The translations under genes and the position numbers were made by a program. A DNA stretch of 64,000 nt, taken from contig OX453285.1 of the NCBI GenBank assembly GCA_949710005.1, positions 23,918,502-23,982,501 on the forward strand, read 5' to 3'. This stretch comes from Ricordea florida (lineage: Eukaryota; Cnidaria; Anthozoa; Corallimorpharia; Ricordeidae). Shown piece by piece: positions 1 to 64,000 of the stretch. Below the pieces are notes generated by a model. It worked only from the letters and a program-made list of their open reading frames with translations, was not told the origin of the DNA and made no database searches. Position 1 is the first letter of the stretch. Every line of letters begins with the position of its first letter.

Positions 1-3000
1 TTGTCTCCCTAACGCATTTAAAATGGCCAAGGAATTCCCCTTAATTAGGTTATAATTTAGGTATGAATATTTAAACAATAGAAATTGGTTAATGAGCTCG
101 AAATAGCACTCGCCGATCGTTTCAGAATCCTAAGAAAAACCACTCAGTTTTGCTCATTAACCAAAGTCTATTGTCCTAATATTCATAAGCCTTTTTTACA
201 CTCAAATTAAGTGCTTTGTCATTCAAATTATCACTAAGTACTAATAAAGGCATTGTCTCTCTAACGCATTTAAAATGGCCAAGGAATTCCCCTTAATTAG
301 GTTATAATTTAGGTATGAATATTCAAACAATAGAAATTGGTTAGTGAGCTCGAAATAGCACTCGCCGATCGTTTCAGAATCCTAAGGAAAACCACTCATT
401 TCTGCTCATTAACCAAAGCCTATTGTCTTAATATTCATAAGCCCTTTCTACACTCAAATTAAGTGCTTTGTCATTCAAATTATCACTTAGTACTAATAAA
501 GGCATTGTCTCCCTAACGCATTTAAAATGGCCAAGGAATTCCCCTTAATTAGGTTATAATTTAGGCATGAATATTTAAACAATAGAAATTGGTTAATGAG
601 CTCGAAATAGCACTCGCCGATCGTTTCAGAATCCTAAGGAAAACCACTCATTTTTGCTCATTAACCAAAGTTTATTGTCCTAATATTCATCAGCCTTTTT
701 TACACTCAAATTAAGTGCTTTGTCATTCAAATTATCACTTAGTACTAATAAAGGCATTGTCTCCCTAACGCATTTAAAATGGACAAGGATTTCCCCTTAA
801 TTAGGTTATAATTTAGGTATGAATATTTAAACAATAGAAATTGGTTAATGAGCTCGAAATAGCACTTGCCGATCGTTTCAGAATCCTAAGGAAAACCACT
901 CATTTCTGCTCATTAACCAAAGTCTATTGTCTTAATATTCATAAGCCTTTTTTACACTCAAATTAAGTGCTTTGTCATTCAAATTATCACTTAGTACTAA
1001 TAAAGGCATTGTCTCCCTAACGCATTTAAAATGGCCAAGGAATTCCTCTTAATTAGGTTATAATTTAGGCATGAATATTTAAACAATAGAAATTGGTTAA
1101 TGAGCTCGAAATAGCACTCTCCGATCGTTTCAGAATCCTAAGGAAAACCACTCATTTTTGCTCATTAACCAAAGTTTATTGTCCTAATATTCATCAGCCT
1201 TTTTTACACTCAAATTAAGTGCTTTGTCATTCAAATTATCACTTAGTACTAATAAAGGCATTGTCTCCCTAACGCATTTAAAATGGACAAGGAATTCCCC
1301 TTAATTAGGGTATAATTTAGGTATGAATATTTAAACAATAGAAATTGGTTAATGAGCTCGAAATAGCACTTGCCGATCGTTTCAGAATCCTAAGGAAAAC
1401 CACTCATTTCTGCTCATTAACCAAAGTCTATTGTCTTAATATTCATAAGCCTTTTTTACACTCAAATTAAGTGCTTTGTCATTCAAATTATCACTTAGTA
1501 CTAATAAAGGCATTGTCTCCCTAACGCATTTAAAATGGTCAAGGAATTCCCCTTAATTAGGTTATAATTTAGGTATGAATATTTAAACAATAGAAATTGG
1601 TTAATGAGCTCGAAATAGCACTTGCCGATCGTTTCAGAATCCTAAGGAAAACCACTCATTTCTGCTCATTAACCAAAGTCTATTGTCTTAATATTCATAA
1701 GTCTTTTTTACACTCAAATTAAGTGCTTTGTCATTCAAATTATCACTTAGTACTAATAAAGGCATTGTCTCCCTAACGCATTTAAAATGGCCAAGGAATT
1801 CCCCTTAATTAGGTTATAATTTAGCTATGAATATTTAAACAATAGAAATCGGTTAATGAGCTCGAAATAGCACTTGCCGATCGTTTCAGAATCCTAAGGA
1901 AAACCACTCATTTCTGCTCATTAACCAAAGTCTATTGTCTTAATATTAATAAGCCTTTTTTACACTCAAATTAAGTGCTTTGTCATTCAAATTATCACTT
2001 AGTACTAATAAAGGCATTGTCTCCCTAACGCATTTAAAATGGCCAAGGAATTCCCCTTAATTAGGTTATAATTTAGGTATGAATATTTAAACAATAGAAA
2101 TCGGTTAATGAGCTCGAAATAGCACTTGCCGATCGTTTCAGAATCCTAAGGAAAACCACTCATTTCTGCTCATTAACCAAAGTCTATTGTCTTAATATTC
2201 ATAAGCCTTTTTTACACTCAAATTAAGTGCTTTGTCTTTCAAATTATCACTTAGTACTAATAAAGGCATTGTCTCCCTAACGCATTTAAAATGGCCAAGG
2301 AATTCCCCTTAATTAGGTTATAATTTAGGTATGAATATTTAAACAATAGAAATCGGTTAATGAGCTCGAAATAGCACTTGCCGATCGTTTCAGAATCCTA
2401 AGGAAAACCACTCATTTCTGCTCATTAACCAAAGTCTATTGTCTTAATATTCATAAGCCTTTTTTACACTCAAATTAAGTGCTTTGTCTTTCAAATTATC
2501 ACTTAGTACTAATAAAGGCATTGTCTCCCTAACGCATTTAAAATGGCCAAGGAATTCTCCTTAATTAGGTTATAATTTAGGTATGAATATTTAAACAATA
2601 GAAATTGGTTAATGAGCTCGAAATAGCACTCGCCGATCGTTTCAGAATCCTAAGAAAAACCACTCAGTTTTGCTCATTAACCAAAGTCTATTGTCCTAAT
2701 ATTCATAAGCCTTTTTTACACTCAAATTAAGTGCTTTGTCATTCAAATTATCACTAAGTACTAATAAAGGCATTGTCTCTCTAACGCATTTAAAATGGCC
2801 AAGGAATTCCCCTTAATTAGGTTATAATTTAGGTATGAATATTCAAACAATAGAAATTGGTTAGTGAGCTCGAAATAGCACTCGCCGATCGTTTCAGAAT
2901 CCTAAGGAAAACCACTCATTTCTGCTCATTAACCAAAGCCTATTGTCTTAATATTCATAAGCCCTTTCTACACTCAAATTAAGTGCTTTGTCATTCAAAT

Positions 3001-6000
3001 TATCACTTAGTACTAATAAAGGCATTGTCTCCCTAACGCATTTAAAATGGCCAAGGAATTCCCCTTAATTAGGTTATAATTTAGGCATGAATATTTAAAC
3101 AATAGAAATTGGTTAATGAGCTCGAAATAGCACTCGCCGATCGTTTCAGAATCCTAAGGAAAACCACTCATTTTTGCTCATTAACCAAAGTTTATTGTCC
3201 TAATATTCATCAGCCTTTTTTACACTCAAATTAAGTGCTTTGTCATTCAAATTATCACTTAGTACTAATAAAGGCATTGTCTCCCTAACGCATTTAAAAT
3301 GGACAAGGATTTCCCCTTAATTAGGTTATAATTTAGGTATGAATATTTAAACAATAGAAATTGGTTAATGAGCTCGAAATAGCACTTGCCGATCGTTTCA
3401 GAATCCTAAGGAAAACCACTCATTTCTGCTCATTAACCAAAGTCTATTGTCTTAATATTCATAAGCCTTTTTTACACTCAAATTAAGTGCTTTGTCATTC
3501 AAATTATCACTTAGTACTAATAAAGGCATTGTCTCCCTAACGCTTTTAAAATGGCCAAGGAATTCCTCTTAATTAGGTTATAATTTAGGCATGAATATTT
3601 AAACAATAGAAATTGGTTAATGAGCTCGAAATAGCACTCTCCGATCGTTTCAGAATCCTAAGGAAAACCACTCATTTTTGCTCATTAACCAAAGTTTATT
3701 GTCCTAATATTCATCAGCCTTTTTTACACTCAAATTAAGTGCTTTGTCATTCAAATTATCACTTAGTACTAATAAAGGCATTGTCTCCCTAACGCATTTA
3801 AAATGGACAAGGAATTCCCCTTAATTAGGGTATAATTTAGGTATGAATATTTAAACAATAGAAATTGGTTAATGAGCTCGAAATAGCACTTGCCGATCGT
3901 TTCAGAATCCTAAGGAAAACCACTCATTTCTGCTCATTAACCAAAGTCTATTGTCTTAATATTCATAAGCCTTTTTTACACTCAAATTAAGTGCTTTGTC
4001 ATTCAAATTATCACTTAGTACTAATAAAGGCATTGTCTCCCTAACGCATTTAAAATGGTCAAGGAATTCCCCTTAATTAGGTTATAATTTAGGTATGAAT
4101 ATTTAAACAATAGAAATTGGTTAATGAGCTCGAAATAGCACTTGCCGATCGTTTCAGAATCCTAAGGAAAACCACTCATTTCTGCTCATTAACCAAAGTC
4201 TATTGTCTTAATATTCATAAGTCTTTTTTACACTCAAATTAAGTGCTTTGTCATTCAAATTATCACTTAGTACTAATAAAGGCATTGTCTCCCTAACGCA
4301 TTTAAAATGGCCAAGGAATTCCCCTTAATTAGGTTATAATTTAGCTATGAATATTTAAACAATAGAAATCGGTTAATGAGCTCGAAATAGCACTTGCCGA
4401 TCGTTTCAGAATCCTAAGGAAAACCACTCATTTCTGCTCATTAACCAAAGTCTATTGTCTTAATATTAATAAGCCTTTTTTACACTCAAATTAAGTGCTT
4501 TGTCATTCAAATTATCACTTAGTACTAATAAAGGCATTGTCTCCCTAACGCATTTAAAATGGCCAAGGAATTCCCCTTAATTAGGTTATAATTTAGGTAT
4601 GAATATTTAAACAATAGAAATCGGTTAATGAGCTCGAAATAGCACTTGCCGATCGTTTCAGAATCCTAAGGAAAACCACTCATTTCTGCTCATTAACCAA
4701 AGTCTATTGTCTTAATATTAATAAGCCTTTTTTACACTCAAATTAAGTGCTTTGTCATTCAAATTATCACTAAGTACTAATAAAGGCATTGTCTCTCTAA
4801 CGCATTTAAAATGGCCAAGGAATTCCCCTTAATTAGGTTATAATTTAGGTATGAATATTCAAACAATAGAAATTGGTTAGTGAGCTCGAAATATCACTCG
4901 CCGATCGTTTCAGAATCCTAAGGAAAACCACTCATTTCTGCTCATTAACCAAAGTCTATTGTCTTAATATTCATAAGCCCTTTCTACACTCAAATTAAGT
5001 GCTTTGTCATTCAAATTATCACTTAGTACTAATAAAGGCATTGTCTCCCTAACGCATTTAAAATGGCCAAGGAATTCTCCTTAATTAGGTTATAATTTAG
5101 GCATGAATATTTAAACAATAGAAATTGGTTAATGAGCTCGAAATAGCACTCGCCGATCGTTTCAGAATCCTAAGGAAAACCACTCATTTTTGCTCATTAA
5201 CCAAAGTTTATTGTCCTAATATTCATCAGCCTTTTTTACACTCAAATTAAGTGCTTTGTCATTCAAATTATCACTTAGTACTAATAAAGGCATTGTCTCC
5301 CTAACGCATTTAAAATGGACAAGGAATTCCCCTTAATTAGGTTATAATTTAGGTATGAATATTTAAACAATAGAAATTGGTTAATGAGCTCGAAATAGCA
5401 CTTGCCGATCGTTTCAGAATCCTAAGGAAAACCACTCATTTCTGCTCATTAACCAAAGTCTATTGTCTTAATATTCATAAGCCTTTTTTACACTCAAAAT
5501 AAGTGCTTTGTCATTCAAATTATTACTTAGTACTAAGAAAGGCATTGTCTCCCTAACGCATTTAAAATGGCCAAGGCATTCCCCTTAATTAGGTTATAAT
5601 TTAGGCATGAATATTTAAACAATAGAAATTGGTTAATGAGCTCGAAATAGCACTCTCCGATCGTTTCAGAATCCTAAGGAAAACCACTAATTTTTGCTCA
5701 TTAACCAAAGTTTATTGTCCTAATATTCATCAGCCTTTTTTACACTCAAATTAAGTGCTTTGTCATTCAAATTATCACTTAGTACTAATAAAGGCATTGT
5801 CTCCCTAACGCATTTAAAATGGACAAGGAATTCCCCTTAATTAGGGTATAATTTAGGTATGAATATTTAAACAATAGAAATTGGTTAATGAGCTCGAAAT
5901 AGCACTTGCCGATCGTTTCAGAATCCTAAGGAAAACCACTCATTTCTCCTCATTAACCAAAGTTTATTGTCCTAATATTCATTAGCCTTTTTTACACTCA

Positions 6001-8071
6001 AATTAAGTGCTTTGTCATTCAAATTATCACTTAGTACTAATAAAGGCATTGTCTCCCTAACGCATTTAAAATGGACAAGGAATTCCCCTTAATTAGGGTA
6101 TAATTTAGGTATGAATATTTAAACAATAGAAATTGGTTAATGAGCTCGAAATAGCACTTGCCGATCGTTTCAGAATCCTAAGGAAAACCACTCATTTCTG
6201 CTCATTAACCAAAGTCTATTGTCTTAATATTCATAAGCCTTTTTTACACTCAAATTAAGTGCTTTGTCATTCAAATTATCACTTAGTACTAATAAAGGCA
6301 TTGTCTCCCTAACGCATTTAAAATGGCCAAGGAATTCCCCTTAATTAGGGTATAATTTAGCTATGAATATTTAAACAATAGAAATCGGTTAATGAGCTCG
6401 AAATAGCACTTGCCGATCGTTTCAGAATCCTAAGAAAAACCACTCATTTTTGCTCATTAACCAAAGTTTATTGTCCTAATATTCATCAGCCTTTTTTACA
6501 CTCAAATTAAGTGCTTTGTCATTCAAATTATCACTTAGTACTAATAAAGGCATTGTCTCCCTAACGCATTTAAAATGGTCAAGGAATTCCCCTTAATTAG
6601 GTTATAATTTAGGTATGAATATTTAAACAATAGAAATTGGTTAATGAGCTCGAAATAGCACTTGCCGATCGTTTCAGAATCCTAAGGAAAACCACTCATT
6701 TCTGCTCATTAACCAAAGTCTATTGTCTTAATATTCATAAGCCTTTTTTACACTCAAATTAAGTGCTTTGTCATTCAAATTATCACTTAGTACTAATAAA
6801 GGCATTGTCTCCCTAACGCATTTAAAATGGTCAAGGAATTCCCCTTAATTAGGTTATAATTTAGCTATGAATATTTAAACAATAGAAATCGGTTAATGAG
6901 CTCGAAATAGCACTTGCCGATCGTTTCAGAATCCTAAGGAAAACCACTCATTTCTGCTCATTAACCAAAGTCTATTGTCTTAATATTCATAAGCCTTTTT
7001 TACACTCAAATTAAGTGCTTTGTCATTCAAATTATCACTTAGTACTAATAAAGGCATTGTCTCCCTAACGCATTTAAAATGGCCAAGGAATTCCCCTTAA
7101 TTAGGTTATAATTTAGCTATGAATATTTAAACAATAGAAATCGGTTAATGAGCTCGAAATAGCACTTGCCGATCGTTTCAGAATCCTAAGGAAAACCACT
7201 CATTTCTGCTCATTAACCAAAGTTTATTGTCCTAATATTAATAAGCCTTTTTTACACTCAAATTAAGTGCTTTGTCATTCAAATTATCACTTAGTACTAA
7301 TAAAGGCATTGTCTCCCTAACGCATTTAAAATGGCCAAGGAATTCCCCTTAGTTAGGTTATAATTTAGGTATGAATATTTAAACAATAGAAATCGGTTAA
7401 TGAGCTCGAAATAGCACTTGCCGATCGTTTCAGAATCCTAAGGAAAACCACTCATTTCTGCTCATTAACCAAAGTCTATTGTCTTAATATTAATAAGCCT
7501 TTTTTACACTCAAATTAAGTGCTTTGTCATTCAAATTATCACTTAGTACTAATAAAGGCATTGTCTCCCTAACGCATTTAAAATGGCCAAGGAATTCCCC
7601 TTAATTAGGTTATAATTTAGCTATGAATATTTAAACAATAGAAATTGGTTAATGAGCTCGAAATAGCACTCGCCGATCGTTTCAGAATCCTTAACAAAAC
7701 CACTCATTTTTGCTCATTAACCAAAGTCTATTGTCTTAATATTCAAAAGCCTTTTTTACACTCAAATTAAGTGCTTTGTCATTTAAATTATCACTTAGTA
7801 CTAATAAAGGCATTGTCTCTCTAACGCATTTAGAATAAGCCAGCAACTCCCCGTAATAAGGTTATAATTTAGGCATGAATATTTAAAGAATAGAAATTGG
7901 TTAATGAGCTCGAAATTGCCCTCGCCGATCGTTTTAGAACCCTGCTTAAAACCACTCATTTTTGGTTATTAACCAAAGTCTATTGTCTTAATATTCATTA
8001 GCCTTTTTTACACTCAAATTAAGTGCTTTGTCATTTAAATTATCACTGAATTCTAATAAGATCATTGTCTC
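1..8071. repeat. 252-bp satellite array with 10-monomer higher-order repeat
   Basis: The motif TTGTCTCCCTAACGC recurs every 252 bp (1, 253, 505, 757 and so on), giving about 32 monomers. Variant bases repeat with a 2520-bp period: the block beginning at 2521 reproduces almost every variant of the block beginning at 1, so ten monomers form a higher-order unit. From about 4760 the order is rearranged and later monomers (after 7600) are more divergent. Each monomer contains an imperfect inverted repeat: GGTTAATGAGC on one arm and GCTCATTAACC on the other, extended outward by ACAATAG/CTATTGT and GAATATT/AATATTC. The monomer can therefore fold into a long hairpin. No coding potential is seen. Confidence 0.95.
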
Positions 8072-8331
8072 TCACTTAATTTGAGCTAGAAAGAGGCTTC
8101 TGAATATTAAGACAGTAGACTTTGGTTAATGAGCAAAAATGAGTGATTTTAAGCACAGTTCTGAAAGGATCGGCGAGGGCTATTTCGAGCTCATTAACCA
8201 ATTGCTATTGTTTAAATATTCATGGCTAAATTATAACCTAATTAAGGGGAGTTGCTGGCCCATTCTAAATGCGTTAGGGAGACAATGCCTTTATTAGTAC
8301 TTAGTGATAATTTGAATGTCAAAGCACAGGG
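8072..8331 (-). repeat. Inverted satellite monomer at array edge
   Basis: This stretch is the reverse complement of the 252-bp satellite monomer (GGTTAATGAGC..., then CTAATTAAGGGGAG, then GCGTTAGGGAGACAATGCC). It is more divergent than the array monomers and lies head-to-head with the last direct monomer, so the array edge is palindromic. Confidence 0.85.
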
Positions 8332-8880
8332 TTTCTCCCAGTAGTGGATCTTATTAGTATTTATTGATAATTTAATTCGTTTGTGTAATTGGTCTTAGTT
8401 TTTCTGGAAACTCGATTACTTTTAATATGAGATCATTTAATAAGAGCAAAGGGACGCGTTTTGTTCGTTTTGAGCGAATCCTTTATTGTTCCTATGTTGT
8501 GCATTGTTTACATTCTTTGTCAATCCGGGTTTTTCGTATCCTAAGGTAACAATGATTATTCCTTTACCTAAATTTGCATATAACTACTCTATTAAAGTGA
8601 TAAACTGGTAAGTGAAAATATTTAAAAAATTTTTCTCTAAAATTCAAGTGAATTGTAACTTCAATTGCTTTTAATATCACAACCTGATTGGCTAACTTGC
8701 AGTTGTTAATAAAAAAACTAGACAACGCCGCTCGCGTCAATGTGTCACCCAATGCAATAGCCCATCAAAAACGTTCATGTTGAGGAATAAATAAATCAGA
8801 TTGCAAGAAAGACATAGACAAGGCATGTTCTTTCTTTGTGTCAAGATCTTGGCCACGCTCCGACCATCAAACTCCCTCTA
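8332..8880. other. Unassigned spacer between satellite and minisatellite
   Basis: AT-rich single-copy-looking sequence. I see no gene, convincing ORF or RNA gene in it. A 62-codon minus-strand open frame here has no recognisable features. Confidence 0.5.
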
Positions 8881-11800
8881 TATTTAAACCCTTAATATGA
8901 CCATGAAAATCAGCCTATTCGTAACCCATATATACGACCATCGAAATCAGCCTATTATTAACCCCTAAATAAAACCGTCAAAATCAGCCTATTTTAAACC
9001 CCTATATATGACCATCAAAATCAGTCCATATTAAACCCCTATATATGACCATCAAAATCAGCCTATTTTTAACCCCTTGTTATGACCCTGAAAAAAAACT
9101 TATTTTTAACCGCTATACATGAGCATAAAAATCAGCCCAATTTTAACCCCTATATATCACAATTATAATAAACCTATTTTTAGTGCCCATATATGACCAT
9201 CATAATAAGCCTAATTTTAATCCCTTTTTATGACCATCAAAATAAGCCCATTTTTAAGCACTATATATGACGATCAAAATCAGCCTATTTTTAACCCCTT
9301 TTTATGACCATCAAAATCAGCCCATTTAAACCCCTTTTTATGACAATCAAAATCAGCCTATTTTTAACCCCTTTTTATGACCAACAAAATCAGCCCATTT
9401 AAACCCCTTTTTATGACAATCAAAATCAGCCTATTTTTAGCCCCTTTTTATGACCAACAAAATCAGCCTATTTTTAACCCCTTTTTATGACCATCAAAAT
9501 CAGCCTATTTTCAACCCCTACTTACTACCAACAAAATCAGCCTATTTTTAGCCCCTTTTTATGACCATCATAATCAGCCTATTTTTTGCCCCTTTTTATG
9601 ACCATCATAATCAGCCTATTTTCAACCCCTATATATGACCATCATAATCAGCCTATTTTTAGCCCCTTTTTATGACCATCATAACCAGCCTATTTTTAGC
9701 CCCTTTTTATGACCACAAAAATCATCCCAATTTTAAGCCCTATATATGACCATCAAAATCAGCCTATTTTTAACCCCTATATATGACCATAAAAATAGGC
9801 CTATTTCTAAACCCTGTATCGGACCATAAATATCAGCCCATTTTTAACCCCTTTTTATGACCATCAAAATCAGCCTATTTTTAACCCCTTGTTATGACCC
9901 TGAAAAAACCCTACTTTTAACCGCTATATATGAGCATCAAAATCAGCCCAATTTTAACCCCTTTATATCACCATTATAATAAACCTATTTTTAGCGCCTA
10001 TATATGACCATCATGATCAGCCTATTTTTAACCCCATTTTATGACCATCAAAATCAGCCCATTTTTAAGCCCTATATATGACCATCAAAATCAAGCTATT
10101 TTCAACCCCTATATATGAGCATAAAAATAAGCCCAATTGTAACCCCTATATATGACCATTATAATAAACCTACTTTTAGCCCCAATATATGACCATCAAA
10201 ATCAGCCTTATTTTAGCCCCTTTTTATGACCATCGAAATCAGCCCATTTTTAAGCCCTATATATGACCATCAAAATCAGCCTATTTTAAACCCCTTTTTA
10301 CAACCATCAAAATCAGCCTATTTTTAGCCCCTTTTTATGACCATCATAATCAGCCTATTTTTAGCCCCTTATTATGACCATCAAAATCAGCCCATTTTTA
10401 AGCCCTATATATGACCATCAAAATCAGGCTATTTTTAACCCCTTTATTGGACCATAAATATCAGCCCATTTTTAACCCCTTCTTATGACCATCAAAATCA
10501 GCCTTTTTTAGCCTGTTTTTATGACCATCAAAATCAGCCCATTTTTAAGCCCTATATATGACCAGAAAAATCAGCCTATTTTTAACCCTTTTTTACTGCC
10601 ATCAAAATCAGCCTATTTTTAGCCCCTTTTTAAAAGCATAAAAATCAGCCTTTTTTCAACCCCTATATATGACCATCATAATTAGCCTATTTTTAGCCCC
10701 TTTTTATGACAATCACGATCAGCCTATGTTTAGCCCCTTTTTATGACCATCAAAATCAGCCTATTTTTAACCCCTTTTTACTAGCATCAAAATCAGCCTA
10801 TTTTTAGCCCCTTTTTAAAAGCATAAAAATCAGCTTATTTTCAAACCCTATATATGACAATCATAATTAGCCTATTTTTAAACCCTGTATATGACCATAA
10901 AATCAAGCCAATTTTTAACCCCTATATCTGACCATCATAATCAGCCTATTTTAACCCCTTTTATGACCATGAAAATCAGCCTATTTTTAAGCCCTATATA
11001 TGACCATCATAACAAGCCTATTTTTAGCCGTTTTTGATGACCATCAAAATCAGTCTTTTTAGCCCCTTTTTATGACCATGAAAATAAGCCCATTTTTCAC
11101 CCCTATATATGTCCATCAAACTCAGCCTATTTTTAACCCTGATATATGACCATCATAATAAGTCTATTTTAAAGCCCTATATATGACCATCATATTCAGC
11201 CTATTTTAAACCCCTATATATGACCATCAAACTCAGTCTATTTTTAACCCTGATATATGACCATCATAATAAGTCTATTTTAAACCCTTATATATGACCA
11301 TCATACTCAGCCTATTTTAAACCCCTATAAATGACCATCAAAATCAGCCTATTTTAAACCCCTATATATGACCATCAAACTCAGCCTATTTTAAACCTCT
11401 ATGTATGACCATCAACCTCAGCCTATTTTAAATCCCTATATATGACCATCAAAATCAGCCTATTTTAAACCCCTATATATGACCATCAAAATCAGGCTTA
11501 TTTAAACCTCTATATATGACAATAAAAATAAGCCTATTTTAAACCCTTATATATGACCATCAAACTCAGCCTATTTTAAATCCCTATATATGACTATCAA
11601 AATCAGCCTATTTTAAATCCCTATATATGACCATCAAACTCGGCCTATTTTAAACCCTTATATATGACCATCAAGATCAGCCTATTTTAAATTCCCTTTT
11701 TATGACCATCATAATAAGTCTATTTTAAAGCCCTATATATGACCATCATATTCAGCCTATTTTAAACCCCTATATATGACCATCAAACTCAGTCTATTTT

Positions 11801-14800
11801 TAACCCTGATATATGACCATCATAATAAGTCTATTTTAAACCCCTATATATGACCATCATACTCAGCCTATTATAAACCCCTATACATGACCATCAAAAT
11901 CAGGCTTATTTAAACCTCTATATATGACAATCAAAATCAGCCTATTTTAAACCCTTATATATGACCATCAAACTCAGCCTATTATAAACCCCTATATATG
12001 ACCATCAAAATCAGCCTATTTTAAATCCCTATATATGACCATATAACTCAGCCTATTTTAAATGCCTATATATGACCATCAAAATCAGCCTATTTTAAAC
12101 CCCTATATATGACCATCAAACTCGGCCTATTTTAAACCTTTATATATGACCATCAAGATCAGCCCATTTTTATCCCCTATATATGACCATTAAAATCAGC
12201 CTATTTTTAACCCCTTTCTATGAGCATGAAAATTAGCCTAGGTTTAACCCCTATATATGACCATCATAATAAGCCTATTTTTACACCTTTTTTATGACCA
12301 TCAAAATCAGGCTATTTTAAACCCCTATATATGAGCATCAAAATAAGCCAATTTTTAACCCCTATATCTGACCATCATAATCAGCCTATTTTAACCCCTT
12401 TTATGACCATGAAAATCAGCCTATTTTTAAGCCCTATATATGACCATCATAACAAGTCTATTTCTAGCCTGTTTTGATGACCATCAAAATCAGCATTTTT
12501 TTAGCCCCTTTTTATGAACATGAAAATAAGCCCATTTTTCACCCCTATATATGACCATCAAACTCAGCCTATTTTAAGTCCCCTTTTTATGACCATCATA
12601 ATCAGCCTATTTTTAGCCCCTTTTTACTACCATCAAAATGAGGCTATTTTTAGTCCCTTTTTAAGACCATTAAAATGAGCCTATTTTCAACCCCTATATA
12701 TGACCATCATAATCAGCCTATTTTTAGCCAATTTTTATGACCATCAAACTCAGCCCATTTTTAAGCCCTATATATGACCATCAAAATCAGGCTATTTTTA
12801 ACCCCTATATATGACCATGAAAATCAGCTTATTTTTAACCCGTGTATCGGACCATAAACATCAGCCCATTTTTTTACCCCTTTTCATGACCATCAAAATC
12901 AGCCTATTTAAAACCCCTTTTTACTACAATCAAAATCAGCCTATTTTTAGCCCCTTTTTAAGACCATCAAAAGCAGGCTATTTTGCAACCCTATCAGTAT
13001 GACTATCATGATAAGCCTATCTTAAGCCCCTTTTTATGACCATCATAATCAGCCTATTTTTAGCCCTTTTTTATGACCATCAAAATCAGCCCATTTTTAA
13101 GCCCTATATATGACAATTAAAATCAGCCTATTTTTAGCCCCTTTTTATGACTATCAAAATCAGCGAATTTTAACCCCTTTTTATGACCATCAAAATCAGC
13201 CTATTTTTAACCCCTTTTTACTACCATCAAAATCAGCCTATTTTTAGCCCCTTTTTCTGATCATCATAATCAGCCTATTTCTAGCCCCTTTTTATGACCA
13301 TCAACATCAGGAAATTTTAAGCCCTATATATGACCATCAAAATCAGCCTATTTTTAACCCCTGTATCGGACCATAAATATCAGCCCATTTTTAACCCCTA
13401 TTTTGGACTATCATAATCACCCTATTTCAAGCCGCTTTTTATGACCATTAAAACCAGCCTTTTTTTAGCACCTTGTTCTGACCCTGAAAAAAACCCTATT
13501 TTTACCCCTATTTATGAGCATAAAAATCAGCGCAATTTTAATCCCTCTATATGACCATTATAATAAACCTATTTTTAGCCCCTATATATGACCATCATAA
13601 TCAGCCTATTTTTAGCCCCTTTTTATGACCATCAAAATCAGCCTATTTTTAGCACCTTGGTATGACCCTGAAAAAACCCTATTTTTAACCCATATATATG
13701 AGCATAAAAATCAGCCAATTTTAAGCCCTATATATGACCATTATAACAAACCTATCTTTAGCCCCTATATATGACCATGAAAATCAGCCTATTTTAACCC
13801 CTCTTTACTACCATCATAACCAGCCTATTTTTAGCCCCTTCTTATGACCATGAAAATCAGCCCATTTTTAAGCCCTAGATATGACCATTAAAATAAGCCA
13901 ATTTTTAACCCGTCTATCGGACCATAAATATCAGCCCATTTTTAACCCCTTTTTATGACCATCAAAATCAGCCTATTTTAACCCCTTTTTACTAGCATCA
14001 AAATCAGCCTATTTTTAGCCCCTTTTTAAGACCATCAAAATCAGCCCATTTTTAACCCCTTTTTACTACCATCAAAATCAGCCTATTTTTAGCTCCTTTT
14101 TAAGACCACCATAATCAGCCTATTTTTAACCCCTTTTTACTACCATCAAAATCAGCCTATTTTTAGCTCCTTTTTAAGACCACCATAATCAGCCTATTTT
14201 TAACCCCTTTTTACTACCATCAAAATCAGCCTATTTTTAGCCCCTTTTTAAGACTATCAAAATAAGCCTATTTTCAACCCCTATATATGACCATCATAAT
14301 CAGCCTATTTTTAGCCCCTTTTTAAGACCATCATAATCAGCCTATTTTTAACCCCTATATATGACCATCAAAATCAGCCTATTTTCAACCCCTATATATG
14401 ACCATCATAATCAGCCTATTTTTAGCCTCTTTTTATGACCATCATAATCAGCCTATTTTTAGCCAATTTTTATGACGATCAAAATCAGCCCATTTTTAAG
14501 CCCTATATATGACCATCAAAATCAGCCTATTTTTAACCCGTATATATGACTATGAAAATCAGCCTATTCTTAACCCATGTATCGGACCATAAATATCAGC
14601 CCATTTTTAACCCCTTTTTATGACCATCAAAATCAGCCTATTTTTAGCACCTTGTTATGACCCCTATATATGACCATCAAAATCAGCCTATCTTTAAGCC
14701 CGTTTTATGACCATCAAAATCAGCCCATTGTTAAGCCCTATATATTACCATCAAAATCAGCCTATTTTTAACCCCTATATATGACTATGAAAATCAGCCT

Positions 14801-16250
14801 ATTTTTAACCCATGTATCGGACCATAAATATCAGCCCATTTATAACCCCTTTTTATGACCATCAAAATCAGCCTATTTTTAGCACCATATATGACCATCA
14901 TAATCAGATTATTTTAAGCCACTATATATGACCATCAAAATCAGACCATTTTTAACCCGTATATGACTATCACAATCAGCCTATTTTTAGCCCCTTTTGA
15001 TGACCATCAAAATCATCCCATTTTTAACCGCTATATATGAGCTTAAAAATCAGCCATTTTTAACCCGTATATATGACCATCATAAGCCTATTTTTAGCCC
15101 CTATATATGACCATCAAAATCAGCCAATTTTTAACCCCTATATATGACCATCATAATAACACTATTTTAAGCCACTATATATGACCATCAAAATAAGCCC
15201 ATTTTTAACCCCTATATGACCATAAAAATCAGCCATTTTTAACCCCTATATATGACAATCAAAATCAGCCTATTTTTAGCCCCTGTATATGACCATAAAA
15301 ATCAGCCATTTTTAAGCCCTATATATGACCATAAAAATCAGCCTATTTTTAACCCCTATATATGACCATAAAAATCAGCCAATTTTTTAAACCCTATATA
15401 AGACCATCATAATCAGCCTATTTTTAGGCCCTTTTTATGACCATCAAAATTAGCCTATTTTTAACCCCTTTTTATGACCATCAAAATTAGCCTATTTTTA
15501 ACCTCTAAATATGACCATCAAAATAAGCGAATTTTTAACACCTATATAAGACCATCATAATGCCAGCCTATTTTTAGGCCGTTTTTAAGACCATGAAAAT
15601 TAGCCTATTTTTAACCCCTTTTTTATGACCATCAAAAGTAGCCTATTTTTAAACCCTGTATATGACCATAAAATCAAGCCAATTTTTAACCCCTATATCT
15701 GACCATCATAATCAGCCTATTTTAACCCCTTTTATGACCATGAAAATCAGCCTATTTTTAAGCCCTATATATGACCATCATAACAAGCCTATTTTTAGCC
15801 TTTTTTGATGACCATCAAAATCAGCCTTTTTTTAGCCCCTTTTTATGACCATGAAAATAAGCCCATTTTTAACCCCTATATATGACCATCAAACTCAGCC
15901 TATTTTAAATCCCTATATATGACCATCAAACTCAGCCTATTTTAAATCCCCATAATTATATGACCATCAAAATCAGCCTATTTTAAATCCCTATATATGA
16001 CCATAAAAATCAGCCTATTTTAAATCCCAAAATATGACCATAAAAATCAGCCTATTTTTAACCCCTATATATGACCATCAAAATCAGCCTATTTAAGCCC
16101 CTATATATGACCATCAAAATCAGCCTATTTTAAACCCGTATATATGACCATAAAAATGAGCCATTTTTAACCCCTATCTATGACCAGCATAATAAGCCTA
16201 TTTTTAGCTCCTATACATGACCATTAAAATCAGCCCATTTTAACCCCTAT
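8881..16250. repeat. 36-38 bp degenerate minisatellite array
   Basis: About 200 imperfect head-to-tail copies of a unit close to TATATGACCATCAAAATCAG followed by CCTATTTTTAACCCC. Two subfamilies alternate: units joined by CTATATATGACC and units joined by CTTTTTATGACC. Locally, blocks of several units are themselves duplicated (for example around 11120-11900). Short open frames here are by-products of the period and not genes. Confidence 0.95.
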
Positions 16251-16856
16251 CAGGGTGAGACGAAAATGAAAAGATCGGGCTGCCCTTTGGGCAAGCTGTT
16301 ACTTGAGGTTACTAGCCCGAAGCTCTGAGCAGCTAGCCCAAAATTAAATTGTTTATAAAGATTATAATCAGATTTAATTACGCAAAATACAAGTACTGAT
16401 ACCAGGCATAGATATAAACTAATTCTTCGTAGTATTTTACATTTTACCCTGGTTGACGGTCAAAAATATTATAAATTTATGGAAATCACAACACAGTCAT
16501 TTTTGTGAATGTCATGAACATTGCGATGGGTCAATTATACTAGCACTGTAATCTGAAGTCTGTCAACAATCGATAAAGTAAATTGGCTTCAAAGCTTGTC
16601 AAGCTCACAAACTCTATTGCGGCAACTAAAATGAGGCGCAAAACGTGGTCACGCTACTATAATTTGGCCTCAAAATGTTATCATTTTCTCTCAGGAGCTT
16701 TCTGCTACACACTTTTTGGTATGAAGGCTCAATTTATCGTCAGAAAAGAGGAACCAACAGTGCTTGCCTGTCGGACAAACTACGATTAGAAAAGGCTAGC
16801 CCGACAAGTCATTCCACTAGCCCTGGGCTATCAGACGGAATTTTCGTCGCGCCCTG
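16251..16856. mobile_element. Non-autonomous DNA transposon (CAGGG/CCCTG ends) in minisatellite
   Basis: A 606-bp block unlike the surrounding minisatellite starts CAGGGTGAGACGAAAAT and ends ATTTTCGTCGCGCCCTG, forming imperfect terminal inverted repeats. It is flanked by a direct repeat CCTAT (16246-16250 and 16857-16861), which is what a 5-bp target duplication inside the minisatellite unit would give. It contains no transposase ORF. CAGGG termini recall hAT-type elements, but a 5-bp duplication is not the usual 8, so the superfamily is left open. Confidence 0.75.
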
Positions 16857-17268
16857 CCTATATATGACCATTAAAATCAGCTGATTTTTAACACCTATAT
16901 ATGACCATCAAAATCAGCCTATTTTTAACCCCTATATAGGACCATCAAAATCAGCCTATTTTTACCCCCCGTATATGACCATAAAAATCAGCCAATTTTT
17001 AACCCCTATATATGACTATCATAATCAGCCTATTTTTAGCCCTTTTCATGACCATCAAAATCAGCCCATTTTTAACCCCTATATATGACCATCATAATCA
17101 GCCTATTTTTAACCCCTATATATGACCACCATAATCAGCCTATTTTTAACCCCTTTTTATGACCATCAAAATCAGCCCATTTTTAACCCCTATCTATGAC
17201 CATCAAAATCAGCCTATTTTTAGGCCCTTTTTATGGCCATCGAAATCAGCCTATTTTTAACCGCTATA
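16857..17268. repeat. Minisatellite array, continued
   Basis: The same 36-38 bp minisatellite units resume after the transposon and run up to the next insertion. Confidence 0.9.
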
Positions 17269-17621
17269 CAAGGCTGCAAACATTTTTTTTTCGTAGGCAG
17301 GTCACTTGTCAGGTCAGAGACCAGACCTGACCTTACAAGGAAACAATGTGGTCAGACAAAAAAAATTCCAAGTGAAAGAGCAAAATTAAAAATTCAACAA
17401 AACAACCTATTTCACTGCTTTAATTGCAATTAGTTCACTGATCAGTCTTCACTGATGTCGCACTTAAAAAGACTCTCCTCAGGGTAAAGTATGATAATTA
17501 AAAGTTTAATTTGGATCAAAAGTGCCCGGTCAGAGTGACAGACCAGACAAATATGTCGCCGGTCAAAAACGTGAAATTTACCAGACAATTGTCCGATGAC
17601 CAACTGTTATTTGCAGCCTTG
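17269..17621. mobile_element. Second short DNA transposon (CAAGGCTGCAAA ends)
   Basis: A 353-bp insertion in the minisatellite begins CAAGGCTGCAAAC and ends GTTATTTGCAGCCTTG, which are near-perfect terminal inverted repeats. Internal short inverted motifs (GGTCAGA/TCTGACC type) occur near both ends. The flanks GCTATA and CCTATA may be a 6-bp target duplication with one mismatch. There is no transposase ORF, so it is non-autonomous. Confidence 0.65.
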
Positions 17622-18010
17622 CCTATATATGACCATAAAAATCAGCCCATTTCGTAGCGCTTGTAGGTTTTTTCTGACCTGCCAATACTCTTCCTAAGTT
17701 GGCGCGTTGCTGGCCTCAGGTGTGCTGCTGCAGCAGTAGGTGGACCTTGGCTGCAGTTCATAGTGCCAAGTGAAGTGAGGCCTTGAAATGGTCACGCAAG
17801 CGAAGTCGCCTGTCATGCCAATCACTGAGCGGTGTCTCCCCCAGTACGCCAAAACAGGTGTTGTTGTTGTGTTTTAAGTAATATGTGAAGTGGTCACCTC
17901 AAAGTTACCATCAAAATCATCCTATTTTTAACCCCCGAAAAGAAGCATCAATAACGGCATATTTTTAACCCCTGAAAATGAATATGAAAATAGGCATATT
18001 TTTTACCACT
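17622..18010. repeat. Minisatellite remnants split by a ~250-bp unassigned insert
   Basis: One minisatellite unit (17622-17653) and degenerate units (about 17905-18005) flank a GC-richer segment, 17654-17904, that contains no open frame and no ends I can define. It is probably another small insertion of unknown class. Confidence 0.5.
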
Positions 18011-18117
18011 GAAAATCCCCGCAAAATGGTAATGGATTTATATACCACATATATCCACTAATTGTTCATGGTGGTTTGCAAGTCTGACGAAATTACAATT
18101 CAGATGAAATTACGTAC

Positions 18118-18577
18118 ATGTTGCAGTTAATTTTTGTTTTCAGTCAATTTTTATTTTGAACTAGATAATTTTTTTCTTCCTAGTTAGTTTTATTTTTAAC
18201 TAGGTGATATTCTTTTAACTAGGTGATATTTTTTTAACTAGGTGATATTTTTTTAAAAAAATACAGGTCACAGGTCATTGTTTTACCAATACAGAAATTA
18301 TCCTAAACATTCATTAAAGCCAACCTTGGGACTTATCAGACCTAACATTAGCTTTAATGAATGTATAGGATAATTTCTGTATTGGTAAAACAATGACCTG
18401 TGACCTGTATTTTTTTTAAAAAATATCACCTAGTTAAAAAAATGTCACCTAGTTAAAAAAATATCACCTAGTTAAAAAAAATATCACCTAGTTAAAAAAA
18501 TATCACCTAGTCAAAAAAAAAAACTATCTAGTTAAAATAAATAAAAATTAACTGAAAACAAAAATTAACTGCAACAT
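18118..18577. repeat. Foldback element with ~200-bp arms and internal 18-bp tandem repeats
   Basis: A long inverted repeat: TGTTGCAGTTAATTTTTGTT near 18119 is mirrored by its complement near 18557-18577. The arms also contain ACAGGTCACAGGTCATTG and its complement, and several copies of AACTAGGTGATATTTTTTT on the left with the complementary series on the right. The loop is only about 30 bp (around 18323-18352). It is a foldback or MITE-like structure with no ORF. Confidence 0.85.
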
Positions 18578-18631
18578 ACACAAAGGCCAGACCAGAGCAC
18601 AAGGATCTAGTATACGTCCCCTACTCTTTAC

Positions 18632-18843
18632 TAACAGTGTGTGGGTTCTTCAATGTCCCACTAAGTTATACGAACAGGGGTTGTGAGATGGGACCTACAA
18701 TTTATCATCCTTATCCAAGAAGACTAGAAAGTCTAACCATTTACACATTTCATTTAAGGGCAGCACTTTCTCCTCAGTTATTTAAGGACCCTGAGTGTTG
18801 GTCTGCCTGGGGTTTGAACCAGTGCTCTACCAACTGAACCAAA
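18632..18843 (-). mobile_element. tRNA-derived SINE fragment
   Basis: On the minus strand this begins TGGTTCAGTTGGTAGAGCA, which matches a tRNA D-arm/A-box, followed closely by GGTTCAAACCCC, which matches a B-box. The piece between them is much shorter than in a tRNA, so the anticodon-arm equivalent appears deleted. The body then runs through ACACTCAGGG and GTGCTGCCCTTAAATG to a tail near GAACCCACAC. From memory, this body resembles tRNA-derived SINEs common in coral genomes; that match is recollection and has not been searched. Confidence 0.65.
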
Positions 18844-18854
18844 TATGAGTTGAT

Positions 18855-19345
18855 GTTTAAGCCTAGAAAATGTCCATCAAAATTGGCATATTTATAACCC
18901 TTGAGAATTACCATGAAAATTGGCCTATTTTTAACCCCTGAAAAGAACAATCAAAATCATCCTATTTTTAACCTCTCAAAATGACCGTCAAAATTACTCT
19001 ATTTTTGACCCCTACAAATGACCACCAAAATCTGTCTATTTTTAACCCCTAAATGACCATCAAAATCAGCCCATTTTTAACCCCTATAAATGACTATCAA
19101 AATCAGCCTTTTTTTAACCCCTATAAATGATTATCAAAATCAGCCTATTTTTAACCCCTATATATGACAATCAATATCAGCCTATTTTCAACCCCTACAT
19201 ATGACCACCAAAATCAGCCTATTTTTAGCCCCTATATATGGTCATCAAAATCAGCCTATTTCTAACCCCTATATATGGCTATCAAAATGAGCCTATTTTC
19301 CTAATCCCTACGAGTGACCAGCAAAGTCGGCATATTTTAAACCCT
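18855..19345. repeat. Degenerate minisatellite tail
   Basis: About 13 diverged copies of the 36-38 bp unit (ATGACCATCAAAATCAGC...), some with substitutions in the core. They mark the far end of the minisatellite region. Confidence 0.85.
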
Positions 19346-19365
19346 TGTTAACAATAACTTATCTG

Positions 19366-19497
19366 GGAATGATTTTCACACGGGTCCCTACTTCATTATG
19401 CATGCTGTAGCCGTACAAGAAATGTTTGCACGCGCACTTCCCAAGACAATTCAACTACAGCATGCATAATGAAGTAGGGACCTGTGCGGAAATCTTA
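19366..19497. repeat. Short inverted repeat (MITE-like)
   Basis: GGTCCCTACTTCATTATGCA at the left is mirrored by TGCATAATGAAGTAGGGACC at the right, with about 60 bp between. A related motif, TATGCATAATGAAGTA, is found directly after element A (57286 onward), so A inserted next to another copy of this repeat family. Confidence 0.75.
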
Positions 19498-19510
19498 CCC
19501 TTATCTGGGC

Positions 19511-19655
19511 TAGACCTCTGTATCACACCATAGTTTGGTATGCATTCTGTAGCTGAATTTTTTGGGGGTGATAAATGTGTGAGGAGTTTTTGTTTTTAAA
19601 GAACGAAACAGTAAGGTTACAGTATGCATAAGGGGGAATTCATACAGAGGCTTAA
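19511..19655. repeat. Second short inverted repeat
   Basis: ACCTCTGTAT...TATGCATTCTGTA on the left is imperfectly mirrored by TACAGTATGCATA...ATACAGAGG on the right. It lies between the previous inverted repeat and element A. Confidence 0.55.
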
Positions 19656-19661
19656 CAGCCA

Positions 19662-19666
19662 ACTGC
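19662..19666. repeat. Target-site duplication of element A (ACTGC), left copy
   Basis: ACTGC immediately precedes the left TIR and recurs at 57281-57285 immediately after the right TIR. The extended flanks do not match, so the duplication is 5 bp. Confidence 0.8.
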
Positions 19667-20097
19667 AGAGAGTAGGTATTGGGGGATTCTAGCACACCCG
19701 ATTAATTTTCAGTCAAATCTGGGTAAAAATATTAACCAAGGATTAATCAGGAAAATTAACCGGAAAATTAAACAGAGATTTTACCAACCCTCCACCAAGC
19801 CGTCACCAAGCCGTTGCCTAGGGTTATAGCACACCCGATTAATTTTCAGCTAAATCTAAGTAAAAATATTAAACAAGGATTAATCAGGAAAATTAAACGG
19901 AAAATTAAACAGAGATTTTGCCAACCCGCCACCAAGCCAATGCCAAGCTGATACCAACCCACCACCAAGCCGCACACGATTAATCAGGAAAATTAAACAG
20001 AGATTTTTTTTCCGTTTACAAAAGTATATAAAAATCTTCAAAAATTAAAATGATTTTAATATTAGTTTAAAGAATAAATTATGAGAGTATAAATGGA
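19667..20097. repeat. Element A left terminal inverted repeat
   Basis: Matches the right end in inverted orientation from AGAGAGTAGG through the start codon of the first gene. It contains an internal tandem duplication of about 140 bp (AGCACACCCGATTAATTTTC occurs twice) and C-rich runs of ACCAAGCCG type. The outer 180 bp are essentially identical to the right TIR; inner parts differ by substitutions and by extra ACCAAGCCG-type units on the right. Confidence 0.9.
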
Positions 20098-20653
20098 GAA
20101 TTTAAAAGAATTAAATGTAACACAATTGAAACAACGCGCTAGTGAGCGAGGTATTATAGGATATTCTCGAATGCCTATCTCAACCCCCAGAAATAATAAC
20201 CCAAATCAGTCGCAAATAAACATTATTGATGAACCCGTGCCAGAGATTAATATTCCCCTTCTCAAAACTTCCCAACCCAAACTTGATGAATTGAAATTTG
20301 TGCAACTGAAAAATATTGTTAAAGAGTTGAAAATTAAAGGACGATCTAGAATGCGAAAAGAAGATTTTATTAATGTGTTAAAAAAATTTCCGGATGAGGA
20401 GATTATTAAATTAATAGCAAAAGATATTATAATTAATAAATATAATTGTATTCATGGTAAGTGTAAATATTTCTGTGGAGAGTGTGGAGGAACACAAATA
20501 TGTGAACACAATAAAATTAAGTCATACTGTAAAGAATGTAAGGGCTCTCAAATATGTGAACACAAATTACAAAAGTATATATGTAAAGAGTGTAAAGGAA
20601 AAGGAATATGTGAACATAATAAACAAAAGAGACAGTGTAAAGAATGTTGTTAA
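20093..20653 (+). CDS. SAP-like protein with tandem C-x-H zinc repeats (element A)
   Basis: 186 residues. Two SAP-like helix-helix segments are visible, the first weak (about residues 1-25, ELNVTQLKQRASERGI) and the second clear (about 62-100, ELKFVQLKNIVKELKIKGRS), suggesting DNA binding. The C-terminal third is a tandem array of C-x-H-x6-C-x2-C units (for example ICEHNKIKSYCKEC), likely zinc-binding; similar repeats are known in giant viruses. The start codon lies at the inner edge of the TIR, and TTTAAAGAAT stands about 25 bp upstream. A homologue occupies the same place in element B. Function is unknown; a role at the viral DNA or in transcription is inference. Confidence 0.8.
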   Translation: MENLKELNVTQLKQRASERGIIGYSRMPISTPRNNNPNQSQINIIDEPVPEINIPLLKTSQPKLDELKFVQLKNIVKELKIKGRSRMRKEDFINVLKKFPDEEIIKLIAKDIIINKYNCIHGKCKYFCGECGGTQICEHNKIKSYCKECKGSQICEHKLQKYICKECKGKGICEHNKQKRQCKECC

Positions 20654-20715
20654 ATATAAAAAAAAAAAAATTGATTTTAATATTAGTTTAAAGATATAAA
20701 ATAAATTATTAAAAG

Positions 20716-21384
20716 ATGGTGAGAACTAAAATTTTTGAAAGATACTCTAATGATGAAAAAATGAATTTTTGCGATTTTATAGTGTCAATTAAAGAAGATT
20801 TGTTAAAAAACATATCAGAAAATCGTGAGTTTATTGATTATTATCATTATGATGAAGATGAAAATCCTTATGGCTATCTTGATAAATATGATAATAAGTT
20901 TATTAAATTTGAAATTACTTATTCTAATTATTATGAAGAAGATTATGATATTATTTTTTATGACGGCCGGTGGATTAATTTTAAATCTGGTATAAATTTT
21001 GATATTGATGGAATGGATGTTGTTAATTTTGTAAAATCAGCATTAAATTGTTCTAGTACAAGGTTAAAAGATTGTGTTGGAGGCGATTATGGGCCATATT
21101 ATGATTGTTTTGATCAATATTATGATGATTGTTTTGAATATTATATGGGCGGAGATGCTTATTATAATAAGAAATGTAATATTAATAATTTCGATGAAAA
21201 GTTTTTTGTTAAAGAACTGGATTTTATTATATACTTAAATCAAGAAAAAATAAACCATAAAAATAAATTTTACAAAGATTTACATAATGAAATATTGGAA
21301 TACGCGTGTAAACCAGAAAGATTTGTGGATTGGTATTATGATATTGAGGAGCAAGAAATTTATAATTCTTTAACGGTTGAATAA
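20716..21384 (+). CDS. Acidic accessory protein, paralogous family (element A)
   Basis: 222 residues, rich in D, E, N and Y. It shares a framework with two element B proteins (22281-22880 and 22935-23486): an N-terminal FxxFIxSIKEDLLKNIS-like helix, an acidic variable centre, and a C-terminal block HKNKFYKDLH...RFVDWYYDIEE. The three are paralogues of a family I cannot name; similar C-terminal W/D blocks occur in giant-virus proteins (recollection only). It lies 62 bp after the zinc-repeat gene, with AGTTTAAAGATATAAAATAA upstream. Function unknown. Confidence 0.75.
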   Translation: MVRTKIFERYSNDEKMNFCDFIVSIKEDLLKNISENREFIDYYHYDEDENPYGYLDKYDNKFIKFEITYSNYYEEDYDIIFYDGRWINFKSGINFDIDGMDVVNFVKSALNCSSTRLKDCVGGDYGPYYDCFDQYYDDCFEYYMGGDAYYNKKCNINNFDEKFFVKELDFIIYLNQEKINHKNKFYKDLHNEILEYACKPERFVDWYYDIEEQEIYNSLTVE

Positions 21385-21428
21385 TCTTATATTTCTGTTA
21401 CTACTAATTATGTTATATAACCTAAATA

Positions 21429-21458
21429 TCGGGCTTCGCCCTCAACGCAAAGCGGATA
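21429..21458. repeat. Double triloop-hairpin micro-insert (A, intergenic)
   Basis: A 30-bp GC-rich segment absent from the otherwise matching element B sequence (near 23866). It holds GGGC-TTC-GCCC (21431-21441) and CGC-AAA-GCG (21446-21454), with ATA repeated at both borders. Confidence 0.8.
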
Positions 21459-21484
21459 ATGGTTACATAACAAAAATAAGTAAT

Positions 21485-21553
21485 TTATCTAAATCTTAAA
21501 CTAAAAGTTATGGGAGAACCCATCAGATCAAGTTTTTTCCATTCAATGTCTAA
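21485..21553 (-). pseudogene. 3' end of element A penton-like gene, severed by element B
   Basis: This stretch encodes the C-terminal residues of the penton-like protein (it matches the last part of the intact copy at 23894-24529, including the terminal SLRF-type end and stop codon). The rest of the gene is at 38014-38580. Element B inserted between them and duplicated GATAG. Confidence 0.85.
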
Positions 21554-21558
21554 GATAG
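21554..21558. repeat. Target-site duplication of element B (GATAG), left copy
   Basis: GATAG borders element B on the left and recurs at 38014-38018 on the right. Both copies lie inside the interrupted gene of element A. Confidence 0.9.
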
Positions 21559-21806
21559 ACTACTATATTACCGTAAAAATAAGCCGATTTTTCTAAATTT
21601 TTATTAAATTTTTTTAAAGTTTACGGTGAGATTTTAGACCAATTTTACTAGTAGTTTATGTATTTATGAATGTATGTATTTAAAAAAAATTTGATTTTAA
21701 AACCGGCTTATTTTTGAAAAGATGAATTTAATATTTTATTAACTTTTACAAAAAATGAATTATTGTTTAAAGATTTACAAAAATTTTTATTAAATATGGA
21801 ACAAGA
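21559..21806. repeat. Element B left TIR (248 bp)
   Basis: Identical to the reverse complement of 37766-38013. It runs from ACTACTATATTACCG to a few codons inside the first gene. It contains its own inverted pair, AAAAATAAGCCG and CGGCTTATTTTT, about 125 bp apart, and ACCGT/ACGGT, so each terminus can fold. Confidence 0.97.
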
Positions 21807-22239
21807 GGTGAAAGATTTACATTTTCAACAATTAAAAAATATTGCAAAAGAGTTGAAAATAAAAGGAAGAACAAAAATGAATAAAGAAAATTTAATTAAA
21901 AGTATTAAAAAATTTTCAGAGGAGGAAATCATTAATGAAATTAAAAAAGATGGTATTAATAATAAATATTATTGTATCCATAAAAAGTGCAAATATTTTT
22001 GTAAAGAATGTTGTGGGTCACAATTATGTATACATAATAAAATTAAATATTGTTGTAAAGAATGTAAAGGATCAAAATTTTGTAAACACAACATACAAAA
22101 AACACATTGTAAAGAATGTGGAGGATCTCAAATATGTGAACATGATAGACAGAGAACACATTGTAAAGAGTGTGGAGGATCCCAAATATGCGAACATAGA
22201 AAACAGAAGGCACATTGTAAAGAATGTCGAAAAAAATGA
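21796..22239 (+). CDS. SAP-like protein with tandem C-x-H zinc repeats (element B)
   Basis: 147 residues from the MEQEVKDL start; an upstream in-frame ATG at 21763 exists, but the same upstream codons precede the polymerase in the other TIR, so they are probably untranslated leader. A single SAP-like segment (residues about 8-40) is followed by about five C-x-H-x6-C-x2-C units (CKHNIQKTHCKECGGSQICEH pattern). Homologue of 20093-20653. TTTAAAGATT stands about 30 bp upstream inside the TIR. Probably a DNA-binding regulator; this is inference. Confidence 0.8.
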   Translation: MEQEVKDLHFQQLKNIAKELKIKGRTKMNKENLIKSIKKFSEEEIINEIKKDGINNKYYCIHKKCKYFCKECCGSQLCIHNKIKYCCKECKGSKFCKHNIQKTHCKECGGSQICEHDRQRTHCKECGGSQICEHRKQKAHCKECRKK

Positions 22240-22280
22240 ATTATTATTTAAATATATAAAATAAAATATAAAAAGTAATT

Positions 22281-22880
22281 ATGGAAATAATGATATATAG
22301 AGGATATACGGAAGGATTAACCTTTAATGAATATATTAACAATGGTATGCTTAGATTTAAGTATTTTAATGAAAAAAGATTGGGTATTTATGATTTTTTA
22401 AAGTCGATTGAGAAAGATGTGTTAAAAAATATATCAAAAAATCGAAGTTTTATTATTGAAGATGAAGAAGAAAATGTGGATTATAAATCTAGAGTTTTTT
22501 TTCGCATTTGTTGTTTTGGAAAGAATAATGAAGAAATTTTTTATGAGGATTTTGGTTTTCAATATATAATAGATTTGGATTTTGATAAGGGTTTTTTATT
22601 AATTGATGATTTTATTAGGTTTGTGGACGAAAAAGTGTATTATGAAGCAGGTCCTATTGATTATGATGGTGATATTGGAAATAATATTATTGGCTACACT
22701 TTTGATTCAATTTATATTATATTATTCACAAACCCATATAAAGTATTACATAAAAAAATTTTTTACAATGACCTACATGATGATTTAATAGTTAAAGCAT
22801 GGCGACCAGATAGGTATTTAGATTGGTGCGTTGATATAGAGGAGTTAAAGTTTTTAAAAAAGTTTTGGGGAGAAGATTAA
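22281..22880 (+). CDS. Acidic accessory protein, paralogue 1 (element B)
   Basis: 199 residues of the same family as 20716-21384: N-terminal LGIYDFLKSIEKDVLKNIS, acidic centre, C-terminal HKKIFYNDLH...RYLDWCVDIEE. TGAATTATTATTTAAATATA lies directly upstream, beginning at the stop codon of the preceding gene. Function unknown. With its neighbour it looks like a recent tandem duplication within the accessory block. Confidence 0.75.
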   Translation: MEIMIYRGYTEGLTFNEYINNGMLRFKYFNEKRLGIYDFLKSIEKDVLKNISKNRSFIIEDEEENVDYKSRVFFRICCFGKNNEEIFYEDFGFQYIIDLDFDKGFLLIDDFIRFVDEKVYYEAGPIDYDGDIGNNIIGYTFDSIYIILFTNPYKVLHKKIFYNDLHDDLIVKAWRPDRYLDWCVDIEELKFLKKFWGED

Positions 22881-22934
22881 ATTATATAACAAAAAAATGA
22901 ATTATGATTTAAATATTTAAAATAAAATATAAAA

Positions 22935-23486
22935 ATGAATATAAATAAAAAGATTGAGTTTAAATATCTTAATGAAAAAGAACTAGGTGTTCATGATTTT
23001 ATGGAATCAATCAAGAAAGATTTGTTAAAAAAGATCTCAAGAACTCTTGATTTTATTGATAAAAATAATGAGGAAATTTATTTTGAAGTTTCGTATATTA
23101 ATAAGAATAATAATGAAATTTATTTTAATTTTTCTTATGATGTAAAGAATTTTTTCGAGAATGGGATGTTTAATGATAAGTTTATTAATGATATGATATA
23201 CTATGTAAATAGAGAAGAAAACTATGATTATGATTATGATATGGAATTATTTTATGATTATGAAGATGATGATGAACAGATGGAATATAATATTAATAAT
23301 TTTATTATTGATTCGTTTGAAGCCGCGATAAAAATAGATGTTTATAAGTTAAAACATAAAAAGAAATTCTACAAAAAATTACATGATGGAATAGTTGATT
23401 TAGCATGGCACCAAAAAAGATTTTTAGATTGGTGTCTTGATTTTGAGGAGTCAAGGGATTTGAAAGAACTTTTGGGAAAAAATTAA
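22935..23486 (+). CDS. Acidic accessory protein, paralogue 2 (element B)
   Basis: 183 residues. Same framework as the previous gene (LGVHDFMESIKKDLLKKIS; HKKKFYKKLH; RFLDWCLDFEE), with the acidic Y/D-rich centre diverged. It is preceded by TGAATTATGATTTAAATATT, an individual promoter-like box. Function unknown. Confidence 0.75.
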   Translation: MNINKKIEFKYLNEKELGVHDFMESIKKDLLKKISRTLDFIDKNNEEIYFEVSYINKNNNEIYFNFSYDVKNFFENGMFNDKFINDMIYYVNREENYDYDYDMELFYDYEDDDEQMEYNINNFIIDSFEAAIKIDVYKLKHKKKFYKKLHDGIVDLAWHQKRFLDWCLDFEESRDLKELLGKN

Positions 23487-23529
23487 AAAATGAATTATTA
23501 TTTAAATATATAAAATAAAATAAAAAATA

Positions 23530-23820
23530 ATGAATAAAGAAGATCAACAATATAAAATTATTAAATATAGTAAAAAGGATTTAATAGATCAGTTAAAAAA
23601 AAATGGAATAAAAGATATTAATTATATTGCTGTTAATAATGTATTAAATAAATTGAATAAAAAATATGGAGGAGATAAAGTAACTACATTAGAAGAACTT
23701 CAAGAAGATATGAAAAAACAAAGGGATAAAGCAGCTAAGTCATATGGAATAGAAAACGATCCTAATATAAGCGATGAAGAAATGTTGAAAAAATTATTTG
23801 GGGAAATGATGAAAAGATAA
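23530..23820 (+). CDS. Small accessory protein of unknown function (element B)
   Basis: 96 residues, lysine-rich, predicted mostly helical (KKDLIDQLKKNGIKD; LEELQEDMKKQRDKAAKSYG). It carries its own TGAATTATTATTTAAATATA box starting just after the previous stop codon. No homologue is seen in element A. It is the last rightward gene before the convergent virion block. Confidence 0.6.
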   Translation: MNKEDQQYKIIKYSKKDLIDQLKKNGIKDINYIAVNNVLNKLNKKYGGDKVTTLEELQEDMKKQRDKAAKSYGIENDPNISDEEMLKKLFGEMMKR

Positions 23821-23893
23821 ATAAATAAAAGATGCAGTATATTAGAAATAATTATGTTATATAACCTAAATAATGGTTACATAACAAAAAAAT

Positions 23894-24529
23894 TTATCTA
23901 AATCTTAAACTAAAAGTTATAGGAGAACCCTTAAGATCAAGTTTTTTCCATTCATTGTCTAATATGCTTAAATCAAAGTGGTTTATAACGCTATCATATT
24001 TTCTAATTGGAATTGTTGGATAATCCTTTGAGGGTATGTTTGCAAGTAGGGTTGATGGTGAGAGTTTCACAGGTTCTCCATATTTTGTTTTATTCATATA
24101 TGAAGACTTATTATCAACTATACTACACATAAGTCTAAATGGCCCCTTAATTTGTATATTTATAGGGTATAATATACCAGGATTTATATTTTCGGGCACC
24201 CCTAAACCAATAGACAAAGCTCTACTAAGTTTAACTTTGAAATTCTTATTTGAATATAGATAGTCAACAGTATCAGTCTCAATTATTGTTATCTTTTCCC
24301 TAGTCGGATCATTAAAAAAGATCGAATTAATATTACGAAGAGAATATGTACCCGGTTCAATTATTATGAAGCCAATCTTATTATCATTTTCTATTATCTG
24401 CCGATCCTTGAAATTAATCAATCTTTTATTTTTAATATTACAATCTAGTAGTTGCATCTCACTAATATTTTTAAGCGGAGGCTCTAAATAAATCCTTGTT
24501 TCAGGCTCATACATGGTAATGCTAAACAT
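23894..24529 (-). CDS. Penton-like / minor capsid protein candidate (element B)
   Basis: 211 residues, rich in predicted beta-strand, with a terminal GSPITFSLRFR. Size, strand content and place in the virion block fit the single-jelly-roll minor capsid (penton) protein that Mavericks encode, but I cannot see diagnostic residues. The element A homologue is split at 38014-38580 and 21485-21553. TTTAAAGATG stands about 25 bp upstream of the start. It is the last gene of the leftward virion cluster and converges on the accessory block. Confidence 0.5.
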   Translation of the reverse strand: MFSITMYEPETRIYLEPPLKNISEMQLLDCNIKNKRLINFKDRQIIENDNKIGFIIIEPGTYSLRNINSIFFNDPTREKITIIETDTVDYLYSNKNFKVKLSRALSIGLGVPENINPGILYPINIQIKGPFRLMCSIVDNKSSYMNKTKYGEPVKLSPSTLLANIPSKDYPTIPIRKYDSVINHFDLSILDNEWKKLDLKGSPITFSLRFR

Positions 24530-24770
24530 TTTTTTGTTTGGTTACTTTATATTCATCTTTAAACCGGCTGCGCCGTAATTTGCATTGACGTAATCACATT
24601 CCTGAGCGACGTTAGAAACGAGCCTTTTAAAAGTAAACATAAAATCTACTTTTCAATTTCAAAACCACTTTACGTTTTGCTTGTTGCTATGTCGCAAAAG
24701 TATGCAATCTATTGTTCTACACGTGAACACTAATTTGTAAACAATTATAATCACGTGAAATACTCATGAA
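24530..24770. promoter_or_regulatory. Conserved intergenic island with CRE-like and E-box sites (element B)
   Basis: This non-coding stretch upstream of the penton-like gene is strongly conserved with 38581-38804 of element A. Conserved sites are TGACGTAATCA (24596-24606, CRE/ATF-like), CACGTG (24720-24725) and CACGTG (24752-24757), plus GAGCGACGTTAGAAAC. CACGTG and TGACGTAA are known host transcription-factor sites; use of them by the element is inference. A 15-bp hairpin insert (24564-24578) directly abuts the TTTAAAGATG box. Confidence 0.6.
24564..24578. repeat. Triloop-hairpin micro-insert (B, promoter)
   Basis: CCGGCTGCGCCGTAA contains CGGC-TGC-GCCG. The aligned element A sequence lacks these 15 bp. 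It is nearly the same as part of the insert at 46519-46530 (CGGC-TGG-GCCG then TAA). Confidence 0.75.
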
Positions 24771-26324
24771 CTACCGAAATAGATACCACGCTAATCCACC
24801 AGCTAAAATTATAAATGCTAATATATTCTTTTCATGTTGTGTTGAGTCCTGTTTCATTGAGTCTGTTTTTATTGAGATTTTTGGTTCCTGCGGGGTTTTA
24901 TTCGTTTCATTTACACCTTTCAGGAGAATATGAGGTAACTTTATCTTTGAAGATCCTAAGTTATGACTTATTCCAACTTGTTTTACTTCAGTGTTTATGG
25001 AATTATTCACACCAAAATTCATATCATTACTAGCTTTCATAAGTTTGTTGTTAAAACCTGTCACGCTTTCAGTATTGATTATCATATTACTCGGCATCAA
25101 CCACACACCAGGAGCAATAGCAACATCAAGCCGTAATTTCGCTTCTTGAACAGCTAATTGATACCTTTGGATAGAACTAGAAATATCATTCTCGATCACA
25201 CTACTTTCAAATAAAGCCAAGAATTCTTGTTGTGTCTCAATCGCGCCACCACCATTACCATAAATCGAGTTTCTAGTGTTAACTTGTGCTCCCAATATAC
25301 AATAGACAAAAGCTTCAGCAGATCGATTTAATCTACCAAGTCCAGCTTTAGTGAGCCCATGTCCACTTGTAGGGATAAACCAAGAATATTTGAAATCAGC
25401 AAAGTCGTCATTGCGTATAAATGAAATTAGATTACCCTTTTCTTTCTTTCCACCTTCATCAGCGAATTTATTTCCTTCACCAGGCCATTGATCTGCTTCA
25501 ACATCATAATTCCTTACAATATGTACATTTTGGTATCCCCCACCTCTTCCATGATATCCTGAACCATAATCAAGGAATATATCACCCAATCCTCCATTTC
25601 TTCCTCCTTTCCATCTAAAATCGGAATTATTACTAATCCCAAATTCAGCGCACAATCTTTGATATGCAACTTTACTATATGGATTATTATTTATCACAAA
25701 AGGCTGCTCATCAGGCAAAGGTAGTTTCAATTCATATAATATCCTCCTTATTGTGAAATATATATGAAACTTAATAAAGCTATTTACTACTTTGGGATAA
25801 TTTAGGCTTTCAAAAGGACTTATCCCACAACCAGATGTTGCACACCAAACTGCAAAGTTAAGTTGTTGAGGCCAATAATTCATATCAGGAGCATTCAACC
25901 ATTTTCTACTCTGCTTTCCAAATTTGAAAGTAACTACTTGATTGGTAAAAACATTACGCATTTTTGCTGTGAATTTCTTCGTATTTGAAACGTATATATC
26001 TAGATCGGTTAGCATTTTTGTTATATCAGTTGAAAAGTCATCAAAATTAACAGCTGGTATTGGATAAGATCTATTTGTTAATGTTAAACTTTCAGGAAAT
26101 GAACTAAATTCTTCACCATTTACCCCCAAATCTTCCCACAAAAGTCTTTTCATATTAGGCGATATATCATCAGTCCATGTTTTCCCAGTAGGATCATCCT
26201 TTGTCATTACAGTTATACCATTATATTTCCACTTAATATATCCTCCATACGAATCAGACACAAATGTAAATTTATCAAGATTAGCACTTGGGTACCTATT
26301 TTTGAAATCATTTAATAATGACAT
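24771..26324 (-). CDS. Large virion-block protein with C-terminal membrane anchor (element B)
   Basis: 517 residues from MSLLNDFKNRYP; the longer frame adds 23 residues with no counterpart in element A, so I prefer this start. The C-terminus has a single hydrophobic helix (LAFIILAGGLAWYLF). Conserved internal blocks include WCATSGCGISPFESLNYPKV and SAEAFVYCILGAQVNTRNS, shared almost unchanged with the broken element A copy (38805-39424 plus 44847-45794). I do not recognise the fold. Its place in the virion cluster and its membrane anchor suggest an internal or vertex protein of a membrane-containing particle; this is inference. Confidence 0.7.
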   Translation of the reverse strand: MSLLNDFKNRYPSANLDKFTFVSDSYGGYIKWKYNGITVMTKDDPTGKTWTDDISPNMKRLLWEDLGVNGEEFSSFPESLTLTNRSYPIPAVNFDDFSTDITKMLTDLDIYVSNTKKFTAKMRNVFTNQVVTFKFGKQSRKWLNAPDMNYWPQQLNFAVWCATSGCGISPFESLNYPKVVNSFIKFHIYFTIRRILYELKLPLPDEQPFVINNNPYSKVAYQRLCAEFGISNNSDFRWKGGRNGGLGDIFLDYGSGYHGRGGGYQNVHIVRNYDVEADQWPGEGNKFADEGGKKEKGNLISFIRNDDFADFKYSWFIPTSGHGLTKAGLGRLNRSAEAFVYCILGAQVNTRNSIYGNGGGAIETQQEFLALFESSVIENDISSSIQRYQLAVQEAKLRLDVAIAPGVWLMPSNMIINTESVTGFNNKLMKASNDMNFGVNNSINTEVKQVGISHNLGSSKIKLPHILLKGVNETNKTPQEPKISIKTDSMKQDSTQHEKNILAFIILAGGLAWYLFR

Positions 26325-26427
26325 TTTATTCCTTGTGTTTAGAATAAGATGTAAAGCCTTTAAAACATTTCTTTTCGATAACCAGCAAAACAATTAAATC
26401 CTACATCAGTTCTCTCATATGAAATTT

Positions 26428-27024
26428 TCAGCGATCTCGACTTACCAATTCCTTTAATATTTCCTCTCGAACCTCTGTTCTTATCTGATTCATATTTAAG
26501 TTTTTTTCTGTATCTTTCCTGGTTTTTTGGCGGATTTCCATTTTTAGTTTTTCAAACTTGTCAACCTCTGATAAAATTAGAGAAAATTCTTGGTCTGATA
26601 TTGCATTATCTTTCAGTGCCTTTGAAACCAAGTCTTGAATGGTGTTTACTTTTGCTTTTGCTAGAGAAACTGTCTGTTCATGTTTACTAACTTTATGAAA
26701 AAGTCTTTTTGAAGCAACGCCACATCCAACCGATATTCCCCCAAAAATACCTCCAACCGTTCCTAATGGTATACCAACAATAGCACCAAAACCAGTAAGG
26801 GAGGTTCCAAGCCCGCTTGCTGATAGAATAACAGAAAACACTCCACTACAAACACTTATTTTTGTAAATATACTTCTAGCTCGATTATACTTTTTCCTAA
26901 CATCCTCATAATGTTTAATTTCCTTTTGAAGATTATTTAGTACTTCACAGGACTTTTGTAGTCTGAAATTATTTGGATCACCATCAATAGGTAATTGCGG
27001 ATAAATTCCCTTGTAATCATCCAT
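26428..27024 (-). CDS. Small virion-block protein with glycine-rich membrane region (element B)
   Basis: 198 residues. A short helix (CEVLNNLQKEIKHYEDVRKK) precedes a hydrophobic, Gly/Ser-rich region at about 53-103 (SVILSASGLGTSLTGFGAIV and GIPLGTVGGIFGGISVGCGV), compatible with two membrane helices, followed by a charged coiled-coil C-terminal half. AATCTTTAAA lies at 27049-27058, i.e. TTTAAAGATT in gene sense, about 25-35 bp upstream. Close homologue at 45923-46552. Function unknown. Confidence 0.7.
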   Translation of the reverse strand: MDDYKGIYPQLPIDGDPNNFRLQKSCEVLNNLQKEIKHYEDVRKKYNRARSIFTKISVCSGVFSVILSASGLGTSLTGFGAIVGIPLGTVGGIFGGISVGCGVASKRLFHKVSKHEQTVSLAKAKVNTIQDLVSKALKDNAISDQEFSLILSEVDKFEKLKMEIRQKTRKDTEKNLNMNQIRTEVREEILKELVSRDR

Positions 27025-27062
27025 ATTGTATTTTACTGATCAACAAGAAATCTTTAAATTTG

Positions 27063-28358
27063 TTACTTTCTCTTTTTTACACTTGTTCCTCCTTTTAGTC
27101 GGTCCACAAAATATAGAACCACTGCCATTATCAACAACCAAGCATTCTTACCTAAAAAGCTAATAACCTCACCCGCCGTTTTGAATAGAAAGCTTACAAT
27201 TGCTCCAACCATCCCTGGTAATATTTCACTGAGTTTCTTACCAATAGCTTTCAAACCATTTCCAACACCTTTACCTAATGTGGATAAACCTCTAGAAAGA
27301 TTAGAAACTATAACACCAATTACTACCCCTACAGCACTAATAACAGAAAATACTGTAAAACCATACTTTTTGAAGATAGCCTTCACACGTTCTCGTAATG
27401 GTAGATTTTTAAGTATTTCTTCATTTTGTCTCTCAATCTCAGATATTTTTTCTTGGTTGTAAATAATACTCTTTCTTGATAGTTCTCTAAATTTATCAAC
27501 TTCGGCTTGTAATCTTTCATTACTACGTTCTAACATTGGTAAATTTGACTGGCCTTTCTTATATTTGTCTATTTCATCTTTGTATTCATTCATTTTGTTC
27601 AAAAGTTTATTTTTTTGCATTTTTAGTTCTATATTTTGTTCAACGGTTTTATCGAAAAGTCTTTTACCTTCCTCCGCATCTCTTAACATCCCTTCTTTTT
27701 CTTCCTTTTGGCTATCAATTACTAACTGAAGTCTTCTTTCTTTTTCCACATATTTACTAATCTCCATGGGATATACTTTTGTGGTTGCTTCCAATCCTTG
27801 TAATGAATTAAGTAATTCAATATTTTTTTGATTAACTTTATTTAATTTAGATATAAGATTATTATTTTTTTTAAGCATGGTTTCATAATCAACACCTAGA
27901 GCTTTTTTGATTGTATCAGGAAGTTCATCATTCAATTTTCCTCTTTTTAATAATGAGTAAGATTTTGCTCCTTTCCTATCCAATTTTATTTTTAATAGCC
28001 CATATTCATCATACCAATGTAAAAATTTAGAAGTATCTGCATCAGGAAAATATGATTTAATATCATCTCCAGATTCATCTTGATTTTTTTCACGTTCGCT
28101 AAAAATAGTTTTTGGTGATTTAGGTCTTGCCCCCTCATTCTCATAATTCCTATCACCAAACGATGTTTTTTCTATACGTTTTATAGGTTTTGGGGTGGGT
28201 CTTTCCTTTTCATCATCTTTGGTTGTAGATGTTACTCGAACTGGTATTTTTGATGGTTTTCTACCAAGTAGTGGATTATCTTCATCATAATCATCAGGAT
28301 CTTCTTCTTCCCCCAATCCAATGGGATCATCGCCTGGTACTTCTGGTAATGTTGCCAT
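27063..28358 (-). CDS. Coiled-coil membrane virion-block protein (element B)
   Basis: 431 residues. Very acidic N-terminus (about 1-30), a proline/charged linker carrying the peptide EGARPK, a long coiled coil (about 155-320), and a C-terminal hydrophobic third (about 330-425: FTVFSVISAVGVVIGVIVSN; NAWLLIMAVVLYFV). The C-terminal third is almost identical to element A's 344-residue homologue, while the coiled coil differs in length and sequence. This suggests a membrane-anchored spacer or scaffold; function unknown. A TCTAAAGATT variant of the shared box lies about 25 bp upstream. Confidence 0.7.
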   Translation of the reverse strand: MATLPEVPGDDPIGLGEEEDPDDYDEDNPLLGRKPSKIPVRVTSTTKDDEKERPTPKPIKRIEKTSFGDRNYENEGARPKSPKTIFSEREKNQDESGDDIKSYFPDADTSKFLHWYDEYGLLKIKLDRKGAKSYSLLKRGKLNDELPDTIKKALGVDYETMLKKNNNLISKLNKVNQKNIELLNSLQGLEATTKVYPMEISKYVEKERRLQLVIDSQKEEKEGMLRDAEEGKRLFDKTVEQNIELKMQKNKLLNKMNEYKDEIDKYKKGQSNLPMLERSNERLQAEVDKFRELSRKSIIYNQEKISEIERQNEEILKNLPLRERVKAIFKKYGFTVFSVISAVGVVIGVIVSNLSRGLSTLGKGVGNGLKAIGKKLSEILPGMVGAIVSFLFKTAGEVISFLGKNAWLLIMAVVLYFVDRLKGGTSVKKRK

Positions 28359-28438
28359 GATTTTTTACTCATCAGTAAGAAATCTTTAGACCTAAAGTTA
28401 TTTTGAAAATTATTTAAATAAAAAATAAAATATAAAAA

Positions 28439-28625
28439 ATGGAAATAAAAGATATTACTGGACATATTAGTTTTAATAACATAATAAAAATGTTTAATGA
28501 AGAAATAATTACAAAAAATCTAACTTATAATTTAAAAGATAAAGATCAAAAAAAAATTACTTAAATTAATTATAAATGACGATAAAAAAAGAAAATTAAT
28601 AAAAATTATTTTAGATAGTATTTAA
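28439..28625 (+). pseudogene. Small frameshifted rightward ORF in the leftward cluster (element B)
   Basis: A 41-codon frame (28439-28564) begins after AATTATTTAAAT and AAAATAAAATATAAAAA, the promoter type of the rightward accessory genes. It stops shortly after a run of nine A (28548-28556). A second frame of similar composition continues from the run to a stop at 28623-28625, so a one-base length change in the run probably broke the gene, or is a sequencing error. Element A has only about 50 bp between the equivalent neighbours and lacks this gene. Confidence 0.5.
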
Positions 28626-28653
28626 TTATAAAACAATTAATGTTTTTATAATT

Positions 28654-29046
28654 TTAAAAGAATTTACTAGCTGCATACCCCAACGCCAACATTCCTCCAC
28701 CAACATATGCCATTTCGCCCATCTTTTGATTGTTACTAGGTCTATAATAATCACTAAATTTTGGTTCGTGAATTTCAGCGTACAATTCTAAAGCTTCATC
28801 AGTTTTTGAAAGATTTTTTGAGGCTTGATATTTTTCATCTTTTTGTTTCATTTCCCAATCAATTAGTTTCTGTCTATTTTCTTGATATTCAGCGTAATCT
28901 TTTTGATATTTTTCTAGTGCTTTATCATGTCGTATTTTTTCTGTATCTGTTTTATCTCCAGATAGATATTTTGCAAGATATGATCCACCAACAAAAGCGG
29001 TTGCATTTAATACAGCGCCACCAAACATCATTGCTATTGTTGCCAT
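28654..29046 (-). CDS. Small two-helix membrane protein (element B)
   Basis: 130 residues. Hydrophobic helix at about 3-27 (MMFGGAVLNATAFVGGSYLA), a charged central coiled coil (DKALEKYQKDYAEYQENRQK), and a second hydrophobic, Gly-rich helix at about 109-129 ending in KFF. Near-identical homologue at 47676-48068. Likely a virion membrane protein by position; function unknown. Confidence 0.75.
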   Translation of the reverse strand: MATIAMMFGGAVLNATAFVGGSYLAKYLSGDKTDTEKIRHDKALEKYQKDYAEYQENRQKLIDWEMKQKDEKYQASKNLSKTDEALELYAEIHEPKFSDYYRPSNNQKMGEMAYVGGGMLALGYAASKFF

Positions 29047-29048
29047 AA

Positions 29049-29267
29049 TTATTTTGGTAAAATATTTTGATCCTCTAAATATGTTTTCAGGTACATACTA
29101 CCAGACAATACAACCACCCATTTTGCATAATTTGTAATACTTGATGATGGATCGTTCATAAATGATTCTCTCATTGCTTTTTTAGCTACATATCCAACTC
29201 CGGCTGCTAACCCAATAAGTACTGCAGAATCAGTAACAGTTTTCACAAGTTTGTTTTCAGTTGACAT
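29049..29267 (-). CDS. 72-residue membrane protein (element B)
   Basis: Hydrophobic segments at about 13-28 (VLIGLAAGVGYVAKKA) and 48-62 (WVVVLSGSMYL). It starts one base past the end of the previous gene's start region, so the genes are packed end to end. TTTAAAGGTT is at 29289-29298 in reverse sense, about 25 bp upstream of the ATG. Homologue at 48131-48349. Function unknown. Confidence 0.75.
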   Translation of the reverse strand: MSTENKLVKTVTDSAVLIGLAAGVGYVAKKAMRESFMNDPSSSITNYAKWVVVLSGSMYLKTYLEDQNILPK

Positions 29268-29312
29268 AATTTTTACATATCATTAAGAAACCTTTAAACT
29301 ACTTTCCTTATA

Positions 29313-29783
29313 TCATATCATTCCAATTTTTAGTGGTTGTGGATTATGAATCTTTATGGGAGGTGCTTCAAAGGGTTGTGTTGGTACTTGTGATAAATCT
29401 GCTATCCTATTTTTATATTCACCCCGATATCTCATAAAAATATCAAATGCTGTAAACCCTATTCCTACAATAGATAAAACGGTTGTAAAAGATAGTTCTG
29501 GAAGCCAGCCTCCGCTTCGCGGGGAGGACTCCGTCCGATTTGCTTTTCCATTTTCTGATTTAGTTTCACTCTCTTCATTTTTAATATCCTCTTGTTCCTT
29601 TTCACGTTTCATTTGCTCCGCGGTCCGTAGGGTTTCCCTAGCTAAAGCTTCTTTTGCTTTTTTATTATATTCAGCTAATTTCTTACCCGCTGCAACCTTT
29701 TTAGGGTCTTTTTCTCTCTTTTTAGGTTCTTTATCTTTAACAACCGGGTCCGCTGTAATTTGTTCAACAACTTCTTCAGACAT
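29313..29783 (-). CDS. Basic/acidic virion-block protein with one membrane helix (element B)
   Basis: 156 residues. The first half is extremely charged (KDKEPKKREKDPKKVAAGKK), followed by a membrane helix at about 98-118 (FTTVLSIVGIGFTAFDIFM) and a proline-rich C-terminal tail ending LKIGMI. Two short GC-rich hairpin inserts lie inside the frame (29508-29538 and 29615-29636) and add residues absent at these places in element A's copy (48417-48887). AATCTTTAAA at 29805-29814 is the upstream box. Function unknown. Confidence 0.7.
   Translation of the reverse strand: MSEEVVEQITADPVVKDKEPKKREKDPKKVAAGKKLAEYNKKAKEALARETLRTAEQMKREKEQEDIKNEESETKSENGKANRTESSPRSGGWLPELSFTTVLSIVGIGFTAFDIFMRYRGEYKNRIADLSQVPTQPFEAPPIKIHNPQPLKIGMI
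29508..29538. repeat. Double triloop-hairpin micro-insert inside a CDS (B)
   Basis: CGC-TTC-GCG (29513-29521), extended outward by CCTC/GGAGG pairing with one bulge, overlaps at its outer edge with GGAC-TCC-GTCC (29526-29536). The encoded residues NRTESSPRSG are missing from element A's homologue. Confidence 0.8.
29615..29636. repeat. GC-rich micro-insert inside a CDS (B), family member
   Basis: GCTCCGCGG...TAGGGTTTC. In reading sense it encodes ETLRTAEQ. A related copy sits at a different place in element A's homologue (48677-48698, ETLRAEEQ), and a third at 46597-46618 in an unrelated gene, read in another frame. Confidence 0.65.
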
Positions 29784-29809
29784 AATTTTTACATATCATT
29801 AAGAAATCT

Positions 29810-30340
29810 TTAAATCGCTTCAGTTGTGTTATCATTATCTGTATTTGTTCTTGAAACCTCTTGTATTTTATCCTCAGTTGTACTTGTAACTTGTAACTTG
29901 TTGATTTTAATGTGCTTAGCAACCTGGAATAGTCCGCTAGCAAGTGCTACCAATCTTCCACCTTTTAATGCTAAGAGACCTACAAAGTTTTTCAGTTCAC
30001 GATTAACCAACTCATCATTTTTAAAATCTTTACAAAGCGCATCAATATCATCTACAGGAACCATGTAAGAAATGGCATGAGAAACTAATTGAAGAGATGA
30101 ATCTACCAATCCATCATTAATTTTCTTACCTAATACTGCCTGATATCTATTATAATATTTTTCAATGTCTTTTACCGATAATTTTTTTATATCACCTAGA
30201 CTCATATTAACACCTAAATATTCCTTTGTAGTTCCAAGAACTGCGAGAATAGCTAATGATTCTTGTTTTATTTCAATTTCATTATCATTATAATCTTTTA
30301 CATCTTTCTTTTCTTCAATATAATCTTCAATTTCCGACAT
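29810..30340 (-). CDS. Helical virion-block protein of unknown function (element B)
   Basis: 176 residues: acidic N-terminus (IEDYIEEKKDVKDYND), then a largely helical body with hydrophobic stretches (SLAILAVLGTTKEYLGV; VGLLALKGGRLVALASGLFQ) and a polar T/D/N tail. No catalytic motif is visible; in particular there is no H...C arrangement of an adenain-like protease. Homologue at 48956-49525. It lies directly downstream of the ATPase gene. Confidence 0.65.
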   Translation of the reverse strand: MSEIEDYIEEKKDVKDYNDNEIEIKQESLAILAVLGTTKEYLGVNMSLGDIKKLSVKDIEKYYNRYQAVLGKKINDGLVDSSLQLVSHAISYMVPVDDIDALCKDFKNDELVNRELKNFVGLLALKGGRLVALASGLFQVAKHIKINKLQVTSTTEDKIQEVSRTNTDNDNTTEAI

Positions 30341-30364
30341 ATTTTTGATAATACATTGATTCTT

Positions 30365-30991
30365 TTAAATAACCTCAGGAATCTCCAAATAACAATTAAA
30401 TGGGTGACGTAAAGATAAACAAAGTCTAGAATATTTTTCAGTTTTCAGTAGTTGTAAAAACTTTTTACTAGTTTCAGGGTCTAAATCACCTCCATAATCT
30501 TCGAAAAACATCTTCATACCTTTTTGTGATGGATTGTGGAAAGTAACAACACAAGCTACATTTTCACGGAATGGTTTTGCTATCGATGTTAATTGCTGAG
30601 TGAGAACCCACATTGATAATCCATGATGTCTTCCAGAAAATGCTAAATCTATAAACTTATTTGATCGTTTCTTAAGATCAGTGGATACAGCACAATCGTC
30701 TAAAATTATTAGTGTATTTGTTCCTGAAAATAACGTTTGACAGTCAGTTAATAACTCATTAATCTCATCAATGTTACTAGCATCCGGTGATAATACAAAG
30801 AAACGTTTATCTCCTATAGCAAAATTATGATATGTTTTATTTTTATAATAAGTTGGACATATTAGAACAATGAATTCAAACAATTTTCTAAAAGGGCCTC
30901 TGAGTTGATCAATTATGTACTTTGTCTTTCCACAATTTGTTGGGCCGGTTATAATACAGTGAAAAGGAATTTTATCTCGTAATTCTTCCAT
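30365..30991 (-). CDS. DNA-packaging ATPase, FtsK/HerA superfamily, A32-like (element B)
   Basis: 208 residues. Walker A GPTNCGKTK at residues 16-24, Walker B TLIILDDC at 93-100, and a conserved TQQ at 131-133 that fits the sensor of this family. Known role: it powers packaging of viral DNA into preformed capsids of the double-jelly-roll lineage; Mavericks and adintoviruses carry this gene beside the capsid genes, as here (12 bp from the capsid gene). All key motifs are intact and the length is normal. Homologue at 49552-50178. Confidence 0.92.
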   Translation of the reverse strand: MEELRDKIPFHCIITGPTNCGKTKYIIDQLRGPFRKLFEFIVLICPTYYKNKTYHNFAIGDKRFFVLSPDASNIDEINELLTDCQTLFSGTNTLIILDDCAVSTDLKKRSNKFIDLAFSGRHHGLSMWVLTQQLTSIAKPFRENVACVVTFHNPSQKGMKMFFEDYGGDLDPETSKKFLQLLKTEKYSRLCLSLRHPFNCYLEIPEVI

Positions 30992-31003
30992 ATTTTCTTT
31001 TAA

Positions 31004-32245
31004 CTAATAGATGATTGATCTTAAGTTTGAATTCATAACTTCCATTAATGCGTCAGCTACAACAAACATGTAACAGGTCATCGTACTAGAACCACTAAGT
31101 TTTCGTTTCATTTCTATTTTTATACCATCTTGTGCATTGGTTAAGGCTAGTCCTCCTCCATGAATATCATTATCTGGGTGAGTTCTAAAATCTATCCACA
31201 GAGCAAACTTTTTACTATAAAAATCCTTTTCTTTTACCGACCAGCGGGAGGAACCAATGAAACGTTTCTTTACTGACTCCCATAGGTCTGAAGGTACCAT
31301 CCCCTTAGAGTAGAAACGATTTGGCACTCCATTAACATCGATATTGATTGAGGTTATACCTGGATTGAAAAAATTCTCGGAATCTCTTGCCCCTTTTCCA
31401 TATGGTAATGTGAATAAACATAATATCCCTGTAATTGATCTTCTAGGTAGATTAATATGCTGGTTTATAACGCTGTCTGTATTTCTTGATATGGTGAAAG
31501 TTTTGTGTAGGGTGACATTTTCATAATAGAATCCTTTACCAACCTTATAAACCCCCTGCGCCTCACGAGCTAAGTCTTCACTTGATATACAAGAATATTC
31601 CAACTCAAGGTTTGTGATTTTGTAATTTGGGGGCTTGGTATCGTCAGAATAAACAACAATATCGTTAACTGGAGCTAGTGTAATCTCAAAGATTAGTTGA
31701 TGAGCTAACGCCTTTGGGTAGAAAACTCCATGATCTTTGAGAATAGGATGGTTTAGTAGTATATGATACTTGTTATTGTGTACTTCTGCAAGAGCTACTT
31801 CTTTTGCATCTGTGTCTACCTTATCACCCGCATTTGTACGTAGCTTCCTCATGTTTTCAGAAGAAATTCCTTGTCTTAATCTATCCTCACGTTCTTCATC
31901 TGTTAAGAATAAGTCATGGTAGGTTTGAAATAGATCGTATCTTTGAGTATCTTGTAGTGTTTCACCCCCAAAAATAACCCTGAGTCTGGATACAAGATTA
32001 CTACCCACATTATTAACGAGTGTGTTATCTTCATGCCCCTCAACATCTAAGTTAAATACTAGATATACACTTCCAGGTACAATCACCAAATTTTCAGAAA
32101 GTTTAGGAATATTTATATATAGAGTTTCTCCAGGATTAGCCGATGAGGGGTTGAGAGTAATTCTGTTCAATATTGATTCCGCTTTCAACCCTAGTGGATC
32201 TCTTGGAATCCTGTTTGGGTTAATTTTTTCAGATACGGTTGTCAT
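31004..32245 (-). CDS. Major capsid protein, double-jelly-roll type (element B)
   Basis: 413 residues, strand-rich, with no membrane helix. Conserved blocks shared with element A: GSNLVSRLRVIFGGETLQDT, YDLFQTYHDLFLTDEERED, NLPRRSITGILCLFTLPYG and WESVKKRF. From memory it resembles the Maverick-derived C. elegans F54H12.2 proteins, regarded as Maverick capsid proteins; that assignment is recalled, not searched. Its place between packaging ATPase and integrase supports it. TTTAAAGATT lies about 25-35 bp upstream, shared with the divergent integrase. Open and full length. Confidence 0.8.
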   Translation of the reverse strand: MTTVSEKINPNRIPRDPLGLKAESILNRITLNPSSANPGETLYINIPKLSENLVIVPGSVYLVFNLDVEGHEDNTLVNNVGSNLVSRLRVIFGGETLQDTQRYDLFQTYHDLFLTDEEREDRLRQGISSENMRKLRTNAGDKVDTDAKEVALAEVHNNKYHILLNHPILKDHGVFYPKALAHQLIFEITLAPVNDIVVYSDDTKPPNYKITNLELEYSCISSEDLAREAQGVYKVGKGFYYENVTLHKTFTISRNTDSVINQHINLPRRSITGILCLFTLPYGKGARDSENFFNPGITSINIDVNGVPNRFYSKGMVPSDLWESVKKRFIGSSRWSVKEKDFYSKKFALWIDFRTHPDNDIHGGGLALTNAQDGIKIEMKRKLSGSSTMTCYMFVVADALMEVMNSNLRSIIY

Positions 32246-32280
32246 ATTTTATTTTAAGGGGTGGTGGAGTAATCTTTAAA
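32246..32280. promoter_or_regulatory. Divergent capsid/integrase promoter (element B)
   Basis: Only 34 bp separate the two start codons. AATCTTTAAA (32271-32280) reads TTTAAAGATT towards the capsid gene, and its last base is the A of the integrase ATG. The same arrangement exists in element A upstream of the integrase (AATCCTTAAATG, ending at 51725). Confidence 0.65.
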
Positions 32281-33287
32281 TGAGTAACGAAAGAATATTA
32301 TCAAAAATATATTATTCAACCGAAGGATATTGGAAAGGATATTCTGCAATTCCTAAATTATCTGAAAAGGCTAAAGTAAGAGAAGATGTAGCTAAACAAT
32401 GGTTACAAAAACAGGCAATATGGCAAATATATCTTCCATCTCTAAAATATATTCCAAGACCACATTGGACTGTAGATAAACCTAATCAGATTCACCAAGC
32501 AGATTTATTATTTTTACCTCATGATAGAGTTGGAAGAAAAACATATAAATATGCATTGGTTGTGGTTGATGTAGCCTCAAGATATAAAGATGCTGAACCA
32601 TTAACCTCAAAAGAAAGTCGAGAAATTTCAAATTCTTTTGAAAAAATATATTCTAGAAAGTTAAAATATCCTAAAACATTAATGGTTGATCCAGGAAAAG
32701 AATTTATGGGTGAAGTTACAAAACTTATGAATTACCATAATGTAAAAATCCAGAGGGGTGAAGCTGGAAATCATAGAGCACAGGCATTTGTAGAAAGGGC
32801 AAACAAAATATTAGGTGAAAGATTATTTAGTCATCAATATGCACAAGAAATGATAAGTGATGAAAGGTCAAGAGTATGGGTGAAAAGATTACCAGATATT
32901 CTAAAAACTTTGAATAATACACCAACGAGAATAACTGGTAAAGAACCTTTTAAATCTATAAAACAGAAAGAGGTTGATATTGAACCAAAAAAATACCGAC
33001 TACCGGGAGGAACTAAGAGAGTTGTTGGTCTTGATGAGGTTAGACTACCAATTGAGGTTAGGGTTAGATATTTACTTTTTCCTGGTGAACTAGAGGGCGG
33101 TGAAAGAAGAAGGGCTACAGATCCTATTTGGAGTATTAAGATTTATTATATTTCTAGTAGCATTGTTTCAGAAAACCAGCCAGTTTTATATTATTTATTG
33201 GATGGTCCAAGACGTGGGTTTGTAAGGGAAGAATTGCAGGTTATTCCTTATGATACTGAGTTACCTCCTAATTCTGTTTTGAAATGA
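32280..33287 (+). CDS. Maverick integrase, rve (DDE) family (element B)
   Basis: 335 residues. The retroviral-type core has catalytic D74 (HQADLL), D137 (MVDPGKEF) and E172 (FVERAN), the last two 35 apart, the standard D-D-35-E geometry. A C-terminal SH3/chromo-like beta domain is suggested by QPVLYYLLDGPRRGFVREEL. Known role: integration of the element's ends with short target duplications, here 5 bp. From memory it matches the C. elegans transposon-derived F54H12.3 type. Transcribed away from the capsid gene and convergent with the polymerase, 7 bp between the stops. Compared with element A it has six extra residues near 241-246 and lacks two N-terminal inserts. Confidence 0.93.
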   Translation: MSNERILSKIYYSTEGYWKGYSAIPKLSEKAKVREDVAKQWLQKQAIWQIYLPSLKYIPRPHWTVDKPNQIHQADLLFLPHDRVGRKTYKYALVVVDVASRYKDAEPLTSKESREISNSFEKIYSRKLKYPKTLMVDPGKEFMGEVTKLMNYHNVKIQRGEAGNHRAQAFVERANKILGERLFSHQYAQEMISDERSRVWVKRLPDILKTLNNTPTRITGKEPFKSIKQKEVDIEPKKYRLPGGTKRVVGLDEVRLPIEVRVRYLLFPGELEGGERRRATDPIWSIKIYYISSSIVSENQPVLYYLLDGPRRGFVREELQVIPYDTELPPNSVLK

Positions 33288-33294
33288 TTTCCTT

Positions 33295-36200
33295 TTAATA
33301 CAAAGGTTTTGTGTGAATTCCATCATCATCAACTATTCTTTTATCATAATATGCGTTCAATCCCTTTTTAATTTGTGTATATGTCACAATTTGGTTTTTA
33401 TTAACTCTAAATCCTGTATTTTTTGCCATATCAATTGAACCATTCAAAGCTGACATGTACCTATCCCAGTTTATTTCGTTTTGTCCATGAATTTCTCCTT
33501 TAGTACTATACTTTGCCTTTCCATTATCATCCTCTGCATAATAACATTTTGATGAAAGAGCAATCATTCTAATACCATCAAACTCCAGCTTGAAAAGTCC
33601 GGGGGTCTTGTCGTGATATTTCGATGTTGAAAGAAATTTTTCTTTTCCCCCATTAAAGTATTCTTTTTGCATTTCTGGTTTTATAATATCATCCAATTTT
33701 TCAGCCGAAATTGCCATGTACATGGAATCTGTATCCATTTGTATCAACTCAAAATCTTTTCTATCTACATATTTATCAAGAAAATCGTAATAAAATTCCA
33801 ACATGCGAAGTTTTGCTAGTTGATATACCGAGATACCGCATTGATAGGGACGGTCTATTATTATTTTACTTTTTCTTTTTTTTATTTCATATGTTTCATT
33901 TATTTCTGTAAGATCTTCAAAGAATGTAGATCTTAATGCCTTTTCAACCTCATTTTCATCCTGAGTATACCTTATGTTCATATGTTTTTCTTTATCTTCT
34001 ATCATTTTCCCGTAGAATGAATTTCCTTTTAGTTTGTAAGTATCCCCCAGTTCTTTACAGCCTTTATACTTTGGTTTTAGTTTTTCAATCCATACTTTTA
34101 TGTCTTTATTTTCTTCAATAATTTTAAATATATCCGGAAATTGATTTAATTCATTATTAATTTTTACAACATCATCTATTTTGTTTTGATCAAAAGCTTT
34201 ACTTACCTTTTCTAGCAAAAACTCGATATCTCCATTTCTTCTAGCGTTGGCTACTTCTTCGGGGAAAAATTCAAATGGTGTTCCTGGTTTATACTTTAAA
34301 ATATTGTGAATAGCTGTAATCTTAAGCCCGTGATTAAGACACCATTCAATTACTACTGTATATAAAAGTATCTTTTTTGCCTTTGTAACCCCTAGTAATT
34401 TTTTATTATCTTTTAGGTGTTTTCTTCCTGTAGCTTTTTGGTATTCTTTCATATGTTCGGGCACCAAATCTTCAGGAACATTATCTACAATAAATAGCGG
34501 TGAGAACTCTTCAAACTTTTCTTTTAGGTTTTCTGGTACATTTATATCAACTTGGCAATATCCAAAAAGTTTACCATCAAGAATATCTTTACAAGTCTTC
34601 TTAATAAATTCGGGATCTGTTGGATTTTCAACCTCAATACATTTTTCTTTTCCACATGGCATTTTTTGTCCTGCAGCGAAAAGATATAACGCGTTTGCAT
34701 CATAACCAACAACTCGTACACAATTTTTTGTAAATTTATATTTATGAGAGCGAATCTTTGTTTTTCCACACTCTGCATATCTCATAAATATTATACTTGG
34801 ACCCCCAACCATACCTGTTTTCAATAATTTATAAATCTTGTTTTTATCGCATGTTTTACAATCTTTCATTATCTTGTAGCATTTTTCGCAAAACTCTTTA
34901 TTACAAAATTCACTACATTTATGAATACAATATTTGCCAGGAGTGTATAATTCAGGATCACCTTTCTTTTTTCTTTTTTGATATTTATTTAGAACGTAAA
35001 TCATTGATACTCCAGGGATAGAAACCGCGTCTTTTAATATATCTATTTTGTCTGGATAATACATTTCCCTTGTTTTTTCTAAAGCCTCTCTGAAGGGTAT
35101 AACATCGTGTAGGTTATACTCTCTTAACCAATCCATCATTGTAACACACCCCCTCTTTTCAAATTCACGCTTAAAATCTTCATATTCTTCAACGGTAATA
35201 TTTTCTTTTTTCAAACTCGAGTAAAAGTCTTCATGTTTTACTGTCCCAACGTGAGAAAGTTTATCATAACTATCCAAATATTCATATGGAAATACAAGTT
35301 TTTTGGCTTCACATTTGTTTGCTTTACACCACTTATCAAAAGAAAGCCCGGGTGCAAGGTAAGACATTACATCCAAGAATTTAAAATTTGGGGTTGTCAA
35401 AAACATATATTTATTTGCATTTCTTGCAACAAAAATCTCCTTAGTTTTATCAGTCATGATTTTTACAAAATGTATTTTAATCATATTAATATCATATTTT
35501 CCACTATTGAATCCCAAAACAGGAACTTGGTTACACCATCTTTCATACTCTTCTAAAACTGACTTTGGGATAGAATCTTGGTCGGGTAATGGATATTTTT
35601 TTTTAACCTTTTCAACAATCTTTTTTCTTCTCTTTTCTAAATTTTCAACAAATTCTTTTACAAGATCATCAGGATTTGAATTTATAATAAATGTGGGTTC
35701 TTTTTCACAAGTATCATGTATTGCAACACTAACCGGTATATGTGTTTGATTAAAAGATAAATCATCAGTAATTTGTTGAAAATCTTTTTGTAATATTGCC
35801 TCAAAATCATAACAAATAAAATCTGGGTAAGGAATAAATTTCTTTTCTAATGCCTCATACATAGATTGGGAATATATATTATATTTTAGTCCTCGTAATA
35901 AATAATCGCATTCCCAAACCGATACAACATTATACCCTAAATCTTTCATAATCTTTTCTCTTTTAATAGTTGTATTATATTTAATTTTATCACCACCTGA
36001 ACATGGACAACCGTGCCATTTACAGCCGTAGAACTCAAAAACAGTATTTGTCTCAGGTTCGTATCCGTCCACCAAAAAAATCTCATCCCCCTTTCTATCC
36101 TTAACACACCTTTCACCACCATGACCACAGAGAGCATGGTGAATGTGTTTACCTATTTTACATGACTGTAGTTCAATCCATATACAACCTAAATAACTAT

Positions 36201-37776
36201 ATTGGGTATTACCACCATAAAAAACTTTTTCAGAGCTATTGGGGATGTGTTTTATCTTTTTACCAGTGCATATTACTTGTGTTTTTCCTCCTTTACAACT
36301 GTTATTTTTTACATGGTCTCGAAGATAGTCATGCCGGTTAAATATTTGTTTGCATCCTGAGCATTCCCATTTTTTAGTTAACATCTCTAAATTCTTTATG
36401 AAAAAACAGTGTCCCTCATAAATTCCAATAACTAAACTAGGTAATTTATCTTTGAACTGGCCTTTACCAAAAATTAGTTTCCAAATTTCATTGTTTCCTT
36501 TTTCTTTTTGTTCGTAAACTCTAATGTTAATAAAAAAATCTTTTGATATTTTTTCAAAATCAACAAGTTTTGTCGGACTAACTTCTGAGGTTTTCAATTC
36601 TTGGTTCTTATAAAATTTTCTGGCCAAATTAAGAGATCTTTTTTCTATGTCTTTCTCAGGTTTTTCTTTACCATCATCAATGTTATATAGAATAGCCAGG
36701 CACCTCCAAAAACACATATTATCATCCTTATTATCTACAGCGTAAAGACATTTTTTATTACGAAGATGGTCTGGTAATTTTCCACACCCAATTAGAGGCT
36801 CGTTACTGTGAATAACTTTTACTTTTACCTCTGTAAAAACAACACTCCCCTCATGAACACCTTTCTTATCAATTTTTTTAAACGGCGGCAAGTATGCTCT
36901 AGTCCAAGCAATACCTTCCAAACTCAATCTTTGTCCCTCACACCTTTCAATATAATCTTTTATTTCTGAAAGCATTGTAAAAGACCCCTCACCCCTAAAT
37001 GTTTGGGCATAATCAATTATTTCCCCATTCCCTTTATTAATTAAACAGCTAAAACTAATAACAATTCTTGAACGCATTTCTATTTGCGGTTCCAATTCAT
37101 TATAAATAATTTCTGATAAATCATTATCTAGATCTCTCCTAATTTGAAAAATATTTTCATTTCTTTCGTTGATATTTTGAATGATTTCTCCATTTTCAGG
37201 AGGCCTTATTGGAAATATTCTAAGGGTTGTTGTTCTTTTTCTTTTTGTTTTTTTAGGTTTATCTCCCTCATTTTTTGTTTTATCATCTTTCTTTCTTTCA
37301 GGTTTTTTTGTTTCTTTAGGTCTTGCGCCCTCCTTCTCATAATCTCTAACAACTTCTGTAATAGTTGTTTTAGGTTGCGATATTTTTTCTTGATTTTTAT
37401 TTTGTTTTATTTGTTCTTTTTGTTGTTTTAGTATTTGTTCTTGTCTTTTTATTTGTTCTTGTTTTTGTTTTATACGTTCTTGTTGTTGTTTTATACGTTC
37501 TTGTCGTTTTAATCGTTCTTCTTGTTGTTTTAATTGTTCTTGTTGTTGTTTTAGTATTTTATCGTATCTTTTTATTTGTTTTAATTGATTTTGTTCTTTT
37601 ATTTTTTCGTTTTCGATTTGTAATAGGGTTTTAAACTCTTCATCTAATTCTGGTTTTTCTTTTATCTTTTTCCTAAGTTCAGATTTACTCATTTTATCAT
37701 AATTTTCAATACCATTTTCTTTTGCGACCTTTTTCAAGAGATTAATTATTCTCAATTCTTTCTTATCTTGTTCCAT
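33295..37776 (-). CDS. DNA polymerase B, protein-primed type, lineage 1 (element B)
   Basis: 1493 residues from MEQDKKEL; the frame extends 11 codons upstream into TIR leader. Order: Q/K-rich coiled coil (about 60-140), zinc finger (about 469-492, CSGCKQIFNRHDYLRDHVKNNSC region), a nuclease-like block with VFEFYGCKWHGCPC (about 575-592), ExoI YDFEAIL (about 655), ExoII GFNSGKYDI (about 755), ExoIII YNLHDVIPF (about 888), Cys cluster (about 950-975), Pol A YDANALYLF (about 1022), Pol B NSFYGKM (about 1245), Pol C MDTDSMYM (about 1345). All catalytic motifs are intact. Element A's polymerase is of a different lineage. The start lies inside the TIR. Confidence 0.92.
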   Translation of the reverse strand: MEQDKKELRIINLLKKVAKENGIENYDKMSKSELRKKIKEKPELDEEFKTLLQIENEKIKEQNQLKQIKRYDKILKQQQEQLKQQEERLKRQERIKQQQERIKQKQEQIKRQEQILKQQKEQIKQNKNQEKISQPKTTITEVVRDYEKEGARPKETKKPERKKDDKTKNEGDKPKKTKRKRTTTLRIFPIRPPENGEIIQNINERNENIFQIRRDLDNDLSEIIYNELEPQIEMRSRIVISFSCLINKGNGEIIDYAQTFRGEGSFTMLSEIKDYIERCEGQRLSLEGIAWTRAYLPPFKKIDKKGVHEGSVVFTEVKVKVIHSNEPLIGCGKLPDHLRNKKCLYAVDNKDDNMCFWRCLAILYNIDDGKEKPEKDIEKRSLNLARKFYKNQELKTSEVSPTKLVDFEKISKDFFINIRVYEQKEKGNNEIWKLIFGKGQFKDKLPSLVIGIYEGHCFFIKNLEMLTKKWECSGCKQIFNRHDYLRDHVKNNSCKGGKTQVICTGKKIKHIPNSSEKVFYGGNTQYSYLGCIWIELQSCKIGKHIHHALCGHGGERCVKDRKGDEIFLVDGYEPETNTVFEFYGCKWHGCPCSGGDKIKYNTTIKREKIMKDLGYNVVSVWECDYLLRGLKYNIYSQSMYEALEKKFIPYPDFICYDFEAILQKDFQQITDDLSFNQTHIPVSVAIHDTCEKEPTFIINSNPDDLVKEFVENLEKRRKKIVEKVKKKYPLPDQDSIPKSVLEEYERWCNQVPVLGFNSGKYDINMIKIHFVKIMTDKTKEIFVARNANKYMFLTTPNFKFLDVMSYLAPGLSFDKWCKANKCEAKKLVFPYEYLDSYDKLSHVGTVKHEDFYSSLKKENITVEEYEDFKREFEKRGCVTMMDWLREYNLHDVIPFREALEKTREMYYPDKIDILKDAVSIPGVSMIYVLNKYQKRKKKGDPELYTPGKYCIHKCSEFCNKEFCEKCYKIMKDCKTCDKNKIYKLLKTGMVGGPSIIFMRYAECGKTKIRSHKYKFTKNCVRVVGYDANALYLFAAGQKMPCGKEKCIEVENPTDPEFIKKTCKDILDGKLFGYCQVDINVPENLKEKFEEFSPLFIVDNVPEDLVPEHMKEYQKATGRKHLKDNKKLLGVTKAKKILLYTVVIEWCLNHGLKITAIHNILKYKPGTPFEFFPEEVANARRNGDIEFLLEKVSKAFDQNKIDDVVKINNELNQFPDIFKIIEENKDIKVWIEKLKPKYKGCKELGDTYKLKGNSFYGKMIEDKEKHMNIRYTQDENEVEKALRSTFFEDLTEINETYEIKKRKSKIIIDRPYQCGISVYQLAKLRMLEFYYDFLDKYVDRKDFELIQMDTDSMYMAISAEKLDDIIKPEMQKEYFNGGKEKFLSTSKYHDKTPGLFKLEFDGIRMIALSSKCYYAEDDNGKAKYSTKGEIHGQNEINWDRYMSALNGSIDMAKNTGFRVNKNQIVTYTQIKKGLNAYYDKRIVDDDGIHTKPLY

Positions 37777-38013
37777 ATTTAATAAAAATTTTTGTAAATC
37801 TTTAAACAATAATTCATTTTTTGTAAAAGTTAATAAAATATTAAATTCATCTTTTCAAAAATAAGCCGGTTTTAAAATCAAATTTTTTTTAAATACATAC
37901 ATTCATAAATACATAAACTACTAGTAAAATTGGTCTAAAATCTCACCGTAAACTTTAAAAAAATTTAATAAAAATTTAGAAAAATCGGCTTATTTTTACG
38001 GTAATATAGTAGT
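37766..38013. repeat. Element B right TIR (248 bp)
   Basis: Exact inverted copy of 21559-21806, ending TAATATAGTAGT. It contains the polymerase start codon and TTTAAAGATT (37797-37806). Confidence 0.97.
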
Positions 38014-38580
38014 GATAGTTAAATCAAAGTGGTTTATAACGCTATCATATTTTCGAACTGGAATTGTTGGATAATCCTTTGAGGGTATGTTTGCAAGTAG
38101 GTTTGATGGTGAGAGTTTCACAAGTTCTCCATATTTGGTTTTATTCATATATGAAGACTTATTATCCACTATACTACACATAAGTCTCAGTGGTTCCTTA
38201 ATTTGTATATTTATAGGGTATAATTTACCAGGATTTATAACTTCAGACACTCCTAAACCAACCGCTAACCCTCTCGTAAGTTTTATTTTGAAGTTCTTAT
38301 TGGAATAAAGATAGTCAACAGTGTCTGTCTCAATGATTGTTATCTTTGACCTATCAGTATCATTAAGAAAGATCGATTGAATATCACGCAACGAATATGT
38401 ACTGGGTTGTATTATTATTAGGGGCTGATTCATATCATTGAATAATATCTGTTGATCCTTGAAATTAATCAATCTTTTGGTTTGTATATTACAATCAAGG
38501 AGTTGTATCTCCCGAAGATTTTTAAGCGGAGGATCTAAATATATCCTTGTTTCAGGCTCATACATGGTAATACTCAACAT
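38014..38580 (-). pseudogene. Penton-like gene of element A, 5' part, cut by element B
   Basis: Encodes about 189 residues nearly identical to the 23894-24529 protein (MYEPETRIYLDPPLKN; VDNKSSYMNKTKYGE) and then runs into element B sequence. The missing C-terminus lies at 21485-21553. Apart from the insertion I see no stop or frameshift, so the gene was intact when B entered. Confidence 0.85.
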
Positions 38581-38804
38581 TTTGTTTTGATTACATCATA
38601 TTCATCTTTAAATTTCCATTGACGTAATCACATTCCTGAGCGACGTTAGAAACCGGCCTTTTTGAAGTAAACATAAAATCTACTTTTCGATTTCAAATCC
38701 ACTTTACATTTTGCTTGTTGCTATGTCGTAAAAGTATGCAATCTATTGTTCTACACGTGAAAGATAATCCAAAAACAATGATAATCACGTGAAATGGCCA
38801 TGAA
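38581..38804. promoter_or_regulatory. Conserved intergenic island with CRE-like and E-box sites (element A)
   Basis: Counterpart of 24530-24770. TGACGTAATCA (38620-38630), CACGTG (38754-38759) and CACGTG (38786-38791) are kept in order with near-equal spacing, and GAGCGACGTTAGAAAC is also kept. ATCTTTAAA near 38604-38612 is the gene-proximal box. Confidence 0.6.
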
Positions 38805-39424
38805 CTACCGAAATAGATACCACGCAAATACACTAGAGACAATTATAAATGCTAATATATTATCTTCATGTTGTGTGGTCACGTCCGGCTTTACGCGTAG
38901 CGAGTCTGAGCCTTTGGCAGGCTTTTCATTTTGCGTTGGTGGGATTTTTGGTTTCGGATTTGTCTCAACTATTGAATGAGGTAACTTTAACTTTGAAGAT
39001 CCCATGTTATGACTTATTCCAACCGGTTTTGATTCCACGTTTAGCGAATTATTTACTCCAAATTTCATATCATTAGTCGCTTTCATAAGTTTGTTATTAT
39101 ATCCAACAACGCTTTCAGTGTTGATTATCATATTACTTGGCATCAACCACAAACCTGGAGCAATAGCTAAATCAAGCCGTAATTTCGCTTCTTGTACAGC
39201 TAATTGATATCTTTGGATAGAACTAGAAATGTCATTCTCAATCACACTACTCTCAAATAAAGCTAAGAATTCTTGTTGTGTCTCGATTGCTCCACCACCA
39301 TTACCATAAATAGAATTTCTTGTGTTAACTTGTGCCCCTAATATACAATAAACAAAAGCCTCAGCGGATCTATTCAATCTACCGAGTCCAGCTTTAGTGA
39401 GTCCATGTCCACTTGTAGGAATAA
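38805..39424 (-). pseudogene. Large membrane-anchored virion gene of element A, 3' part
   Basis: C-terminal part of the homologue of 24771-26324, including GLGRLNRSAEAFVYCILGAQ and the terminal anchor (NILAFIIVSSVFAWYLF). It is severed at 39424 by the DIRS-type element; the N-terminal part is 44847-45794. A GC-rich hairpin insert (38884-38920) adds residues near the C-terminus. Confidence 0.85.
38884..38920. repeat. Double triloop-hairpin micro-insert inside a CDS (A)
   Basis: Contains CGC-GTA-GCG (38894-38902) and GCC-TTT-GGC (38910-38918) in an AT-rich context. The corresponding part of element B's protein is different and AT-rich. Confidence 0.7.
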
Positions 39425-39827
39425 AATGAGATTTTACTGTCACGCCAGTAAAATATAGTTAATGGAGCGTGACGTACGTTCTGAATGAGCCGTTCATGGC
39501 GGCATCACTTTCTATAGAGCTATTGAGCAGCTATATTCCAAAGGTCAATAAACTGTAAGCGTTATTGTAGCTAAACCTAAAACATTGTAGCTTTGTTATC
39601 TTCTGAACGTTATAACGTACCATAGCATTGGTACAAAGCATTAAAGCACTATTCATGTTTAAGATGTTACACGTGTTAGGGTAAGCTGTTCGGTAGTACA
39701 GCTTTTTCTACTGGCTTGCAAGCAGACGAACGTCTCCGTATAAAAGCTCTGAAAACTGTTCAGAGTCCATTCTGACTTCGTCTAAGCAACGTAGCTATTA
39801 CTTATTGTAAATCTATCGTTTAATTTT
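39425..39827 (+). repeat. A1 direct repeat and promoter of DIRS-type element
   Basis: 403 bp, repeated at 44066-44468. TATAAAAG at 39739-39746 is a plausible TATA box, about 100 bp before the first start codon. The rest of the repeat up to ATG 39841 would be the leader. Confidence 0.85.
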
Positions 39828-39840
39828 TTGTCAACCTTCC

Positions 39841-41109
39841 ATGGCTCGCTCTCGCCGCTCGTCGAATACTTCTCGGGTCGCGACCAGAAGTGAGGACCTG
39901 TCGAAGCTATCCAGCGAGGTCCTCAAACTCCGTCTTCAATCGCTGAATATGCCCATAACAGGCCCCAAAGTGCAACTCCTCGCCCGCCTCAAGCGGGCAT
40001 TGACGGGAAAGGCCAGTCAATCTAAACGTAGACCTGGTCGGCCTCAACGCACTCGTCGCACGGCGAACAAAACATCCACGCAACAGCCGCCCAATACAGA
40101 CAGGGAAATCGACGCCATACAAGGCCGGCGTCTCAGCATTCCGGAGGACAGCGCCCTCTCCGACCGCGCCTCGCTGTCTTCTATTGAGGACATGCTGCAG
40201 TCAGATACAGAGGACGATCCCTTCCATACTCATCGCCCTACCGATCAAAGGGACGCCCTCAGTCCAGCGCAACGTTCTGCCATTGAGGACATTGTATCCC
40301 GGTCAGTACACAGCGCTCTGGACGCCGTTCGTACAAACAGCGCCTTCAGCCCAACGCCCTCCAGCCAAACTCTCGCAGCTTCGGGTATGGCGTCTCCTTT
40401 GGGTCTGTCGAGGCCAGTGGACCGTAATATGGAGGACAAAATACTCCGGGGTGAGTACGTTGATCTTGCCTTACTCTTACCTGACAACTTGTATCAGTCC
40501 CAGGCCCCTGAAATTCAGCTCCGCTTAGACGACTCGTCCTCAGGTCCCCTGGGTTCCCCGGTCACCATGGTTAGGAAAAGAAAACCCGTTATAGACTCTT
40601 TTCAGAAGTGGTTGGAGGCCTACATGGTGTACATGTTGGTCATTGTAACTGCATATCCAAGACGGGCCCTTGAGCTGATTAAGTACCAGCAGATAATTAG
40701 TCGCGCCGTAACCAAATTCAAGGGTCTTGCGTGGCTTTCCTATGACCAGCAATTTCGTCGCCGCGCCTCTTTCAATTTGTCCCTTCAGTGGGACAAAGTA
40801 GACCTGGAGTTATGGACGGTGACCTTCTCAGGCCTAGCTAAGCCCCATTGCGGTATCTGCTCGAGTCCCTATCACGCTGAAGATGTCTGTCCTTCCGCTG
40901 ACCCCTACAGAAAACAGCGTCGTTCCCAGACAGTGTGCTTTGACTTCAACAAGTCCTCTGGGTGCCGGCGCCGAAACTGCAGCTACCCGCACGTGTGCCG
41001 CCGCTGCTACTCAAACGGCCACACCGTCCAAGACTGCCCTCAGCAACAATCCAGTGGCCAAGCCCGGAACGCGGGAGTCCCCAGACCTAGTGAGCGCAGC
41101 AAGAAGTAA
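39841..41109 (+). CDS. Gag-like nucleic-acid-binding protein of DIRS-type element
   Basis: 422 residues. An N-terminal SAP-like segment (about 18-52, LSSEVLKLRLQSLNMPITGP), a basic linker, a low-complexity S/D/P region and a C-terminal cysteine region with CGICSSPYHAEDVC (C-x2-C-x4-H-x4-C knuckle), a CCCH-like finger (CFDFNKSSGC...CSYPH) and CRRCYSNGHTVQDC (second knuckle). Expected to coat the element RNA. The frame overlaps the RT frame by 227 bp. Codon use is GC-rich, unlike the AT-rich viral genes around it. Confidence 0.8.
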   Translation: MARSRRSSNTSRVATRSEDLSKLSSEVLKLRLQSLNMPITGPKVQLLARLKRALTGKASQSKRRPGRPQRTRRTANKTSTQQPPNTDREIDAIQGRRLSIPEDSALSDRASLSSIEDMLQSDTEDDPFHTHRPTDQRDALSPAQRSAIEDIVSRSVHSALDAVRTNSAFSPTPSSQTLAASGMASPLGLSRPVDRNMEDKILRGEYVDLALLLPDNLYQSQAPEIQLRLDDSSSGPLGSPVTMVRKRKPVIDSFQKWLEAYMVYMLVIVTAYPRRALELIKYQQIISRAVTKFKGLAWLSYDQQFRRRASFNLSLQWDKVDLELWTVTFSGLAKPHCGICSSPYHAEDVCPSADPYRKQRRSQTVCFDFNKSSGCRRRNCSYPHVCRRCYSNGHTVQDCPQQQSSGQARNAGVPRPSERSKK

Positions 41110-42727
41110 AGTGGAACAGCAAAGGCGTCATCAGAAGCCATTAGTATCCTCACCTATTGACATTTATCGCTTAAATTTAGAATTAACTGAGCATCCAGAT
41201 CGTAATTTCGTCCTTTATTTGCTAAGTACGCTTAAAGAAGGCGCTCGTATTGGTTATTGTGGGCCGCGTTTAGCCCGGGTTTCCCCCAACCTTATATCTG
41301 CGACGCAGCACCCCGAGGTAGTTTCTGCCAACCTGCAAAAGGAAGTGAACTTAGGACGGGTAGCCGGCCCCTATCCTGCCCCTCCCTTAGCGAATTTCCA
41401 GTGTCATCCAGTGGGAGTTATTCCTAAAAAACACTCAAACGACTGGCGAACTATTTATCACCTCTCCTACCCACAGGGAAATAGTATAAATGACCACATT
41501 GCCAAGGATCTCTATTCCCTGAGCTATGTTCGGGTAGACGATGCAATTCACATCCTCCAGTCCCTGGGAAAGGGAGCCTTTATGGCTAAGACTGATCTTA
41601 AATCAGCGTTTCGCCTTATCCCAATCCACCCCGAAGACTGGGACTTACTGGGCATTCTGTGGAGATCTCAATACTATGTGGACATGTATTTACCCTTCGG
41701 GCTTCGCAGTGCCCCGTTCATTTTTAATCAGCTCTCCGATGGGCTCGAGTGGATCCTAAAACATAACTATGGTCTCCAGCGGGTCATTCACATCCTGGAC
41801 GACTTCTTCATCGCTGAAAGTTCTAGATTAGCTTGTCTCACTAGCTTCAGCACTCTTTTACGGGTATTCATGTCACTTAGGGCCCCGGTAGTAGCGTCCA
41901 AGACTATAGGCCCCTCCCAAGAAATAGAATTTATGGGGATCGTTTTAGATAGCATTCGCATGGAGGCCCGCTTACCCCAGGACAAACTTTCCAGGACGTA
42001 TGATTTGCTGACATCCTTTAGGAAACGCCGCTCCGTGCGCCTGGTTGAGTTACAATCACTCATTGGTACTCTCCAGTTTGCGTGTAAAGTGGTAGTCCCC
42101 GGCAGGACTTTCCTTCAACGCGCCATTAATTTAACTAAGGGTGTCCCTAGTCGTTTTCATCACATCAGACTTAACAGGGAGTTCTTTAAGGACCTCGATA
42201 TGTGGAAACTTTTCCTCTCCAAATGGAACGGGCGCTCCCTTTTTCTTGAGTCCACCACTACCCCTACTCCAGACCTAGAGCTCTACACTGACGCAGCAAG
42301 CTCCGTGGGGTTCGGCGGTTATTTTCAGGGCAAGTGGTTCCAAGGGCACTGGCCTCCCCATATGCGTTTGAACCGCGAGCAGGGTATAAGCATTGAGTGG
42401 CAAGAACTCTTCCCCATCGTTGTTGCCTGCGCTATATGGCACCCACTTTTCCAGGGAAAACGTCTGCAGTTTTGGTGTGATAATGAGTCAGTGGTATCTA
42501 TCATAAATTCGGGGCATTCAAAAGCTCCCCTTATCATGGATCTGGTCAGGAAGCTTGTTCTCCTATCCATGGAACATAATTTTCTCGTACGGGCCCGGCA
42601 TGTCCCTGGGGTTTCAAATGAGATTGCTGATGCCCTCTCCCGCTTTCAGATGCAGCGTTTCTGGGCCCTCGCCCCCGACGCCGACCAGATTCCTTGTACC
42701 ATCCCGCCTTCACTAATGACCCTTTGA
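40883..42727 (+). CDS. Reverse transcriptase / RNase H of DIRS-type element
   Basis: Frame of 614 residues; the conserved part starts about residue 90, so the overlap with gag may be unused or bridged by frameshift or re-initiation. RT blocks: FMAKTDLKSAFRLIPIHPED, LPFGLRSAPFIFNQLSDGL and the catalytic HILDDFF (LDD). RNase H: LYTDAASSVGFGG (D), WQELFPIV (E), WCDNESVVSII (D) and a late D in NEIADALSRF. All catalytic acids are present. Typical of DIRS/Ngaro RT-RH; no methyltransferase domain follows. Confidence 0.92.
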   Translation: MSVLPLTPTENSVVPRQCALTSTSPLGAGAETAATRTCAAAATQTATPSKTALSNNPVAKPGTRESPDLVSAARSKVEQQRRHQKPLVSSPIDIYRLNLELTEHPDRNFVLYLLSTLKEGARIGYCGPRLARVSPNLISATQHPEVVSANLQKEVNLGRVAGPYPAPPLANFQCHPVGVIPKKHSNDWRTIYHLSYPQGNSINDHIAKDLYSLSYVRVDDAIHILQSLGKGAFMAKTDLKSAFRLIPIHPEDWDLLGILWRSQYYVDMYLPFGLRSAPFIFNQLSDGLEWILKHNYGLQRVIHILDDFFIAESSRLACLTSFSTLLRVFMSLRAPVVASKTIGPSQEIEFMGIVLDSIRMEARLPQDKLSRTYDLLTSFRKRRSVRLVELQSLIGTLQFACKVVVPGRTFLQRAINLTKGVPSRFHHIRLNREFFKDLDMWKLFLSKWNGRSLFLESTTTPTPDLELYTDAASSVGFGGYFQGKWFQGHWPPHMRLNREQGISIEWQELFPIVVACAIWHPLFQGKRLQFWCDNESVVSIINSGHSKAPLIMDLVRKLVLLSMEHNFLVRARHVPGVSNEIADALSRFQMQRFWALAPDADQIPCTIPPSLMTL

Positions 42728-43710
42728 GAGAGGAAGTGCTCACCTATGCTTCTTGGGGTCTTTCCAAGAACACAAATCGAGCCTACAGCTGTGGGGAAAA
42801 ACGCTTTTTACAATTCTGCCTGATGAATCGTCTCCTAGGTCCAGATGGGGATGTCCTACCCGCCTCCGAGGGTACTCTCATTTATTTTGCCTCCTATCTC
42901 GCTAGAACGGTGCGTCATAGCACCATTAAACTCTATTTAGCAGCTGTTCGCAACCTCCATATCACTGCTGGGTACAGTGACCCTCTGAAGGGCAAGCTTC
43001 TTCTCCACAAGGTCTTACGCGGTATTCTCCGCTACCAAGGCGAACAGCGTATTCGCCGTCAACCGGTTACCCCTCAGGTTCTCTCGGCAATCCGCCCTGT
43101 TCTGCAATCATGGCTTAGCCCCCGGGATTTTTCCATGATCTGGGCCGCGTTCAATTTAGCCTTTTTCGCCTTCCTGCGATGTAGTGAATTTACCTACAAA
43201 AGTGTTCGCAAATTTAGACCGCTTTTCGATCTTTCTACGGATTGTATAGCCTTTCATCCAACCCTCGCATGCCCGCAGCGCATGACGGTGCAGCTAAAAT
43301 CTTCAAAAACAGACGTTTACAGGCGAGGGCAATCTCTCACCATCGCTCGCACTTCGTCCACCCTTTGCGCGGCGTCGGCCATGCGAGAGTATTTTCTCTT
43401 AGCACGGCCGCAACAGGGTCCCTTATTTTACTTCCAGTCCGGTAATTTGCTTACTCGGGGAGTGGTTTCGCACCTTCTACGGGACAGTTCGAGGGTCGCA
43501 GGTCTTCCTTACCAGAGTCTCAAGGGCCATAGCTTCCGCATAGGTGCTGCGTCGGTTGCTGCTGCTGCCGGCTTGCCAGACTGGCTTATTAAAGTCATGG
43601 GTCGCTGGTCCTCAGACTGTTACCAGCTTTATATACGAACCCCTCAGTCTACATTAGAGTCAGTAGCTCCCAGGATGGCTAACATTGTTGCACGTTTCTC
43701 GTCGATATAG
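42694..43710 (+). CDS. Tyrosine recombinase of DIRS-type element
   Basis: 338 residues, overlapping the RT frame by 34 bp. Catalytic pattern: R in FLRCSEFT, H-x-x-R in GHSFRIGAAS, and the C-terminal nucleophile region SSDCYQLYIR. Known role: inserts the circular DNA copy into the genome without a target duplication, consistent with the clean junctions seen at 39424/39425 and 44846/44847. Intact. Confidence 0.9.
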   Translation: MYHPAFTNDPLREEVLTYASWGLSKNTNRAYSCGEKRFLQFCLMNRLLGPDGDVLPASEGTLIYFASYLARTVRHSTIKLYLAAVRNLHITAGYSDPLKGKLLLHKVLRGILRYQGEQRIRRQPVTPQVLSAIRPVLQSWLSPRDFSMIWAAFNLAFFAFLRCSEFTYKSVRKFRPLFDLSTDCIAFHPTLACPQRMTVQLKSSKTDVYRRGQSLTIARTSSTLCAASAMREYFLLARPQQGPLFYFQSGNLLTRGVVSHLLRDSSRVAGLPYQSLKGHSFRIGAASVAAAAGLPDWLIKVMGRWSSDCYQLYIRTPQSTLESVAPRMANIVARFSSI

Positions 43711-43764
43711 CTTCTCACCGGCTTCCATGGCTTGGGGGGATGCATTGCCTTGCATGCATCAGTG

Positions 43765-44846
43765 GCGGTTAAGTCTGCGCAGCGACTTCCCCCAAGCTTG
43801 TTGTTGTTTCATCGTCTTTGAAAATAGCTTGCTAACCGATACTCTTGTCCGATCCAGCACGTGCTGTCTGTCATTCAGCTCGTAGTGCTGGGGAGATAAG
43901 TGAGGTTGTTTTGTCACGCTACCGCCGGAAGTCGCATGGGCTAACCAAACGCAAGGCAGTGTTCCCCCATTAACGCCATCACGAGTTGTTTGTATTTGAG
44001 TAATAGCTCCGGTTCAATGGCAAGTCGCCATGGTTAACTTACCTTCGCTAGGAACAACGACATTAAATGAGATTTTACTGTCACGCCAGTAAAATATAGT
44101 TAATGGAGCGTGACGTACGTTCTGAATGAGCCGTTCATGGCGGCATCACTTTCTATAGAGCTATTGAGCAGCTATATTCCAAAGGTCAATAAACTGTAAG
44201 CGTTATTGTAGCTAAACCTAAAACATTGTAGCTTTGTTATCTTCTGAACGTTATAACGTACCATAGCATTGGTACAAAGCATTAAAGCACTATTCATGTT
44301 TAAGATGTTACACGTGTTAGGGTAAGCTGTTCGGTAGTACAGCTTTTTCTACTGGCTTGCAAGCAGACGAACGTCTCCGTATAAAAGCTCTGAAAACTGT
44401 TCAGAGTCCATTCTGACTTCGTCTAAGCAACGTAGCTATTACTTATTGTAAATCTATCGTTTAATTTTCCCTCCCTCCCTCCCTTTGGAGACGAGGTTGG
44501 TCATGTCTTCCTGCATAATAAACAAGGGGTCACTCCTGTGTGGTGCGGTTAAGTCTGCGCAGCGACTTCCCCCAAGCTTGTTGTTGTTTCATCGTCTTTG
44601 AAAATAGCTTGCTAACCGATACTCTTGTCCGATCCAGCACGTGCTGTCTGTCATTCAGCTCGTAGTGCTGGGGAGATAAGTGAGGTTGTTTTGTCACGCT
44701 ACCGCCGGAAGTCGCATGGGCTAACCAAACGCAAGGCAGTGTTCCCCCATTAACGCCATCACGAGTTGTTTGTATTTGAGTAATAGCTCCGGTTCAATGG
44801 CAAGTCGCCATGGTTAACTTACCTTCGCTAGGAACAACGACATTAA
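43765..44846 (+). repeat. B1-A2-B2 repeat block of DIRS-type element
   Basis: B1 43765-44066, A2 44066-44468, a short unique spacer with a CCCTCCCTCCCTCCC tract (44468-44544), and B2 44545-44846. The B1/A2 junction (CATTAAATGAG) is what a head-to-tail circle junction of the element would look like. Confidence 0.9.
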
Positions 44847-45794
44847 CCATGCATATCTGTAATCACCAAAGACATCATTACGAATAAATGAAATTAATTT
44901 AACGTGATTATAGTCTGCGTCCTTTTTAAAAAATTTTTGTAATCCTTTAGCAACAGTTTTTTCTCTCTCAGTTAGGTCATCTGAAAATTTATTATCACCA
45001 CCAGGATATTGGCTTTCTTTGGGTGAACTTTCATCGTATTTATAAAATATATCTCCCAATCCATTGTTTGTTCCAATTTTAAACCTAAAATCTTCTGTAT
45101 TACTAATTCCAAACTCTTTACACAAACGTTGATATGCTACTTTACTATATGGATTATTGTTTATTACAAATGGTTGCTCATCGGGTAGGGGAAGGCTTAA
45201 TTCATATAATATCCGCCTTATTGTAAAATATATATGAAACTTAATGAAGCTATTCACTACTTTGGGATAATTTAGACTTTCAAAAGGACTAATCCCACAA
45301 CCAGATGTTGCACACCAAACTGCAAAGTTAAGTTGCTGAGGCCAGTAATTGAAATCTTGTGAGTTCAACCATTTCTTGCTTTGTTTTCCAGATTTGAAAG
45401 TTACAATTTGATTTGTAAATATGTTTCTCATTGGAGCTGTGAATTTTTTTGTATTTGAAACATATATATCTAGTGAGGTTAGCATTTTTGTTATGTTACT
45501 TGTAAAGTCGTCAAAGTTAATAGCCGGTATAGGATAACTTTGGTTAGTCATGGTTAAACTCTTTGGGAATGAACTCAGGTTAATCGATTCACTCAAGCCT
45601 AAATCTTGCCATAATAATGTTTTCAAATTATTAGAAAGACTATCAGTCCATGTTTTTCCAGTAGGATCATCATTAGACATGACAGTCATCTCATTATATT
45701 TCCACTTAATATATCCTCCAAATGAATCATTCACAAATGTAAATTTATCAAGACTAGCTTTTGGGTATCTATTTTTGAAATTCTCGAATAACAT
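44847..45794 (-). pseudogene. Large membrane-anchored virion gene of element A, 5' part
   Basis: N-terminal part of the homologue of 24771-26324 (MLFENFKNRYPKASLDKFTF; WCATSGCGISPFESLNYPKV). The frame runs into the DIRS-type element at its downstream end. The start agrees with the MSLLNDF start chosen for element B's copy. A CTTTAGATC variant of the upstream box lies near 45823. Confidence 0.85.
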
Positions 45795-45922
45795 CTTATT
45801 CTTTGTGTTTCAATGAGTCTGGTCTTTAGATCTAGAATAAGATGTAAATTATTATCAATTAATTTCTTTTCTGATACCTGCAAAACAATTACAACCCACA
45901 TCAGTTCTTTCATATGATATTT

Positions 45923-46552
45923 TTAATGAGCGGGAGTGGTTAACTCTTTTAATAGATCTGCACGAACTTCTCTTCTTATCTGTGACATGTTTAAGTTTTT
46001 TTCTGTATCTCTCCTAAATTTTTGGCGAACTTCAAGTTTTAGTTTTTGAAACTTTTCCAACTCTGCTAAAATTATAGAAAATTCTTGATCAGATATAACA
46101 TTATCTTTCAATGCCTTTGAAACCAAGTCGTTAATGGTGTTTAATTTTGACTTTGCTATGGAAACAGTCTGTTCGTGTTTACTAACTTTATTTGAAAGTC
46201 TTTTTGATGCTGCACCAAATCCAACAGATACTCCACCACAAATTCCGCCTACAACACCCAACGGAACACCAATAATAGCTCCAAAACCGGTAAGAGAAGT
46301 TCCCAACCCGCTTGCAGATAGAATAACAGAAATTACTCCACTACAAACACTGATTTTTGTAAATATTCCTCTTGCTCTATTATATTTTTTCCTCACATCT
46401 TCATAATGTTTAATTTCTTTCTCAAGATTTTGTAATACTTCACTTGATTTTTGTAGTCTGAAATTGACTGGATCTGGATTATTAGGCAATCCAGGGTAAA
46501 TCGAGTTTCGCTCGGGACCGGCTGGGCCGTAAATTCTATTGTAGTCTTCCAT
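45923..46552 (-). CDS. Small virion-block protein with glycine-rich membrane region (element A)
   Basis: 209 residues, homologue of 26428-27024 with the same layout: helix, Gly-rich hydrophobic region (SVILSASGLGTSLTGFGAII), charged coiled coil. The N-terminus carries about 11 extra residues (GPAGPERNSIY region) encoded by a GC-rich hairpin insert at 46500-46532. ATATCTTTAAA near 46577-46587 is the upstream box. Function unknown. Confidence 0.75.
   Translation of the reverse strand: MEDYNRIYGPAGPERNSIYPGLPNNPDPVNFRLQKSSEVLQNLEKEIKHYEDVRKKYNRARGIFTKISVCSGVISVILSASGLGTSLTGFGAIIGVPLGVVGGICGGVSVGFGAASKRLSNKVSKHEQTVSIAKSKLNTINDLVSKALKDNVISDQEFSIILAELEKFQKLKLEVRQKFRRDTEKNLNMSQIRREVRADLLKELTTPAH
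46500..46532. repeat. Hairpin micro-insert inside a CDS (A)
   Basis: CGAG-TTTCG-CTCG (46502-46514) followed by CGGC-TGG-GCCG (46519-46529). It is in frame and absent from element B's copy. Its second half matches the insert at 24564-24578. Confidence 0.75.
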
Positions 46553-46590
46553 ATTGTATTTTACTACTCAACATGATATCTTTAAATTTG

Positions 46591-47625
46591 TTACTTGCTT
46601 CGCGGCCCAGAGGGTCTCTTCTTTATGTTTTCAACAAAATACAAAACCACAGCCATTATCAAAAGCCAAGCATTCTTACCTAAAAATCCAATAACCTCGC
46701 CTGCTGTTTTGAATAGAAAGCTAACTATTGCACCAACCATTCCAGGCAATATTTCACCCAGTTTCTTACCAATAGCTTTCAACCCATTACCAACACCTTT
46801 CCCCAATGTTGATAACCCTTTAGAAAGATTAGAAACTATAACACCAATTACTACACCTACAGCACTCAAAACTGCAAAGGCTGTGAAACCATACTTTTTG
46901 AAGATGTGCTTCACACGATCACGTAATGACATATTTTGAATTACCTCTTCTTGCTCACGCTCAATGTTATCTAACTCATTATCATACTCAACAACTTTTC
47001 TCTCTCTAGTTTTAATTTCATTAAGTTCTTCTGGAGTATTCATCGGTTGATTTTTTAATTCTTCTATCCTATCATTCTCCCTCCTTTTTAATTCTTCTAT
47101 CTTTTCTTTCTCACGATCATTAACTTCAACAATTTCCCCAGCTGTGGGACCTAAAGCTTCTCTAATTTTTTTAGGCAATTTTTTGTTCACATCGCCATAA
47201 GAATCTGAAAAATAATACCATTTTAATTTTTTTGGATCTTTTTTAGAGATTGCAACTTCAATTTTACCCCATTCATTGAATTTGAAAAGAAAATTAGGTT
47301 TGGCCCTTGGGCACATTTTTAAAATATTATCCCAAGCTTCATCTTTGTTTCTTTCAATCTCCCCCATTTCCATCTCTTCACTTGGTAATTGTGTATATCC
47401 TGATTTGGTTTTATATCTAGCACCCCCCTTAGTCGTGGATGTTTCTCTTACTTTTTTTGGTGAGGGCATTCTACCAGTTAGTGGATCATTTTCATCAAAA
47501 TCATCAGGATCTTCTTGTTCGTTTTTTTCGCCCAACCCGAAAGGATCGTCATCATCATCATAATCATTATCATCATCATCTCCTTTTTGTAAATCCTCTA
47601 ATGGTATATCTCCTGCTTCTGCCAT
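46591..47625 (-). CDS. Coiled-coil membrane virion-block protein (element A)
   Basis: 344 residues, homologue of 27063-28358. Acidic N-terminus (DDDDNDYDDDDDPFGLG), shorter and divergent coiled coil (about 155-225), and a C-terminal hydrophobic third almost identical to B's (SAVGVVIGVIVSNLSKGLST; NAWLLIMAVVLYFV). The last residues (RPSGPRSK) come from a GC-rich hairpin insert (46597-46618). AATCTTTAAA at 47648-47657 is the upstream box. Function unknown. Confidence 0.7.
   Translation of the reverse strand: MAEAGDIPLEDLQKGDDDDNDYDDDDDPFGLGEKNEQEDPDDFDENDPLTGRMPSPKKVRETSTTKGGARYKTKSGYTQLPSEEMEMGEIERNKDEAWDNILKMCPRAKPNFLFKFNEWGKIEVAISKKDPKKLKWYYFSDSYGDVNKKLPKKIREALGPTAGEIVEVNDREKEKIEELKRRENDRIEELKNQPMNTPEELNEIKTRERKVVEYDNELDNIEREQEEVIQNMSLRDRVKHIFKKYGFTAFAVLSAVGVVIGVIVSNLSKGLSTLGKGVGNGLKAIGKKLGEILPGMVGAIVSFLFKTAGEVIGFLGKNAWLLIMAVVLYFVENIKKRPSGPRSK
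46597..46618. repeat. Double triloop-hairpin micro-insert at a CDS end (A)
   Basis: GC-TTC-GC and CCC-AGA-GGG (46606-46614). Same family as 29615-29636 and 48677-48698 (shared GCTYC...GG...AGGGTYTC), but read in a different frame. Confidence 0.7.
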
Positions 47626-47675
47626 GATTTTTTACTCATCAGTAAGAAATCTTTAAACTAATCATATACGATAAC

Positions 47676-48068
47676 CTAAAATAACTTACTTGCTGCATAA
47701 CCTATCGCCAACATTCCTCCGCCCACATATGCCATTTCACCCGTCTTTTGATTTTCACTGGGTCTATAATAATCAGAGAATTTTGGTTCATGCATTTGGC
47801 TATACAATTTCAAAGCTTGATCTGTATTCGAAATATTTTTTGTGGCTTGGTATTTATCATCTTTTTTCTTCATTTTCCAATCAATTAGTTTCTGTCTTTT
47901 TTCCTGATATTCAGCATAATCTTTTTGATATTTTTCTAATGCTTTATCGTGTCTTATTTTCTCTGTATCTGTTTTATCACCTGAGAGATATTTTGCAAGA
48001 TATGATCCGCCAACAAATGTTGTTGCATTCAAAATAGCTCCTCCAATCATCATTGCTATTGTTGCCAT
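47676..48068 (-). CDS. Small two-helix membrane protein (element A)
   Basis: 130 residues from MATIAMM, matching the start and length of 28654-29046; the longer frame would begin inside a hairpin insert. Hydrophobic helices at both ends, charged coiled coil between. Nearly identical to B's copy. Likely a virion membrane protein. Confidence 0.75.
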   Translation of the reverse strand: MATIAMMIGGAILNATTFVGGSYLAKYLSGDKTDTEKIRHDKALEKYQKDYAEYQEKRQKLIDWKMKKKDDKYQATKNISNTDQALKLYSQMHEPKFSDYYRPSENQKTGEMAYVGGGMLAIGYAASKLF

Positions 48069-48072
48069 GTTT

Positions 48073-48127
48073 CTTCGCTTCACTCAGGTCTATAAACCAG
48101 CTTTGCTGGACCGGCGAAGCCGATAAA
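48073..48127. repeat. Double triloop-hairpin micro-insert (A, intergenic)
   Basis: CCAGC-TTT-GCTGG (48097-48109) and CGGC-GAA-GCCG (48112-48122); CTTCGC at 48073-48078 can also pair with GCGAAG at 48114-48119 as an alternative outer stem. Absent from the same gap in element B. It separates the 130-residue gene from the usual upstream sequence. Confidence 0.8.
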
Positions 48128-48130
48128 TCC

Positions 48131-48349
48131 TTAATTTGGTAAAATCTTTTGGTCCTCTAAATATGTTTTTAGGTACATACTACCCGATAATACAGCGACC
48201 CATTTTGCATAATTTGTAATACTTGAGGATGGATCGTTCATAAATGATTCTTTCATTGCTTTTTTAGCTACATATCCAACTCCAGCCGCTAATCCGATAA
48301 GGACTGCAGAATCAGTAACAGTTTTCACAAGTTTATTTTCGTTTGACAT
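48131..48349 (-). CDS. 72-residue membrane protein (element A)
   Basis: Nearly identical to 29049-29267 (SAVLIGLAAGVGYVAKKAM; WVAVLSGSMYLKTYLEDQ). Two hydrophobic segments. A TTTAAAAGTT variant of the upstream box lies about 25 bp before the start. Function unknown. Confidence 0.75.
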   Translation of the reverse strand: MSNENKLVKTVTDSAVLIGLAAGVGYVAKKAMKESFMNDPSSSITNYAKWVAVLSGSMYLKTYLEDQKILPN

Positions 48350-48416
48350 GATTTTTTACTACATCAGTAAGAAACTTTTAAATGACTTTATGTAGTAAAA
48401 AAAAAATAATTAGTAA

Positions 48417-48887
48417 TTACATCATTCCAATTTTTGGACGATCTAGGGGCGGTGCTTGAGTATTTGTTTGTGGATTATGAATCTTTATGGGTGGGGCTTG
48501 AAAAGGTTGTGGTATTTGAGGAACTTGAGATAAATCAGGTATTCTGTTTTTATAATATCTCATAAACATATCAAATGCTGTAAAACCTATTCCAACAATT
48601 GATAATACTGTTGTAAAAGATAGTTCCGGTATCCACGCTTTCGATTCATTATTTGTCTTTTCTATATTTTCATTTTGCTCCTCGGCTCGTAGGGTCTCTT
48701 CTTCCCTTTTAATTTGCTCTTCACGTTTCATTTCCCTGGCTAATGCATCTTTTGCTTTTTTATTATATTCAGCTAATTTCTTACCAGCTGCTACTTTTTT
48801 AGGATCTTTTTCCCGTTTTTTAGTATCTTTATTTTCTGGTTTGGGATCAGCTGTAATTTGTTCAACTTGTTCATTTTGTTCAGACAT
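48417..48887 (-). CDS. Basic/acidic virion-block protein with one membrane helix (element A)
   Basis: 156 residues from MSEQNEQ, the start matching element B's copy. Charged first half, membrane helix (FTTVLSIVGIGFTAFDMFM), P/Q-rich tail ending IGMM. A GC-rich insert at 48677-48698 encodes ETLRAEEQ. Homologue of 29313-29783. Function unknown. Confidence 0.7.
   Translation of the reverse strand: MSEQNEQVEQITADPKPENKDTKKREKDPKKVAAGKKLAEYNKKAKDALAREMKREEQIKREEETLRAEEQNENIEKTNNESKAWIPELSFTTVLSIVGIGFTAFDMFMRYYKNRIPDLSQVPQIPQPFQAPPIKIHNPQTNTQAPPLDRPKIGMM
48677..48698. repeat. GC-rich micro-insert inside a CDS (A), family member
   Basis: GCTCCTCGGC...TAGGGTCTC. Related to 29615-29636 but placed at a different position of the homologous protein, showing that these segments move. 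Confidence 0.65.
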
Positions 48888-48955
48888 TATTTTACATATC
48901 ATTAAGAAATCTTTAGACCACTTAGGAATGATATGTAAATAAAATAATAGTATGC

Positions 48956-49525
48956 TCAGTAAACAGTATCAGTACCAACAGCATCTTGCTTAGTAGTCTG
49001 CTCAGTTTTGTTAGAATCATCTGTATTAGTACTTGTAACTTGCTGTATTTTTCCTATTTTAACATGCTTAGCAACCTGAAATATACCGCTAGCAAGTGCT
49101 GTCAGTCTTCCTGCTTTCAATGCTAAGAGGCCTACAATGTTTGCCAGTTCACGATTAACCAAATCATCATTCTTCAAATCAGAACAAAGAGCTTCTATAT
49201 CATCAACCGGAACTAAATATGAAATAAGTTTGGAAACTAATTGAAGGGATGAATCAACCAATCCACCGTTAATTTTTTTACCCATTACCGCTTGATATCG
49301 ATTAAAATATTTTTCTACATCTTTTTCTGATAATTTTTTTATATCACCCAAACTCATTTCAACTCCTAAATATTCCTTTGTGGTTCCAAGAGCTGCTAGA
49401 ATTGCTAGTGATTCTTGTTTTATTTCAAGTTCATTATCATCATTATCTTTTCCCGATCCTCCCTGCGGTCGGTCTGTTTTTCCTACAGTCTTTTCTTCTT
49501 CAATGTAATCTTCAACGTTTGTCAT
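48956..49525 (-). CDS. Helical virion-block protein of unknown function (element A)
   Basis: 189 residues, homologue of 29810-30340. About 11 extra residues near the N-terminus (KTDRPQGGSGK) come from a GC-rich stretch at about 49453-49475 that element B lacks. Otherwise collinear; T/N/Q-rich tail. No catalytic motif visible. Confidence 0.65.
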   Translation of the reverse strand: MTNVEDYIEEEKTVGKTDRPQGGSGKDNDDNELEIKQESLAILAALGTTKEYLGVEMSLGDIKKLSEKDVEKYFNRYQAVMGKKINGGLVDSSLQLVSKLISYLVPVDDIEALCSDLKNDDLVNRELANIVGLLALKAGRLTALASGIFQVAKHVKIGKIQQVTSTNTDDSNKTEQTTKQDAVGTDTVY

Positions 49526-49551
49526 CTTTTATGGTGATAAATTTACTATTT

Positions 49552-50178
49552 TTAAATCACTTCAGGAATCTCTAAATAGCAATTAAATGGGTGTCTTAAA
49601 GATAAACACAGTCTAGAATATTTTTCAGTTTTCAGGAGTTTAACAAGCTTTTTACTAGTTTCATAATCCATATCTCCTCCATAATCTTCAAAAAACATCT
49701 TCATACCTTTCTGCGACGGATTATGAAATGAGACCACACAAGCCACATTTTCACGGAATGGTTTTGCTATGGATGTTAATTGCTGAGTGAGAACCCAAAC
49801 TGATAATCCGTGATGTCTTCCAGAGAACGCTAAATCTATAAATTTATTGGATCGTTTCTTCAGATCACCCGAAACAGCACAATCATCTAAAATTATTAAT
49901 GTATTTGTTCCAGAGAATAAAGTTTGACAATCAGTTAATAACTCATTAATCTCATCAATGTTACTAGCATCTGGTGATAATACAAAGAAACGTTTATCTC
50001 CTCGAGCAAAATTATGATAAGTTTTATTCTTAGAATAAGTTGGGCATATTAAAACAATGTAATCAAAAATTTTTCGGAATGGCCCTCTTAGCTGATTGAT
50101 GAGGTACTTTGTTTTTCCACAATTTGTTGGGCCGGTTATGATACAATGGAATGGTATTTTTTCTCGTAGTTCTTCCAT
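49552..50178 (-). CDS. DNA-packaging ATPase, FtsK/HerA superfamily, A32-like (element A)
   Basis: 208 residues from MEELREKIPF, matching element B's copy in start and length. Walker A GPTNCGKTK, Walker B TLIILDDC and TQQ all present. Intact. About 85-90% identical to 30365-30991 by eye. Confidence 0.92.
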   Translation of the reverse strand: MEELREKIPFHCIITGPTNCGKTKYLINQLRGPFRKIFDYIVLICPTYSKNKTYHNFARGDKRFFVLSPDASNIDEINELLTDCQTLFSGTNTLIILDDCAVSGDLKKRSNKFIDLAFSGRHHGLSVWVLTQQLTSIAKPFRENVACVVSFHNPSQKGMKMFFEDYGGDMDYETSKKLVKLLKTEKYSRLCLSLRHPFNCYLEIPEVI

Positions 50179-50219
50179 TATTTTTTGTATCATAACTAAA
50201 GTTTTTTAAATCTATTCAG

Positions 50220-51458
50220 TTAGTACTTTATTGATTTTAAACCTGAATTCATAATCTCCATCATTGCATCAGCTACAACAAACATATGACAGGTTATAGT
50301 ACCAGATCCACTTTGTTTCCTTTTAATTTCTAGTTTTACACCATCTTGTGTATTGTTTAATGCTAGACCACCTCCATGAATACCATTATCGGGGTGAGTT
50401 CTCATATCAACCCAAAGAGCAAACTTATCGGCATAAAAATCTTTTTCCTTTACTGAATGTTTACCTTCAGTCAGCCTGAAACGTTTCTTTACCGACTCCC
50501 ACAGATCTGATGGTATCATTCCCTTAGAGTATAATCGATTTGGAACACCATCAACATCTATATTAATCGAGGTTATACCTGGATTGTAAAAATTCTCAGA
50601 GTTACGTGCTCCTGCTGCGAATGGTAATGTAAACAAACATAATATCCCAGTCATTGATCTTCTAGGTAGATTAATATGCTGATTTATAACACCATCACCA
50701 CCTATGGAAAAGGTAAAAGTTTTATGGAGAGTTACATTTTCATAAAAAAACCCTTTGCCGACTTGATAAGCTGCTTGTGCCTCACGAGCCAAGTATTCAC
50801 TTGAAATGGAAGAATATTCTAACTCAAGGTTTTTGATTGAATAAGATGGAGTCTTAGTAGTGTCAGAATAAACAACAATATCATTAATTGGAGCAAGTGT
50901 AATCTCAAATATTAGATGATGATCTAGAGCTTTTGGGTAAAAAACTCCATGATCGTTTAGAATAGGATGGTTTAGTGGTATACGATACTTGGTGTTATGT
51001 ACTGATGCAAGAGTCACTGCCTTAACATCTTGTGTTTTCTTATCACCCGCATTTGTCCTTAGCTTTCTCATGTTTTCAGAAGAAATACCTTGTTTTAATC
51101 TATCTTCGCGTTCTTCATCTGTTAAGAATAAGTCATGATAGGTTTGAAAAAGATCATATCTTTGAGTATCCTGTAATGTTTCACCACCAAAAAGAACTCT
51201 AAGTCTAGATACAAGATTACTACCTACATTATTAACGAGTGTATTATTAGCATGACCATCTACATCTAAATCAAATAATAGAGATACGCTTCCAGGCACA
51301 ATCACTAAATTCTCAGAAAGTTTTGGAATATTTATATATAATGTTTCCCCGGGGCTAGCAGATGATGGATTTAGAGTAATTCGGTTCATTGTTGATTCCG
51401 CTTTCAAACCAAATGGCTCACGAGGAATTCTGTTTGGATTAATTTTTTCAGACGTCAT
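50220..51458 (-). CDS. Major capsid protein, double-jelly-roll type (element A)
   Basis: 412 residues, collinear homologue of 31004-32245 (GSNLVSRLRVLFGGETLQDT; YDLFQTYHDLFLTDEERED). Open, full length. AATCTTTAAA at 51483-51492 is the upstream box. Unlike in element B, a small extra gene lies between it and the integrase. Confidence 0.8.
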   Translation of the reverse strand: MTSEKINPNRIPREPFGLKAESTMNRITLNPSSASPGETLYINIPKLSENLVIVPGSVSLLFDLDVDGHANNTLVNNVGSNLVSRLRVLFGGETLQDTQRYDLFQTYHDLFLTDEEREDRLKQGISSENMRKLRTNAGDKKTQDVKAVTLASVHNTKYRIPLNHPILNDHGVFYPKALDHHLIFEITLAPINDIVVYSDTTKTPSYSIKNLELEYSSISSEYLAREAQAAYQVGKGFFYENVTLHKTFTFSIGGDGVINQHINLPRRSMTGILCLFTLPFAAGARNSENFYNPGITSINIDVDGVPNRLYSKGMIPSDLWESVKKRFRLTEGKHSVKEKDFYADKFALWVDMRTHPDNGIHGGGLALNNTQDGVKLEIKRKQSGSGTITCHMFVVADAMMEIMNSGLKSIKY

Positions 51459-51494
51459 TGTAATTTATAAGATACTTTGGTTAATCTTTAAACC

Positions 51495-51689
51495 TCATAG
51501 GCATCTTAATTGGTATTTTTTATTATCTAATTCTTCAATATATTTTACTAAACTTTCTCTTACTCCTTCAATTACAAGCATAAGATTGAAAAGTTCATCG
51601 CCATCTTCCATATTGTGAATTTTTGAAATTATAATTTTTTTCATCATATTAATTTGGTAATCGCTAAAATTTATTTTTTCTTCCTCCAT
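51495..51689 (-). CDS. Element A-specific 64-residue protein
   Basis: Short acidic, helical protein (MEEEKINFSDYQINMMKKII; IEELDNKKYQLRCL). Its upstream region copies that of the capsid gene (CTTTGGTTAATC and TTATAA motifs recur), as if the promoter were duplicated with an inserted gene. No counterpart in element B. Function unknown. Confidence 0.55.
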   Translation of the reverse strand: MEEEKINFSDYQINMMKKIIISKIHNMEDGDELFNLMLVIEGVRESLVKYIEELDNKKYQLRCL

Positions 51690-51722
51690 TATAATTTATA
51701 AGTTACTTTGGTTAATCCTTAA

Positions 51723-52772
51723 ATGAGTAACGAAAAGATATCGAAAATATCGGTGAAGCCGGGCTCGCTCTTAGAGCGGATATATTATTCAACTGAAGGA
51801 TATTGGAAAGGATATTCCGCAATCTCCAAATTAGCACAAAAAGCAAATCAGGCAAAGCCTTCCCACGAAGTGAAAGTAAGTGAAGATGTAGCAAAACAAT
51901 GGTTAGAGAAACAAGCAATATGGCAAATATATCTTCCAGCTCCAAAGTATATACCTAAGCCGCACTGGACGGTGGATAAACCAAATCAGATTCATCAAGC
52001 AGATTTATTATTTTTACCTCATGATATAGTTGGAAGAAAAACATATAAATACGCATTAGTTGTGGTTGATGTGGCAAGTAGATACAAAGATGCTGAAGCA
52101 TTAACCTCAAAAGAAAGTCGAGAGATATCCAAAGCTTTTACAAAAATATATTCTAGAAGATTGAAATACCCTAAATCATTAATGGTTGATCCTGGAAAAG
52201 AATTTATGGGTGAAGTTAGTAAACTCATGAATTACCATAATGTGAAAATACAAAGAAGTGAAGCTGGAAATCACAGAGCTCAAGCATTTGTAGAAAGAGC
52301 AAATAGGACATTAAGTGAAAAATTATTTAGTCATCAATATGCGCAGGAAATGATAAGCGATGATCGATCTAGAGTATGGGTAAAACGATTACCTGATATT
52401 TTGAAAACATTGAACAATACACCGACGAGAATAACCGGTAAAGAACCTGATAAAGCTATAAAAATGAAAGAGGTGAATATTGAAACTAAAAGATATCACC
52501 TAGTTGTTGGTCTTGATGAGGAAAGATTATCTCCTTTTGTTAGAGTTAGATATTTATTATCTCAGGGCGAGATTGAGGGTGGAGAAAAAAGGCGAGCTAC
52601 AGATCCTATTTGGAGTATCAAAGTATATGATATTTCTAGAAGCGTTATTTCACCCAATCAGCCAGTTTTGTATTATTTAGTAGATGGACCGAGACGGGGG
52701 TTTGTAAGGGAAGAATTACAGGTTATTCCTTATGATACTGAACTTCCACCCAATTCTGTTTTGAGACTATAA
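51723..52772 (+). CDS. Maverick integrase, rve (DDE) family (element A)
   Basis: 349 residues. Same catalytic layout as 32280-33287: HQADLL, MVDPGKEF and FVERAN with D-35-E spacing, and a C-terminal beta domain (QPVLYYLVDGPRRGFVREEL). Two short N-terminal insertions relative to B (VKPGSLLE and NQAKPSHEV regions) are encoded by GC-rich hairpin segments at 51751-51780 and 51847-51873. The 3' end overlaps the convergent polymerase frame by 43 bp. Confidence 0.93.
   Translation: MSNEKISKISVKPGSLLERIYYSTEGYWKGYSAISKLAQKANQAKPSHEVKVSEDVAKQWLEKQAIWQIYLPAPKYIPKPHWTVDKPNQIHQADLLFLPHDIVGRKTYKYALVVVDVASRYKDAEALTSKESREISKAFTKIYSRRLKYPKSLMVDPGKEFMGEVSKLMNYHNVKIQRSEAGNHRAQAFVERANRTLSEKLFSHQYAQEMISDDRSRVWVKRLPDILKTLNNTPTRITGKEPDKAIKMKEVNIETKRYHLVVGLDEERLSPFVRVRYLLSQGEIEGGEKRRATDPIWSIKVYDISRSVISPNQPVLYYLVDGPRRGFVREELQVIPYDTELPPNSVLRL
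51751..51780. repeat. Double hairpin micro-insert inside integrase (A)
   Basis: AGCC-G-GGCT (51757-51765) followed by CGCTC-TTA-GAGCG (51766-51778). In frame; missing from element B's integrase. Confidence 0.8.
51847..51873. repeat. Triloop-hairpin micro-insert inside integrase (A)
   Basis: AGGC-AAA-GCCT (51850-51860). About 27 bp in frame, missing from element B's integrase. Confidence 0.7.
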
Positions 52773-55700
52773 TGTCCGTAGGCTAAAGTACTTATTTTAT
52801 CTTTACAAATTATTCTCTTATCATCATCAGCAGATAGTGCAACTTTATTAATTGTTTCTGAATAAACATCATGTAAATGACTTCTAATTACATTCATCTT
52901 TCTATATTGTTTTTCCCCCGTTAATAGACATTCTTTATAATGATTAAATTTTATTTTCTTTTTTATAACTTCTTTCTTCATTCCCTTACCTTTCTTTACT
53001 TCATCATCATTTTCAGTTATATACGTGTATAACTTTGCTCTCAATCCCACAAACTCTTTAATTATCATTCCACCAGCTTCATCTTTAAACATTCCTATTA
53101 ATTTCTTATTCATACCCGTCTCTATACCTGATGGATGGTTTTTAGGATAATTACTTGTGTCAAACATTTTTCTAACATCTGGACTTATATCCTTGTAAAA
53201 ATCTTCTGTTTCTATAACATATACAAGACTGTCTGTATCTGTAAACAACAGCTTTGCCTTTTCTCCATATTTATTTTTGATATAATTATAATGAAATTCA
53301 TACATTATTGCTTTACTTAAATCTAGAATACACATACCTAAATAAACAGGTTTATTAAATGTTAATCTTGTTTTATTCATATGGATAGCTGCCAGATCTT
53401 CACTAAATATAGTAAAATGGTTAAAGTTGGGTTTTATTGTTAATTTTTCTGCATCTTTTTTATTTGTAACTAGACGAATGTCTACCCTTTTTCTAATATT
53501 TTCCATGGTTTTACCAAATACAGAATTGTTCATTAACTTGAAGAAATCTTTTTCAAAATCATTTTTTGCTTGAGATCTTAGTTTAGTATTCAAATCAATG
53601 TAGGGTTTTAACCATGCAGACTCATTGAATTTAATACCTCTATGAATTTTTGTAACTTTTAATCCCAGACTTTCATAAAGTTTTAGGGTTTCTCGATGAA
53701 CTATATACTTTGTTTTATTTTTAAAGTTTGGGATTAATTTTTCAACCTTATTAACAACAAGTCTTTCTGGGGCTAGAGGATAATCATTATGTAAATCGTG
53801 AAGATGTTCAGGATATTCTAAATCAACCTCGAGTATGCATGGTATATTTCTCCAATTTTTAAAATCTTCCTCAGGCAACCAATAAAAACCGTGAGTGGGT
53901 AGTGGTTTACTCATTGCTTCACCATATAGATTGTTTCTATCGAGATAAATGATATATTTTTTAGGTTTGTTTGGATCATATTTCTTCATATATGTATTGT
54001 TTGCTTCAGCATATCTAGTTGAAATCTGAGATACACCTCCTCTTACACCTTGTTCAAACATAAGTAACATGTTAATGTCAGTTAGTAACTCCAATTTTAC
54101 TTTAGTTAACTTTAACATAGCGTCCCAAGATAAGCCTGGTGAGGTGTAGTACCAAGCAGGATCCAATCCATAATTTTTAATACAAACATCTCTAAAATTT
54201 TCAAATACGTCCGCTAACAATAATACATCAAGCTTGAGATATAGATCATGATACTCCCTAAATGTTTTCATATTAAAAGTTTTCCACACATTTTTAGCGT
54301 GTTGGTAATTTTCTTCATTTATATCTTCATCATTTAGTTTTGAGAAAAATGCATCCTTTGGTGGAAGATGGGTTTCATTTAGTTTACCAAAGCTGTCAAT
54401 ATGATCATATGGATATACACCCTTTCTTAACGTTAGATTTAATTCTTCACCTTCAAAATACTTTTTTACTTCAGTTAGGTATTTATCTGATGGAGAAAGA
54501 CATTTACTTTCAACTAAATTACAATTCTTACATCGACCACATTTACCAATACCTTCATACTTAATGATCTTTCCTTCTTCAATGTATCTCTTTATACAAT
54601 CTCCTGGCTTACACGCCTCACACTTTCCACATTTGGTGAGATTATCAACTAGGCCACCAAGACTGGTTGACATAAATTTGAATGAATCGATGAATCTCAT
54701 TTCTCTCTTAACTATTTTTTTCTCACCACTTTTATCTATATATTCATCAACTACAATCTTTTTTGAGAAAGAAATATACCTTTCCTCATTTTGTGCTATG
54801 GGAGTTATTTCGCCATCTGTTTTCCCAAGATTCTTAATAAATAAATGTGAATCATATCCAGATAGATTATGAAATACTATAGGTATGAACTTTGGAATCT
54901 TGAAATTCAAGTTACAATCTTCATGAGCTGCTCCTCTATACTTTCCTGTAAGGTGGCAGTGATCTAATACCTTATCTTCTCCTAATTCGCACTCACATAT
55001 ATGGCATTTCTTAGCATTTTCATATTCTTTTTTATCTATTTCTGTCATATTTCCCCTTTTATAGTAATAGAACTTTTTGTTTCTTGGTTTTATTATTTCA
55101 TTATAAATTCTTCTAATATCTCTCTCTAAATATTCTACAAATATCTGCGCAACATCATCATCTGGGTATTTTGCAGTATATCTTACAAGTTTTTCAAAGT
55201 TTGTTGGTAATATATTCTCATCAAAACACATTATATAATAACAGAATCCAGATGGTTTATGTTTCTGATACTTTTGAGTAAAACTTTTACTATTATCTAA
55301 ACAACTTATATCTATATCAATTTTCTCTGGATAACACTCAAAGTCGGCATACACTAAAAATGGCACTCGCATTTTTCTTTTATAATTAACGAATTTAATA
55401 AATAAAGGATTTCCATTTTTATCTTTTGGCATATCAATCCTAACTGCTTTGTTTTTGTTGCAGTATTCGGTATGTTTTTCTAATGAATCTATTTCTCGAA
55501 ATGAGTTAAAACATCTGATACAAAAATGCCTCTTACATTTATGTTTACTAACTTGAGCTGATAAAAGTCTACTTAAACTCTTTACCCAACAGTAGTGATT
55601 ATTTTTATCATCTGATATCATAATTAAATTGATTACATTATCTCCTAATTGATTATCACTTATTCTTAAAGGAAATACATAGCCATTTTCATATCCTAAA

Positions 55701-56815
55701 ACATTAATATAGTAAGGGTTTTGCCTTTCAAACTTATCAATATCTTTTAATGAAACCGGGAACTCCATTCCAGTCCAGTTGAAGTTCTTTGAGTTTTCTC
55801 TTAATTCATTATTTACTCTTTGTGGGTTTTTATCTCTTGGAAATACAGCTTCAGTTACTGCCCACTTAAAACATTCATTATCATTAAAATTCTTGTGGTT
55901 AATAATTGCCTTTTTTGTGTCTAAATGTGGGGGTGTTATAATATATGAACTTCCCTTAAGCGGCTTGTATGGCGTTATTCCAATATCAAAACATATTATA
56001 TTTTTAAATTTCCATTTATAACCATTACTTAAAAATTTTTCATATTCCTTTAGTATTCGATTAGCCATATTATCATAAAAATTGGATATATCATCTGAAT
56101 TAGTAATTATTTCTGTACGTGAATGAAAGAATTTTCTTGTCTCTTCTTCAATACGATTTGTATCTGGAGATTCTTTTATTAAATTACATGTTAATATAAA
56201 TTTTACCTTGATCGGTTTCTTTTGTTTGTTAATTAGATTATGAACTTTTGGTTTGATATTATTTAAAAACTCCTTGGGTTCATACCCTTTCTTTCCATCT
56301 AACCTATAAGTTTTCAGATATCCCCTCAATGCTGTTTGTTGTTCTTTTATTATAAATTCATCTTTCAAAATATCAGATATATCTACCTCTTTTCTAGGTC
56401 TGGGTTGTGGTTGTTTGTTATTAGTAAGTTTTAATACATTTTCGTTGGTTAATTCTGCAAGCTTTTTAGAAAACTCATCATTATCCATAACCTTAAATGA
56501 ATAATTTCCCCAATTAAAAGTTTTGTTTGATGGCTTTTGTGGTTTTATAAAAGTAGGTGCAAGTTTTCTTTTTTTAATATTTTTCGTTTTAGGTTTTGCG
56601 CCCTCTTGTGTTTCTGACATATTATCAAGAGCTTCAGCAATTTCTGGAATTTTACGCAATTCTTTGATAATTTCGTTTTCTTCCAATTCTTTACCTTTTT
56701 CTTTAATAATTTTCTTTAGCTGTTTTACTATTAATCTTTCTAAACTTTTGCCCTTTTTGTTTATGGCTTGTTTTAGCAGTTCTACAAGATTTTTACTCTT
56801 TAGTTGCTGTTCCAT
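52730..56815 (-). CDS. DNA polymerase B, protein-primed type, lineage 2 with HNH-like insert (element A)
   Basis: 1361 residues. Order: zinc finger (about 425-450, CKRHFCIRCFNSFREIDSLE), ExoI YADFECYPE (about 488), an HNH/endonuclease-VII-like block CHICECELG...LDHCHLTGKYRG (about 603-633), ExoII FHNLSGYDSHLF (about 648), CxxC cluster (about 725-770), ExoIII YLKLDVLLLADVF (about 860), Pol A YLDRNNLYGEA (about 955), Pol B NNSVFGKTMENI (about 1095), Pol C FTDTDSLVY (about 1190). All catalytic motifs intact. The motif surroundings do not resemble element B's polymerase. ATTCTTTAAA at 56833-56842 lies upstream, in the TIR. Confidence 0.92.
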   Translation of the reverse strand: MEQQLKSKNLVELLKQAINKKGKSLERLIVKQLKKIIKEKGKELEENEIIKELRKIPEIAEALDNMSETQEGAKPKTKNIKKRKLAPTFIKPQKPSNKTFNWGNYSFKVMDNDEFSKKLAELTNENVLKLTNNKQPQPRPRKEVDISDILKDEFIIKEQQTALRGYLKTYRLDGKKGYEPKEFLNNIKPKVHNLINKQKKPIKVKFILTCNLIKESPDTNRIEEETRKFFHSRTEIITNSDDISNFYDNMANRILKEYEKFLSNGYKWKFKNIICFDIGITPYKPLKGSSYIITPPHLDTKKAIINHKNFNDNECFKWAVTEAVFPRDKNPQRVNNELRENSKNFNWTGMEFPVSLKDIDKFERQNPYYINVLGYENGYVFPLRISDNQLGDNVINLIMISDDKNNHYCWVKSLSRLLSAQVSKHKCKRHFCIRCFNSFREIDSLEKHTEYCNKNKAVRIDMPKDKNGNPLFIKFVNYKRKMRVPFLVYADFECYPEKIDIDISCLDNSKSFTQKYQKHKPSGFCYYIMCFDENILPTNFEKLVRYTAKYPDDDVAQIFVEYLERDIRRIYNEIIKPRNKKFYYYKRGNMTEIDKKEYENAKKCHICECELGEDKVLDHCHLTGKYRGAAHEDCNLNFKIPKFIPIVFHNLSGYDSHLFIKNLGKTDGEITPIAQNEERYISFSKKIVVDEYIDKSGEKKIVKREMRFIDSFKFMSTSLGGLVDNLTKCGKCEACKPGDCIKRYIEEGKIIKYEGIGKCGRCKNCNLVESKCLSPSDKYLTEVKKYFEGEELNLTLRKGVYPYDHIDSFGKLNETHLPPKDAFFSKLNDEDINEENYQHAKNVWKTFNMKTFREYHDLYLKLDVLLLADVFENFRDVCIKNYGLDPAWYYTSPGLSWDAMLKLTKVKLELLTDINMLLMFEQGVRGGVSQISTRYAEANNTYMKKYDPNKPKKYIIYLDRNNLYGEAMSKPLPTHGFYWLPEEDFKNWRNIPCILEVDLEYPEHLHDLHNDYPLAPERLVVNKVEKLIPNFKNKTKYIVHRETLKLYESLGLKVTKIHRGIKFNESAWLKPYIDLNTKLRSQAKNDFEKDFFKLMNNSVFGKTMENIRKRVDIRLVTNKKDAEKLTIKPNFNHFTIFSEDLAAIHMNKTRLTFNKPVYLGMCILDLSKAIMYEFHYNYIKNKYGEKAKLLFTDTDSLVYVIETEDFYKDISPDVRKMFDTSNYPKNHPSGIETGMNKKLIGMFKDEAGGMIIKEFVGLRAKLYTYITENDDEVKKGKGMKKEVIKKKIKFNHYKECLLTGEKQYRKMNVIRSHLHDVYSETINKVALSADDDKRIICKDKISTLAYGHYSLKTELGGSSVS

Positions 56816-57280
56816 TTATACTCTCGCAATTTATTCTTTAAACTAATATTAAAATCATTTTAATTTTTGTGGATTTTCATATACTTTTGTAAACGGAAAA
56901 AAATCTCTGTTTAATTTTCCTGATTAATCGTGTGCGTCAGAACCCTAGGCATCGGCTTGGTGGCGGCTTGGTGGTGGGTTGGTGGTGGGTTGGTATCAGA
57001 TTGGTATTGGCTTGGTGGTGGGTTGGCAAAATCTCTGTTTAATTTTCCGTTTAATTTTCCTGATTAATCCTTGTTTAAAATTTTTACTCAGATTTGACTG
57101 AAAATTAATCGGGTGTGCTATAACCCTAGGCAACGGCTTGGTGACGGCTTGGTGGAGGGTTGGTAAAATCTCTGTTTAATTTTCCGGTTAATTTTCCTGA
57201 TTAATCCTTGGTTAATATTTTTACCCAGATTTGACTGAAAATTAATCGGGTGTGCTAGAATCCCCCAATACCTACTCTCT
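56811..57280. repeat. Element A right terminal inverted repeat
   Basis: Inverted counterpart of 19667-20097, about 40 bp longer because of extra GGTGGTGGGTT-type units. On the plus strand it holds G-rich runs (about 56953-57026 and 57130-57160) in an otherwise AT-rich element. It ends ACCTACTCTCT and is followed by the ACTGC duplication. Confidence 0.9.
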
Positions 57281-57285
57281 ACTGC

Positions 57286-57666
57286 TATGCATAATGAAGT
57301 ACAGTGTAATATTGAAATCTAGCCATCTTTCCTGCTGTTGTGTTGCCACCTTATCCTTTTTCAGCTCCTCTGAAAAGTCTAAAGGCAGTCTAAAAGCAAA
57401 AGTATCTAAAAGGGAAGAACAAATGGAATGAACGACGTATGCCACCAAACATTTTACGTTTTCGCGAAAGCAGTTGTTATTGCAGCGGTTATCCGAATAA
57501 TTCATGCGCAGGACGTAGCTGTGTTTCTATGGTGATTGGCATTGATTTCTATGGTGATCAGCGAAGAAAAGACAAAATGGCGCAGAGAGAGAAGAGAAAT
57601 GAATAAGATTTGCTTTATGTTGAAGATTTCTGTAGATCTGTAAGCGTTTTCCAAGTCCTTTCCACC
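57286..57666 (+). promoter_or_regulatory. 5' flank / putative promoter of the host DRC11 gene
   Basis: GC-richer host sequence of about 380 bp between the right end of element A and the DRC11 start codon. Two near-direct repeats of TTTCTATGGTGAT occur at about 57520-57560. I see no TATA box. The transcription start cannot be fixed. Confidence 0.45.
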
Positions 57667-57677
57667 ATGTCGCACAG
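57667..57677 (+). CDS. DRC11/IQCA1 exon 1 (start codon exon)
   Basis: Host gene for dynein regulatory complex subunit 11 (IQ and AAA domain-containing), an axonemal protein of motile cilia. ATG in a good context (CCACCATGT) encodes MSH plus two bases of the next codon, then a GTGAGT donor. The following exons keep frame across every junction. Assignment rests on recalled DRC11 family sequence, especially exons 3-6 ([36 protein letters not shown]). Only the N-terminal part is in the window; the AAA domain lies beyond it. Coding is GC-richer and intron-containing, unlike the viral genes. Confidence 0.75.
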
Positions 57678-58608
57678 GTGAGTCTATAAGCAACCCATTT
57701 GTTTTATTTGCGAGGTATAACACGCTTAGATTGCGGTTTCATTGACCCCATCGAAGTGTAAACGCAGAAGCGGTCCGCGGATACAGTATTTCGTAGCTGC
57801 TCTATTGTATCCTCGTATATTTTGATGATAAACTGCTCGATTAAAGTATGTTTAAGTTATTTCATAGATATCTACTGGTGAATTTCTGTTTTCATGAATT
57901 TTGTTTGCGGCGACAGAAAATTGTATTAAGCACCGAAATCTGTAACTGTAAGTGCTTTGAACCGAGGAGTCTTGGTAGTTGTTTGTCGAGTTCGATCGTG
58001 CATGAGTACGTGTACATGTAAGTAGTTAAAAAACAACTGCAATACCTGCACCCAAACGACAGCAGTTCTTCTCAGAACTGCTTGCTTACGGACGATCGAA
58101 TTTGACAAACAACTTTGTCGAAGCCTTATTGTAAACGTTACATTGCACAACATGTTTACAAAAATAATATTATTGCAAAAGTTTGAAAATGTTTAATTCT
58201 TACCTGGTAAAAACTAGAATGGAAATTTTGTGTAGTTAAATGTTTTGAAATTAGTTTGAAATTTACTTACTAGGTGAAGTCTGGTTAATTTTAGAGATCA
58301 ATCAGTAATCAGTGTATGCCATATGTTGTACAGGTACTCTGGGTACATGTATTTTGTGCCAGAGTACGGTAAGTCTAATCAGCTAATCTATTTATGTTAA
58401 TGATCGACCTCGAACTTGTCAATTGAACTGTTTAATTTGAGTGAAAGATTGAAATTTCATAGTTCTTGTGCCAGAAGAAACGAGCAGCCTGGAAAATTAT
58501 TCAAGTCCTGCACATCTTCCAAATACTGGTGCGATATGCTCTTCGAGCTGAGCCAGTCACCCACACTTACTGCAAGTCAATAGTGACCCTACATCTTGTC
58601 CTTTTCAA

Positions 58609-58757
58609 GCCTTAAAACGGCTCCTACTCCGTGTACCGGCACAGATGACGTAGCGCATTGTTTCATCATTGTGTGTAAATTATTCAGTAACATCTTTGTT
58701 ATTGTCTGGCTTTGTTTTACGTCATCTGTGCTGGTACACGGAGTAGGAGCCCTTAAA
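58609..58757. repeat. Foldback repeat in DRC11 intron 1
   Basis: GGCTCCTACTCCGTGTACC at the left pairs with GGTACACGGAGTAGGAGCC at the right; GGCACAGATGACGTA and TACGTCATCTGTGC continue the arms. No ORF. Confidence 0.85.
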
Positions 58758-58888
58758 ACTATTAATTTCCAAACCATAAGTAAATTCATTTTAACCAAGG
58801 TAAATTTACACTAAATCAACCTAGGGTGTGTCCCTTTCATAATTATTGACCTTGATTTAGATTTGTGATCCAATATCGCACAGATTAT

Positions 58889-59267
58889 TAGGCATCAAAG
58901 TAGTCTCCGCAGCTGTTATTAGGATCGTCATGCCACGCTCCTCCCCACTAACGGCTGCTCACGAGAGAGACACATTCCTTTCCCTAAAACTGACCAATAA
59001 GAAGCAGGCTTCCATATTCTGGAAACCTGGTCCAAGTCGTTTCGCACATGTGCATCTGTCATGTTTTGTTTTCACGCGCACAGCAAGCGCTCAGCAAATA
59101 CAACAAGGAATTTGATTGGCGTAGCCAATAACAATAACGTGCATTCTATTGGTTCTCAAAAACAAAGGGAAAGGAATGTGTCTCTCTCGTGAGCAGCAGT
59201 TAGTGGGGAGGAGAGTTGCGTGACGACCCTAATAACGGCTGCGAAGGAGACTAGCATCAAAGGGACT
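58889..59267. repeat. Long foldback element in DRC11 intron 1
   Basis: The left arm (GCTCCTCCCCACTAACGGCT, CACGAGAGAGACACATTCC) is mirrored at 59160-59267 (GGAATGTGTCTCTCTCGTG, TTAGTGGGGAGGAG). Arms about 100 bp, spacer about 170 bp. MITE-like. Confidence 0.85.
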
Positions 59268-59450
59268 GATGAATTAATCCACTCTGGACAAGGATCCATC
59301 AGTTTTTTCTTTGATGCACTTTGATCTGAGTGATCTTGCATTACAAATCCAAATCCAGACTATACCAAAGGAACACAACCCTGGATTGAATCACATACCA
59401 CATGTATATAAATACAGGTTAATAAAATTTGTGCATTCAAAACTATGCAG

Positions 59451-59541
59451 CTATTACGGGAAGCAGTGGGTGGAATCACAAGGAGCTATCCTTGATTTAT
59501 TGGAGATTGAGCTGCCAGCAGAACCTGCTAAACCAGAAAAG
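59451..59541 (+). CDS. DRC11/IQCA1 exon 2
   Basis: Acceptor CTATGCAG, donor GTACAC. Encodes YYGKQWVESQGAILDLLEIE then LPAEPAKPEK. 91 bp, completing the phase left by exon 1. The open frame extends upstream, but that part is intronic by this model. Confidence 0.8.
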
Positions 59542-59570
59542 GTACACCTCGTGTATTCATTATTGATCAT

Positions 59571-59873
59571 TAGTATAAATACTCAGGTGATTATACAAAA
59601 TCGAGCGCTCTGATTGGTTCGCTATCTCGGATTATCAGCCTATAATCACCTCGACGAACAAAATGGCTGCCAGTCGTTCGCGCACTTTTGATGAAATAAA
59701 ACTTTTTCGTGTTGTAAAATGCTTTTTTTTTCTTTTTTGAAATAATCACCTGTGTATTTATACTAAAACAATTATTCGCCTCAGGCTCAGTGATTCCCTG
59801 TGAATATTCACCTCGACTTCATCTCGGTGAATATTCACCGAGAATCACTTCGCCTTCGGCGAATAATTGTTAA
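59571..59873 (+). mobile_element. MITE-like repeat, copy 1 (DRC11 intron 2)
   Basis: Starts TAGTATAAATACTCAGGTGA and contains an inner inverted block (GGTGAATATTCACCGAGAATC; TTCGCCTTCGGCGAATAATTG). Two further copies lie in intron 6 (63271 and 63610, the latter inverted). No ORF. Confidence 0.8.
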
Positions 59874-60375
59874 TTAGTGTGAGGTCATCAGCATGGCTGC
59901 ATATTGGCCATTACCGAAAATCCCGCCTTAACTTTATCGAGTATCAGTTTCCCTATTTTCTCAACACCGAATGTTATCGATATTGGCCATTCCAACAGGT
60001 TTAGATCTAGTTAAGACAATCCGTCAAGACATTTCCTAGACAATTGAGCTTAGTTAGATGCTAAATGTCTTTCAAGACATTTGCTAGACTTGCTACACAT
60101 TTAGTTTGTCTTGGAACGATCTAGTAAATGTCTAGAAGATCTTTGCTAGGTCTAACAAAGACAATTTTAGATCTAGCTGTTTTGTACGGGAAGTTCCCTT
60201 TTTTTCATTTTTATAAATCAAGACGAAGTCAAGGTCAATAAAAATGCAAGAAAAGAACAAAGCCAATGTCCACCTGTTTTGACCAAGTAAGCTTTAACAA
60301 GGGTTTACAGAATGAGAAGAATTTACAGTACAGTATGTGAGAGGAATCTGCAGGGTGTTCATGAGGCATTGGAGA

Positions 60376-60580
60376 TCGGAGAATTCTCCGTCTACTACAA
60401 AGAATTCTCCGTCTACTACAAAGAATTCTCCTGCTACTACAAAGAATTCTCCTGCTACTACAAAGAATTCTCCTGCTACTACAAAGAATTCGCTGGCTAC
60501 TACAAATAATTTTCCTGCTACTATGAAGAATTTGCTGGCTACTACAGAGAATTCTCCTGCTACTACGAAGAATTCTTTGG
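60376..60580. repeat. 21-bp tandem repeat in DRC11 intron 2
   Basis: About nine copies of GAATTCTCCTGCTACTACAA, slightly diverged at the right. As the period is a multiple of three, frames stay open on both strands and mimic repetitive proteins. Confidence 0.9.
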
Positions 60581-60885
60581 TCGAATTAAGGTGGCCTGAG
60601 CTAGTTTTTAATTCAGACATGGAGCGGTTTCTGAATATTCTCCTGTTACTTTACACAATTCTCCTCCTGCCACAATTCGTATTGAAAACCCTGAATCAGA
60701 AAGGAACTAAACAGGAAATATGAGGTATAGACAAAAAATGGCTTTGGGAAATTTGAGCACACATCCACTTATAAAATATATTATTTTATATACATAATGT
60801 TGTATTTGTACATTTTATTCTTGCTTCATATAAGTAATACCTCTTATTACTATTGTGTGTTAATGTATTGTTTTCGCATTCTCAG

Positions 60886-60972
60886 GATCGTATTGCAGCT
60901 TTTCAGATGTTTGCTGTCATGTACATCAAATATATCCAGATTTTTAGGAAGATTGAAGAATGTTATGATCAG
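60886..60972 (+). CDS. DRC11/IQCA1 exon 3
   Basis: Acceptor TTCTCAG, donor GTGATC. 87 bp, phase 0; encodes DRIAAFQMFAVMYIKYIQIF and RKIEECYDQ. Confidence 0.88.
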
Positions 60973-61460
60973 GTGATCAACATTAAATATGAATGTATGA
61001 ACATACCATAATGATAACTTATTCCTAATTTCAACGTTTTTATTCCTGAATTACCAATTGACAGCTAGAGGTGCATACAGTGTATGCTTCCAAGCAAAAT
61101 TAAATTTGAAACTGATCAACTAGGATGTCATAAAAAAGTACCAGTGAGTGTTGATATCACTCAGGGTTGACATCAGTGTTTATGTTGTTGTTCAATCTTA
61201 TCCTTGGTTTATATTTTATTTTCCTATGTTTCAAACTTGTTATCACACATTACCATACCCAAAAAACAAAGGAAAATAAAATTTAAACCAAGAAGAAAAT
61301 TGAACCACAACATTTATGCCGGCTGCTGTTCATTGGATTTGTTGCTTTTCCACAAACAAATAATTCTGCCCCTAGCTGTGCTGTCTACTCTGTTACATTT
61401 TCCTGCTATGAAAAATCTTTTTGATAAACCTGGGAACTTTATTTTTTGGTTTGGTTTTAG

Positions 61461-61519
61461 GTGGTTCATCCTCAGAAAAGAAGAGTCCTACGTCATTTGC
61501 TCGATGGTATCATGGGAAG
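61461..61519 (+). CDS. DRC11/IQCA1 exon 4
   Basis: Acceptor GGTTTTAG, donor GTGGGA. Encodes VVHPQKRRVLRHLLDGIMG, and the last codon is split into exon 5. Confidence 0.88.
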
Positions 61520-61952
61520 GTGGGAAAACAATCAAAGTTTAAAAATAAATTAATATTCTTGAGGGATGCCTGAAATTAAAACCCAATTGTCTCTTGGTCA
61601 ACTGCTAGATTCTCTTGTATGTTTGTCACTTCAAAGGAGAATTTTGCATTTGATCAAGATACATGCATGTACACTAAGCATCTCTTCCACACACTCAAGT
61701 CAAGTTTTGATAGAGCGCAGCTGACCTCTGGTTTGCTGACCCCCCCTCCCCCCCTCCCCCCTAAACAATTCATATGACATTGTTTATGTGAAATGGATGA
61801 ACATCGTATGATTTTATAGGTGGGAGGGGGAGGGTGTCAGTGTACTATGGGTTGTATTGTGTCCAAATTTCCTTTAATTCTTGGCTGCATCCAATACTAG
61901 CGGCAATACTCTTGGATTCAAAACACTGACTATATTTTCCGTGGCTTTGAAG

Positions 61953-62043
61953 GATATTGGAACTGAAGAATGAAATGGTTCAACTTGAGTTCTCCGAGTA
62001 TCATTATTTTGATGATGTCCTATCAGATCTCAAACTGACTCCA
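61953..62043 (+). CDS. DRC11/IQCA1 exon 5
   Basis: Acceptor CTTTGAAG (weak polypyrimidine tract), donor GTAAGT. Encodes [20 protein letters not shown] and [10 protein letters not shown]. Exons 4 and 5 together are a multiple of three. Confidence 0.88.
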
Positions 62044-62631
62044 GTAAGTGTCCTTCTCTGCATGTAAATATATGTTAAGTGTTAAGAGCTAGCTAGATGC
62101 CTAAAAGGCAGCGTCTTTTGGCATAGTTTGTTGTAGAGAGCAAACTCCCCCCCTTTCCTTCGCACTCAGCAATAAAAGAATACAAACTGTATCTCCTCAA
62201 CATTCAATCTGTCTCTTAATTGTACTCTGCCCATAGCCTGCTACTGCAGTTTTTATTGTTATTATCATTATCATTATTATTATTATTATGTGATATACTT
62301 CAAGGGAGATAGTTTTTTAATGTACGTAGAAAAATATTTGTGAATGGTGCAAAAAAATTAATAATAAAAACTGAAACAGCCCTTTTTTTAAGATTTGTGC
62401 CCCTTAAACTCAGTAAGCAATAATCTTAAAATTTTGTGTTTAAGAAAACTATATATAGCTTGACAGGTGTCAGTGTTTTGTGACAGTGCCAAGCAGTGGT
62501 GGAGCAAAGGGTAGTTTTTGCGTATTTAATACCATACTTTACCATAGCAGTCAATATAAAAACTTTCATAGTACTTAGTAATGTTGTAAATGTTAATAGG
62601 TTGTTGTGACTGTGTAATTGTGCTCTTATAG

Positions 62632-62751
62632 GATGATATAGAAATTCCCATCCCAAAATACTTCACATATGAGAACTCAAAAGTTTTACAAGAAAGAGAG
62701 AAAATGTTAGGAGGCATTCTGGCTAAGATGGGACCACAAGATTCATTACCA
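62632..62751 (+). CDS. DRC11/IQCA1 exon 6
   Basis: Acceptor CTCTTATAG, donor GTAAGT. 120 bp, phase 0. Encodes DDIEIPIPKYFTYENSKVLQ and the following EREKMLGGILAKMGPQDSLP. Confidence 0.88.
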
Positions 62752-63270
62752 GTAAGTACAACTGAATTAATAATTAAAAATTAGATTAGGAGCTCGAGAT
62801 GTCCAAGGAGATATAAGTTAATGAGGCCAATTAGGCCGAATCAACAATCACCTCATAGAAGTCGAGAGTGAATAATCTTATTTTTTTATAATAATCAAAT
62901 CACGTGTTGATAAAAAAATACCAAAATACTAAATCTTCCTGCAAAACTTCGCTAAAGTGCAAAAACATTGCCATTTTGAAAACTATCTTCAACCATGTGC
63001 TGCACTCTGATAGCTGATAGTCTGCAGTAGCTCAGCCAATCAGATTGTGAAATTTGCTTTAGTATACCAGTAGATTTTTTACTAATTATGATTATTAATG
63101 TTAACATTATTAATATTAATACTTATTATTATTATTATTGGTATAGTGATACATATCCCTCATAAGAATTTACCTAAGTTCACTCCAAAAACTTGATTTA
63201 ATAGGAGTGTCATTGTTGGAGTTAAGACCCAAAGAATATGTTCCCAGAGGTACAATGTATCATTTTTGAT

Positions 63271-63570
63271 TTAGTATAAATACTCAGGTGATTATACAAA
63301 ATCGTGCACTCTGATTGGTTCACTATCTTGGATTATCAGCCAATAATCACCTACATGTAGACAAACAAAATGGCTGCCAGTCATACAATGTGTGTGCGTT
63401 TTGATGTTGTACAGTACTATGCTTTTTTTTCTTTTTTTGAAATAATCACCTGTGTATTTATACTAAAGAAATTATTCTTCGAAGGTGAAGTGATTATCAG
63501 TGAATATTCACCTTGACTTTGTCTTGGTGAATATTCACAGATATAGTACTTCGCCTTTGGCAAATAATTG
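63271..63570 (+). mobile_element. MITE-like repeat, copy 2 (DRC11 intron 6)
   Basis: Same family and orientation as 59571-59873 (TAGTATAAATACTCAGGTGA), somewhat more diverged. Confidence 0.75.
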
Positions 63571-63609
63571 TTAAATATTACTTCATCTTGTTATTACTTC
63601 TGATTATTT

Positions 63610-63910
63610 AACAATTATTCGCCGAAGGCGAAGTGATTCTCGGTGAATATTCACCGAGACGAAGCCGAGGTGAATATTTACCGAGAATCACTGAGCCTGA
63701 GACGAATAATTGTTTTAGTATAAGTACACAGGTGGTTATTTCAAAAAAGAAAAGAAAAGCATTGTGCAATACGAAAAAAATTTATTTCATCAAAAGCGCG
63801 CGAGCGACTGGCAGCCATTTTGTTCGTCGAGGTGATTATCGGCTCATAATCCGAGATAGCGAACCAATCAGAGCGCGCAATTTTGTATAATCACCTGAGT
63901 ATTTATACTA
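63610..63910 (-). mobile_element. MITE-like repeat, copy 3, inverted (DRC11 intron 6)
   Basis: Inverted copy of the same family (AACAATTATTCGCCGAAGGC to CACCTGAGTATTTATACTA), 40 bp from copy 2, so the pair can form a 300-bp hairpin in the intron. Confidence 0.8.
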
Positions 63911-63955
63911 ATTATAATTACTTGTTAATTTAATATTAATAAATTATTTTTTTAG

Positions 63956-64000
63956 CAAAAAGAAGAGATTGAGATGACATTAGATGATGCCATACGGCTT
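63956..64000 (+). CDS. DRC11/IQCA1 exon 7, cut by window end
   Basis: Acceptor TTTTTTTAG. Encodes QKEEIEMTLDDAIRL and stays open to the last base, so the gene continues outside the window. Confidence 0.85.

Follow-up and report, generated by a model that had tools for sequence, protein, structure and literature searches.

Results

The window analyzed here, a 64,000-nt stretch of the Ricordea florida genome, holds two related proviruses of the Maverick/adintovirus type, one nested in the other (Table 1). The outer one, element B, has 305-nt inverted repeats that are 97% complementary, and it encodes an A32-type ATPase, an rve integrase, and a capsid protein barely above the Pfam cut-off. The inner one, element A, has 260-nt inverted repeats that are 98% complementary and encodes an A32-type ATPase and an rve integrase. 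By eye, the ends of both are flanked by 5-bp duplications, ACTGC for B and GATAG for A. The two elements share 79.8% identity across 9073 aligned columns, in an alignment built from 12 pieces with slight overlaps, in which GC-poor gaps are also numerous. The 538-Mb genome carries at least 116 copies of the A/B-type integrase, and 106 of the 116 matches have no stop. Capsid and integrase profile searches of IMG/VR did not confirm any relatives.

Table 1. Proviruses and hairpin-bearing segments of the window
Feature	Position	Strand	Remarks
Element B, Maverick/adintovirus-type provirus	19667..57280		Split by element A and a retroelement
Element A, related provirus nested in B	21559..38013		
Double-hairpin insert in B, intergenic	21428..21457 (alignment gap 21426-21455)	+	30 nt; A lacks it at this site
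Single-hairpin insert in A, CGGC-TGC-GCCG	24562..24576		15 nt, missing at the same place in B
Canonical element in A, within ORF 29313-29783	29512..29539	-	From the ATC/TCC frame scan
GC-rich gap, insert in A	33002-33019		18 nt, missing in B (A/B alignment)
Segment of B with hairpins, close to the end of a virion ORF	38888..38920		No clean indel against A
Empty target site in B	45934..45935		Copy L031 has a 30-nt element at this junction, flanks identical
33-nt insert in B, within ORF 45923-46552	46496..46528		Missing in A and L031
18-nt hairpin pair in B	46597..46614		Clean indel against a third copy, L035, not against A
60-nt insert in B, CCAGC-TTT-GCTGG + CGGC-GAA-GCCG	48070..48129		Missing in A
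33-nt GC-rich insert in B, within ORF 48956-49525	49451..49483		Missing in A
Second-subfamily insert in B, in frame near the integrase start	51751..51779 (alignment gap 51748-51777, 30 nt)	+	
Integrase element of B, 3-bp second stem	51847..51872 (alignment gap 51845-51871)	+	27 nt missing in A

An earlier note on this DNA listed nine stems with 3-nt loops, all of which are present where it placed them, and claimed that GC-rich segments are present in one element and absent from the same place in the other. This presence/absence holds for 21426-21455, 24562-24576, 46496-46528, 48070-48129, 51748-51777, and 51845-51871 but is not clean for 29513 and 38894, and the segment at 46597-46614 is an indel against L035 but not against A. 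The hairpins that it listed at 24565, 46597, and 38894 are likely members of the family described below, but as single, worn, or different units.

The intergenic insert of B reads ATC GGGC-TTC-GCCC TCA ACGC-AAA-GCGG AT, with one worn pair in its second stem, and the integrase element at 51847..51872, whose site is empty in many other copies, reads ATC AGGC-AAA-GCCT TCC CAC-GAA-GTG. Read on the minus strand, the segment at 29512..29539 (ATC GGAC-GGA-GTCC TCC CCGC-GAA-GCGG) shows no clean indel against B, yet it is a perfect family member; at the place of 38888..38920, copy L031 has a perfect canonical element. The insert at 46496..46528 contains two hairpins, the second being CGGC-TGG-GCCG, and a clean triloop pair is absent from the one at 49451..49483. 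Copies L032 and L172 are filled forms, with a 30-nt element within the GAA loop of a pair like that at 46597..46614. The second-subfamily insert, CGGT-GAA-GCCG GGC TCGCTC-TTA-GAGCGG, is flanked by ATAT repeats; its site is empty in A and L022, and other copies carry 16 variants of it there, plus one at a second place.

Comparison of copies revealed one family with a common architecture: ATC, a 4-bp stem (rarely 5 bp) with a 3-nt loop, TCC, and a 3- to 5-bp stem with a 3-nt loop. Elements are 26 to 30 nt long, the final A being part of the target. The tandem double hairpins of the earlier note thus stand as a family with a fixed frame (ATC, hairpin, TCC, hairpin), but the window copies show this frame only partly, and 9 of 61 sampled elements lack a recognizable second stem. 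Near-identical elements occur at at least 13 places, where ATC, the outline of the first stem, and the TCC spacer recur. Three genome pattern scans gave 853, 1213, and 497 matches, against 0, 2, and 0 for the reversed controls. Stem pairs covary: pairing is found in 98.9% of stem cells, a share that leans upward because nearly all variants were picked as the class with a 5-bp second stem, and 5 pairs changed on both sides, versus 2.3 in shuffles (29 aligned variants, i.e., 26 of 44 distinct 30-mers and three from other copies). Among the matches listed, 98 and 99 of 100 have paired free stem letters, G-T counting as a pair; this test and the 497-match pattern are independent of the free pairs. 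At the integrase start, 3 pairs changed on both sides versus 2.7 in shuffles, i.e., no excess, and further pair types were fewer than in shuffles. Folding energies scarcely beat those of shuffles (z of -0.4 to -1.5).

Within the window itself, GC-rich triloop stems exceed shuffles only modestly (5 versus 2.1 in A, 5 versus 1.8 in the right part of B), and the host flanks show an excess as well (5 versus 0.9 and 8 versus 1.5). By itself, this excess is not enough to support the claim. The strong signal comes from indels among A, B, and five more copies, which are not independent because some are common to several copies. As the earlier note anticipated, the GC-rich indels do carry excess triloop stems: the 40 non-overlapping ones contain 165 bp of triloop stem versus 44.5 (standard deviation [SD], 10.7) in shuffles (z of 11.2), whereas the 34 GC-poor ones show no excess (37 versus 31.6 [SD, 8.5]; z of 0.6). 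Stems with 5- and 7-nt loops are also in excess in the same set (z of 7.8 and 3.1), which probably represent the same hairpins counted without their inner pairs. Lengths are divisible by three in 36/40 GC-rich and 18/34 GC-poor indels; these frame-keeping lengths probably reflect selection on the survivors.

For 16 of 48 filled sites, at 7 places as counted by eye, another copy has a clean empty site exactly 30 nt shorter, and for the other 32 the strict test found none. One element is nested in the integrase insert, within its loop, and 12 copies have this site cleanly empty; the sister copies L014 and L020 (support, 100/99) differ by one insert. Some segments thus vary between sister copies or are nested in another insert, which favors mobility, as the earlier note had it, over ancestral segments lost in one copy. 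In all 60 sampled elements with a 5-bp second stem (40/40 in 13 flank clusters, plus 20/20), the next base is A, which makes up 33% of the flanks. Flank duplications amount to none or one A for 30-nt inserts and, by eye, to AT or AA for shorter forms and ATAT for the second subfamily. Elements are found in both orientations, within and between genes.

The earlier note also called for a search of the host genome. In our samples, elements occur in this virus family and none elsewhere in the host: 80/80 stretches sampled around matches encode its proteins (40/40, 20/20, and 20/20, one set of 20 having been hand-picked among the matches listed rather than drawn at random). The patterns would miss worn copies in host DNA, so this confinement is provisional. 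The integrase peptides are missing from relatives that are no more than 76% identical. Inserts of this type are also encoded on contigs in ENA. In IMG/VR, the full 30-nt pattern had no match. A short-pattern scan there gave at least 120 stretches; those listed contained no perfect element and four TCC-spaced matches with one mismatch, which we take as chance. In prokaryote genomes, the full pattern had 3 matches, at one shared Symbiopectobacterium place; their free stem letters are mostly unpaired, and we consider them chance as well.

Discussion

From sequence comparison, these segments very probably form a family of non-autonomous, mobile double-hairpin micro-elements within one clade of Maverick/adintovirus-type viruses. 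The explanation that we prefer as a whole, which combines this mobile family with its spread inside the virus, is likely.

New copies appear to enter just 5' of an A, in either orientation, with no or very short target duplication, and have repeatedly landed in loops of older hairpins, although such entry into older loops may just mirror A-poor stems. Insertion would take place during viral DNA replication away from the chromosome; had it acted on integrated copies, host DNA should have been struck as well. Replication in the Maverick/adintovirus group is protein primed, and the displaced single-stranded viral DNA would let the hairpins fold; a structure-specific nuclease or polymerase template switching could then copy them into new A sites. 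We offer this single-strand folding and copying step tentatively. The Y1 transposase model PF01797 gave no match in the genome, and the same model found matches in 5 of 14 control genomes.

Other explanations account for parts of these observations. Elements common to many copies at one place could be old, diverged segments that never jump, with recombination redistributing them among virus copies and deletion removing them. A history of recombination among copies is possible, and the second integrase insert changes just 4 times on a tree with often weak forks (31 rows, 4 having been dropped for a missing anchor: L002, L015, L024, and A), a count that includes one scoring error, L020 having been scored as without the insert though a worn copy is present. 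Nevertheless, the exact 30-nt empty sites in 16/48, the element inside another with its 12 clean empty copies, and near-identical elements at at least 13 places with a strict next base A make a history without jumping quite unlikely. Movement through RNA, with transcribed hairpins reverse transcribed into new places, would suit sites where duplications are very short or absent; there are reverse transcriptase elements, one of them lying inside B, and the available sections of PMC2800124 and PMC4478555 propose such a route for Allomyces and for yeast GC clusters, respectively. However, a host reverse transcriptase would be expected to reach host DNA unless limited to virus factories, and with all 80 sampled stretches being virus DNA we consider this route unlikely.

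Selection for a function in the virus (RNA processing, linker peptides, or packaging), rather than mobility, would explain stem pairing conserved with compensatory changes and the frame kept by coding inserts. Against this, close copies have or lack elements at the same place, elements occur in both orientations in genic and intergenic DNA, and the integrase peptides are absent from the more distant relatives, so that function as the main cause is very unlikely. Fold-back copying, in which one arm templates the other, could even make hairpins on the spot with no family of common descent, and three neighboring pairs of one stem do switch as a block among the integrase-start variants. Yet the recurrence of ATC, first-stem outline, and TCC at so many places, set against 0 to 2 matches in reversed controls, renders such an origin highly improbable; fold-back copying may still repair or alter the arms of existing elements.

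The likening of the mobile family by the earlier note to double-hairpin elements (DHEs) is apt, each element having two adjacent stem-loops. The DHEs of Allomyces mitochondria were reportedly described by Paquin et al. in 2000. In behavior, the Ricordea elements resemble mitochondrial DHEs and GC clusters. Unlike DHEs of fungal mitochondrial DNA, they are found in nuclear proviruses of an animal, are often in frame in protein genes, and in canonical form always have 3-nt loops and a strict ATC/TCC frame before A. In the available sections of PMC2800124, the Allomyces DHEs are two adjacent stem-loops, presumed mobile, without the duplicated flanks that DNA transposition typically leaves. Like yeast mitochondrial GC clusters, as the accessible part of PMC4478555 presents them, the Ricordea elements are GC-rich hairpins with copy-number variation, merging of units, and filled and empty sites; membership is rejected, the yeast clusters having AG or ACT repeat flanks and a main form of 42 nt, and ours being 26 to 30 nt with a next base A and no such repeat. 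The palindromic repeats of Volvox organelles share 3- to 5-nt loops and palindromes inside palindromes but are, in the excerpt of PMC2670323, single palindromes averaging 50 nt, with TAAA/TTTA loops and outside genes, unlike our shorter double hairpins, which also lie within genes.

Other candidates were set aside. Rickettsia palindromic elements are likewise palindromic in-frame inserts in protein genes, but they are bacterial, ~150 bp long, with a conserved reading frame (PMC10969869, in part). REP/BIME sequences, 20- to 40-bp hairpins, often paired and thought to move as single strands, have a GTAG tag and an associated Y1/RAYT transposase (PMC3733652, in part); the Ricordea foot is ATC, GTAG is absent from the alignment, and PF01797 has no match. 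Magnusiomyces mitochondrial byps are also small insert blocks at many places in protein genes, but they break the frame and are skipped by the ribosome (PMC5009743, in part), which the multiple-of-three lengths and mostly stop-free integrases argue against here. A MITE of a cut-and-paste transposon does not fit either, as each hairpin pairs with itself, the ends are unlike, and a fixed duplication was not seen. How mobile hairpins move is still unsettled according to the available sections of PMC4478555 and PMC2800124.

Mobile hairpins of this sort are already known from organelles and bacteria. The earlier note knew of no such report in Mavericks, and we found none in Mavericks, Polintons, or adintoviruses in the open-access literature, subscription papers being mostly outside that search. 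With some reserve, we propose that the elements could be hyperparasites of two hairpins (26 to 30 nt) restricted to the genome of an animal DNA virus that endogenizes, entering A-containing loops by structure-guided copy-paste during viral replication and extending or replacing older copies. If so, they would be among the smallest mobile DNAs known, and viral proteins would gain and lose peptides of ~9 to 11 residues. The mechanism is open to testing, given more than 1000 copies, sites that are cleanly filled or empty, a strict target base, and the occurrence of all sampled copies in one virus family. Such elements would give viral proteins a way to acquire short in-frame peptides.

Proviruses in the window and across the genome

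The window contains two Maverick/adintovirus-type proviruses (the name adintovirus being that of the earlier note), of which A lies inside B. Their terminal inverted repeats are 98% (A) and 97% (B) complementary. Each provirus has genes for an A32-type ATPase and an integrase of the rve type, and the capsid protein of B only just exceeds the Pfam cut-off. A virion gene of B is interrupted by a reverse-transcriptase retroelement, which we take to be DIRS/Ngaro-like, and the large ORF of B is likely the DNA polymerase, judging from its size and place. The window also holds two satellite arrays, one at 1-8330 (unit of ~252 bp, final copy inverted) and one at 8770-16000 (37-bp unit, strong GC skew of about -0.5), and a pair of inverted repeats in the host flank (59561-59888 and 63593-63920, 91% complementary) containing a 6-bp triloop palindrome, TTCGCC-TTC-GGCGAA, whose layout is unlike that of the virus elements described below.

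Features of proviruses A and B
Feature	Position	Remark
Small ORF, left end of B	20093-20653	Rho_N-type domain, then CKEC...ICEH repeats
Small ORF, left end of A	21763-22239	Rho_N-type domain slightly below cut-off, then CKEC...ICEH repeats
Target duplication GATAG, 5 bp, flanking A	21554-21558, 38014-38018	By eye
Target duplication ACTGC, 5 bp, flanking B	19662-19666, 57281-57285	By eye
Reverse-transcriptase retroelement	~39431-44845	SAP domain ORF, direct repeats near ends
Large ORF of B	52730-56815	Residues 599-636, weak Endonuclease_7 match, below cut-off

This virus family is very abundant in the genome (538 Mb, 48 contigs), where the integrase of B has at least 116 matches, B counted, at 84 to 100% identity; this count is a floor, as scoring covered 116 out of 5900 first-look candidates, among which A itself is missing. 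Judging from its repeats, the host may be a cnidarian. No stop was found in 106 of these 116 matches, so that endogenization looks recent or ongoing.

A piece-by-piece alignment of A and B (79.8% identity, 9073 columns) revealed that many gaps within well-aligned genes are GC-rich segments bearing stems with 3-nt loops, one fast-evolving gene showing many GC-poor gaps as well. All nine triloop stems claimed in the window by the earlier note are present. Within the window alone, the excess of triloop stems over shuffles is modest, and the host flanks show an excess too. A strict scanner detected double hairpins in every one of five more copies read across 10 kb; one of the two in copy L035 is AT-rich and doubtful.

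Architecture of the element

The canonical element, 30 nt long, consists of ATC, stem-loop S1, TCC, and stem-loop S2, the stems being 4 bp (S1) and 5 bp (S2) long and both loops 3 nt. Shorter forms have an S2 of 4 bp (28 nt) or 3 bp (26 nt). Loop 1 ends in A in 29/29 aligned rows. A second subfamily of 29 nt, found at the integrase start between ATAT repeats, is built of CGGC-NNN-GCCG, GGC, and a 6-bp hairpin. GC-rich double hairpins of at least 9 bp number 25 in 33 sequences (178,631 bases) and 0 in one shuffle set of these sequences. All but one of them, with a loop of 5, have loops of 3, and the spacers of these 24 measure 3 (13 cases), 4 (7 cases), or 0 to 2 (4 cases).

Among 29 variants of the canonical element, 98.9% of cells are paired and 5 pairs changed on both sides (2.3 in shuffles). 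The second subfamily was represented by 17 variants, of which 16 come from the integrase start and one from a second place; 94.1% of their cells are paired, and 22 cells show both-side changes (8.5 in shuffles). The number of pairs with a both-side change, 3, does not rise above shuffles (2.7), and that of further pair types, 7, falls short of the 9.4 in shuffles. In the second stem at 51751-51779, three adjacent pairs change together as a block, with no half-changed form in the 17 variants bar one single mismatch, which suggests replacement or arm copying and may be a pointer to copying from arm to arm. Folding energies of six sequences are barely better than those of same-letter shuffles (z of -0.4 to -1.5), and no family reached the cut-off in an Rfam scan of 19600-57300.

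Number and location

Exact matches to pattern ATCGGGCNNNGCCCTCC number 853 in the genome (0 for the reversed control), those to ATCGNGCNNNGCNCTCC 1213 (control, 2), and those to ATCGNGCNNAGCNCTCCCCNGCNNNGCNGG 497 (control, 0). Among 100 listed of the 497 ATCGNGCNNAGCNCTCCCCNGCNNNGCNGG matches, the free pair is G-C in 58, A-T in 38, G-T in 2, and mismatched in 2 for S1, and G-C in 54, A-T in 41, G-T in 4, and mismatched in 1 for S2; thus, pairing is maintained even where the pattern leaves letters free. The 30-nt pattern has 0 matches in IMG/VR and 3 in prokaryotes, at one shared place in one genus, with the free letters mostly unpaired.

Location was assessed by tblastn on three samples: the first 40 listed ATCGGGCNNNGCCCTCC matches on chromosome C1; the first 20 listed stretches around non-GGGC ATCGNGCNNNGCNCTCC matches on C1, with a G-T wobble in one of their 21 elements; and 20 rows from the ATCGNGCNNAGCNCTCCCCNGCNNNGCNGG listing on chromosome C2. 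All 80 stretches (40/40, 20/20, and 20/20), some of which share a provirus, code for proteins of this virus family. The case for confinement of the elements to this family is strong yet incomplete, as the patterns would miss worn copies.

Mobility and target base

The earlier note regarded the inserts as mobile, and filled and empty sites bear on this. Across 30 integrase loci compared, one place is empty, or carries one element, another element, or an element within an element. A clean empty partner, with the same flanks and exactly 30 nt fewer, was found for 16 of 48 filled sites (7 places by eye), and no 30-nt-shorter partner for the other 32 among the sequences compared. Copy L019/L031 carries a 30-nt element within the integrase insert, in its GGA loop, and 12 copies show this site in the clean empty form; in L198 and L225, a canonical element sits within the loop of another. 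An insert between integrase and polymerase is present in L014 and not in L020, its sister on the integrase-core tree (support 100/99). On the same tree the second integrase insert requires 4 changes; with many weak forks and one mis-scored row, the tree alone cannot decide between gain and loss.

In the first two samples, elements with a 5-bp S2 number 40 and group into 13 flank clusters; the third sample adds three further places by eye (L232, L233, and L234). The base 3' of 5-bp-S2 elements is A in 40/40 (first two samples) and 20/20 (third sample), for an A content of 33% in the flanks. By eye, A also lies directly 3' of S2 in the elements with an S2 of 4 bp (5 elements) or 3 bp (7 elements); a recognisable S2 is missing in 9 of 61 elements. 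As the element itself begins with A, insertion before A is indistinguishable from a one-base A duplication.

Among indels of at least 12 nt between A, B, and five further copies, lengths are divisible by three in 36/40 GC-rich versus 18/34 GC-poor indels. Judged by eye, inserts in the integrase sites have net lengths of 27, 30, and 33. We read these frame-keeping lengths as selection on survivors; the intergenic insert at 21426 is likewise 30 nt, so that length may be intrinsic in part.

Proposed mechanism and relatives

The location of the elements in virus DNA argues for insertion onto replicating virus DNA. This virus group replicates by protein-primed strand displacement, which would expose single strands on which these hairpins could fold and A-containing loops would be open. 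No match to a Y1 transposase was found in the genome, and the Endonuclease_7 match in the large ORF of B is at most a lead to the mechanism. Mitochondrial double-hairpin elements (PMC2800124), yeast GC clusters (PMC4478555), and Volvox palindromes (PMC2670323) match the virus elements in behaviour. Membership among REP, RPE, byp, MITE, or yeast GC clusters was considered for each through its defining features, which the virus elements lack.

Among 120 listed of 3145 database relatives of the integrase, those at ≤76% identity show nothing beyond 5-residue variants that are unrelated, a single tandem duplication, and a row that is misaligned. Some of those about 77 to 87% identical, which reside on ENA contigs of mostly some 8 to 17 kb, carry in-frame inserts of ~9 to 11 residues, e.g., SDTR[PAKGGEGSAR]SRVW in P0013 versus SDTRSRVW in P0006, a peptide insert that fits a minus-strand element. 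Hence, invasion by these elements seems restricted to one clade of the virus.
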